Origin: Dunaliella salina
Lineage: Eukaryota; Chlorophyta; Chlorophyceae; Chlamydomonadales; Dunaliellaceae
Length of the DNA stretch: 64,000 nt
Direction: 5' to 3'
Assembly (NCBI GenBank): GCA_002284615.2
Contig: MU069837.1
Coordinates: 170,982-234,981 of the forward strand
Part shown: positions 1 through 64,000 of the stretch, piece by piece
How the letters are laid out: every line of letters begins with the position of its first letter
How positions within the stretch are numbered: position 1 is the stretch's first letter
The notes under the pieces: model-generated
The model's database searches: none
What the model was told of the DNA's origin: nothing
The model's input: only the letters and a program-made list of their open reading frames with translations
Made by a program: the position numbers and the translations under genes

Positions 1-48
<48 letters not shown>
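1..48. repeat. (GT)n microsatellite
   Basis: An uninterrupted GT dinucleotide run opens the window. It probably lies in the last intron of the gene whose terminal exon begins at 108. Confidence 0.95.
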
Positions 49-49
<1 letters not shown>

Positions 50-107
50 CATGTGTACAGGTGTGTTATGGATGGCTGGATGCACTTGGGTGCACTCAAA
101 CATGCAG

Positions 108-279
108 GCGCGAGTACGGTGGCAGCCTGAGACACCCAGCAGCCTTTAGTGTGCCACCTAGGCGCAGCAGGGAGCTTCACAGGGCAGGCAGGGAGAGTGC
201 TCTCTTTGGGATGCCCCCCTTGCCAGATGATCCTCCTACCTCCGATGAGGACTCTCTGCTAAAATCGTACAGCCGGTAG
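108..279 (+). CDS. 3'-terminal exon of an unrecognised gene (partial)
   Basis: I do not recognise the product. A 3' splice site (CATGCAG) ends at 107. From 108 one base completes a codon, and then an open frame of 56 residues runs to TAG at 277-279. The peptide starts REYGGSLRHPAAF, has an Arg-rich stretch (PPRRSRELHRAGRES) and ends in an acidic/Ser tail (PDDPPTSDEDSLLKSYSR). This composition is normal for a protein C-terminus and unlike the repeats around it. The same frame stays open upstream through the GT run, but that part reads as Val-Cys repeats and is taken as intron. The rest of the gene lies left of the window. Confidence 0.5.
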
Positions 280-2200
280 TGTCTTATGTGGTTTCATGCA
301 TTTGAAGTCTTCCTGAGCTGTATGCTTGCCGGATCCATGATGAATGTAAATAGAATAAGGTAGACAAAGAGATGAATTCCAGCCAGCCTGGGAGTGTGCC
401 CTTCCATTGAGCTTGCTGTCATGGCAAGATGACTTATACCATATGAAGGGCATGAGAGCATATTACCCTGTTGTTGCAATATTGGGCATCACAGGTCCAA
501 AGGCGGCTCTGGGCAAAGACATTGCAGCAGCACCGGACACAAGTGTTACTTGCAGGGGGAAGCTGCTGGTGGTGTGATTGCTCTGGGGCCATTTGTTAGG
601 CACCCACACTACTGCTCCTCGTTGAGGAAAGGGCACTTGAAAAGGAGTCATAAGCTGCTGCTGCCGATATTTCTCTGTGCTCCTTCGGTTGCCTGAATCA
701 AACTCAATGACACCTTGGTTGTGGGTTGCATAGTGATGAATTATTTTAAGAGCATGCTGGTAACACGTGCTTATGCTCGTGCAGGTGAAAAGGGTACATC
801 CTTGCATGTACTTTGCACTGTAGCAAGGGTATTTGGGAAAGCTGCAGATGCAAGGCGAATGAGTATCGCAAATTATGTGCAGCAGTATGTATAAGGGAGC
901 CAGGGAAACTCCTTGACGCGAGGGATTTTTTTACATCCTCTTATTTCAGGCCAAAGCTCCGTAAGTGCGACAGGCTAATTGTTGTGGCCTAGAATTTTGA
1001 ACTACCTTGGAATTCTCTTATCTCTGGTTTCTGTGCGCAATAGCCTACTTGAGTTGGTCCGCGTCGCCTTTCTGTCATGTGATTAATTTTGCTCAGTACC
1101 TCATTTTTTTTTTGTTCATCTTAGGCATCAGATGTCCGCTCAGTTGGCTCATTTCAATGTTTTGCAGGTGTACTTAGCATTTTTTTTTTTGGGTTGGGTT
1201 GCGCGTGCATACGGTTTTGAGGTGTCCCCTCTGCTCGTCCTGTCAAATATGAGGTGGGAAATTTCCTGCAGAGCTTACCCTGAAAGGAGTTTCCGTGCCA
1301 TTTAGTGTGGTGGCTCCAAGCAGACTGGACAGGCTCATAACTAGGGTGACATTGTGGACATGCTTAGAAAGAGTACAGCTCTACTTGCAACAACGGCTCT
1401 TGAGCCAGTTTGGAGCAGGTGTTGGAAGTGAAACTTTCACTTTGAAAGTGAAAAGCTACACAGGGGGTAGACACCCCAAGCTACTAGGAGCGAATGTGGT
1501 TATGTCCCTCCACGGAAAAAATGTTGAACAAGCTGGTGAGGGTGACCCGATGGATACTGGAGCTATTGTATTTGCCAGCTTCGTTTTCCTCTTAATTTCT
1601 AGTAGGAGCTTAGTATCATCGTCGTCCAATTCTTAAGGATACCAGGCTGCTAACCCTTCTTTAAGTTCTCAAAATCCCTCATCAATTTGGGCCCGTGTGT
1701 CGCCCATTTGTGTAAGGTGCAAATCTGCAGGTAGCCTAAAGAAGCTGAAGGCCTGTCCAAACTTCACTCGTCAGCCTTACATTAAAATAGAGGAGGTGCT
1801 TGTAAACAAGGATGCATCATGTTGTTTTGATTCTTGAAAATGAGCACATTTTTAAGCAGGGTTGGGTCGTTTGAAGGTTTGACAAAATAAAGTCGCCAAT
1901 TATGCGGAAAAATTCGAAATTCGACGCATTAAGCAAACGCATGGTTTCCTGGCAGGCAAGGGACTGGGAAGGGGGTAGCACCACCCCCAGCCTCCCCCTA
2001 CCCCCTTGCCTTCCTTTCCCCCCTTTCCCTAAGTATTTTGACATTAGGTGACAAGGTAAGTTTTAGTCTTCAGCCATGAAGTCTGGCTGCTAAGCTTTCC
2101 CTAGAAAAGCAAGTGAATGCAGTATAACACAGGCAGGGGAAAAGACACAGGTAAAAAGCAAACATGTAAAAAAAAAGGAACACGGCAGTGTCTGCATCCT
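280..2200. other. Gene-poor stretch, probable 3' UTR then intergenic
   Basis: No exon chain or recognisable protein could be read on either strand. Several open frames exist (for example 1295-1636 plus, 463-807 minus), but they have no family signature and no consistent splice sites. Short poly-T runs occur near 1105-1190. Confidence 0.5.
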
Positions 2201-2415
2201 CCTCCGGGAGGGGATTCAGGGCCTATTTACAACAGTTGGGTATTGGGTAATTAAAATTCCAGGAATAGCGATTACCCAAGAATTGCGTTTACAAACCTGG
2301 GTAATTTTCTTAGGTAACCCGAAAAAGAAATTCGCATTTTTGAATTTCTCTTACCCGACCGCCCCCCCCCCAGGAGTAATTAGAAATTCAGAAATTCCCC
2401 TCCCGGAGGACCATC
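2200..2415. repeat. Small inverted-repeat element (MITE-like)
   Basis: A GC-rich box containing CTCCGGGAGGGGA near 2203-2220 recurs as its reverse complement near 2390-2412. The ~170 bp between is AT-rich with repeated gggtaatt/aattaccc motifs. A half-related segment lies at 2640-2760. The structure resembles a short non-autonomous DNA element; no target-site duplication could be confirmed. Confidence 0.35.
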
Positions 2416-3284
2416 TGTTGAAGCTTCTGAGAGCCTTCTGAGTTTTCAAAGATGGCATGCAAGGCCTGTCTTGGCCTGCATGCGCACTGCAGGCATGTTT
2501 GACCGGAAGGAAGCTTCAGGTACAGATGTCAGCGGACCTCCCAGCACTTCCCAGGAATGACCCAATAACATCAAAATGCCTACAGCATGGCATCTCTCAC
2601 AAGCAAGCGGAGTTTCAGAACACCGCTCTGAAGAATTACCCAGGGTCGTAAACGCAAAGTTGGGTAATTTTTGATGTACTTTTAAATTGAGAATTACCGA
2701 ATTTCAAAATTCGCGAATTACCCGATTCCGGTTGAAAATTCTCCCTAAGGGAGGTTTCTGTCCCTTTTTTGTCAAGGGGTTTAAAATTGGATGGATTCCA
2801 CTTTTAAAATGCTTCAAAAATGATAAAAATGCAAATTCGCCAAGGATTTAAAATCAGCGAATGACCCAACCCTGAAAGGTTATGCATTGAACGGAATTCA
2901 AATGAGGGACCACGTTGTTGGGGAAGTTTTTGGGAGAAGCATGAAGGCGTTTTTTGCTAAGATTACCCGACGAGCATGCTGTTCATCCCGAACATGAAGA
3001 ACCACATTGCACAAGTCATAAACAGGAAAGACACCAACATCAAAGTAAGTAACCTGCTCGATTGTCCATATGCCACAATCCATGGCGAGTCATGTTGGGC
3101 ACCAATCGTCAGTTAAGGTGAAGCACACTCCTTGGCGCTTGCCTTGAGGCATTGGAGGAGATTTGGGTTTATCCTGAGGGTCGGATGGGGCATAAGAAAA
3201 CAGAAATGTATACATGTGTTTATGTTCAAGAGGCAGGAAAAGATGCTATAAACCCAGAGGGAGTCAGCTGGCCAATTTGACATG

Positions 3285-3535
3285 CTCTTTCCCAACTTTC
3301 TTTCTAAAAATTACAATGCCAACCATTTTGATTTTCAAAGATATTGCATCCACCAACAATTGGAGGACCCCAGATCATTCCCCCGGCCTCAGATCACCCA
3401 AAAGCGGCCCACAGCTCCACCCTGGGACCATTTTTCACCCCCAAATTGTTTCTCATAAGTCTGATATGATATGCTAGAATCCTGCTTATCCAAAATTAGG
3501 AAAGGAGGAGGTCAAATTTTGACCTTTTTGGCACC
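3285..3535 (+). repeat. Dispersed repeat family A, partial copy
   Basis: This stretch shares a long colinear similarity with 45610-45890, 49990-50240 and 52850-53110. Shared landmarks are a ...CCCAGATCA...CTCCACCCTGGGACC... block and a GGAGGTCAAA...GACCTTTTTGGCACC block. It is non-coding and is one of at least six copies in the window. Confidence 0.75.
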
Positions 3536-3579
3536 TCTTTGCCACAGGCTTTGCAAGAGGATAAAAAAATAAAGTAGTG

Positions 3580-4235
3580 GACGTAATGTCAAAATTCTCG
3601 ACGGGAGGCCCAAAAGGACCACCCACCCCCCCTCCCCCCCAAATACTGCCCCCCTCCCCACAATAAGGGTACCAATCTGCTCCTTTTTTTAAATAGCTAT
3701 CAATCTGTATACTCATCACAATCAAACATTGAGTTTGAGCAGAGTTATTGGGCAAAAACTGGTGAACGGACGCCCATGCAAACCTGCCCTTCCAGGCACC
3801 CACAACTGGCTTGCAAGTCCAGTTTAAAAACTGCCCTTCGGACTTCACCATGCAAGGATGTATTATACATTGTCACTGTCATGGAAGTTTGGATTTGTTT
3901 GCTGCATGTGTGCCTTCACACCCCCGGCAACCTATGCCCATGCGCATGTGGCACTGACTCTGATCCATGCAGCACGGAGACTCCTGCTTTTTCCCAATTT
4001 CCTTAAAGAGGGTGCCAATCGACAGTTCTCAAGCTCAGGAATCCATTGATATATTTATAACTCTGAGAAAGTGGCTCAGAAAAATTCTGGAGGGGAGGTC
4101 CCAAAAAGTCCAGACCCCCTCGAAGGACTACCCACCAACCACCCTCTTCAATTGGACCCATATATATACCAATCAATAGCTCTCGGCCGCAGGATTCTGA
4201 ATATGTAGTTTTTATTCGGACTGACACATGACGTC
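3580..4235 (+). repeat. Dispersed repeat family B, copy 1
   Basis: This copy is colinear with 27990-28650. Landmarks in order are a C-rich start, GGTACCAATCTGCTCCT, GCAGAGTTATTGGGCAAAAA, CCTTCCAGGCACCCACAACT and TTGGACCCATATAT. About 650 bp, non-coding. Confidence 0.75.
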
Positions 4236-5050
4236 CAAAAGTTATGCAGAGTGGTGCCTCCTGGGCGTTCGCAAGATTTTCCCTCTAAGGAGTATGGCTG
4301 AAACTCTGCATCTCACCAAACACTAGGTCTTTTCCAGTGCTTCTTTTAAGCTTTTTGGAAAACCTCAATTTCATGTCTGGCTCCAAAAGGGGCATCTCAG
4401 AAATCTGCATTTCATGTCTTTTTCTCACACTCGCCGGGAGGCCGCAGGTATCAGAGAAAGTGAGATGCAAAACTTCCTTGCAGATTTAAACACTGTTCCC
4501 CCCCCAAAAAAACAATCTGTATCTACTTCACTCCACGGTGCTTCTTAGCGCTGAGCCATTCCCCAATGGCAGCTACGTATGGGAATGACTCCACACCAAA
4601 CTCTCTGCTGCTGACCTAATGGGCTTTCACTGTCTGTGCCCGGCACTGGAAGGTCGCATCACACAAGCTGCATCCTGCCCTGTGCTTGCCATCTTCACCT
4701 GCCCCTTTGTTCACAAGCCAGTGCTGGCGGTGTGGCTGTCCCTTAGGAGGCTCTTCTTTGTACCACTTTTTCTGGAACTTGTTGGTTGAGCCCACGGCAC
4801 CCAGCTCCAGCTTGTATGCCCCATCACTCTAACCCCTTTTGACCCTTGCCTTCTTGTTCGGATTTGATGATTTATCACCACTCATTTGTGGAAGCCAAAG
4901 AAAATTTTAAGATCTGGACTCAAGAGCTGCTATTTTCCACCTTTGATGGGCACCCTTCCAGGCCTCGAAAGGACCTTTGAGGGCTTTGAGGGAGGGGAGG
5001 TCTCTCTGTCACACCGAAAGTCTGCTGCAACGAGCAACTGCTGCACAGGG
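4236..5050. other. Gene-free stretch
   Basis: No supported gene. A short match to family A (a 'cactaggtctttt' block near 4320) is present. Confidence 0.45.
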
Positions 5051-5270
5051 TTATTGGTCTGTCATGGTCAAGTGTGTGAGGTGTGACCTGTATTTTGGTG
5101 GGACTTTTCCATGGACTCCCTCTCTTATTTATCCTCCCTGTGGAGCATCCTTCTGAGTATTGGCGCATTTCTTTTCATCCCTGGCCATGTGCCAGGGGTG
5201 TTACTCTTGATGTAATGCAAGCCTGGTCGGCCGGTCTGCCTCTTGTCTGCCCTCTTCAGTATCTCTGGTG
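5050..5270 (+). repeat. Dispersed repeat family C, partial copy
   Basis: This resembles 29195-29410 and the reverse complement of 31360-31550. It shares GAGGTGTGACCTGTATTT, a TCTCTTATT block, and a TCCCTGGCC...GTGCCAGGGGTG...GATGTAA block. Non-coding. Confidence 0.65.
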
Positions 5271-5379
5271 ATGTGCAGCCATGCCAGCACTCAAGCAACA
5301 TCAGCAAAGCAAGACACAAGCTGAAGCTCAAGCCAGGCTGCACAACACCAGAGATACTGAAGAGGGCAGACAAGAGGCA
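5238..5379. repeat. Long inverted repeat (stem ~35 bp, spacer ~70 bp)
   Basis: The segment at about 5238-5272 (ctgcctcttgtctgccctct...) returns as its reverse complement at about 5343-5378, essentially perfectly. A transcript would fold into a stable hairpin. It lies at the end of the family C copy. Confidence 0.8.
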
Positions 5380-5544
5380 GGATACTGCACTGAAGACACT
5401 GTTTTGGCTGCGTCAGTTTCTCAGCCTGACATCTCCCACGCAGAGGCCCCCGGACACCCCACAGAAGTTGGTTTCATGTCGATGTGAAAAATCGGAAAAG
5501 CCTGTTTTCATGTTGATTCGACACGTATGTCGGGTTAAGAGAAG

Positions 5545-6370
5545 CACTGGTCTTTTCACTCCATTTTTTTTTGCAGTCATATTCTGTTATTACAAGGACT
5601 TCAAATTGTATGCGTTGCTAGGGTGAACAATCGGTCCAATGATGGTAGGACTGAGCCTTCAACCCAACCTAGCAACCTTTAAGCGTTAACATTAAACCTC
5701 ATCCATGAACCTCACCCAAACACCCTCAAATAAGAGTGTTGACCCTTAACATTAATCTCAAACATTAACCTCAAACGTCAACCTTGAATAAATGGGCGTG
5801 TCACCTTGCATGGTCATTCTGGTTTGATAACCTTCTAAATAATTTTCAAAGTTATTCCGTGTCCCAAATGCTGAATTCAAGAACTCTAAACCAGAAACCC
5901 GTATCGAGTGCGCAACCATGTATCTGCGCTTTGGATACATAAAACTTATATTTGGTAAGTCATAAAGCCATCCTGCGTCTCAAATACCGCATTGCGGATG
6001 GTCCGTTTGGAAGGGGTCGACTACTTTTAGCATCGTCCCACCGGAGTGCGCCTAAACAGTTAATCAGGGATCGTTCTACCTAAAAGAAAGAGCGTCCGCT
6101 GTTCCTTAGTTCTATGCTCAAATGTCATGCATGTCAAAGTTACGTTCGCCAAGTCCAATCGGCGGTAGCAGATTGTTCCAAAAAACTAAAAAAGATCACC
6201 TGATTAGTACAGTAGGCAGTCAGGAATGGAGATTTGAACGTAAAAAACTAGGGTTCACGCCAGGCTAATTAGGCATGTGTGCCCCAACTGGCAGTTTACA
6301 AACTTTAATGCAGCAGACACCAAAGAGGCCCAAGCTTATTAACTGCCAGTTGAGGCACACATATGCAGGG
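5545..6370 (+). repeat. Dispersed repeat family A fragments with terminal hairpin
   Basis: 5545-5640 matches the family A 'gtcttttcactccatttttt' block. 6230-6370 matches the 'actagggttcacgcc' end of the family. The arm at 6271-6294 (gcatgtgtgcc..aactggcagtt) is complementary to 6341-6366. The stretch between these fragments (5640-6170) shows no gene. Confidence 0.6.
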
Positions 6371-7439
6371 AGCATGCAAAAACACCTACATTTGGGCCTC
6401 GGCTGACCCCCTCCAATGTAACCCTCTCCTTTCCAGAAAAAGAAGGTGGGGAAGCAAGATCACTGGCATCCAGATTGCATTGCCGTGCCATTCAAATATT
6501 AACATGTCAAAGTTACGTTTGCCATGTCCGATCGGTGGTAACTGATCATTCCAAAGCATTATTGATTTGAAATATGCTCTTCATTTTTAGGGGACTCCGA
6601 GGGCTGAGGTTCACAATACGTGTGTTGAGACCAGAAGAAGGTGGGTAAGAGCGTCCAGGAGCATGGCTAAGCTTCCAGATCCCCATTGGCTCTACCTCTG
6701 GTTCTTATGTAGCTGTTGAACAAACGATTTACACAGTGAGACTCACCGTTTCATTCAAACTCATGCATTTCTTTCATCTGCCACAGCCAAACTAACTGGC
6801 TGAAGGTCAGATCCCTCATACAAAGCATCGTGATGGAGGTCTGAGAGCCTTGCGCTCAGGACCTTGCAAGCTTATAATTCAGGCACCTTTCCTTAATGCA
6901 AGCGGCTCCTGGCCTGCCTAAACTTCTCTAATCCATGTAAGTTGATCAGCATGGTTGTTTAGTGATTTCTAACTGACTTAATGCAGAAGAAAATGCGGAT
7001 AAGACAAAGACCATGTGATCTGTAAAGCGGAAAATATAAACTTGCCCATCAGCACAGTTCAGAATCGGAACAGGATAGGTTGCTGTGGCGTGCAGCGGCT
7101 TTGATGTGTAGCGCAGGCCTCCAATCAGGAGTTCCTGCTCTGAACTGTATTGAGCATTCCGAATACTTGACACTTGAAAGCCAAGAATGTGCAAAAGTAG
7201 ACACTCCTCATGTCCAGGAATCATGAAAGCCGATCAGGACATGCCCTGTAGCCTTTGAAGCCTTGCTGCTTGTTCCTTTTCAGAGCTGTAATGGGATCAG
7301 TGCTGCCTTAATGATTTGCATGGGCATGTGTGGTTCTTCTTCTTGACAGTTAAAACACACTGAATTAACTTTGATCCTCTATCGGATTGAAGAGCACCTG
7401 CCACACAACAGACCCACCCATGCCAACAACACAAAAGAG
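6370..7439. other. Probable 3' flank of the M16-like gene; no other gene seen
   Basis: This lies downstream of the minus-strand M16-like stop codon at 7440-7442 and should include its 3' UTR. No exon chain or known protein was readable, and I saw no clear polyadenylation signal. Confidence 0.4.
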
Positions 7440-10400
7440 TCAAGATCCTAGTGGCACCACGTCAAAGCCAGCTTCCTCCAGCTCTGCCCTCACAGCCTTG
7501 GCATCCGCAACAACAACAGTCACTTGCTGGCTGGGGTGCAGGTGTGCACGAGCTGCGTTTGCAGGGATGTTCCAGCAATAACAATGTTGGGTTCATACGT
7601 GCTGTGCAAGGGCATTAAGTTCAGCGACTGTACTAAAACTAATGAATGAAAACAAAGAAGATCAGTGTTGGTGCATTCGTCTGAAATTGGAATGCAGCAA
7701 GTATCAGCAGCATTTTGAACACCTACTTTGCAGGTTCAATGCATGTAGGACCTCGTCTTGGTTGCATTTTCTTTCCATTTTAAAGTTTCATCATGTTCAA
7801 ACACACTTCACAGTTCCAGCCCAGCAGTCGAGTGATTTGGCTGTTTGCCTTTCCGTGAAAAGACTCCAATCCTGTCGCACCTGCATTCAAAATGTCTGAA
7901 GGCTGTGCGGCTTCCAAGCCTGCCTTGTACAGCAAGAGTTGGTCCCTCGGGAGGCCCAGCAGGTCATAGATCTATACAGGTCCAAAAACAGGAAGACAGA
8001 GTCAGTCTTGATGGCTACATTTTGCTGTAGAAAGGAGAAGTGGCGGTGGCAAACAGAACACAGTCAAGCAAAAAAGCAGGCACTCCAGCTTTTATAAACT
8101 ATAATTAGCAGGGCAAATATGAAGGAACTTTTCAGGGTGCGCGCAAATGTCACGTTGACTCCTCCATTGCTTCTTGCTTAACTCACCAGTGTGCGCACGA
8201 GCAAGGATCTCTTGGAGGAAAAGTCAAACACAAAAGCGTTCAATCTCTGTTCCTTAGCTTCTGCCAGATCTTGCATTGCCGGAGCCTGGAAGAGCAGGTG
8301 CATACAGAATTAGCATGAGACAAACCATCAATCCCAAGAGCTGCCACTCAGTCGTTGGCTTGCATCCTTGCACAAGGGCTGCGCTGACCTTCCCTGTCGT
8401 TCCAGTACTAGCGCTTACCAAAGAGCAAAAAAATCTCAGAAGCGGCTTCATTCAGCTCATAAGCCTTCTGACCTCATAGCAAATGAGGGGCGGTGCGCCA
8501 CAGCGCAAGGATGATGGCAAAAGGGTTTGTTGTGAACAACTTCTTGGCTACCTTGGACATAAGTGACTCCCCCTCCTACCCCCTCCGGGGCTTCTCCCAA
8601 TGTCGTACTAGTGATCGCTGCTCAGGTAAACATGCATTTGAGGCTTTCTTAATGGTGAACACCCGGGCCCCTTTCTTCTTTTTGCTGATGGGATTAAGGT
8701 GTACGTGCAAGCCTTCCTACTGGCCAAAAAAGTACATACATAATACTTCCCAGGGAGACAACAAGAGCATGAGGGGGGCAACAGGTTTACAGGTTTGCAG
8801 GTTTACATGAAAGGAGCCACTCAGTCAAAACGCATGATTGCTGGGCTATGAATTCAAGGGAGACAACCGGAGCATTAGGGGGGCAACAGACTCAACATCA
8901 CTAACCTGAGAAGCTGATGCCGATAGGACTCTACGAAGGCCTTTCAGCAGTGCGCCTGAATGGCAAGTGGGCAGCGATAGATCAGACCAAGGAGGTTGTG
9001 TAGAGTGTGTATGCTCAAGTGCAGTGCACATTTAAAAGCTCAGCAGTGGTCTTGAGGTTAGGACTGGAGGGCTGCAGGGCTGCCCCGAGGGACCATTTTC
9101 ACTGAAACAACCCTGGAGCTATCAGGGCCCATGACAGTAACAACATGAACACATGCAAACGATTAAAAGGAAGGATGGGCCATAACTTTTGCCGTGGCAT
9201 TCACCTCTGAATCCAGGTTGAGTTACTCGGTTTAAGACAGGGGTGGTTGTACCCACGCTGAAGCATTTGCAAAGATACAATCACTGCACATACGCGCACC
9301 TGGCTGTGATGTTTCAGCTTGTGCAATGAAAAGGCCAGGATGGCCTGGCGGTGACTGCCAACCACCTGACACAGAGTAGGCAAGCCCCTCGCGAGAGCGG
9401 AGCTGTTCGAAAGCCAGCCAGAGTAAAGAAGGGAAGGGTAAATAGGTCAAGGGAAGTAATTTTGGATGAAAAACCTTTTGTTCAAGACCAAATCTGCGTG
9501 CAAAGAAGAGGTTCCGGCAACAGAGCGATTGCACATGGATTACGTTTTACAGAAGCAAAGATATGACCTCCAGTCAGGACTTGCAGCCTGCCTGAAGAAG
9601 CATCCCCCCAAGTCAAAGTGGGGATGGCTCATTTGTGTTTGAAAAACATACGCGTACGGCAGATTTGCCATTTCATTCATCTGTTGAGTTTCTTCAGATT
9701 CTCATTAAGTGCATACAATACGCGCCAAAATCAAATTTTAGCAGCATCTAGTACGCATATGAGTCTGCATGAGCCCTGCAAAAGCAAAGTACTAGTCACG
9801 TTCACATGTTGATGGCACTCTCATAGCCGAACATGACCTATCCCTCACATGATGGCCCAGGGGCAGGAGGAACCGCATGTTTTGCTGCAGCGGGATGTGA
9901 GCAAGAGCATTCTTCATTCATGTGAGCAAGAGCATTCTTCATTTATGAGCAAGAGCATTCTTCATTCATGAGAGCATTCTTCGCTCATGAGAGTATTCTT
10001 CATTCATGTCAACGTGAGCATTCTTCATTCATGAGCAAGAGCCTTCTTCATTCATATGCATACCTGATCAAAGAGCGCTCCTCCAAATGAGCTGAGCATC
10101 CCGCCTGTGGAACGCAGTCAAAGACATGCCGAAAGTGCATCGCTGGAATACTATCAGTGCATTGCCTGTACAATGCATGCAAAGGAATGCTGTAAGCGCA
10201 TCGCCTGTGGGACGCGTTCAAAGGAATGCTGTAAGTGCATCACTGGCCAAATAAGGTCTGGACTGGTGCAGCAAGCCCGTTCACATCTGCTTCCTGCCTG
10301 CTTCAAGTCGCCAGATTTCTCATCATTCACCCAACCAAATCAGGTCGTCCCCATGGCTGGTTGACCTAAGTATGGCCAATTACACTTTCAGGCCCTACTT

Positions 10401-13400
10401 CAACCTCTGTGCATGCCCTGAGTGTACCAAATATGTTTCTATGGCCCAAGCATGGAGTTGGGGGATGTTGCCATATGTGGCTTGGAGGCTTTTTCCACCC
10501 ATTTTGAAAAAAGTGAAATTTTGAACTCGCACCGAATGACCAGCGCTCCGAGACTGAGGCTGTTCTTAGGTCGTCTAATCATGCTGCAATGTCAGATCCT
10601 GCGGGGTGCCTTGGGGGAGCGTGCTGATGCGTTGACCCACCGCGACAGATGTGCATTCCGATGCAGGAAGCAATGTTGCATCGTCATTGCTGCGTCCCCT
10701 CGACCTGAGCACATCCTCTGGTGCTGCCCATCATAACGCGCTTATTGAAACTTAAATGAGGCCAACGCCGTGAGAAGGCGTGTGCTTTCAACTGAATTAT
10801 CGGACACAATTTTCGTGTTTCTCATGTGGGACCTCCCAGCGCTGCGTTCCTGAGCGACTTGAGCACATCATCAGGTGCTGCCCAATAAGAGACGTTCATC
10901 GAAGCTTGAATGAGGGGCGCAGGTTGGCTCATTGTGCTGTCAGTGGGGAACTTGTGTGAATTACCAAATTCAAAAATTTGAATTTTGAATTAACAAATTT
11001 TTGCACCTCACCCCGCCCTCTTTACACCTCCTTTAGAGCTGAAAATCAGGTATCCAACGTACTGCTCAGGTCAAGAATGGTGCAGTGAGTGCTGAGATAT
11101 GCTGAACAGCAGTAAATGACTGCTTTTTGCCTAGGAAAGGGCCATCCAGCCATGGGGACGACCATCACCCAAAAGATGTGACCCTAATTGCACAGCATGA
11201 CCTAGACACTGTGTACCTTGCTTAAAGGCTCTGAAACGTCAGCAATGTGGCAAAGGGGATGCCTCAGAATGGAAGCTCTGCCGACATGAAGAACACTTAT
11301 GCATCAAGGTGTACCTCGCACACAGGCTCGACAATATTGCAATCATGCATAAAGCTCGCATCTCCTTCCGACATCTTGCACCCAGGACCACACCTAAGAG
11401 GTCCAGGGAGGTTGCATCTGGATCGTTGAGGGCCACACCCGGCTCAGCGGCAAACACAGAAGCCTGCGTCGCCCCAGGTCGATCCAGGAGGAACACTTTC
11501 CCTGCTAACTGACTCGCAGGAGCAAGCGGGTCTGCAGGCAGCTGCACCTGCAATTCATGAGTCAGTGAGTGGGCGCACCTGTGATTCATGAGTACGTGAT
11601 AAACAAAACTTGTCATTTATCACTGAGTGAGAAAGAAAAGCTGTGATGATAGAGTGAATAAGAACGTGCGCTTGTGATTCATGAGTGACTGAGTGAGTGA
11701 GTGAGTGAGTGAGTGAGTGAGTGAGTGAGTGAGTGAGTGAGTGAGTGGGTGAATGAGTGAGTGAGGAGGTGCACCTGTGGTTCATGAGTGTGTGAATAAG
11801 CGCATCTGTAATGCATGAGTTATTGAGCAGGTGCATTTGTGATCCATGACTCAGTAAGTGCACCTGTGGTTCGTGAGTGAGCGAGTAGCTGGTCTGTGAC
11901 TCATGAGTTGGGTTAAAACGATTGCACAATTGATATTTTATGCTGAGATCGGCAGAGAATGCAAGAGATACCTCTGCGTCGGCACACTTGGGACCTTCAA
12001 ATCTTTGCCGTTCGGAACACTGCAGCTCGAGTCCAACTCAACAACCATAACAAAGACTGGCTAAAGGAATTGGGAGACGCTACACCAGAAGCCACAGAGT
12101 GGAAGCTGAAGGGAGTCAGCAGCCACCCTGTCCTTAATCCCATGCATGCTGACTTGCCAGGTTTCAGTAACTTGGAACACCTCCCATTTGACGAACAACA
12201 CGTCTCTAATATACCCAAGAAATCCACACCTGAGTATCCAAGATATAGACTCGCTACCAAGCCAGTCCAGTACCATCCTCACTCTCGAACTTGCTGACTG
12301 GAGGACATGGCATACTCGAGTGGCAGCTGCCTTGTCTGGAATGGCAAGCAAGATATTGGGGCAAGCGCATACTGCCCACTTCCTGACAGCAAGAACTTCG
12401 TAGAACCAAACAGAACTGGGATTACTAACACCATTACTCAAGCTGGATTGGCAGCAATTGCTACTGCTACCATCACCAAATATGCAAACATTGCATCAGA
12501 CAGCCTCACCTCTTTCAATCAAATACACAAATAACTTCTTTATCCTGAGAAACACCTGAGGCATATCCAAGGGGACGTCCTTGAAAATGATTTCATCTCT
12601 CGTTAGCAACTCTCATACCACAATTCATTTTTATAAAGTGAAAGCTCGTGCTGGCATTGCTGGTAATGAATGTGCAGATGCTATTGCAAAACATCAGGCA
12701 AAACAAGCAAACAACTGCGTGGCAGATACCAAGATCCCTGGTGCAGGTCCTGGCGGAAATCCATACAGACACATTCATTTGTTAGCCAGGGAAGAAAAAA
12801 GAGTGCATGCCGCTGGTACATCCAAAGTTCCCCCGCCTGCCCCCAAGCTCACCTATCTCCCAAATCTTCAAGATGCTCTCAAATTCCACATGCATACTAA
12901 CACAAACTTGGATGCCAACATCAAAACAGGTTACTACTCTTACTATCAAGACTTATTATCGCATGTAGATTAAAAAATCAGCAATGCCTTTAGAAATATG
13001 CCCTACATTTCTGTACCTTTGAAGCGTAACATCCTGCAGTATCGCACAGTCACCCTCTACAACCAAAAGCATGCAGTCCATTAGTTTAGAGGTCTACTGA
13101 CCCAACATGCCCTCTTTCGGGCTGCCGTCAATTGGACAGCGCACTCCACATGCTCTCGGGCTGTCAGGACGATATCATCTCCAACATGAAAACTGAATGC
13201 CATAACATTGCAGGCAGAATGATTACAAAAGCACTCAGCAAAAACCCTGTGGGAGCAGGCCCGGTCTAAACAGACATAGGAAGCGGTTTCAAACTTGCAC
13301 AACACAAGCTCCAACTCTCTACACATGCCTCAAACAGAAATATACCTCAACTCTCTACACATGCCTCAAACAGAAATATACCTAAGTACTTCTTCCTATG

Positions 13401-14230
13401 TAACCTTCCAGAAAAGAAAAGACTCGAGTCGATCAGATGCTATTTTGACCATCCCTTATAATGCCAAGCCTTCTTCTAACAGTGTTTCTCCTATCCATTC
13501 ATATCACGCCTTGCGCACATCAACACGGAGGACCACACAAACTAGCCGCGTGAGGCAACCCCATGCACTTCATGCAAACGACCGCCGTGTCCACCTAATA
13601 GAAATCAAGTTTTGTGAAGACACAGAGCGTCAGTTGAACGCGGCAAAGCAGCAGCATGTAGACCTTTGTAAACTTATCAGCTTTGAAGCTGTTACAATTC
13701 ATCCTGTTCTTCTGGGTGTTGGTGGAACTATTTATACCAAGCACACCCTGAAACAATTCATACAACTTTGACTGGATCACCAACATGCCAAAACAAGAGT
13801 ACTTCCCACTGCCAGGTTCTGGAGCCAGGTGCTTCTGGTGACCCTCTAGATCTCCATTAGCATGTCTCGACTTTTTTTTTCCTTGTGGTGGAGGGGGCTC
13901 ACAGCTCTTTATGAGCCAATGTGTCTCCTTTTCCTAATTGATGTAGAGAGAGTTTCTCTGCCTACGTAATTTCTTTTCTTGTCTTTCCTCTCTTTGCTTA
14001 CTAGTCAGGACTCATCTCCTTTGCATGTTCTCACAGGCTCATTTCCGTGGCTGCCCCTGGGCTCCCGTCTTCCTTAATTACCCCCAAGACAACCTGATTG
14101 CAGAGAGACTGATACGCACCTGCTGGAACATACAGCCCCAGACCGAACCGTCCAATCCCAGGCCAAATCCTTCAATCCCTTCATGACTTGGAAACTGCAA
14201 TGCCCTTGCAACTCCTTCCTTTCAGGCCTC

Positions 14231-14303
<73 letters not shown>

Positions 14304-17221
14304 GTGGAGGCCTTTCCGGCTGCCCTGGCGCCGCTTGCCACCCTCCCAGGACCTCCTGCAGCTCCCCTAGCATTTGCTGGGTGTCAAAATCGCCGATCAC
14401 ACCCAGCACGCTATTGTCGGGGCGCTCCCACCTTCGCAGAAACCTTGCAAGGGGAAACAGCAGGGCCCAGACAGACTTGAAATCAGGAATGATTAATCAA
14501 CCTTTTTCATGTCTTGTACTACTCCATCGTGAAAGAGGATTCAAAAAAATGTTGACAGGCAAACCAATTCGCTACTGCATCTTCTGAGTTCTGGTTCATG
14601 GCCACAAAGTGCTGGCCACAAAGTACTGATGAGGTGCCTATTGCTGCAATCCTGATCTTTCCTCACTCCAAATTTTCCATACATCCCCTTTCACGCATTT
14701 GCAATTGCAATTGAGATTGACTCACTTGCGAGCATCGTCGGTTGTGATGGAAGCTATGGTCTCCGGATTTGGTTGGCGTGCATAAATGCTATCTTTTCCA
14801 TACATCAGCTGCCGGAGTTTCCTGCATGTGCACGAAGCCCACACATGATTCGATGCAGCAAGCGCACACTTCATGTTAAGTTGCATCCATAAACAGTATC
14901 TCCCAGATTAGTTGATATGTACTGGTTAAAGGCAGCTTTATGGGGTATACTTTCAAGACACACATGTTGGAGAACTCACTTGTTTGCCGCACTCACCTGA
15001 AGGCTTCTGAGAAGCACATATGCATCGTTATCCTGATGCTGCTGCAACGTATCCACAACCTTACCTAAAGGCTTGGACATCTGCATCGTCATCCTGGTGC
15101 TCCAGCGCATCCATGACCTGAGTTTTGTAGAATTCCAGCCGCGGAGCAGGCAGCGCTGGCGACCTGCGCAAGGTTTACAAGGTTTACAATAGGATATGAA
15201 GCCTTCAGCCATTCAGTCTGGCTGCTCAGCTTATGAAATCAGAAGTCTGCAGGATACTGAAGTAGGACATGAAAGGCTCTGCCATCACACACAAGTTGAC
15301 TCCAGATAGCACGACCTGCACAAGCAAAACAAATATTAAGTCTATGCTGGCCATAGGCTGCTGTGCATGAAGGAAAGGTCAAGGGCCCTAACTAGCAAGC
15401 TAGCATGGGCCTCACCAAGGAGCCCTCAACCCCACACGAGAGGAGCACAAGCAAAAGAGAGTGTGTGGGACAAATAGCAACCTGATGCTGGCTGGCTCAG
15501 ATCGTGCCAGAGGTGCTTTTCTGGCGCTGGCATGCACTTCCACAATACCACTTCCCTGGGTACAGCCAGCACTCAGATAGACCTGCCTTTTAACACAGCT
15601 CCCATCCAAATACAGGAGTGCAGACAGGCAAGTCTGCAAAAACAGAGGACATCAAACTTAATCCTTTTGGGTTAAGCAAGGGGAACCTTGCAAGTTTTTA
15701 TGACAATGACTTAGGATCCAGCCTGACAGCGTAACCAAGATGCGGTTTCATGCCTATCTACAAGCTGGGCCTTTAAACGTGCAGCTGAGATAACGTAGGC
15801 CCTAAGGCTCAAGCTTACCTAAGTACGGTGTCAAATTGGCGAAGAATTGTATGTACATTCTCTGAGGGGCAAGAGAAGCTCATCACAAAGGCTTGTTGCC
15901 CAGCATTGGTCTCAATGGCAGCCGCAACCTCCTCCAAATCTGCATCCAATGTCGGCCCGGGGAACTGTACGCTCCCTCCACCCCTTTGCAGCGCGAGGGA
16001 CAGTGTCGCCAATCCCACCTATACAGCATGAGGTTGAGATTGCATGCTCTTTGCACCATATTTGCAGCTGCGCTTTGGTGGGCATCAATATGACATGCAC
16101 TTCCAGCATTCAACCAATACTGAGCATGAACCTCTGTCACTTGGGGACAAAGGCAGGGCAGGCTATTACCTAAATTTGCCCTGACTGCAGGGCTCTGTAA
16201 GGATCGGAGCTGTGGTCATGCACTTGCCATGCCAGTGTGCCGGAGTTTGTCCTGAGTGCACGGCTTTGGAGGGATTTGCACTGTTATCATGCGCTTGCCT
16301 TGCTCAGTGTGCCAAAGTTTGGCCTGACTGCATGGCTTTGCGAGGATTCCTGTGGTCGTGTGCTTACTGTGTCGGTGTGCCAGAAAAGGTGGGGACTGAA
16401 TCACAGAACAGCACTTGTCCATTTCTCCTGGATCGAACACCCGGACATCTCCCAAGTTGGCTGGGGGCGCTTAGACCTGTGCTTGTATGGATTGATGCAA
16501 GCACACTGACGGTGCACCTCTATCCCGTGCAAGCCCTGCAATTGAGTGCACAAGCATTCAAAACTAGAGCGTCGTTGGCCCCACCTTATCAGGAGGGCTG
16601 GCATACTGGCCGCCCCTCATCAGCAAGCTACCACGGATGATGGGCACCTCATGATCCTCCAAGAGCACGAGTCGCAGCCCATTGGGCAGCGTAGCCTGGT
16701 CAGGAAAGTGGCAGCATAGTAACTTGGGCCTGTGCTGTCTTGTACAAGACCTCCAGAACAAAAATCAAGCGGATATTGTGGCGGAGATTTTTGCACGCGG
16801 GACAACAGAGGCACAGTCCAAGGGACTCACAGCAGGCCTAATGACCTGCCTCGGTATAATCTGGAAGTTGAACGGGCGGAAGTGGAGGGAAAGATTCCGG
16901 GATTTTGGGAAGAGCGTCCGCCTCTGCATCGCTGGGCAGCAGCATGCTTGCACGTGTGATGGATTGGGGACTGCCCGCTTGAGCCAGCAAGGGCGGTGCT
17001 GAAGGAACATCATTTGCTTGCGTCGAGTGAGCGGTCGAGGCATTTGCTTCTGTTCCTGATGGGTTCATGAAGAGAGGTGGTACACTGCTTGCCAATGCAA
17101 CATCTGGAGGCAAGAGGAGGAGGGAAGCTGTGGCCACAGCAGTGATGGCTGGCGGCGCAAAGCTGGAGGACTTGGCACCTGCAGAACAATGAGCAAACAA
17201 AGCGCATTTGCACATGATCAA
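7440..17221 (-). CDS. M16B peptidase-like protein, probably plastid/lumen-targeted, HxxEH absent
   Basis: I read 13 coding exons on the minus strand: 17221-16850, 16695-16585, 16018-15819, 15163-15065, 14821-14726, 14443-14302, 11547-11394, 10104-10064, 9402-9300, 8955-8906, 8285-8187, 7971-7881 and 7552-7440. All phases agree and give about 556 residues. Family landmarks in order are LPNGLRLVLLEDHEVP (~127), GSLLMRGGQYASPPDKVG, KTQVMDALEHQDDD, YGKDSIYARQPNPET, VLGVIGDFD, LLDRPGATQASV, SSFGGALFDQ, LRSREGLAYSVSGGW (~406), YDLLGLP and a stop after VVPLGS. This is the two-domain M16B fold of bacterial, cyanobacterial and plastid insulinase-type proteins. The zinc HxxEH position reads T-L-S-L-A-L, so it resembles the non-catalytic partner subunit. 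The N-terminus has a hydrophobic run ending VALA-SS, like a thylakoid-lumen signal. The start is uncertain: ATG 17221, or a further 5' exon spliced at 17178. Confidence 0.85.
8785..8860 (+). repeat. Short dispersed repeat family D
   Basis: A tandem TTTACAGG/TTTGCAGG tract is followed by CAGTCAAAACGCATGATTG and CTGGGCTA. The same order recurs at about 25700-25790, 29895-29990 and 49130-49220, and in shorter form at 15165-15230, 19135-19165 and 47475-47505. CAGTCA...TGATTG/TGACTG can pair. It lies in an intron of the M16-like gene. Confidence 0.55.
9896..10063 (-). repeat. Minisatellite directly after a splice donor (M16-like gene, exon 8)
   Basis: Units of about 20-25 bp (gagcaagagcattcttcatt...) are repeated six to seven times. 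In gene orientation the array begins right after the donor of exon 10104-10064, and unit starts (GCTCTTGCTCAT) resemble the exon end (GCTCTTTGATCA). Spacing and sequence are too irregular for a CRISPR array. Confidence 0.8.
10105..10255 (-). repeat. Tandem copies of the acceptor region of M16-like exon 8
   Basis: Upstream (in gene orientation) of exon 10104-10064, three degenerate units of about 45-50 bp recur. Each holds a CCACAG/GC-type or TACAG/GC-type 3' splice site like the real TTCCACAG|GC. See the findings. Confidence 0.75.
10530..10740 (+). repeat. Dispersed repeat family E, copy 1
   Basis: This matches 50650-50900. Shared blocks are GACCAGCGCTCC, CTCTTAGGTCGT, ATCATGCTGC, ATGTCAGAT and GGGGGAGCGTGCTG. 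Non-coding; it lies in an intron of the M16-like gene. A related tail is at 10840-10920. Confidence 0.65.
11548..11910 (-). repeat. Minisatellite built on the acceptor of M16-like exon 7, with (GTGA)n core
   Basis: In gene orientation the real 3' splice site (ACTCATGAATTGCAG|GTGCAG) is preceded by a chain of degenerate units. Each carries CTCATGAAYCACAGGTGC-like sequence. The centre (about 11683-11760) has become a pure tetranucleotide GTGA run. Confidence 0.75.
11950..13990 (+). mobile_element. LINE relic with RNase H and restriction-like endonuclease (family L-RLE), 3' part
   Basis: This is a decayed non-LTR retrotransposon inserted in the M16-like intron, in the opposite orientation to the host gene. 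12310-12530 reads as the start of an RNase H domain (YSSGSCLVWNGKQDIGASAY). 12580-12710 carries its KARAGIAGNECADAIAKHQA block. 13295-13771 carries a restriction-like endonuclease core: RSDAILTIP, then VHLIEIKFCEDTE (the E-x-K motif), then HPVLLGVGGTIYTKHTL. Frames are broken by stops between these parts. The 3' tail at 13880-13980 (gagccaatgtgtctccttttcct) recurs at 24760 and, reversed, near 32440. No RT domain was seen in this copy. Confidence 0.8.
14232..14301. repeat. (CA)n microsatellite abutting a splice donor
   Basis: On the minus strand this is a GT run that begins immediately after the CAG ending M16-like exon 14443-14302. The donor GT is therefore the first repeat unit. Confidence 0.9.
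14976..15163 (-). repeat. Duplicated 3' end and donor of M16-like exon 4
   Basis: Exon 15163-15065 encodes ...QVMDALEHQDDDADVQAF then gtaagg. About 70 nt downstream a second copy (about 15060-14998) reads VVDTLQQHQDNDAYVLLRSLQ followed by gtgagt. Reading through the first donor gives a stop codon, so the second copy is a decoy or an alternative exon end. Confidence 0.75.
16170..16395. repeat. Tandem repeat, ~75 bp units, about three copies
   Basis: Units carry the shared blocks TTTG.CCTGACTGCA.GGCT, GTGGTCATGCRCTTGCC and AGTGTGCC. They lie in the intron between M16-like exons 2 and 3. Confidence 0.7.
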
Positions 17222-17538
17222 ACACCTGAATTGGCCAGAACTGCTTTCGTTTTGAATGGGTGAATGTGTACATCATCTGAGCCTAGCCTTGACAAGCCCT
17301 GACAATCAACATCACACACCAGCATTCGAGGTTTGTGCACAATTTGTGCTGCAAGCCCATGCGCGCAAGCGCTCCGCTCTTCTTTCCCGTCTTCTTTCCC
17401 TCCTTGTACACTCTTTTATACCAGATTTGCTGCCAGGGGGCAATGCTCTGTTGACCAGCATCCTGGTTCACGTATCACCCAATTTGCCTGATCATGTTCC
17501 TAGCGATTGACCAATACAAGTCGGATTGTAAAAACAAT
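17222..17538. promoter_or_regulatory. Divergent intergenic region between the M16-like and PF16-like genes
   Basis: The two genes point away from each other with about 270-320 bp between candidate starts, so they probably share a promoter region. An upstream in-frame ATG for the plus-strand gene lies at 17494. Confidence 0.5.
17413..17420 (-). promoter_or_regulatory. Candidate TATA box for the M16-like gene
   Basis: The minus strand reads TATAAAAG, about 190 bp upstream of the candidate ATG at 17221. That leaves room for a 5' UTR or a short first exon. It is a motif match only. Confidence 0.4.
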
Positions 17539-24685
<7,147 letters not shown>

Positions 24686-24719
24686 GGCACACAGAGAAAG
24701 TACATTCAGACATCGCATT

Positions 24720-24840
24720 TGTTGTTGTTCATGTGGTGAAGGCTACTCATGGCTCTTTTGTGCCAATGTGTCTCCTTTTCCTCGATTGAAGTAGTGAGAG
24801 ATTTATCCTCTTCCTATGTAGTTTTTACTCTGTTGGTCAT
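24720..24840 (+). mobile_element. Truncated 3' end of an L-RLE LINE
   Basis: The GTGCCAATGTGTCTCCTTTT...TGAAGTAG...CCTATGTAG tail matches the 3' tail of the LINE at 11950-13990. It sits just past the PF16-like stop codon and may form part of that gene's 3' UTR. Confidence 0.6.
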
Positions 24841-26060
24841 GTTGTTGGTGGTGGTGCAAGATGCTTGCTGGCACAGCCAAGCTGAATGGCGTTTGAAAAC
24901 CAGGAACTAGCAAGTTACTTCAGCTTCAGACATTAGGGCTATAAAGGAATGGTTTAGGCAAAGAAGAGCACAGGGGGAGGGAGGAGACAGGTTGTTTCCG
25001 GGGTGATGTTGACTTTTTTAAATGCATGCAAGCAAAGCGAAGAAGGCGTTTTTGATGTTGGCAGGTCCAAATCGTCTGCCAATGGAATGTGCTTCCAAAG
25101 AATTTGATTCAATTTTCGGATTCATGGCTTTGCATCCATTGTACGATGCTTCTTTCACATCTTTAGCCAAGGTGTTTCTCGTTTCTTTTTTGATGCAGAA
25201 TTCACTGCCGATGCCTACTAGCAGGGGCAAGGGGTACCAGGCAGGGTTGAAATAGCCGAAGGTAGTTAGGTGTGAACTAGGAAGAACCTAAGGGAGTTAG
25301 GGTGTTGCGTTTTCCCAGAATGGCCATGTATCAAGGGGAAGAGTCTGGGCCTACTTAGGTAAGGCCTATGTGGAAGGCTTCCGTAGTGGTTCATGCATCC
25401 AATTGACATGCTCATTTGTTGGGTAGTGATTCGTGTTGTCAAGCCGGTATGTCTTACACTGCACGATCTGCGCATGACGCAATGCATTTCCCTTCTTCTT
25501 TAGTGATTAAGGGAGGATTTCCCCTGACTATGTATTCTTTCTTCTTTTTTTCCTTTGGGTTTCATGCAGGAAAGCTTGCTTTACAATGACATTCATAATT
25601 ACAAGGAAGGCTTCTGGTCAAACCAACTGACTGCCCCCCTGTTCGGAAGAGGAGAGGGGCTCATGAAGTCACTAGTATCCATGCTTACCATGCCGTCCAA
25701 AATGTGACAACTTTTACAAAATATTACATGGTTTACAGTAAAGAAGCCACTAGTCAAAACGCATGACTGCTGGGCTACAAATTAACACTGCAAATTGAGC
25801 AACAGAAAGTAAGTTTGGTGCTTGTCTTGCTGCACAAGACATGGTGGGTACAACAGCACAGCAGAAAGAAAAGGTAATTGAATGTTCCAGGACCAACCGA
25901 CTGCATACGATAAGATGGGCAACACACAAGACTTCGGAAAAGGTAAGGTTACGTCGCTATATCCGCCTACGAGGGCAGCTGAGCAGAAACACTGGGGCCT
26001 GTAACCAGATCTGGCAAAAGGAAAAAGGGCTCGACTCACAAAACTTTGGACTTTGAAAAA
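24841..26060. other. Intergenic, no gene seen
   Basis: Contains a family D short repeat at about 25700-25790, a second partial one near 25600-25640, and a weak L-RLE 3'-tail match near 25500-25545. No supported coding frame. Confidence 0.45.
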
Positions 26061-26061
26061 G

Positions 26062-26938
26062 TCAGATTTGATTTAGATTTGGTTTTGATTTACATTTGGG
26101 GACCTTCAGCCAGATTGTTCGACTGATCGGCCTGTGACTGGCCCTCGCCAGCCAACATAATATCCATAAGCTCAGAAATAAACAAATAAAGCTTGTTGTT
26201 GTGTTGCAAGAGGAAATCCTGCACACCCTGGACACTAACTTGCTGTAAATAAGGTTGTTCCATTTAAAAAACACCTGAGAAGCAGTTGAACAGGTAAGCA
26301 TACTTTCTCCTCAAATCACAAACAGCTGCGTTTCTGCACGTCAAAAGGGCATGGACTTCATCCTGAATCTCAGCACTAGAGCAGCAATCACACACGAGAG
26401 AGTTTCGAGAATCCCAAGCCGCTGTCTCTACCTTCAACCTGTGTGCCCTAAGTCTGAATCGGCTAACATTCCTTACGACATGTTGAGACAGATCCAAATG
26501 CATGTGTCTTGGTAAGCGGGCTGGGGCACGCACGTTGTGGTCAAAAGGCACTGCAAACAAAGTTTGATAGGTTGCCAATTCACTGTAAGTCTCCCGAGGG
26601 TCTACTCCCTCAACATCTCTCCACACTGCCCGCAACCTGTGCCTGAGGTCAGCTGTGAACTCTTGAGTAGAAATAGGTGTACCCTGCCGCACAGCTTCAA
26701 CAAAGGAATCACAGCGCCGCAATCCTTGAAAGGCATCCAAAACTTGAGCAGTCCAGCAAGAAGGCTCACGAGAATGAATGTTCAGATCCGCTTTCAGCAC
26801 GCTTCTCAGCGTCTCGCTATTGGACCTGAGCATGCTATTATACATTTTTAAAAACAGATCTGAACCAATAAAACTGGAGCGGCTCATGACCACGCTCCCG
26901 CAAAACAACCCAGTTTGGAGTGGTACGTTTGACACCAA
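26062..26938 (-). mobile_element. LINE relic, second family (L-C), C-terminal ORF
   Basis: An intact minus-strand frame of 224 codons (26938-26264) encodes the end of a LINE polyprotein. It includes a RFRLRAHRLKVETAAWDSR block and a zinc-knuckle-like segment (VCDCCSSAEIQDEVHALL, then C..AAVCDLRRKYAYLF). The frame then breaks, and the expected tail continues in another frame to about 26062 (RASHRPISRTIWLKVPK). Related copies are at 28653-29118, 30340-31910 and 34819-35780. No RT domain is in this copy. Confidence 0.75.
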
Positions 26939-27099
26939 GCGTGCTTTTTAGGTAACTCATGTGCCGCACTTGCAGGTCACTCGCAAACTCCTTGCCCTCT
27001 TTAATGTACTCAGTTCCTCACACCTGCCCTGCATACAGTCCAGCCAGAACCACATACGTCTTGCCAAGCCACAGAGAGACATATGGCCTATTTGCCAGA

Positions 27100-27520
27100 A
27101 AGTGCTCACGAACAAATTGACAGAAAAGTCAGAGAAGATGCACACTGACTGCCATCATGATGCTGCGCAAATGAGTGTGAAGGAGGCCAGAAATATATTA
27201 GGTGGACAAGTGAAATTGTGTGAAGCAACGCGCAATGAGAGGGTGAATTACATCAAGCACACCTTGCACTTGGGCAAGCCTTGGTTTGAAAAGGGGGGTT
27301 TCATGGCTATCAGTCGCGCGTTTTGACTGAAGGCCTTTTTCCCCTCTGTAACCCCTGTAAAATGTGTGGTTTCATGAAGAAATGTTACGACCATGATGGC
27401 ACACCCATTCCTAAAGTGACTTTGCACGTCGTCTTAATTGATGTGGCTGGCACCATTTACAATGTTTATACAATCAAACCTCTTATGAATCTGGGTCTTA
27501 TAAGTAATTGCTAAAGAATA
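27100..27520 (+). mobile_element. Strongly decayed L-RLE LINE tail
   Basis: 27405-27512 reads KVTLHVVLIDVAGTIYNVYT, matching HPVLLGVGGTIYTKHT of the copies at 13700 and 32700. Upstream frames are broken. Confidence 0.6.
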
Positions 27521-27989
27521 AGCTAAATCACTAGCATCCAAACTCAGGAACCATGCCATTCAGAGATTAAACACCCTTTAACACCAGACATGTAATTTGC
27601 TTCAGGGGGCTTCTGGGAGGGGGTTTGCTGGGTGCACGGCGGCGGAGGACAGGAGAAGGAGAGTCCGGGTGACCAGAGGCATGGCGAGCAACCCTCCAGA
27701 TCCCCATTAGATCTGTTTCTGGCTCTCTCCTAGGCTAGTTGTGTCTAGTGTAGGTTCTGAGGGCTCTATGGTGAGGCCTCTAGCTCTCCAGTGAGAGGAC
27801 CTTCCCATAATGAACGCGGCCTTTGGCTTGCGGACGTTTCTTTTCTTTTACCTTTCCTCTTTAACTTCAGTACCTCAGAAACAAAAGCACAAGGGTTTAC
27901 AAGGGTTTGCAAGGGGGTGGCCTACAGCCCGGGACTCTTACTGATCGGTTGCTGGTGAAACATTCTCAACCAGCATCAAAAATTGAAAA

Positions 27990-28650
27990 CAATTCCAGGA
28001 GGATGAAAAAAAAAGTTGTCTACACCACGTCAAAAAACTGGGCGGGACCCCCCTGACCCACCCACCCACCCCTAAATTTCCCTTCCAGTGCCCCAATCCA
28101 AACATTAAGGGTACCAATCTGCTCCTCTTTTCAATCTGCACCCATCTGCATACTCAGCGCAATGAAATTTTGAGTTGAAGCAGAGTTATTGGGCAAAAAT
28201 TGAGCAGCGGAAGCCCATGCATACCTGCCCTTCCAGGCACCCACAACTGGCTTGCAACTTCACAAACAGCCCTCCTATCATCACCATGCAATAATGCATC
28301 CTACATTGTCTCTATCTTGGAAGTTTGAATTGGTTTGCTGCACCTTTGCATCTACACCCCCTGCTACCCACACCCTTGCGCGCATGGCACTGGCTCCCAG
28401 TCATCCACACAGACCCATCCATTGACCCAATTTGCACAAAAAGGGTGCTAATAGACAGTTATCGAGCCCAGGAATCCAATGTTGTCTTTAGAATTCTGTA
28501 AGTGGCCAAAAAAAATTCTGGAGGGGGGGGGTCCCAAAAAGTCCGGACCCCCCTCGACCACCCATCCCCACCGACCTCCTCTGATTGGACCCATATATGT
28601 ACCAATCGATAGCTCTTGACTCAGAATTCCGAATATATAGTTCTTAATGG
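27990..28650 (+). repeat. Dispersed repeat family B, copy 2
   Basis: Colinear with 3580-4235 over its whole length, including the terminal TTGGACCCATATATGTACCAATC block. Non-coding. Confidence 0.75.
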
Positions 28651-28652
28651 GA

Positions 28653-29118
28653 TTAACATGTGAGTTCCAAAAGTTTTGCTTCTTGGAGCCTCCTGAAAAT
28701 TGTGACAAAACTTGAAAATCTGTACGAGTCTTGATCTAGAAAAGCATTGTTCTCAGAATCAGTCATGGCATGAAAGCGAACCAAGAAAGGAATGAAGTCA
28801 GCATTTGGGGGTCCGGTAAAAGCATGCAATATCCGGATCAAATCAATAAACAAGTCTTTGCACTTGTTGCGCAATTCACACACAACCATGCATTTGAAAT
28901 AGAAGAGAGCACGTTTCTCATCTTGGACTTCAGCACACAATGGTCAAATTACACAATGCAACCTTCAAGCATTGGGCACGAAGCCTAAACCTGCTCACAT
29001 TCCTCGTAGATTCTCTACCCTGATCCGTAAATAAATACGATTGGATGCGAAAGGACGTACCTGCCGTTGGATGTACTGGCTCACCGCACCAATGATGGTA
29101 AGTCACTGCTCCTGTCAT
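28653..29118 (-). mobile_element. L-C LINE relic
   Basis: Minus-strand fragments match the L-C family C-terminus: FRLRAQCLKVALCN, then a broken zinc-knuckle-like region with CAEVQDEKRALFYFKC. Stops and frameshifts are frequent. A family C repeat starts just past its end. Confidence 0.65.
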
Positions 29119-29194
29119 CTCGGGTGTTGAGGGTCTCTCTCAGCCTGAGAAGCAAAAGCACAGCAGATCCAAGAAGACATTGTCACGTCAAATC

Positions 29195-29670
29195 TGTGGC
29201 ATTGCTGAATCATGGTGCAAACAAGTGTTTGAGGTGTGACCTGTATTTAAGTGGGGTTGTTTTAGGTTGTTTTATTGGGTTCTATCTCTTATTCAACCTT
29301 TTGTTCCACCTTTCCTTGAGGTCTAGCTCCGTTTTTCTTATCCCTGGCCTCGTGCCAGGGGTGCCCTGTCCCTGATGTAACGCTAACCTGGTGGAGCTGG
29401 TCCACACCTGCTGTGTCTGCCTCAAGACTTCTCTGTGTGCTGCAGCCAAGCCAGCACTTTGCAGCTGCTCAGACCAAGAACAGCTAAGCAGCAGCATGAA
29501 GAGCAAGCAGAGTAGCAGTCCCCTCGCAACCCAAGCCACCAGCTCGAGTGGGCCTGTCCCTTGCCGGATGGCTTTTGCCGACTCTGGACGTTAAAAGCAT
29601 TCCTGGTGGTACATCCACCCAGAATGTAAAGCCTGCCTCCAGCAGTTAAAGTGAAGTTACAGTGATTGAG
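29195..29670 (+). repeat. Dispersed repeat family C, full copy (~465 bp)
   Basis: This is nearly identical in layout to the reverse complement of 31105-31550. Both run from TGTGGCAATGCTGAATCA-like to GTTACAGTGATTGAG-like ends. Neither encodes a convincing protein. Confidence 0.8.
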
Positions 29671-30339
29671 CATAACATCATTTTAGTTCTTGGTTTTTTT
29701 TTCAGCGTGGTTAATCACTCTTGCTCCGGCATAGTCCCGCTGCAGCTGGATGAGCTTCACCATGTATGTCATTGCGTATTAAATTACGTGTTAGAGCGTG
29801 TTTGGACCTGGTGTGCACTGCACCAAGGAATAAATGCTCATACCTGTATGGGAGTGCACCTCATGTACAAGACTGAATTCACGGTGTGAATATCCTACTT
29901 TTACCACAAGGTTTGCAAGGTCTACAACTCAGGCAGCAGGCAAAAAGCCATCAGTCAAGACCCATGATTGCAAGGGGAAGGCTGCAAATTAAGGGAGATT
30001 GCCAATCTTCCAGTGGTTCAGTTTGGATTGGAGACAAAACTCCAATGCCATGCAGTTCTAAACTTGACAGAAAGTTACAACAATACCAACAATCTGGAGA
30101 ACAGGCACGGGCTACTGGACGGGCTGGGCTACTGGACGGGCTGGGTCAGGAGGGTCAGACGCACACCTGGACGGATGGCCGACAACCCACTGGATCCCCA
30201 TTAGTTTTCAAAAAGGAAAGGGTTTACAAGGGTTTGCAAGGGATGACCTACAGCCTGAGACTGGTTGATTGGTTGCTGGTGAAAGATTCTCAGCCAGCGT
30301 CAAAAATTGACACCAGTTCCAGCTGCCAATTCTGACAAA

Positions 30340-31910
30340 AATCTTGAAAATCTGTACGAGTCTTGATTTAGAAAAGCATAGATCTCAGGACCAGTCCACA
30401 CCTGTAAGTTAGCCAAGAGAGGAATGAAGTCAGCATTTGGGGGCTCTGCACAAGCACGTGATGGCCGGGACAAATGAGTATACAGGTCTTGTACTTTCTG
30501 CGCTGCTCACACACTGCAATGCATTTGCAATAGAATAGAGCATGTTTCTTGTCTTGGACTTCAGCACACTCATATTTGTCACAAATGTTTGACCACCCAG
30601 CCACTTACATGGCTGCAAGCAGTGGGCAAAGCCTAGACCTACTCACTCATTCCTCATGACTTCTTTACCTAGATCCTCAAATAAGCATGATGGGATGCGA
30701 AAGGGTGTACATGCTGTTGGGCTAACTGGCTTACCACACCAATGACGGTAAGTTACTGCTTTCTTGTTCACCTCCCATGGCTTGAGGGCCTCCGCTTCCC
30801 TCCATATCTTTTGCTGTCTATACCTCAGCTCCCCCAAAAATTCCTTCACCGGAAGCTCATTTTCTGTTTAAATACGTCCTCAGAGTGCAGACCAGAAGGT
30901 CTCATCCCTTTCAGCGAGGCGTAAGTCTGCTTTAGGCACTCTGCGTAAAGCCTCACTGTTTGAGTCAAGCATGCAGTTGAAAAATTGAACTATAGCCCCC
31001 AACCAATAAAATTGCAGGGGTTCTTGGCCACACTCTCTAAGTACAAGCCAATTTGTGGCAGGGTTCTTAAAAACTAAAGTACGTTTAAGCAACCATGTCA
31101 TGCTCAATCACTGTCATTTCACTTTTACTGTTCTGGAGGCAGGCAAAACATGAGGATGTATCGTTTCAACGTCCAGAGTCGGCAAAAGCCACCCGACAAG
31201 GGACAGGTTCACTCGGCTGAGGTCTTGGGTTGCGAGTGGACTGACTCTACTTGCTCTTCATGCTGCTGCTTAGCTGTTCTTGGGCTAGCTGCAGATTTGC
31301 TGGCTTGGCTGCAGCACACAGAGTATTTTTGGAGCAGACACAGCAGGTGTGGGCCAGCTTCACCAGGTTAGCGTTACATCAGGGAAAGGGCACTCCTGGC
31401 ACAAGGCCGGGGATAACAGAAACAGAGCCAAACCTCGATGGCTCCAGTTGGAACAAAAGGTTTAATAAGAGAGAGAACCTAATTAAACAACCCCACTTAA
31501 CAGATCTCACCTCACACACTAGTTTGTACCGTGATTCAGCATTGCCACACATTTGACGTTACAAACACATGTGCTTTTTCTACAATTTTACTTTTGAACT
31601 CACAGCCTTCATGCAAATACTCTGTTCCCCACACTTGACATGCATGTATAGCCGGAATACCAACCAACATTGGAGAGCCAAAGCAGAGCGTGGGGCCTAT
31701 TCCCCAGGTTATACCCATGCACACACTTCTTTCTTTTTTTTTTTGTTGGGCAACTATGTATGGCTGCACAGCATGCTCCTCAGACACCTTCAGATTGATG
31801 TGTTTGTCTAACAGCATACCTAGGTACGTAAACTGGTTTTGCCTAGGAATAGCCACATCTCCATACATGAAGGTAGGCATGGAAGGACACGGCCTACTAT
31901 TGAAGTGCAC
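30340..31910 (-). mobile_element. L-C LINE relic interrupted by a family C repeat
   Basis: 31910-31536 encodes a stretch typical of the region after the LINE reverse-transcriptase catalytic core (FTYLGMLLDKHINLKVSEE, PAIHACQVWGTEYLH). 31107-30880 (LKRTLVFKNPATNWLVLREC) and 30604-30368 (the knuckle region with CAEVQDKKHALFYCKC) continue the protein. The family C repeat at 31105-31550 interrupts it. Confidence 0.75.
31105..31550 (-). repeat. Dispersed repeat family C, inverted copy nested in a LINE
   Basis: Reverse complement of 29195-29670. It separates two parts of one LINE reading frame, so it looks like a later insertion. Together with the copy at 29195 it forms a ~450-bp inverted repeat around 1.5 kb. 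Confidence 0.8.
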
Positions 31911-32389
31911 ACCTCGTCAGACATTTAAGGGCACGGTTGAAGAGCGTTTGAAACGTTTGAAATCAAGCGCATTTGAAGTGTGTTTGAAACCTTACCAATC
32001 AAACGCTCATTTGTGTTTGAAATTTGAGCGTGTGAGTGTGAATCTAGGCAAGTGGGGTCCTTGGTCCCCAAGGCCAGCACAATACCTGGCCTTGGCCCGG
32101 AGTCTAGATTTAGCTCTGGTGGTTGTTGGTAGTTATGACCTCGGAAAAGGCAACAGTTGTTACAATTCAATTTTTTTTTCAATTGCCATCAATCTTTTTC
32201 AAGTAAACCATGTTGGGTTTAAACAATCACTAGCTCAGCTGCAGAAGTTAAATATTCAAGTTTCAATCGGAGGTCCTGCTGTAGTACATACCATCAGCAC
32301 AACATTCTTGGGTGGCATCAAATCCTATTCAACCAACTTAGCATGCTCATCTGTTTTAAAACCCATTTCTAAGAAAAGAAAAGAAAAAA

Positions 32390-34740
32390 CTACGTAGGCA
32401 GATAAGACTCTCCCTGCATCAATTAAGGAAAGGGCGGCACATTGGCTCCGAAGAGCCATGAGCCTCCCTCACCAGAAGGTTAAAAAAGGGAATTTAGTGT
32501 GGGTCAGGTGGGTTTCCGGCAGCGCGCAGCTCCAGGGTACCAGTGTTGTGATGGGTGTGTTTGTTTTCAATGGCACGTCTAGTAGAGGCAAGCTTGTGTG
32601 CACAATGGACAGAATGGGCGTGGAGTTTGCTTGCCAGAGCCTCAGATATCTGTGTGTCAATTCCTAGTTTCTTGAATTGCTCAAGGGTATGTGCTGTGTA
32701 GATAGCTCCACCCACACCCAACAGGATTGGGTGAATAATGATCTCGGCTCCTTGAAGTTGTTTGCGCAGCTCACTATGTTGTTGTTTGGAGGTCTCTAGT
32801 TGGGCATCAAATCTGGTATCTTCACAGTATTTGCCTTCTATCAAGTGAACGTAGCAGTCTTGGATATGTAGTTCATGGGGTTGTCTTGCCCGATTTGTAT
32901 TTCTCATCACCTCTCTGCTATTTGTCATACTGCGCAGCACCCGGTGTGAGGGTGGAAAGGTTGCCCTGTTTGCGTTAGTGGGGTGGGGAGTGACCAAGAT
33001 AGCATCAGGGCGGCTGGAGCTGCGTTTAGCTTGCTCAGGAATGTTTTGCTTGAAGAGATAGGGAGGTACAGTACAATTTGTGACATGCTCAGGGAGGTGC
33101 AGGTCATGTTGGGCTAAACGGTCTGAGTTGCCGGCATCCACCTGCACGAGATTTGCCCCATAAGAGCCTTCACTGATCTCTTTCAAAATCATCCTGCAAG
33201 CAATATTGTGACGTTCACTCACCATGTTACATATAACGGGGCATTGGCAGCCAGAAAGGATGTGGAGAGCGCTATCCATGTTATGGCAATCAGGAAGGGG
33301 GCATGTGAGGCTGGTGGACCTGTTAAGTCTAACTGCATGTTTCTGGTTCTATAGGGTGCCTGTGCGATGTTGGAAAGCAGTGCGTTTCATTTTGGTTGAT
33401 TTCTATCACTTCACCAATACCTTGAAATTCTGATCTGAGATCAGGGGACCCTCCTGAAGCCATGACCAAATGGAAGGCCTTCCAAATTCAAATATGTTTA
33501 TAAAGACCTTTCTAGTTTATTTGGCCAAGAAGCCATTCTCTTTGATCAAAATTTTCAAACGCATTTCAAACGCTTCAAACAGTCAGCAAACGTGCCAGGA
33601 AAGTTCTGACGCCCTGCCCTGAACAATTTGACAGTCCGCCCTTTTCCCGCTGCATAAGTCGTAACTTATTTAAAATGTCCTGCATTCCACCTGGGTCATT
33701 AAAGGTTAAGCTCAGGTCATCTGCATACCAGCATGTGCTGCATACCATTCACTCCATCTCCTGCCAAAGCACCTCTTCTTCCCTTCACTGATATGTCTGC
33801 CCGTATCATTGCAACGACACATACATCAATTGATGTACAGAGAAAACAAGATAGGGGACAGAGGACAACCTTGCTTACTCCTTTTGTAGGGTGCACACAT
33901 GCCCTTTACTCCCCATCAATCAGAATATATTCATCCTCCTGATGCATTTCTTTGCTTGCCCTGGACAGGTAATGCAGGCATAGAAATACGCTGCAGATGA
34001 TCCCAAAGTTGCATGCGAGGCACGTTGTGTAAGCTTGAGAAAAGTCAATAAAAGCAGCATACAGTCTGGGTGATGGCTTTAGTTTAATCTTTTTGCAGCA
34101 TGCTTCAAGTCCCTCAGAATAAAAAGGGACGCAGTGTGCTCCTACCTGGGTCAATTCCAAACTGTGTCAGGGACCTTATTTTTCTGTTCACACCAATTGA
34201 TTACCAGGTTATTCAGCACACCAAAATGATATTTGAAATTCTTACGCTCTATCGCAAGGGTCTTGGAGCGTGCATTCAGGAAAGGACACTCCATCCTGTA
34301 CCGGAGCGACCCCACCAATCAATCCGAAGGAGACACTTCTGCCTATACCGGAGTGCCCCCACCAGGACACAAACCTCCTCCACCGCACTCCCGCAGGAGC
34401 GACGCGGCTTAGCTATGCCACCTTCTGACATGCAGGAATTATGGCTTTGCTTAGATCTTATTGCGTGCTATATCATGGTTACCAACACCTTAGCGTCATC
34501 CACTTTAAAGGAAGAAGGAAATTTCCGATCACGCTGAACAGGCAAACAAGCATACTTGGGAGAGAGTATGGGGATACCAACAAAGCGAGGCACTCAACTT
34601 CTTTAGGTGAAACCCAACCAAAGGTAGTTATCAAAGTTCATTTCTGGGCTACTGGTGAGGCTCACACTCAGTCCCAGCATCGACTCTTGAGTCTTCCCTT
34701 AATGCACGCTGGATACTGTCCAGCGTAGCCCGTTACTCTT
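32390..34740 (-). mobile_element. L-RLE LINE relic with reverse transcriptase and endonuclease
   Basis: On the minus strand the 34160-33906 frame holds RT motif A (LYAAFIDFSQAYTT). About 33880-33810 reads GCPLSPILFSLYIN (RT motif B region). About 33725-33615 reads WYADDLSLTFNDPGG (RT motif C, Y-x-D-D). 33279-32494 is an open frame of 261 codons with a zinc-finger end (LHILSGCQCPVI), then RPDAILVTP, VHLIEGKYCEDTR (E-x-K) and HPILLGVGGAIYTAHT, the restriction-like endonuclease core. The 3' tail near 32390-32460 matches that at 13880-13980. RT frames are broken, so it is inactive. Confidence 0.82.
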
Positions 34741-34818
34741 ACTTTTTGGTTCAGTTTTTTATTGTGAGCAATGCTGCACAGAAAATTAAAAGAAATCTAA
34801 AGTTCACTTTCAGCTTAA

Positions 34819-35780
34819 GTGAAGCAAGAGACAGAGTTTAAAAGCGAACTGCAGGTCAGGCATTTGGGTTTCTTGAAGCGCACTCTAGGTGTGAAAAATA
34901 CCACTTCTAACTGGACAGTGCTACGAGAGTGTGGCCATGAGCCCTTACAGTTATTTTGGTTCAGATCTGTGATTAAGCTGTACAGTATGCTGGATTGCAA
35001 CAGCACAACCCTTAAGAAGGTATTTCAGGCTGATTGCAATATGCACTCCAGGGCTGCTGGATGTCGGACTGCCCAGATGCTGGATGGATTTCAAGGGTTG
35101 CGGAAGTGTGGTGAGTATGTGCAAGCGGTATGAAGGGGTGCACCGATCAAGATTCAGGAGTTTGCTGATGATCTGAGACTGAGACTGCGGGTCGTCTGGA
35201 ACACTGCTGCTACCAAAGCGATGTCAAAATTCTGTGTCCCTCTATCAGTCTTATTTTGGTGTTCCTTTTCATTCTAACCTGCGCGCCCCAGTGCGAACTC
35301 CTCGCCACTGATCTCAGGACCTCTCTGGCCATATTTTGCGTAATATCAGTCGATTTAGATTGCGTGCTCACACCCTGAGTAATGACAGAGCTATCTGGTC
35401 CCAGGGTGAGGAGTCTGCCATTTGTGAAAGGTGCAACCTGCAGGGGGATCAAGATGAAGCCCATGTCCTCTTGAAGTTCCTGTGTCCAGAGGTGTGCCAA
35501 GTTAGGCAGAAATATTTTGAGCTGTTTCAACAGTTAGCCGGTTTCTCTCAAATTAAACCTTGTTTGCAACATGCCATCATGCCCTTGACCTTTGATGTTC
35601 TTTCCCAGTACAAGAACGATAAGCTTTTCCGCTACATTTCTGAGCTCATGGATTTATTTTTAACAGGCGTAGACCAGTCACAGACTGATCGGCCGAACGC
35701 TCTGGCTGAAGGTCTTTAAACATTGTGAGCATTGTAACCATTGTTGCAGCTTAATAAAGTTTTGTAGCACAAACACATTG
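34819..35780 (+). mobile_element. L-C LINE relic, 3' end with poly(A)-signal-like AATAAA
   Basis: 34819-35133 encodes LKRTLGVKNTTSNWTVLREC and following residues. 35336-35719 encodes NISRFRLRAHTLSNDRAIW, a CERCNLQGDQDEAHVLLKF knuckle-like segment and an end SQTDRPNALAEGL. Stops lie between. TTAATAAAGT follows at about 35752. Confidence 0.75.
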
Positions 35781-36280
35781 GACGTTTTGTAAAGCAGTGC
35801 AGCAGATGAAAAACGAGTCTGAATTTGCCGGCAGGTAAGGCAAGGTACTAAGGTACCTTGGTATGGTTACAAGGGTAGGTAAGGTTGCCATAACCAACCA
35901 ACTGCATACAAAAGAGGAGGTAGGCAACACTCAGAATCCTGGCAAAGTATAAGAGAAAGCACACTCCTGCCATGTCGTGCATGCAAGCATGAGGAAGGCC
36001 AGAAACTGGTGAGGCAGAAAAGTAAAAAAGGTGAGGAGGTGTGCACGCACAACAAGAGGGCCAAACGCCACAAATACTTGGCTCCACAGAGTAGTTAGAA
36101 AAAAATTGAGGTAAATATCATATCCCCTCTTCTTCTACCTGAATTCAAAAGCGGATTAAAACCAGAGATGTTACTGAAATTACTGTTTCTCCCCCACGGC
36201 TGCCCCCCCCCCTGCTTAGGCAAATGAGTACCATTGGCTTTGCAACAGCACATCTTGGCCATTCCTGCACCAAACCCTGG
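35780..36280. other. Intergenic, no gene seen
   Basis: Short TAAGGTA-type tandem motifs occur at 35835-35885; no supported coding frame. Confidence 0.45.
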
Positions 36281-36289
36281 AAAGTGCGT

Positions 36290-36660
36290 CGGAAAGCTGA
36301 TAATAAGCTCTGCACCTCGCGCAAGGGGGGGGGGGGGGGATGCAGTGTATCTGTGAAACGGTACCGAATCAGATGCTGTTGCTCAGCCCCTACACCAATC
36401 CGTGACCAGAAAGATCCGAAAATTACTCCTATCTGCACCGCAACTTGGTGCAAAGCAGGCCGGATTTCCGCCAAGGACTGGAGAGGAGGATGGAAAAATG
36501 GCGAAAAATGGGGTGTGAAACACTACAGATCAGCTTGCCGATCGTCAGCCCCCCCACCAATCCATGACCTGAAAGTTCCGGAAATTAGTTTAGTGTGCAC
36601 CACAACTCTGGTACAAAGCGGGCCGGATTTCCGCCCAGGAGCCGCGAGGGGAAGGAGAAA
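36290..36660 (+). repeat. Tandem duplication, ~175 bp units
   Basis: Two copies, 36290-36480 and 36490-36660, share CAGCCCC..CACCAATCC, TGACC.GAAAG.TCCG.AAATTA and GGCCGGATTTCCGCC. An oligo-G run at 36327 lies in the first. Confidence 0.75.
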
Positions 36661-37321
36661 TAGCAAAAAATAGCAAAACATATGGCAAGCTGATGGTACA
36701 AATCAGCTCCCCAAATTTAAGACCACACATCGACCATTTTTGTTTTGCTTGATGCATCATTGTGGTCTGCAAAATCAGACATAGCAGCGTGATTTGACGA
36801 CCTAAGAGCACCTAAACTCCAGGAGCGCTGGTTGTTCGAAAATCCACTTATTCCAGCAAAGGTAGGCATAAATTCACGAGTCAACACTCCTCATTTTTAC
36901 AAAATTGGTACTCCTAGGAGATTAGGATGCTGGCATTTCCAGCACGAGCAGCTTCCTTAGATGGAGAAAACATGGAAGCTGCACTTAACAGACATAAAAG
37001 GGTCTCTGAGGAGTAATTAAGGGTCATGGCCAACGGCTACCACAACAAGTATCAATCGAATGTAATAAAAAAGAATGGCTGCTTGAGTTGAGAAGTAAGA
37101 GCTGATCAACAGCGCAAGATCCCGAGTGAGGCTCACTTATTACATCTGCTGCCTACTTGCCAGTCAGGCAAAGCTTTCAATCACAGTAATAATGGCAAAT
37201 GCATCAGTTAGCACAAGGCTTATCAGAATTAATACCAGGGCCCAAAGTCCATACGTGAGCTGGGGAAGGCTTTTGGCCCATCACCCCAACCCTTCTATGC
37301 ATGGCAGAAATGCAAGTGCAG
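36661..37321. other. Probable 3' flank of the MoaA gene; no other gene seen
   Basis: Downstream of the MoaA stop codon on the minus strand. No repeat family or coding frame was recognised. Confidence 0.4.
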
Positions 37322-40300
37322 CTAGCCCCCAATAGTAATCATGGGTCTATTCTGCGTGGCCGCAATCTCAAACATGCCTGCGTGCTTGGCCTTTTTGCGA
37401 CGCACGGCTGCACCGATGATGAGGCGGAGGTCCTCGTCTGTGGCACCCCCGCGCATTGCGTCGCGCAAGCTCACCTCGCTTGCACCAAACAGGCACACCT
37501 TCAGGTTGCCATCAGCCATGAGGCGGAGCCTGTGGACAGGACAGGACATCCATTTGTTCAACTACTGGAACAGAGCAGAATCTTAATTTACTCCTATCAA
37601 AATCTTGATTTACATCTACATAAAGAATCGTCTACATTACTTTTCTCAACAAGCAACAGAGGGGAGGTAAAGGAGTCGGGCCTACAACAAATGGCACCAA
37701 AGGGTGTGTCTCTGAGAGCACTTCGGTTCCTCAGAGCCTGCAGCAACAGCTGTAGGCTGTGTAATGTCGAGGTCCCACACAGCTCACCTCCTCTTTCCCC
37801 ACAAAGGCGCAAGGCATGTGCTCAATTTGCGTGCAATAATGCGCAAGAGAAAAGCATTTCTATAGGTTTCTGGGCAGAAAAGCTCCAAGGGTATAGAGTC
37901 CCTCGACTTCCAACTGAAAGCACGATGGTTTCACCCTAATCTGAAGGACAAGGGATTTCTACTCTCCGACCTCTGTTGTACTAAACTCGAATTGAATCTT
38001 TCCGTTTGGAGACTTTGGCTATCTGCAAGTGTGATCAACTTGAAATGCTCATCCGGTGAAGGCATGTTCTGTGATGATCCCTGTGTAGAAATGAACACAT
38101 CTGATCGAAAGCGTCGAGTCTGGAGAACCTGAATGTGGTGAGCCGTTTTACTAACTGCTAACGACCTTCGGTCGCCTGAAAAGTTTGATCCTGGAGCCCT
38201 CTTTTCATGCAGGTTCCCCCATGGGACATACAACAGCCTCACAGCAAGGCAGAGTGTCTTGTGCAGAAGTGCACAAGGAATATTTTTTTTGCTAAATGGC
38301 ATTCCGCACCTGAGAGTGCCCAACAGAGTAAAAATGAACTTTACAGTCGTACCTGTTGCACTCCCCACAAAAATGTGAGGTCATGGATGTCACAAAGGAG
38401 ATGATGCCCGCATGCCCTGGTACTCGGAAATTCTTGGCCACTTCTCCATTGGGGTCCGCCAACCTCTCCAACAGCTGATTGTGCTCAGAGCAGCTGCTGC
38501 TGCTGCTGCTACTACTGCTTTGGTGGCTATTACTGGCAGCAGTTTCAACAGGCGAAAGCTCTTGCTGCTGTTGTTGCTGCTGCTGTTGTCGCTGGTCTAG
38601 CTGGTGCTGCTGCTGCAGCGCCTCCCGCACGCGCGCCATCATCTCCCGGTAAGGAACCATTTTCTTGTCAGACCACACATTGCCATCAAATGGCATGTAC
38701 TCGATAAAGCGCACGTTGATCGGGTGGTCCCTTGTCAGAGCCACAAAGTCGTTGAGCTCATCATCATTTACACCGCGCATCACTACCACATTGAGCTGCA
38801 CAAGATCCGAGAGCCAGCAAAGACATGGCATGCACATAAAGAGTCGTTGAGCTCATCATTCACACTACACAGCATTACCTCATTGATCTGCAATAGATCT
38901 GAGCACCAAAGCAAAGATGTGCATGTATGCACAAAATCGTTGAGGTCATCATCTGCTACCACATTGAACTTTACAAGATCTGAGCACCAGCAAAGGCATG
39001 TATGTATTCACACCTTACACTTGTGCACAATTGTCTTTACAGAAGTGGATGGAGGCAAGCATATTCAGGTTTGAGCTGCTGCAGTGCCTCGTACAATAAG
39101 CTAGCTGTTGTGTCTAAAGCACTCGTCATTTTTTGTTTTGATGTCCATCCTCCTCAACTAACACAAAAGCCAAGCATGACCGACCACCAAGACAGGTGAG
39201 CATGCACGCTTCCTGAAATGAACCCCACACTTTCTTGGACACAATTTCTGATAGAAAAGAATTGAGTTTTTGAGCATCCTACATTCATCAACACCTCTTT
39301 GCCATCTTTATTACTAATCAATCAGGGATGACTTGGAGGCCAAATAAGAGGTCCTTGCCAGCAGCACTGAGAACTGCACAATGCCTTCTCCTTTGATTGC
39401 GTTGATACTTTGAATGTTTGGATGAAAGGGGCAGGAAAGTCGAGAGCTTTCCCAGGCCCTTTCACATCCATCCTCATTTTGACAGCATGGCATATGCAAT
39501 ACAGCGAACATTTAAACAAACTCATTTGCCACGTCTGCGACGTCGAACTGCTGCACAATGCACCTCTAGTGCCAACTTAGACGGTCTGTGCCATTTCACT
39601 CTAGTGTCCCCTCACCTTGACAGGATTGTAGCCCATGCTCAGCGCCTTGTCGATTGATCGCATGACCTTGTCGTGGCCAGGCCGCCTAGACATCACCTCA
39701 AAACGCTCTGGCCGCAGCGTGTCCAGGGAGATGTTGATTGCCGACAGGCCTGCTCACGTATGCACAGTGGCCATGGACGGTATCAGGATTCATCATTCCT
39801 TGAGAAAAAGCTCCCTCCAAGGCCAGCCAAAAAGCATCTGCCTAACTGCTGAGCACTGGGTGAGAACTCTTTAAGGACGCCTACTTTATATCCACGATTC
39901 TATCTATGCTTGTGCTCAGCAGCAGTCTAGAGCGCCTACGACCTATTACCATTGTCACCCCACCACGCACCAGCTTCTTGAAGGGCTGGCAGGTTGCGGG
40001 AAAGGGTGATGCCATTGGTGGTGATGGCGATTGTTTCTAACCCCGGCAGCACCTTCAGCTGGTGGCAGAGGTCCACGAGGTCGGGGCGCAGCGTGGGCTC
40101 ACCCCCTGTGAGCCGCACTTTGTTAATGCCCGCTTCCACAAATAGCCTGGTCTGTGGGACGGGGAAATGGCGACCATGGATGCCACCAATTGGAATAAAG
40201 TGATGACATAACATGATGGTGCGTGTGCTTGCCTGTGCTCAATTTGGTTGATAACACGTGTGCACGCTACAAGCAGAAGAGAAAAAAACTGGCATTTCTA

Positions 40301-41972
40301 AATGCCTGCACTTGCACTCCTTTTGCTAGCAAAATGTTGCCCTTCTGCTCATGCAATACATCGTGTACCGGACAGCCCCCTGATCATTACACATTACTAA
40401 AAGTTATTGGAGCAGTGCATTGTGCTTTAATAATCATTTTGAAAGGGTGCATGATGGGTGCGCAATATGCAAAAGAAATGGCCGAAATGGGGTGCGTAAT
40501 GGGTGCGAAATGGTGAAAAAATTCGAAATTTTGACAGATAGATTTGTGCGAACAGATCCTAGAGGGAGGGGAAAACAAGGCAACAGGGTCCGCACGCGCA
40601 ACCTGCAGCCTCGGACAGACTGGGCAAAGCCACAAAGTGGCAAGACAGTGTGAAGCAGCGCAACAGCAGGTAGCATCTCATGAAGCACATCTTCAGGGAG
40701 GTTTGACCAGGAGGGCCTCCTGTTTGGCTTGCATGCAGCACACTCCAGGACTACAGTAGCTGCCGAGCTCTTCATCGTGAGCTGGCTGAGACAACTGCCA
40801 GGTTGTGGGCAACCACAAACCTCAAACAGCAGGCAACCTGCTGTCAATCAGGGTGCAGGAAGGGAAAATCAAGTCTCTTGGCTGCCAAAAGTTTTGCGCA
40901 ATGGCTGCGCAATGGAAAAATTTAATCCAAAAAATTTAGGGGTGCGCAGTGGTCAGGGAACTTTCCGGTATGTGAGAAATAGCCTCTGCATCAGAAGTTC
41001 CACCCGTCCTTGAGCCCCAGCTCTCCTACACAGAAAGCATGCATGCCTGATCATTCCTGTGTCATCTCTCTTCGTTTTTTTTTGGGGGTCATCTCTCCCT
41101 CTGGTTCAAAATTTGACAAGAAGCCTTGCCACGGCATGCCTGATCAAGCTTTGCTTTTCCAAGCAGGAATCCAGGCCAGCAATTCGCCAGAGCACATAAC
41201 TGTCCTGATGATGCATCAACCTCTTCTTCTCTGCAGCATTGCACAGGGCCGACATATGCGTATCAACAGCATTCCTTAATACATAGGAATACAACAAGTG
41301 TGGCAAGTGTGACAATTGGTCATTCAATTCCATAGGTATGTTTGCATCTGTGTATGTACATACGTATCAGGGATGGGTAATACGTGAAGACACGTATTTT
41401 CACGTATCGTTAAAATTGATGAAAAAGCGCGTATCATAAAAATGGCTTTTTGCTAAACGTCAGAAAATACGTAGAAGATCACTTCGACAAACCCTGTGAG
41501 ACCTTCGACGGACCTTCGACAGACCTCGAGAGACCTCGAGAGACCTCGAGAGACCTTCGACAGACCTCGAGAGACCTTCGACAGACCTCGACAGACCTCG
41601 AGAGACCTTTGAGTGACCCTCAGAGAGAGCTGCTGCGCACTTCGACACCCAGGACCCTTCTTTTTTGGCATGTGTAAGTGTTTGTGGGCCTTGGGGGATG
41701 TGTGGGGGTGGTTGGGGGGTAGTCGGGACCCCCCCTCGAGGGGCTCCCACCCAAAACCCTCCCGGCCACTTTTGGCCTTCCCATTTCACGTATATACGCG
41801 ACATACGCGTATTTTACACGTATATACGCGAACCATTAAGCCCAAACTCGCGTATGACTTAACCCTGATACGTATGTATGTATTCATGCATGCATGTATG
41901 TATGTATGTATGTATGTATGTATGTATGTATGTATGTATGTATGTATGTATGTATGTATGTATGTATGTATG

Positions 41973-42004
<32 letters not shown>

Positions 42005-42217
42005 TGTATATGTGTGTATGTATGTATGTATTTATGTGTGTATGTATGTGCGTATGTGCGTATGCATGCATTTTAAGTATGCCATTTTTCAACTTGTTGC
42101 CAGGAGAAATGTAAGATAGATAAGGTATGCATCGATCCAACCATCCATCCATCCATCCATCCATCCATCCATCCATCCATCCATCCATCCATCCATTTAT
42201 TTTGGCACACTTACACA

Positions 42218-42283
<66 letters not shown>

Positions 42284-42372
42284 TTTCATAAAATAGAAAA
42301 AGGNNNNNNNNNNNNNNNNNNNNNNNNNNNNNNNNNNNNNNNNNNNNNNNNNNNNNNNNNNNNNNNNNNNNN

Positions 42373-42410
<38 letters not shown>

Positions 42411-43286
42411 TGTGTTTGCGCGCGCCTTGCACTCGATCACCTGTTTCAGTAATACAAATATTGCACTTGATGCAACCATCGCACTCGTGCAGGTTTGATG
42501 AAGGGGTCGTTGCACCTACTAATCCAGTGTCCGCAGGAATTACTCACCAGGCGCATGATCTCTTGGGTGGTTAGCAGGCGTTGGTTGGGAGTCAGAGCTA
42601 TGCCCTCAGCTGGCATGCAGTACTGGCAGCGCAGGTTGCACTTCTCTGTCAGGGAGATGCGCAAGTAGGTGTGCACGCGGCTGCGGGAGGAGGAAATGGG
42701 AGGTAAAGGGAAGCTGCTTTTAGCTCTGGGTGTCAAAACAGGATCGACCAGATTAAAAGGGAGCTCTTTGCCCAGAGTCAACTCATAGAAATCTTTGAAA
42801 TGAACCAATGTATTGGCAAGGAAGTTCATAGAATTGTGAGCGCCAATGTGCTTCAGGTGCAAAGCATCCCTGTTAGCTTGGAGCATCAATGAAAAGCAGC
42901 CCATGAGGTGAATGTGCCATGCCCTTCTTAGCAGTAGCAGCTCTGCGAAGATACCTGAAGGTGTCGGTGACCATTGCAGGGCCACCTTGGACGGTTGACT
43001 CTGCCTCTTGACTGGCGCGAGCGCGTGCAAGCATCTCCCTCCAATCTAAGCCCGCATGCGATGGGCTGGGCTGAAGCTTTGGGTCCCTGTTGCTGCTGTC
43101 CCTCTTGCTGGAGTCTTTCCTCTCTATCTGGAACATTGGCACGTCCTCAATCCGCAGCCGGGTCTGACGCCTGGGCTTCGGCACTGGAGCGGCCGTGGAG
43201 AAATGGGCGTGCCTCGCTGTTGATGGTTCTAATCGCAAGAACCAAGGCCTGTCATCTGTGGTTCCAAAGGAGAGGAAGGAGTGCAT
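37322..43286 (-). CDS. CNX2: GTP 3',8-cyclase, molybdenum cofactor synthesis (MoaA/CNX2), mitochondrial
   Basis: Six phase-consistent exons give 476 residues: 43286-42955, 42680-42548, 40151-39971, 39749-39616, 38795-38353 and 37529-37322. It is a radical-SAM enzyme that converts GTP to 3',8-cyclo-dihydro-GTP, the first step to molybdopterin. The N-terminal SAM cluster motif CNLRCQYC (C125, C129, C132) is present. So are [12 protein letters not shown] (~194), [21 protein letters not shown], the C-terminal cluster Cys (C403, C406, C420, CX2CX13C) and the terminal RPMITIGG with the double Gly. The first ~110 residues are basic with RHAHFSTAA, fitting a mitochondrial presequence, as in plant CNX2. 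An insertion rich in Gln and Ser (~321-364) sits before the second cluster. The start at ATG 43286 is likely but a further 5' exon is possible. The first intron (2.4 kb) holds microsatellites and a gap. Confidence 0.95.
38740..39005 (-). repeat. Three tandem copies of the acceptor and start of MoaA exon 5
   Basis: The real junction (ATCTTGTGCAG|CTCAATGTGG at 38795) is followed upstream in gene orientation by two decayed copies, about 38910-38843 and 39000-38937. They read GATCTATTGCAG|ATCAATGAGG and GATCTTGTAAAG|TTCAATGTGG. Each copy includes 40-50 nt of exon sequence down to GAGCTCAACGAC. Confidence 0.9.
41495..41625 (+). repeat. Minisatellite (gacctcgagag, 11-bp units)
   Basis: About ten units alternate between GACCTCGAGAG and GACCTTCGACA. 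It lies in intron 2 of the MoaA gene. Confidence 0.92.
41870..42282. repeat. Compound microsatellite: (TATG)n, (CCAT)n, (CA)n
   Basis: (GTAT)n runs from about 41870 to 42064, (CCAT)n from about 42138 to 42197, and (CA)n from about 42219 to 42282. All lie in intron 2 of MoaA next to the gap. Confidence 0.95.
42304..42372. other. Assembly gap (69 N)
   Basis: Unknown bases between a CA run and a TG run, in MoaA intron 2. Confidence 0.98.
42373..42418. repeat. (TG)n microsatellite
   Basis: TG run with minor interruptions, just after the N gap. Confidence 0.93.
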
Positions 43287-43905
43287 GAATCTTGCTGCTG
43301 TGAGACAGGCACTGGAAGTGCCTGTTCTGCAGCAAGTGGGCTCTTGCTACTACGGAAAAAAGGCACTTGGGGCAGGGCCCACTGCACACAGATGGGATCT
43401 GGGCTTAACAGCTCAGGCTCTGAGGTTTTAATCACCTTGTGTGTTGCTGTTTGCTGTCCCTGGGCTCCCCTGCCTCAGCGCCCATGTGAGCGTCCAGTTT
43501 TGGTGCGTGCCCCCTGCATCGCGTCCACTGCTGCTGGGAGCACCAATGTCACCATCACTTTGTACACCACGTATGTCACTAGCACAGGGTGCAGCAGCCC
43601 AAGATGGAGGAGAACAGGAGGCACTTTGTCGAAATGCTCGGAGACTAATGGCCAGTCTCTCCAATGACCGCATTTGCAGCATCTCATAAAACAAATACAC
43701 TTGTTCAGTATATCAGGAAAAATCGACTAAATAAAAAAATGTCGGTTTGATGCATCGCCCTTTTTCAAGGAAGACGTTAAACGCATTATATTCTCATAAT
43801 ACCCTTTTAAAATGTCCTCTTCCATACACCATTATGACGAGTGTGCAGGTGCTGTTGTTGATTGATGCACGGGGCAGCAGGCACACGCCCCGATGCTGAC
43901 ATGAC
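43287..43905. promoter_or_regulatory. Divergent intergenic region between MoaA and the SbcD-SbcC-like gene
   Basis: About 620 bp separate the two candidate start codons, which face apart. It should carry both promoters and 5' UTRs. An open frame at 43441-43689 has no family match and is not called. No clear TATA box was seen. Confidence 0.5.
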
Positions 43906-46900
43906 ATGAGGTTTGGGATGCAGCTGCTGCACACAACATTCAGGAGAAACCTGGGCATCAGTGCTTTGCGGCAAGGATCAGCAGGCAGCGTGCAAAGCGT
44001 TGCATTCTATCCCATGCTACCCCAGCTGTCCCTCGTCCAAACCCTTCGGCCTTCCCTGTATGGTGGTACTCCGAGGTTGAGTGGATGCAAGACCATGTGC
44101 AAGGCAAGGAAAAAAGGTGCAGGAGAAGAGGGGGAAGGCCTATCAGCCCTTCAGAATGACAACAAAGGAGGTGTGTCACACTCGAAAGAATGTACAGATA
44201 TGCTTTAGATACACATACAGAAACCTGTTCCTGTGCTTGTATTTCCCCAAGGCGTGCAGACCAGTCACATGCACATGCATCGTACCTTGCTAACCTGCTG
44301 CAGGCAGCAGTACACAAGCCAAGAGGCGGACAAGCAAGGCAGCAGCAGCCTCTTTAGATCTTTCAAGCAGCAGCAAGAGCATGAGCAGTCGTGCGGGGCT
44401 CAGCGAAGACCTGTCTTTGCTCCGTCCCTCATCCAGCAGTGGGAGAGGGCCAGCAACCACCAGTCCTCCTGCCCAAGAGGAGACTGCTGCGTGCTCTCTG
44501 CATGACGACCTGCCTCCTGAAGGCAGCCCTCTGTGGAACACACGGCTCTGGGTCACATTCAGTGATTTGCATGTGGACGAACGGACCCTGCAAACATGCT
44601 TAAAGGTCAGAACGGGAGTGTTCAAACTTTTTACGTGTGAGCCTGTTTAGGTGCTTTGGTTTGATCATCCCCAACTACTTGCTGGCGCATGTGTTTGTGT
44701 GAGTTTGTGTGCAAGTGTGCATGTGTTTGTGCTTGGTTGTGAGCTTACACAGAGCTGTGCCTGTGAAATGTAAATGCCTTGATGCTTTGTAGTTGTAAAG
44801 CTCACCATTTCGCACAAGCATTCATATTCAATTCTTTCAGACCCCATTCCGTTGCCTTTGGTTTTGATAAAAGAAAAAGGCAAGAGAGGAGAGCTGCCTG
44901 GAAATTCATTGGGGCTGCTTATGATCAATGGTGCACACATTAAATTACATGCTAACACGCTCTTCCAGGTTCTGAGGCGGGTCCGCAATGAGGCGATAGA
45001 GAGGGGCGCAGGCATTCTCTTCCTTGGTGCGTCCTTTCTTCAATGCATCAAATCTGATCTGTGCAGCCTGCTTTTGTCATCTGTTTGCATTCTGACGCTG
45101 AAGGTGAGAGGTCTTGTGTACTGTAACAGGTGCTGGTACCTATATCCTGGCCTATTGCCCATTTAGCGTTGATTATTTCAATCCATTACAAGGCCAGGGC
45201 TTTCTCTGTTTGAAAGCAACCTTCTTTCTCATTTGACATTTACTCAACCATCATAAGTTTAACTTGATAGCTGTTGTTTTTTGAATTTCAGTTGCTATTT
45301 CACCTTCACTGTACTGGACTGCCCAGTCCTGGTATTCACCTTGAAATGGTGGTTATTAAAGTCCATTTTTGGGTACCCAACGAACATCTTTGTTGCCAAA
45401 CTTCGATGCCTGGTGGCACTGTAGTACCCCAAGGCCCCCCTACAGCAAGTGCAGTACATCAAGAGCATCCCAAAGCATGACAAGCTGCCACCACAATTCA
45501 CTCGGAAAGCACAAAAACAAGAGCAGGCTTTGAAGTCTCGTCCGCTCGGATCGCCGACCTGTGAGGGGGGCAATAAAAAAGTTCAAAAGAATACCAGAGG
45601 TGGGCAACGAGCCCAAATCGCTGAAAATGTTCTTTCCCACCATTATTTTCCAAATCTGACCATGACAACTGTAATAATACCAATAAAAATCATGTTCACC
45701 AAAAAATGAAGAAAATCGGAGGACCCCAGATCACTCTCCTGGCCTCAGATCACCCTAAAATGGCCCACATCTCCACCCTGGGACCATTTTTCACCCCCAA
45801 AATATTTTTTTGATAACCCTTCTATGAATGCTAACATCCTGCATATTCAAAAGTGGGAATGAAGGAGGTCAAAAATTGACCTTTTTGGCACCCCTGGTGC
45901 TGGATTTTTTTAAAGGGAAATGGCTGAAATTCAGTATCTGACTAACCACTGGGTCTTTTCACTCCATTTTTTTTTGCAATGATATTTTTTTATTACAAGG
46001 ACTCCAAATCACTAAAAATCACTCGTTTTGGTGCTCTGGCTGGTCAGGTATGGTGGGTGCCTACTCAAAAAATAGGGTTCACGTTTGGGCAAATAGCAGA
46101 AGTGGCCCCACTTTGCACTTTTCAAACTCAGCAGGTATGGGTGGCTACCATTTGATGCTAAGCACAAAAAGTGCAAAGTGGGGCCACCATGCTAACCAGG
46201 GAACATTTCAAAAGGACCTCTATTTGGGGACTTCGTCGCCCACCTCTGAAAGAATACAATTGTTGGGAATTTAAGCGACGCGGTCGTGGGTTTTAAAAGA
46301 TTTTTACATTAGATTTTTTGTTTAAGAAATCAAGGATATCCATTCTGTCTTAATGTATGCTGACAGGCATGCTTAATCAGGGGGTGGTCCTTGGTGTCTC
46401 TGATTTCAAGTGAAAAATGGATTGAGTGGTCCAAGTCAAAGCATGCAGGAACGAACTTCCTTTGCCATCTCATCTCGTATCCACCAGGCAGTTGACCATT
46501 CCTTGGTCTCTAGCCTGCTCTTCCTACCTCTGAACCTAGGGTGTAATGGCCTTGGCCCTTGATACCCTTGGCATTGGCCCGTAATACCCTTACAGTGTGC
46601 ATCGGTTGCTCATGTTGTCCGCAAGATTACAAAAGAGAAGGGAGGCCTCTGGTCAAAGCAAGTGACTCCTAGCATTAGGGTGCTGGCATTCTACTACATG
46701 CTGCCTCTTATCTTGCGTGTGGCAGTTGAGTGGTACTTCCTTGCTTTGCATGTGGTAGTTGAGTGGTACTTCCTTGCTTGCTTGCTGGGCAGTCTTAGTC
46801 CTGCATGCCATCAATGGCTGGTCTCTTCATGTCTGGCTGGTCTCTTTATGTCTGGCTGGTCTCTTTATGTCTGGCTGGTCTCTTTATGTCTGTTGCCCTT

Positions 46901-47109
46901 GATATCGCACTTTCCTCAGGACATTCATCACGGCAATGTGGTGAGGTGACCACATGCCCTCCTGTGCTGTCGCTGTCACTGTTGCTGTCACTGTTACTGT
47001 CAATGTCGCTGCAACATTGAAGTGGTGTGGGGGAGCCATGCCTGCCTCTATTGCTTCTGCCACTGCGATGTGGTGTGGTGACAGCAAGCCTGCCTGCTGT
47101 TGCTGTTGC

Positions 47110-47145
<36 letters not shown>

Positions 47146-47350
47146 CCGCTTTGATAAGGTGGTGGCAACACGCCTTCCTTTGCTGTTGCTGTAATTGCAG
47201 TATGGTGTAGTGAGAACATGCCTGCCTGGTGTCATTGCAATATGGCGTAGTGACAACATGCCTGCACATGCTGTGGCTGTCATTGCAATGTGGTAGTGAC
47301 AATATGCCTGCCTTTTGTTGTCGTTGTCACTGTGATGTGGCGACAACATG

Positions 47351-47398
<48 letters not shown>

Positions 47399-48177
47399 CC
47401 ATTGTTGCTGCTGTCGCACCGCACATGTTACCGCATGCCAACTTGTGCTCCAGGTCAAGGTTGGTTCAGGAAAAGAGGGCCTCGAGTCAAAACGACTGAC
47501 TGCTAGCCTGTTCATCACCACGTGCGGCAGGTGACTGGTGGGAGATCCGCGGCACGCTGCCAGTCGAGCCCTTAGACTTAGTGTTGGACGAGCTGAGTAC
47601 GTGGACAGAGGCTGGACTGCCCATGCTGATGCTGGTTGGCAATGTATGTGCACTCGGATAGCGAGGCGCTTGCCTCAGATTGAAGATGTGCATGCACGTG
47701 ACAGGGTGTGTATGTAGAGAGGGGGGGGGGGGGCTTTTGCTGGGCGCAATGCGCATTGCGCACTCAACAGGAAGCAGTGGCTTGTGAGCTTTTCTTTCTT
47801 ATCTGTACCTGCGTGCATACTGTACAGAGCTTTTCAGAGATGGGTGCCTAAGCAAAGACACGGCTACGGGTGGAATTCGGAGGAGGTTGCTCAAAAAGGC
47901 TGGCAATGCGTCGCGCTGGCCGTCTATTCGTTTGGATGTGCACCTGTCTGTGCCATGCAGCATACTGGTGCGTGGCACTGCCATGCATCAAGCTTTTTTT
48001 CCGCCCCTGCACACGTTTCGGCTTGTGTACACTGAAATGGCATTCATCTCTCCTTGCACGCATGTGCTGCCTCCCTTCTTGTGGAACCGTGGTGCCTCTC
48101 TTCAGCATGATCAGGTTAGTGGGAAGCAAATGACGCCATTGCTTGCCGTCCCACTGAGGACTGTTTTTGCCCCTAGT

Positions 48178-48264
<87 letters not shown>

Positions 48265-51200
48265 ATGCTGTGCCTGGTCCCAGAAGAAGGGATGGGTACA
48301 CTGTACGCCGGTTCAAGTTTACAGATTTTACAGGTTTTAAAGTGAGGACTGGCAGCCACACTGTTGGGCCAAGGTCTGGTGCTGGTACTCCTCAGCACTC
48401 TGAAAACGGACAGTATCCAAAAAAGGAAAGGGGACAGGTCCGCAGGATGCAAAACATATTGTTACAAGCCGCTGCCAGTAGGCAAAGCAGCCAAGAAACA
48501 AGGCACCCAGGTAGCACAGCACAGCGGCGGGCTTGGCTCTTAAGAGAGTTTCCGGGGTTCCTGTACCAGGAGTATCTCAGCATGGATGGACCTTGTGAGT
48601 GTTGCAAAAGCTTTCTGTAACCTCACAAGCACCACAGCAAATGTGACACTTGACCCCGGTTGAGCCTCATGCACTTGAAATTATATCGAAACGCTTTTGA
48701 ATGTCTCAATGAAGCATTGTAAATAATACAAAAGCATCCTCCTCGTGACCCCAGATGCAGCAAAAGCAGGTAAGAATGAGCAAGGGCGAAAGAACAGTGT
48801 TTCCAGCATCACGACACAGAGTCGGATAGCCAATAGGCTTGTGTCACCCTTGAGGCACTCGGGCACGGAACCTGCAGCACTGAGGACTGCAAAGAAGTAT
48901 CAGCGGCTTGTCACCCTCTGGTCGGATCATTTTTAATGCGTGATCTCTGTAGATGGTGCAGTTGGCTTGCTTCAAAGCAGAGACTGCTTTGGGGCTACCC
49001 CCTTGCCTGCAGGTCGATCTGGGAGGTGAGATGCATGCCCTGAAACCCCTCGCAAAAATGTCCAGGGACTTCCACGTGTTCACGCGCCCCACGCTGTTCC
49101 GGAATGCCCTATGGCTACCTTACAGGTGTGTGAGGGTTTACAAGCTTGTTAGCTTACAAGATAAGACAAAAAACATACGTATATGATTAAATGCTTTTAA
49201 GTCAAAAGCACGACTGCTAGGCTGCAAGTGTGCAAAGGCACAAGGGTTGCTGCCTTCATTCAGCCTGGCAGCATCTGTTTGGGTATGATGGGAAAGACGT
49301 GTCTGTGTTTGGCATGTCAGGTAAATTTGAACAGGCAAGTCTGCTAGTACTGCTTTGTTCTGCATCAGTTGCTAATTTTTTGCCTTAAGATGGCACGGAG
49401 ATGGATGGTATGGAGACTCAGCAATAGATGAGGACATGCAAGGATGAACAAGCAGCCCCTTGTAAAGCAGGGGGTTCAAGCTGCTTGCACCTGCTGCTGA
49501 GCTTTCTGGCACATGTAGACCAAGCACGCTCATAGAGCATGACTTCTTGCACGCACTTCTGTTCTCAGGAGAGAGGAGGTCAAGCTGCGCAGCGCCATTG
49601 AAGCTGCCGTCCACGCCAAACAGGAGAACCACCCTGCACTCCCTGACGAGCTGAGATGCGTATTTGCGCATGCAGATGTTGTGAGTTTCCCATTGTTGCT
49701 GTCATCATGCACACAACATCAAAAATGCTTGCTGGCCTAAGATGCATTTTGGCATGCGCATAACAGAATGCTGGTCGCCCCCGCGGCTGAACCCCCCCTT
49801 ACAATGTCATTAAGCTGTTCATGCATCCTGCATGCATCCTAGTGTGCCCTGAGCATCCCAAACATGTTTTAATGTCCCAAGTATTGAGAATGGCTGAAAA
49901 GTCGGGATGTGAAGGTGCCCTGTGTGGCTCAGAGGCTATTTTGCCAGAGGGGAGCAACTGGCCAATTTGCTAGACATGCTCTTTCTTGCGTTTCTTTCTC
50001 AAATCTGACCATGTCAGCCACTGTTGTTTATCAAAATGTTTAAGTTTGACAAAAAATGAAAAAGATCGGAGGTCTCCAAATCACTCCCCTGGCCTCAGGT
50101 CACCCCAAAGCAGTACAGAACTCCAATCTGGATTTTTCACTCTCAAGATTTTATATTTATAACTCCCATATACACTGCTAATATCATGCATATTCAAAAA
50201 AAGGAAGGAAAGAGGTCAAATTTTAATTTTTAGGCCACCCCTTAGGCAAGATGTTCTCCAAATAAGGGAGATGGTTGAAATTCTGTATCTCACCAACTGC
50301 TTGGTCTTTTCACCCCTTTTTTTCAACGATATTCTTTTTACACAAGGACCCCCAATCACTAAAAATCACCCCATTTGGTGCAGAAGGTGGTCAGATATAG
50401 AATTTTGGTGGTGAAAACTAGGGTTTCACGCCACGGCTGATCAGGCACGTGTGCCCAAATTGGCAATCCATAAGCTTTAAAGCTATGGGAAGCCTATTTT
50501 ACAGGCATATAAAACAGGCTACCTCAGGAAACCAAATTTTAAGATTGCTAGTTTGGGCACACCTATGCTAGGAGCATGCCAAAAACACCTGACTCTGGGC
50601 CCCGCGTGCCCCGCTCTGCTCTTTTGCACCCATTTCGGGTGAAGAGAGTGGTTTTTCGAACTTACACCAGACGACCAGCGCTCCTGGACTTAAGCTGCTC
50701 TTAGGTCGTTCAATCATGCTGCGATGTCAGATTTTGCAGGGGGGGGCACTGGGGGAGCGTGCTGGCGGGGTGACCCAACAGGACAAATGTGGGCGCGGAA
50801 TGATGGACCTCCGTCAGCTTGCCCGTGCTGCAAGTTGTTGTCCCCAACTTGGCACATGCAGAAGGGTAGTTGTGGGTTGCAATAATGCATCAAACAAAAC
50901 TTGAATGAGGTCAATCAGTGGAGTAGCTGGAGATTAGCTACACATTTGTAGGGTCTCACCTGCATTTTTTGCATGTTTGGCTCGTTTTTGCACTTTTTGC
51001 TCTTCAGCTCGGCCATGCAGGGCTGAATCCCAGCCAGCTTGAATCCAGAGTTGCAGAGTGCAATAACGCATAAAACAAAATTTGAATGGGGTCAATTAGT
51101 GGCCTGACTGGAAAATGGCACACTGATTTGTAGGGTTCCATGTGCTCCCTGGATTTGCCTTAATTTAATACCTCATTCCGTTCCTACTGGCCACACACTG

Positions 51201-54200
51201 CACCTCACGTTACCCTCTCAACTCCTGCTTGTAGAGCCAAAAAAACATCTATTTAACGCACTTTTCAGGTCCTGGAGCGGTGAAGGAATGGCCAAAATAT
51301 GCTGTTGCAAAGTTAATGATGGCGCGGGGGGGGGTCCAGCCGTGGGGACGACGTCCTGCTGCATCTGTGCCATGTTTTCTAGAAGCTCTGATGCAGCACT
51401 TGTCAAGAAAAAATATTCATCTCATTTATTTGTGTGTGGGCTTCTGTACAAGATTGTTGACATGTTAGCCTGATTGCCAGACATCTCCATGTCTCATGCA
51501 CGTGTTGCTGCTTTGTGAGTGCCTACAACTGCTACGGAGGAGCCAAAAGCACTTGGCTGAAGAAAGGAATTTCCCTGATGCAATGAAATGTAATGCGGTG
51601 ATGCGGGGAGTGAATATCTGTGGCTGCTCTGATTGCATGAGAGTGACATCTCGGCTTTGCAAGGCACTTAGTCTGGCAGTCATGAACTCATCATCATCAA
51701 AACGAGTGCATGAACTGACAATGGATGTCCGACCCCTTCAATTGCGTGAGACCCAACCTTTCGGCTGCAAATGCAAGGCACCGTGCCCAGCAGTCATGAA
51801 CCCATCATCATCAAAACGAGTGCATGTACTGACAACTCGATGTCTGTGACTGGTACGATATGATTGCATGAGACGAGCATCTTGGCTTTACAAGGCACTG
51901 TGTGTTAGCACAGAAAAGGAAGAACTTATGCCCCTACTATAGTATGACAAGCTAGTGCTGACACTGCGCCTCGAGGCAGGCATGACATCAAAACGAGCGC
52001 ATGGACTCTGCCCAAAGAGCAAAAGAATGAACTCAATGCTTTGTGCTTGAGAGGTCACAGGGACAAGGCACATGAATCCTGGCTCACTGTTTGCAACGAG
52101 AGGAGTCGGGAACGTTAATAGTGCAAAAATGTAAGGGGCCTACTTGGCATCATCACCTTCCTCAGTGCATTACGAAATGCATGTGTGACGATGAAATGCT
52201 CCGCATGCCTCCCAAGAAGTATAACATTTTGCTCCTTTGCACCACACTTCCCCATGTGCAGCAAACAGCAAAGATGAACTACCGCACCCAGGCAAAAGAT
52301 GGCTTGCCTCCTGCCCTGTTCCGTGATTTCCCTGTGTACACCGGCCACTACCATCTCCCACACTCTGTCCCAAATAGCAACATCACCTACATCGGGTCCC
52401 CTTACCAAGGTAAACACCCCTCCTTGGATACCTGTTTGGTCAATGTGTAATCGATCCTTCTGTGTTTTGGATCCCCATTTTGATTAATCAGCAATTTAAT
52501 TTTCCTCCATTTTTTTTATGAACGATTGATCCTTTACAGTTCTGTTGATTCCTTGCCAACTAGACAGGAATTATGGATGAGCACAACAACAAGCTTGTTT
52601 TTGCAGTTTTCCCTCTGGACCAGAGCAGAGATACGTATCGTGTGCACAGACATTCGCAGGTTCATATGCTCTGTTGCTGTAGGAAGTGCAGAACATGCCC
52701 TCTTTTCAAAGTGTGAGTGCAGCCATTCGTTCCTGGAACAGCTTCATGTCAAGCAAGATATCATGCGTACCATGCAAAAACCAAAATCGCCGTGCAAAAT
52801 TGCTGAGGTGGGCGACCGGCCCAAATTCCTGAAAACGTTCTTTCCCGCTGATATTTTCCAAATATGACCAGGCCAACCATTATAATATAAATAAAAAAGA
52901 CTTTCACCGAAAAATGATGGAAATCGGTTGATCCCAGATCACTCTCCTGGCCTCAGATCACCCTAAAATGGCCCTCAGCTCCACCCTGGGACCATTTTTC
53001 ACCCCCAAAATATTTTCTTAATGACCCTCATATGATATGCTAACATCCTGCATATTCAAAAATGGGAATGAAGAAGGTCAGAAATTTGACCTTTTTGACA
53101 CCCTTAGTGCTGGATTTTCTCCAAGGGAAATGGCTGAAATTCTGTATCTGACCAACCACTGGGTCTTTTCACTCCATTTTTTTTTGCACTGATATTTTTT
53201 TGGTTCAAGGACACCAAATCATTAAAAATCACCCAATTTGGTACAGTGGCTGGTCAGATGAGGGCAGCTGGGTGCCAAAAACTAGGGTTCACGCCGCGGC
53301 CGATGAGGGAGGTGCCAATTAATGCTAAGCTTGAAGATTGCACCATAAGGGGCCTATGATTGGTGAACATTTGAAAAGTACCCCTGTTTGAGGCCTTCGT
53401 CTCTGGCAAAATTGACGTCTTTCGCCCTATGTGGCATCTGCGTGCGCGTAAGAGATATCTTTATTTCAAGGAGCGACTGTCTAATCTAAATTAAGATTTT
53501 GAACAGCAAGGGGGTATGAGTGGTCAAATTTGCCTGTGTGCGGATTATGTGAAATAATGATTTATGGGCCGTGATGTTGATGCATTGTCACGGAGCTATT
53601 ATTTTTTGGGGGAGGACGCAACGAGTTGGTTCTGCGCGGTCATGAAATGTGTCAAACACAGATAACCTTTAGGCCAGCAAAAAATTTAGGCGCTTTCTTT
53701 GGAGGCATTCGGAATTTTTTTCGACCTGATAGTGCCAAGAAATGGTCATATTTATGCGTGCACCAATTGCACGCAGTGCATCGCAACGAGGCTGGCGAGA
53801 GGAAGCGACTGCTTGTGCTGGATGCGGACCAAGGCTGGTGCATCCGCGAAGAAGTGAGGTTTTGGTGCCTTGATAGGTCACATGGAAGCAGAGTCCCACG
53901 ATTGTTGAGAGGTGCTCAGTATCTGTCCTTGGATTGAAATGAGCAACCAATGCTACAGCTGTGGTTCTATTGACATCTTTCGGAGAAAGAAATGTTGGAG
54001 AGCTTCTGGGTGCTCTGATCAGCATCTAGCTCACAGCTTGACGGTGCCCGCAAAAGCACCATCCTCGTGCAGGTACAACAACGCCACGCGACAAAGGTCC
54101 AACACCTTGCTGATGCACCTTTTTAATGTGCAGATCCCTCTGGACGTAGGGCCTCGATTTTACAAGTATTGGGGCCGCAACCTCAGCCCCCAGATTCCCC

Positions 54201-57200
54201 CTATGGACACTTCTTTGACCTCAAGCGCTCTCCTTGCAGAGTCCAATGTGAGTGCGTTGGAGGGATTGTCATGCAGAGGCCAATGTAAAAGAGCATAGTG
54301 GCTGGGGATAGAGGCTTTTTTACTATTTTGGTGTATTAACCCCGTAACAGAAATTTGACATGAATGAGCCCCGTAACAGAAATTTGAAATTTGAAGTAAA
54401 CTCTGGTTGAGTCTGTTGATTAGGTGTAAGGCCAGGTAGAGGGCCTCCATCACTATCATTTGTGTGAGCTTCTGTCTGCCATCAGGAGTATTAGCAGTAG
54501 AATGGCAGACAGCAGATAACCTGTGATTGTTTGTGCTGCCTGCTTAATTTCTGCAGATGTGTGACCTGGCAACGGGTGCAGTACGAAATGATGGTGTCAG
54601 TTTCAAAAGGATGCAGCATGATTGAAGCAGAAGGCATGAGTCAGCTCTGGGGGTGCAGTACGGGTTGATGGTATCAATTCTCAATTGCAGCGTAATTGAA
54701 GCAAACAGCATGAGTCGCCTCTGGACTCTCTCCCAAAGTGCAGCTAGGGGCAGGGGCAATTACTGGACATGGTCCCTGGTGGAGCCAAGGCAAACGCTCA
54801 AAAGTCTGGCAAGATCCATCCCTCACAGCATTGTGTCTGGAGTGTCATCGTGCAAGATGCACATATGCATAATGTTGCAATGTCCAGCCCTGCTTGCCTT
54901 TGCTTCCTGAGGGCGGTGCAGGGCATTAAAGGCCTGCAGTTGTCAGGGGCACCTGCTCTCTAAGAAGAAAACTGCCCTGACCCATAAGATGAAGTATTCT
55001 GGCTGGTCCTGGGCAGTAGCCGTGATGATTTGGAGCAGCTCCATGGGAGAGCTAGGGGTGGATTTGCCCAGGGGAACATCTCACTCTGTGACGCAGCATC
55101 TTCTGTGGAAAGTTGTAGATTTTACTCATCTCTCATCGGGGAAGTGGTGCTGTGTTTTTGCTAAGGTTTTTGGGGTTGTAGCATTTTGGTGATCAGGGGT
55201 GCTTTTTTTCAAAATACTTTGTAACACAGTCAAAAAGAAAATAGCAACAATTTTCGAAATTGCAAAATTTTGGATTAGTCCAGGTAGTACAAGAAACAAG
55301 TTCATGCCCTACAACAGGTTTGGGTTACTCTGCCTTGGTCAGTGGCTGCCATTTCACACCAACACAGGGAAGAGCACTTTCTCCTTTTCATACTGGCTCA
55401 CAGGGCACTCCTGCTAGCTAGCCCACGAGCACGGCAGACCTGGCCCTACCTTCCGCTGCTGCTTCAAAGTGGTTTTGTTGTACAAAGGGAATCTCATTGC
55501 AGTCTCCAAGGGAGCGCACACCCCAACGCCAGTGCTTGCGCCTCTTCAAATCTCTCTCTCCTTTCTCCTGGGCTCCGCGTCCCACTCACTGGGCTCTTCC
55601 TGCTGCAGCCTCCTGCTGCTGCTACGCTCACGTCAGCATGGGCAGTGGTTGTACCTGGCGGTGCTTGCAGTGCTGTGCTTGCAGAGACAGGTGCTGAGGG
55701 ACTTGGACCTGCACTTTCAGCAAGTCGAGTCCTCTCCTCTGCTGCTGCTTAAAACGCATCACTTGCCAGTGCAGTTGCTGCTGGCATTGGAGCCGCTGCT
55801 GGCACTGGAGCTCCTGAAGCCAATGCCAGGAACTCTGCTGCATGTGCATTATGCTGCATTTGTGCTGGCATGAGCTGGTGGGGCACCTTCCAATGCCGCT
55901 TTACCATAACAACTAAAACAGGCAGAAGAGGTTATGTTATTGCTGTTGAAAGGGGCGTTGGGGGCATGGAGGAGGTTCAAGTGCAAGGGACCATTGTTTT
56001 GGGTCTGGCATGTCTTTTTTCTCACCCTTTGTCATGTTGCCTTACAGCAAATTCAATTTTTTTTTGAGATGGCGACAAAGGGTGGTCGCCTGAATTTTTT
56101 GTGTCGCGAAATGGCGACAAAAGGTGCTCCTGGGGCACCCTCACGGGCACCCCTCGTCACCACCATTTGCGAACAAATGTGCCTGAAATGCGACTCGTCG
56201 CCCCTAATAAAAATGCTGAGTTACTGGTGCATGCTTGTCGAGTGTGTCTGGCTTCAAGTCAAACTTTGCCATAGGTTCAGGACTTGCTGCCATGTTCCTC
56301 TGGCCAGGGCTGGATTTAATACCTAACCCTAATGGGAAGGCACCCCCGGTTGTGTGTTGGACAAACTGAAGTGAGCAAGCTTAGGTTTAGATGCTTCATG
56401 ACTTCCGCTTTTCCTTCTACAAAATGTCCTCATGAACAATTTTCACGTAAGCATCCAAACAGAAAACAACTAGAATTCAGACTGGACCAGGCCTTGGCCT
56501 GCAGCTGAGCAGCAATTGCGATTCCAGTGTCCTTTGTGTGCTCTGAGTTCCAGGCTCAAAGGCGCACAACTTGATATGGAATCCCCCGTCTCTGTTTGTT
56601 GAGCAGCTTAAAAGTCTTCATAACAATTGCTTAGTCTTCATAACAATCGGTTAGTCTTGATAACAATCGGTTTACCATGATCTCCCCTGCAACATTTGCT
56701 TTTGTACCTAGCAGTACTGAATGGCCTCATTGATGCAGGTGGGTGAAAGTACGTCCGCAGATATTGACAACCCCAAGCCTGGAGATGTGGTGAAGTAGGT
56801 AGTATTGCTCTTTTGATGCAGCAAGCTTTAGAAGGCATTTTTGGAATGGATCAAGCGGAAGTTCATGGATGCATTGGAGAGGGTGTTACGATAAAGATTT
56901 TATGCTTGCGCTTTGCTCATTGATGGACCCTTTGTGCCCATGCAAGTTCCACCTGGTACGGCACACGTAGGTAGGTGCTGTTAGTCCACACAAGCAAGCA
57001 GCTTAAATATAGGGCTAGAAATCTGTGCTCTGCATGCATTTCTGAAGTACTGTTGTGGTGCCCTATGTTGTCTGAGAACTTAGATCGGCATGGGTTTGCC
57101 GGGACCTCTTTTCCAAGGCAAATTCACTCAGGTTTCAGGGTTACAACTGTACTGTAAGGTCACGAGGGAAAGGCTATTTCACCAGTTATAAGGTGACAAG

Positions 57201-57910
57201 ATTACAAGGACAACGATTCACTCGGGGAGCTTGTCGCTGCCCTGCTGCATCCCACACTTTCTGTCTAAACCTTCCTGCCCCTGTGCAGGTGGGTGCTCCA
57301 ATCTGAAGAGGCTGATGACCCTGAGGTACAACACATGATAGAGGGCCTCAAAGCCAAGGGTGAGCATTTCAACCCTGGGATGGGAGATGTGCAAAATTCC
57401 TTGTGCATGCTACATTTGACATGAAAGAAGTCAAGAAGTCCAGCTCAGAAAAGAGCAGGCGCTTAAGCTGAGAGCATCTGTTGGTTGACCCAAGAGCACA
57501 CTACCATAGAGAGAATATATCATTACGCAATAATATATTTTTGGGGCTTCACGTAGAAATCGCACTCGTAAAAAGATTGTTAACTGAGTCAGTGCGTATG
57601 AGTGCATATGGGAAAAATACTTGTTTGCAATGAGTGGGCGGCAGCAGCAGCAGCAGCAGCTTCTTGTCCTTTTCAAGGCAAGTGGCAGCTTGGTCCTGTG
57701 AGTGTCTCTGTGAGTGTCCCTGTTTATGTGGCATGCATGGACAGCCCTGTGTGCTTGTGCATGCATGCTTTTGAGTATATTCGTGTGCATATTTTTGCAC
57801 CATGCATGAGCATTCACTTGTGCATGTGCATGAATCCTATGCGAGCTTTTGTGTGCAAGCATGTGTCTGCGTGTGTGCTGATGCTCCAGCGCGCAGAGGG
57901 GCTTAAGAGG

Positions 57911-57979
<69 letters not shown>

Positions 57980-60900
57980 TGTGTGTGTGTATGCTAGTTG
58001 ATTTGTGTGGGCTGAGGCTTTTTGCAGAGGGGCCTATCTGAGGCCCAACACCAGTTTTTTTGCATGCTCCCTGCATAGGCCTCCCCCGACTGGCAGTTTC
58101 AAATTTGAGTCCCTTCTGCCTCTGCAGCACCTGCAGGTTGGATGAAACATGCCTGATCAGCCGCGGCGTGAACCCTAGTTTTTACCATCAAATCTCCATA
58201 CCAGGCCATCAACTGCGCCAAATTGGGTGATTCTTTATGACTTGGAGTCCTCGTAAGGAAAAAGTATCATTGCAAAAGAAATGGAGTGAAAAGACCTAGT
58301 GGTTGGTGCTCTGTGGAAAATGTAGCCATTTTCCCATAAAAGCACTGAACTAGGGTTTTCATGCACCATTGCGATTTAGCCCTGTCTATCTAAACACAAA
58401 GGGCAACTTGCACCTGAGCACATGCATGGGTAGCTTGTGAAGCCAACTACCTGTTGAGGCCAGATTCGTCCCAATCAGAAGGAAGTGGCTGTGAGTTACT
58501 GCACCTTAAACACAGAAAAGGAGCATATTTGGGCACTTGCTCAGTTAGCCCAGCCCTTGGGCTTTTTGGGCACTGTGTAACCTTGCGAATACAAAAATAG
58601 CAACTGCTGTCGAAGGTGCGTAAATGGTGCATATGTAAAGAAACTTGTCGTTTTTAAAAAGGATGTGTAATGATTCCTATTTGACATTTTACCAAGGAAA
58701 AGTTAACCAAGCGAGATTGAAGCCGCAATCTGCCGCTGGACTTGCTTATACTTGAATTATTTGCAAAAGCACATGCTTGACAGGCGCACCTTAAAAGCAG
58801 CATTAATCTGCATGCACCGAGCTTGACAGTGGGAATTTGTTTTTTTGTGTACCCAAATTTCTAACCAGAAATTTGTGATGTCCCAGAATCAACCGAATCG
58901 GTTTGGCGCACTTTGGATGGAAATTCCGCGCCTGCGCCTCGACCGTTCCGGATAAAAACTGGAGGGAATTGATATTCAGGGTTCCTGGACTTTCCTTGCT
59001 GAGTTCCGTGGCGGGAGGTGCCGGACAGATTCTGTGGCTGTCCGTGCGCATGGAGGACGGACAAGGGTGCAGTGAGGTCCTCTTCGCTTGAGCTCCTCTT
59101 CAAACAGCATGGATTCATGTTGGTCCATGCCTATCCCCCAGAAGATGATTTGGTGACCAACGAGGTGCATGGAGAATGGGGTCGAGAATTGCCGCAATCA
59201 CACACAACGGGCACCGACTAGTTACAAATTGTTCGAAATATATCATGGTGTTTCTTTTATGGCGGATGGTCGAAGAGGACGGGGTGCAGTGGGTCGTATG
59301 GAGGAGATGGGGTCCCCCCCCCCAAAAAAACCTGAAAGCGAAATTTGGGCCGGCGGAGCCCTTCTATCCAAATGGTCCAGACAAAAGCTTCATCTTGCAG
59401 CATAACCCAATGCTGTCTTTTGCATCAAAATAGAGTGTCTGCATGTACTCCGTAATGCCGCAGGAGTCCATGTGGAGCAGGCAATGGCTCCAGCCAAGCA
59501 GCGAGGGCCCCGCATGGTGGTAAGAATAACTCCAGCTTTTGATTCTCTGCATGACAGGAAGCACAGTTTTTCAGCTTCTGAACTGTTGTAGGTTTTGCTG
59601 CCACTCACGCTGCATCCGTTCCCAATGGCAATTCAGCACTTTTTTCATGCTGACACAAGTTTTGCAACGCACAGAGCGGGAGCCAACCAGCCCTTGCAGT
59701 TTGTGCAGTATCTTGTAGTGTGCTGGAGAGTGTGCCTGTCTCAAACAAACGTTGTCAGCAAAGAGGTCCATCCCCACCATGCGCTGGATACGTATGCCGC
59801 CTGTGTCTGTCTCAAACACACATTTTCAGGTCAGCGAAGAGGTCCATCCCCACCAAGTACTGGAAATGTATGCCGCCAGTGCGGGCATGTCTGAGGCGGG
59901 CCTGGCTGAGGCACATGCAGCTCTGCAGGTGAGGGACATAACTAGCTGTGTATATGCGAGTGAGGGGCACATGCAGCTCAACCAGTTGTGCAAGTGCTGG
60001 ATACATATGCCGCCAGTGTGGGCATGTCTGAGGCAGGCCTAGCTGAGGCACATGCAGCTCTGCAGGTGAGGGACGCAAGTAGCAACGTGTACAGCCCAGC
60101 AGTCATGCGTTTTTGACTGAGTGTCAGCCGCCACAACCTATGCCAAGTTCGGGTGATATACTGCCAGACACCTGCAAACCCACTTCTGAGTGGGGGAAGT
60201 TGCTTCTTTAAATCAGAGAACTTGTCTGGCTTGTTGGTGGCTTCTGGATGTGGCTCAGGTTTAGCTCTGTGCATCAGAAACCGGCATTTCTTCCATCTGG
60301 GCCCACCATTCAGTGTTTTGAGTTGACATATGGTTTTCTATTAATATTTACATAATTGAGGAGCAAGAGGTGTGCCAGATACCTGCATTGCTCGGTCACC
60401 CCTTGTAATGGCCATTTTCTGAGGAATCCTGCTCAGGCCCAAACTGCATCAGCGAGTATTTTGGGAGCCTGCTGGTAATATTGCAAGTAATTTTGGGTTA
60501 CCCTGAGGGCCCCTGGTGCTTGTCGGATTTTCATCGCACGGACAGGTGCACGAAAGCAGGAAGGCCTGGCCAGGCCCCGATAGGCCACCTCCGCACCCGC
60601 TGTTTGTTCTGGCCGATGCTTGGGGCTGTCATCATCAACATTGACACCACGGGCTGTGAAAATGGGCGCCTGGGAGGAGCTGCTGGGCTCCGCAAAGTTG
60701 CTGGGGCTAAAAACTGCCAATTTTTTGCTTGTGGGCACACATGCGAGGAATTCATTGTTGTTTTGATGATATTCTAAACAAGTTGTGACGATTGGATTCT
60801 GGATTTGCTGGAGCCCATTCTTCATTTCAGGGGCCTTTCGCGCAATTCTGGTTGTCACAACTTTTTCTTTCACATATCAAATGAAAATCTGTGCCCTCGC

Positions 60901-62388
60901 ATCTGCAGCTGTTCGCAAAAATTTGTTTTTTGAAATCAAACACTTGACCCCATCCCAACACTCCGCTGAAGTATCAACATTTCATTAAATATTAATAGAA
61001 AGCCGTTCCCTGTCGTCATCACTCCTCTCGACTGGCTTTGGAGCACCCCCAGGACAGCCCCCTGCCAGCTCGGATCAGGAGGCCACCAGTGCACTCAGGG
61101 ACCATCCTGGAGTCCACCTACAGGCTTGGGGGTGCAGCTGGAGGGTTAGGGCACACAGGGGTTAAGTTTTGCTGGCTGAGCGTGCAAACATGGAGGCCTA
61201 GCGTGCAGCAGGGTTTACTAAACGGGGCCAGCTCAGCGCTGAAAAATTGCTTTCTTTACTAGCTTTCAGGAGGTGTTCTCAGAATGGGCAGAGGTGGCCT
61301 GGCTGGCAAAAGGCAGGATATCACACAGGGTTGTGGCACCTGACTGAGTGGCTCTTTCCTTGTAAACCTTGTAAACCTTATAGCAACGTGCAGCCCTGCA
61401 GGTGGGGAATGCAATTAGTTTTGTACGTGCAGCTGAGGGGCACATGCAGCTGAGTACTGTAAGCACGGGGCATACAAGCTTTGCAGGTGGGGGAAAAAGT
61501 AGCCACGTTTGCGCAAAGGAGGGGCACGCAGCTTTGCAGGGATGTCATGGGCATGGTAGCTCCATTGCATCTGGGTACATGCAGCTCTACTAGTTGTGGG
61601 CACATGCAGCTCTACTAGACAAGGACACAAGCGGCTCTCCAGGATAGGGTCGCATGCAGCTCTGCTAGTTCTGGCAGGTGCAGCTCTGCTAGTTCTGGCA
61701 GGTGCAGCTCTGCTAGTTCTGGCAGGTGCAGCTCTGCTAGCAAAGGTCACGCGCAGCTCACTGAAGGTGAGGGGTCTGGCATGGGCACACGCGGCTCTCT
61801 GCAGGAGAAGGACTTGGTTCTTTGGAGGGACAGTAAACCCGAAATCGGCTGCAAATAGCAGGCTGGCCTAGTTCTGCACCCTGCATGACACACCCAGTAT
61901 GCAAACAGGGAGCGCAGCTGTCTGGTCATTGGTATGAAACACCCACAATCCTTGGCATTAAAAACCCACAATCCTGGAAGGCTCCTGACATGGAAGATGC
62001 AAGCCTTGTGCCATGTGCATGCTCGATTGAAGTTTGCATTGAATTCTGCGTTGTGTGCATGCAGCGGGCTCTTGAGGACACCCCCCAGCACAACTTTCCA
62101 CATGTGGACTTGGAGCTGTTAGAGTGTGAAATTGAGGGCTACGGACCGTTTAAAGAGCGCCAGGTGAGAGGGTTAAAGCGCAGGTCAAGGCTTCAAGCCT
62201 ACACGAAAGGCCTCAAAGTCTGAGGCACACAGGGGAGTGGGAAGCCATAGTCCCCACATGAGCGCCAAGGCTGAGGCCTTGCCTTCTTGCCCTCCGTGCT
62301 GGGGTTCTGTTTCATATGCTTGCAGGCTTGCTGCATGGTCATCGTTTCCATTGTGGTGCGTGAGATGTCATGCCCTGTCTGTTGCAAG

Positions 62389-62474
<86 letters not shown>

Positions 62475-63958
62475 TATGCATAATTGCATGACATGAGATG
62501 AAAATTGGAGCAAACACACAATCTTGTGCCTGATGGTCGCACGCTATTCCTGCTTCCCAGTTCTAGGCTTTCAATTGTTGCGCGAGAATATTCCCGATTT
62601 GTGTTGCTTCCAATGCGCGCAGCGTTGGGTTGGATTGTTGGGGCAAGAGGGGGGGCAGGGTACCACAACTGATGACATAAATGTCATCAGAAGCATGTGT
62701 ACTGGATGGAACCTTTGGGCTTTCTAAGTGTCTGCCCTTGCTTATGCTGCCTGACTTTTCTGGTAGTGACGCCTTGGTTGTGATGGCATCTGTTCTAGTG
62801 CCATGTAGGGGTTTAATGGACAGCAAGGGATGATTTCTGTGTGCAGCACCCCTCCGTCGCCTTCTGCTTTTCCTGCTTTCGTACAAGGAGGACCTCAGTG
62901 GGCTTTCAGTGCATGCCTACCGTTATGATGTGCAGGTGTACCCATTACAAGATCGAGGCCTGCGGGTCATCACTGGGGACAACTTGGATGACAGTGGCTC
63001 AAGTAGCAATGGTGAGGGTGTACCCGTTACGGGATCGAGGCCCATGGTGAATCAAGGTATACCCATTATGGGGTGGGTGCTTGCGGGTCCTCACTGGGGA
63101 CAACCTGAATGGCATTGGCTCAAGTAGCAATGGTGAGTCAGAGTGTACCCATTCCGGGATTGAGGGCCATAATGAATCAAGTTATACCCAATACGGGATC
63201 CAGGCTTGCGTGTGATCACTGGGAACAACCTGGATGACAGTGGCTCAAGTAGCAATAGTGAGTCAGAGTATACCCACTACGGGATCAAGGCCCATGGTGA
63301 ATCAAGGTATACCTATTATGGGGTGGATGCTTGCGGGTCCTCACTGGAGACAACCCGAATGGCATTGGCTCAAGTAGCAATGGTGTATCGACCAGAGCAT
63401 CTGTGAACAAGCGATGGTGCAAATGGATGGCATAGACTCAAGTCGCAATCGTGAGTCAAGTGTGATACCTCTGACTCAAATAGCAATGGTGATTGGAAGT
63501 GTAGCATCTGGGTACAGAGAAGCTTGCAAATGCATTGTGGATCAGCATTACAAACACATGATTCAAACAGTTATGTAGAACAGTCGAACACAGTGTGGAA
63601 TAGCACGGCAAACTCATTGTGTGACAGCTCACAGGTTTGTTGCAAACAGCTTTTTGCAGCTCTATTACAGAAAAGGATGAAGTGCAGACATTTGGGGGGG
63701 GGGGGAACGAGTCCCTTCCTGGTCCTGGCCAGAGCGAGAACAATGTCCTGCGTCCCAACTCATGAAAATCAATCTGTCCACAGAGGCCAACGCGTCCGAT
63801 TACTGGTCTCTTGTTGTAGGGATGCAGCGCTTAAGCCTGGACTTTTCTGTTCATTTGACAATGCTTGACTCATTGCATGTTGCGCAGGTGCTGGCAAGAG
63901 CAGTTTAGTCACCGCGCCTCTTTGGGCATTGACCGGGGACATGCTCACTCGGACAGAG
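43906..63958 (+). CDS. SbcD (Mre11)-like phosphoesterase fused to SbcC (Rad50)-like ATPase, organelle-targeted; 3' end beyond window
   Basis: I read 17 exons whose phases all agree: 43906-44170, 44304-44605, 44969-45026, 47531-47643, 48106-48114, 49013-49125, 49569-49680, 52262-52409, 53777-53853, 54134-54247, 56739-56794, 57289-57359, 59464-59519, 59830-59928, 62065-62163, 62936-63011 and 63888-63958 (613 residues so far). The N-terminus (MRFGMQLLHTTFRRNLG...) looks like an organellar presequence. Calcineurin-like phosphoesterase motifs follow: SDLHVD (~175), GDWW (~209), GNHDQ (~245), FAHADV (~319) and TGHYH (~351), then ITYIGSPYQ and LLVLDADQGW as in SbcD/Mre11. After PGDVVK and a helical linker comes LLECEIEGYGPF, the start of an SbcC/Rad50-type ATPase, then SSNGAGKSSLVTAPLWALTG, a Walker A P-loop at ~587-594. 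Known SbcCD and Mre11-Rad50 are separate subunits that trim DNA ends. The first exon and exon 2 boundaries are the least certain. The coiled coil and Walker B should lie to the right. Confidence 0.85.
45610..46260 (+). repeat. Dispersed repeat family A, near-complete copy with hairpin end
   Basis: Colinear with 49940-50630 and 52790-53420. The arm near 46110-46132 (agtggccccactttgcactttt) is complementary to about 46167-46190. It lies in intron 3 of the SbcD-SbcC-like gene. Confidence 0.8.
46660..47400 (+). repeat. Minisatellites with (GTT)n and (CCTG)n cores
   Basis: There are four 19-bp units (tggctggtctctttatgtc) at 46817-46890. About seven units of 50-60 bp around GCAATGTGGTG.AGTGACAACATGCCTGCC lie at 46930-47350. 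(GTT)n is at about 47098-47150 and (CCTG)n at about 47349-47400. All are in intron 3 of the SbcD-SbcC-like gene. Confidence 0.88.
48106..48114 (+). other. Nine-nucleotide microexon encoding His-Asp-Gln
   Basis: CTCTCTTCAG precedes and GTTAGT follows the nine bases CATGATCAG. Phase 0 on both sides joins exon 47531-47643 (ending ...LMLVGN) to exon 49013-49125 (starting VDLGGEMHALKP). This restores GNHDQ, the central metal-binding motif of calcineurin-like phosphoesterases. Without it the protein would lack the catalytic His and Asp. Confidence 0.8.
48180..48263. repeat. (GT)n microsatellite
   Basis: Pure GT run 66 bp downstream of the microexon donor. Confidence 0.96.
48625..48800 (+). repeat. 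Dispersed repeat family F, copy 2
   Basis: Similar to 20450-20660. It lies in the intron between the microexon and exon 49013-49125. Adjacent open frames at 48399-48594 and 48754-48936 look exon-like but are bypassed by the phase-consistent chain. Confidence 0.5.
49940..50630 (+). repeat. Dispersed repeat family A, near-complete copy with hairpin end
   Basis: Same block order as 45610-46260. It ends in a hairpin: 50444-50466 (caggcacgtgtgcccaaattgg) against 50550-50575. It lies in an intron of the SbcD-SbcC-like gene. Confidence 0.8.
50650..50900 (+). repeat. Dispersed repeat family E, copy 2
   Basis: Matches 10530-10740 in order and spacing. A related fragment continues at 51040-51120. Confidence 0.65.
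51630..51990 (+). repeat. Tandem repeat, ~115-bp units, about three copies
   Basis: Units share GCATGAGA, TCTCGGCTTTGCAAGGCAC, AGTCATGAAC.CATCATCATC and AAAACGAGTGCATG. In an intron of the SbcD-SbcC-like gene. Confidence 0.82.
52790..53420 (+). repeat. Dispersed repeat family A, near-complete copy
   Basis: Same block order as 45610-46260, including GGACCATTTTTCACCCCCAA and ACTAGGGTTCACGCCGCGG. In an intron of the SbcD-SbcC-like gene. Confidence 0.8.
54560..54760 (+). repeat. Tandem duplication, ~95-bp units
   Basis: Two copies of GGGTGCAGTACG..ATGATGGT.TCA...ATTGAAGCA.A.GGCATGAGTC lie in intron. Confidence 0.75.
54800..56600. other. Intronic stretch of the SbcD-SbcC-like gene; no exon placed
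   Basis: Open frames at 55342-55752 and 55469-55873 are rich in Leu, Ala and Ser, with CTG-rich low complexity. They have no consistent splice sites or family match. An extra exon here cannot be excluded. Confidence 0.35.
57913..57990. repeat. (GT)n microsatellite
   Basis: GT run with one interruption, in intron 12 of the SbcD-SbcC-like gene. Confidence 0.95.
58040..58340 (-). repeat. Dispersed repeat family A, partial inverted copy
   Basis: The reverse complement carries GGTCTTTTCACTCCATTTC, ATCACCCAATTTGG and ACTAGGGTTCACGCCGCGG. Confidence 0.75.
59745..60080 (+). repeat. Tandem copies of SbcD-SbcC-like exon 14
   Basis: The real exon is 59830-59928. A 5'-part copy lies before it (about 59757-59820, encoding SKEVHPHHALDTYAA). 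A 3'-part copy lies after it (about 59990-60066, encoding LDTYAASVGMSEAGLAEAH, though a TAG interrupts GLAEA in one reading) and ends in CTGCAG|gtgagg. A shorter donor fragment is at about 59960-59985. Confidence 0.85.
61385..61775 (+). repeat. Minisatellite of GCACATGCAGCTCTGC-type units
   Basis: About ten units of 25-40 bp resemble the end of exon 59830-59928 (GCACATGCAGCTCTGCAG|gtgagg). It includes four near-identical 24-bp units at about 61652-61745. It lies in the same intron as that exon's donor, 1.5 kb downstream. Confidence 0.75.
62392..62473. repeat. (GT)n microsatellite
   Basis: Pure GT run in the intron between exons 62065-62163 and 62936-63011. Confidence 0.96.
62941..63500 (+). 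repeat. Tandem copies of SbcD-SbcC-like exon 16 end with donor
   Basis: After exon 62936-63011, copies of its second half plus donor recur. Copies ending near 63132, 63254 and 63379 keep frame and encode LRVLTGDNLNGIGSSSN, LRVITGNNLDDSGSSSN and LRVLTGDNPNGIGSSSN. Two short fragments end near 63450 and 63487. Half-units (cgggatcgaggcccatggtg) alternate with them; the period is about 120-125 bp. Confidence 0.9.
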
Positions 63959-64000
63959 GTATGAGCTGCTAGATCGTGTTTGAATAGGCATTTGCATCAA

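What the first reader, a model, noticed from the sequence alone, without database searches (positions are those of the whole stretch)
7440..63958. Splice junctions repeatedly seed intronic tandem repeats in all four resolved genes
At least seven arrays contain copies of the adjacent exon-intron junction: MoaA exon 5 acceptor (38740-39005), PF16-like exon 6 (19208-19591) and exon 9 acceptor (22370-22564), M16-like exon 4 donor (14976-15163), exon 7 acceptor (11548-11910) and exon 8 acceptor (10105-10255), and SbcD-SbcC-like exons 14 and 16. The copies decay away from the real exon. This suggests a recurrent local duplication process that enlarges introns and creates decoy splice sites. I know of no described class covering it.
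Basis: partly seen in the sequence, partly recalled or inferred. Interest (0 to 1): 0.9.

Follow-up and report, generated by a model that had tools for sequence, protein, structure and literature searches.

The report
Splice-site copies inside algal introns
In this alga (a Dunaliella), short stretches of DNA are copied side by side all over the sampled genes, and about one in five sampled exon edges has been copied into its intron, leaving look-alike splice sites; such copies were described before in lancelets, and no clear preference for splice sites was found.

Summary
The copies are real. Of nine junction-versus-array comparisons, eight beat all of 1000 shuffles; the FAP194 exon 9 acceptor does not. 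Over six genes of one Dunaliella genome, 26 of 122 mapped splice junctions have 51 intronic copies. All 24 acceptor copies lie upstream and all 27 donor copies downstream of the true site; 42 of 51 keep AG or GT.

Copies cover introns evenly; 22 of 122 junctions are covered against 20.3 expected under rotation (P 0.37). A second null gives a weak excess (21 of 77 clusters against 14.9, P 0.051; 0.006-0.19 with other settings), so enrichment up to about 1.6-fold is not excluded.

[quoted passage not shown] Best reading: a pervasive, junction-blind short tandem duplication process, filtered by splicing and selection. What may be new is the frequency and the host.

The parts
7440..17178 (-). plastid-type M16 peptidase-like gene, 13 mapped exons (its first exon was not mapped)
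   Evidence: tblastn with P0001, a Dunaliella tertiolecta protein; splice sites checked
14992..15100 (-). M16 exon 4 (15065-15163): donor end 15060-15100 copied at 14992-15039
   Evidence: 35/48 identical, above all 1000 shuffles; below the 30-bit limit of the counts, so not among the 26 junctions
11538..11909 (-). M16 exon 7 (11394-11547) acceptor with upstream copies, 4 of which hold the junction; 3 keep AG
10096..10246 (-). M16 exon 8 (10064-10104) acceptor with an upstream copy at 10198-10246 that keeps AG
   Evidence: 41/51 identical
19190..19774 (+). FAP194-like gene, exon 19592-19774 with three upstream copies of its acceptor side
   Evidence: identity of the gene
22370..22564 (+). claimed FAP194 exon 9 acceptor array: not confirmed
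   Evidence: P 0.148 against shuffles
38742..39012 (-). MoaA-like gene, exon 5 acceptor side (true junction near 38798, read) with upstream copies
   Evidence: 68/89 identical, above all shuffles; pairs; the MoaA name is read from the translation, no database call
59731..60083 (+). SbcD-SbcC-like gene, exon 59830-59928 with a partial copy on both sides: 59731-59799 (acceptor side, AG lost) and 60007-60083 (donor side, GT kept)
   Evidence: exon assigned by eye against P0121, without a tblastn match of its own
62934..63385 (+). SbcD-SbcC-like gene, exon 62936-63011 with its donor inside an array of about 3.6 copies of a 121-125 bp unit, the first copy being the exon itself
   Evidence: exon identified with P0121

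Best explanation
Genes of this Dunaliella accumulate short direct tandem duplications, most with units of 60-175 bp, wherever breaks or replication errors happen. The process does not see splice junctions. Because junctions are dense and copies cover 9-31% of the non-exon sequence of the sampled genes, about one junction in five ends up inside a duplicated unit. All copies found lie on the intron side of the true site, where splicing can still join the true sites, so the protein is unchanged and the copy drifts. Shown: presence, frequency, one-sided layout, flat placement, a range of identities. Inferred: the mutational mechanism (fill-in repair of staggered breaks, or slippage and unequal exchange for later copy-number growth), the removal by selection of copies that would lengthen exons, and the idea that exon definition lets the cell ignore decoys.
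For: 77 tandem-duplication clusters in six genes (88 kb), 0 in one shuffle of each gene. Junction coverage as by chance: 22 of 122 against 20.3 expected; with BLAST and TRF arrays together 22 of 122 against 22.0. Coverage of the intron 1-20 bp from acceptors 0.215 and from donors 0.195, against 0.21-0.24 at 101-400 bp (0.21-0.28 in between). 51 of 51 copies lie on the intron side of the true junction and 42 of 51 keep AG or GT. Offsets that are multiples of 3: 18 of 51, 17 expected (counted by hand), so no sign that the copies serve as coding variants. Identity of the best pair per cluster runs from 67.5 to 100%, median 82.8, and the period median is 100 bp; one junction-spanning unit is 98% identical, so at least one event is recent. 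Small tandem duplications are a known outcome of break repair in mammalian cells (PMC8355091, passages).
Against: Placing each cluster at random on its own gives a weak excess of junction hits: 21 of 77 against 14.9 (P 0.051), 25 against 16.2 and 24 against 15.7 when 3 or 5 bp each side are asked (P 0.007, 0.006), 11 of 31 against 5.5 for pairs of at least 85% identity (P 0.007); 18 against 13.5 (P 0.10) and 14 against 11.1 (P 0.19) with 12 and 20 bp. The rotation null at 85% identity gives 13 of 122 against 7.8 (P 0.048) with 3 bp margins and 11 against 6.8 (P 0.079) with 8. The Poisson range of the main ratio is 0.68-1.64. Exon parts of copies are somewhat better preserved (0.866 against 0.810 over 36 of 51 copies), so a longer-lasting trace over exons could cause such an excess, but this was not modelled. 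Exons lengthened by an old in-frame copy were not searched for. No RNA data.
Confidence: 0.75

Rival explanations
1. Splice junctions seed duplications: the AG|GT motif at both exon ends, or R-loops and co-transcriptional splicing complexes, promote slippage or breaks there.
For: Excess of junction-holding clusters in one null (21 of 77 against 14.9; 11 of 31 against 5.5 at 85% identity or more; 24 against 15.7 with 5 bp margins, P 0.006). The SbcDC exon 16 unit begins at an AGGT (read).
Against: Rotation null: 22 of 122 against 20.3. Flat coverage around junctions. Tandem arrays found by TRF cover fewer junctions than expected: units of 7-50 bp 0 of 122 against 5.3, all units from 7 bp 5 against 11.5; but TRF ends arrays early (its array 10145-10241 stops 41 bp short of the M16 exon 8 junction that the alignment reaches), so this understates.
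Confidence: 0.12
2. The copies are kept because they do something, such as regulated alternative exons or splicing brakes.
For: 42 of 51 copies keep AG or GT and several are near-consensus, for example CAG|gtgagt.
Against: No frame preference of the offsets (18 of 51 divisible by 3, hand count); exon parts carry substitutions. Retention (0.82) is close to what exon-part identity alone predicts (0.866 squared, 0.75), and alignments that reach the junction favour retained sites.
Confidence: 0.06
3. Mobile introns (Introners) or dispersed repeats that carry splice sites make the arrays.
For: Some introns hold dispersed repeats: window 10343-10400 has 35 further matches in the genome.
Against: In the one array searched against the whole genome, bases 1-193 of the query (window 10145-10337) matched only themselves (that search skips very common words); the confirmed arrays are copies of the neighbouring exon edge.
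Confidence: 0.03
4. Assembly artefacts.
For: The assembly has gaps or withheld stretches (114 kb of N in 264 kb of C402), and three of the six gene stretches contain runs of N (2238, 85 and 183 bases).
Against: Most copies differ by 10% or more (identity quartiles of the best pair per cluster 77.5-89.1), which repeated assembly of one sequence does not make.
Confidence: 0.03

Closest known systems
'Mirages' of amphioxus genes (Adh3, globins BflGb6 and BflGb9, troponin C, PGBD5)
   Same: Minisatellite-like tandem duplications that span an intron-exon boundary, on acceptor or donor side, units 10-72 bp (Adh3) to 150-160 bp (globins), many copies with AG/GT (PMC3087553 and PMC3902484, passages).
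   Different: A green alga instead of a lancelet; 26 of 122 junctions in six genes instead of reports from single genes; no haplotype or RT-PCR data here.
[quoted passage not shown] potato RdRp case)
   Same: Tandem duplication that includes exon sequence and splice signals (PMC3443670, passages; PMC4974935, abstract).
   Different: No new intron was shown here; the copies sit inside existing introns.
Small tandem duplications from break repair (CST, Pol alpha-primase fill-in)
   Same: Short direct duplications, frequent in genomes (PMC8355091, passages).
   Different: A mechanism tested in mouse and human cells; nothing here tests it in Dunaliella, and about half of the units here are longer than the under-100 bp class named there (period median 100).

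Membership tests
amphioxus-type 'mirage' | tandem copies span an intron-exon boundary | tested here: met
   26 of 122 junctions, 51 copies
amphioxus-type 'mirage' | both 5' and 3' boundaries affected | tested here: met
   24 acceptor and 27 donor copies
amphioxus-type 'mirage' | many but not all copies keep AG/GT | tested here: met
   42 of 51; one of the nine others (DHC_C266 acceptor 5792) reads AG, where the gap was placed differently
amphioxus-type 'mirage' | copy number differs between haplotypes | not testable with these tools
   one assembly only
amphioxus-type 'mirage' | regular splicing is undisturbed | not testable with these tools
   no RNA data for this genome; the D. tertiolecta protein P0001 matches the true M16 exons, which is indirect
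   22 of 122 against 20.3, P 0.37; weak excess in another null, 21 of 77 against 14.9, P 0.051, and P 0.006-0.19 with other settings
[quoted passage not shown]
   intron ages were not compared with other species
Introners | similar introns at many unrelated loci (definition as in PMC9860276, passages) | tested here: not met
   one array only (window 10145-10337): no second match in the genome

The most novel reading that the evidence does not exclude
Dunaliella introns are built to a large part by continuing short tandem duplication, so that roughly a fifth of all splice junctions genome-wide carry silent, often near-consensus decoy copies, always on the intron side. That would make the genome a natural test bed for how a spliceosome tells the true site from an almost identical one nearby. 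What is new would be the genome-wide scale and its occurrence in a green alga, not the class.
Probability: 0.35. Interest if true: 0.6.

Novelty: new member of a known kind. Interest (0 to 1): 0.4.

Why it matters
It takes intron-exon boundary duplications, known from reports on single lancelet genes, to a common feature of six sampled genes of a green alga, and it corrects the cause: chance inclusion in a pervasive duplication process, not seeding by splice sites. It shows one way introns lengthen, and it offers dozens of natural pairs of true site and near-identical decoy for testing splice-site choice. It also warns gene predictors, because decoys can look like exons.

Tried and rejected
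Junction seeding: rejected as the main cause by the rotation test and the flat coverage, with the weak contrary results told above. The two nulls differ: one search places each cluster on its own, rotates all junctions of a gene together and so keeps clumping on both sides. I regard the second as the fairer one, but both are reported.

Exon constraint as a detection bias: exon part identity 0.866 against intron part 0.810 over the 36 of 51 copies with at least 15 aligned intron bases. The direction is right but the difference is smaller than a simple one-branch model predicts, so it is offered only as a possible reason for the weak excess.

Limits. The self-BLAST found no unit below 54 bp, probably because hits near the main diagonal are dropped; TRF was added for these, but it ends arrays early. 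M16 exon 4 donor falls below the 30-bit limit and is not in the counts. FAP194 and SbcDC are only partly mapped: exon ends flagged unknown were left out of the junction lists, and MoaA was left out of the counts altogether. One SbcDC exon (57290-57361) rests on its open frame and acceptor alone, another (59830-59928) was matched to P0121 by eye. In DHC_C266 five exon ends were corrected by hand and two set to unknown after the automatic step, and the donor at 19364 was set from the sequence; HSP90 and DHC_C2 ends were set by hand. Whether duplications are denser in genes than between them was looked at only roughly. No control genome of another eukaryote was available. A codon model was used to find coding stretches on C402, not for the counts.

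Full report
What and where. The window is G000:C402:170982-234981 of a 285 Mb eukaryote assembly. Its M16 peptidase gene has as best relative a Dunaliella tertiolecta protein, 78% identical over a strung-together query; 9 of 13 tblastn matches are at 85-97%, the other four being the poorly conserved first part or matches that run over exon ends. The organism is therefore taken to be a Dunaliella; D. salina is my guess and was not tested.

The observation. I mapped exons with relatives: M16 with P0001, the ARM-repeat gene with PDB FAP194, the SbcD-SbcC-like gene with P0121 from Chlamydomonas eustigma. Each claimed array was aligned to its junction and compared with 1000 Markov shuffles. Eight of nine comparisons beat every shuffle; FAP194 exon 9 does not, P 0.148. 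The claim that copies decay away from the exon is not general: of 11 junctions with more than one copy, some fall, some rise and some are flat in exon-part identity.

Independent genes. I added part of a second dynein gene on C2 (4 exons) and an HSP90 gene, closest to endoplasmin, on C402 (9 exons). These were the first other genes that I mapped; none was dropped. Junction copies are there too. In DHC_C266 the exon at 19187-19364 has one partial copy upstream with its acceptor and one downstream with its donor. In DHC_C2 a 228 bp unit, 98% identical, is repeated 2.3 times over an exon start, so at least one event is recent.

How common. In the six genes (88 kb, 122 mapped junctions), self-BLAST finds 77 clusters of tandem duplication at 30 bits or more within 700 bp; one shuffle of each gene gives none. 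26 of 122 junctions have at least one copy that holds the junction with 3 bp or more on each side, 51 copies in all. All 24 acceptor copies lie upstream and all 27 donor copies downstream of the true site. 42 of 51 keep AG or GT. Offsets divisible by three are 18 of 51, as expected by chance (hand count).

Is it seeding? Three views. (a) Coverage of introns by copies is flat: 0.215 in the 20 bp next to acceptors, 0.195 next to donors, 0.21-0.28 at 21-100 bp, 0.21-0.24 at 101-400 bp; exon edges 0.14-0.22. (b) Rotating the junctions of each gene against its duplications: 22 of 122 covered, 20.3 expected, P 0.37; 26 against 22.5 with 3 bp margins; 14 against 15.3 with 20 bp; in the three independent genes 17 of 71 against 15.5, in the three window genes 5 of 51 against 4.8; for pairs of at least 85% identity 11 against 6.8 (P 0.079; 13 against 7.8, P 0.048, with 3 bp). 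With TRF arrays added, 22 against 22.0; TRF arrays alone 5 against 10.7 and units of 7-50 bp 0 against 4.6, both with 8 bp margins. (c) Placing each cluster at random on its own: 21 of 77 against 14.9, P 0.051; other margins, score and identity cut-offs give P between 0.006 and 0.19. View (c) is the best case for seeding and is weak; the range of the main ratio in (b) is 0.68-1.64.

Why the copies stay. After a tandem duplication over a donor, using the first donor leaves the exon unchanged; over an acceptor, using the last one does. The 51 of 51 one-sided layout is what selection on the protein would leave, though the true exon was itself defined by relatives and exons lengthened by an old copy were not searched for. 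That cells ignore near-perfect decoys fits exon definition, with exons of about 40-330 bp between longer introns; this is inference.

What is known. Lancelet genes contain such structures under the name 'mirages' (PMC3087553, passages read; PMC3902484, one passage). They vary between haplotypes there, and RT-PCR suggests normal splicing. The original Adh paper (PMC117041) and Gao and Lynch (PMC2791625) are not held. Tandem duplication is also an accepted route to new introns (PMC3443670, passages; PMC4974935, abstract). Full-text searches for such structures in green algae: (five terms, no paper; Dunaliella and exon definition, no paper), on Dunaliella genomes and introns (15 of 18 and 9 of 9 listed; no title or abstract start names such structures, none was opened). 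Searches looked for the class in general. Most subscription papers are not in that library, so absence from print is not shown.

Verdict. The anatomy is largely right, the class is known, the cause proposed is not supported. What deserves attention is the frequency, about one junction in five of this sample, in a green alga.

Noticed in passing
window 10343-10400: A short dispersed repeat inside an M16 intron: 35 further matches (82-95% identical) across the genome, a lower bound.
   Followed up: no
window 3241-3539, 45594-46083, 49931-50451, 52805-53314, 58147-58308: A family of dispersed repeats of up to about 500 bp, 69-85% identical, one copy inverted; probably remains of a mobile element.
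   Followed up: no
window 29180-29678 and 31095-31564: Long inverted repeat, about 500 bp, 81% identical, about 1.4 kb apart.
   Followed up: no
six genes against window 1-7400, 24700-37200 and 40300-44400: Tandem duplications seem denser in the six genes (0.42-1.42 per kb) than in two stretches without a mapped gene (0.14 and 0.08 per kb), but a third such stretch has 0.50; contig average 0.35, nine other loci 0.51. Unsettled.
   Followed up: partly
window 59913-59978 and 61386-61451: A further diverged copy of the SbcDC exon 59830-59928 donor region lies about 1.5 kb downstream (77% identical), next to 24 bp minisatellites that look similar at 61570-61740.
   Followed up: no
window 16850 (M16 exon 2 donor): Probable GC-AG intron: the exon ends GAG|gcaggt and joins in frame to the next exon.
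   Followed up: no
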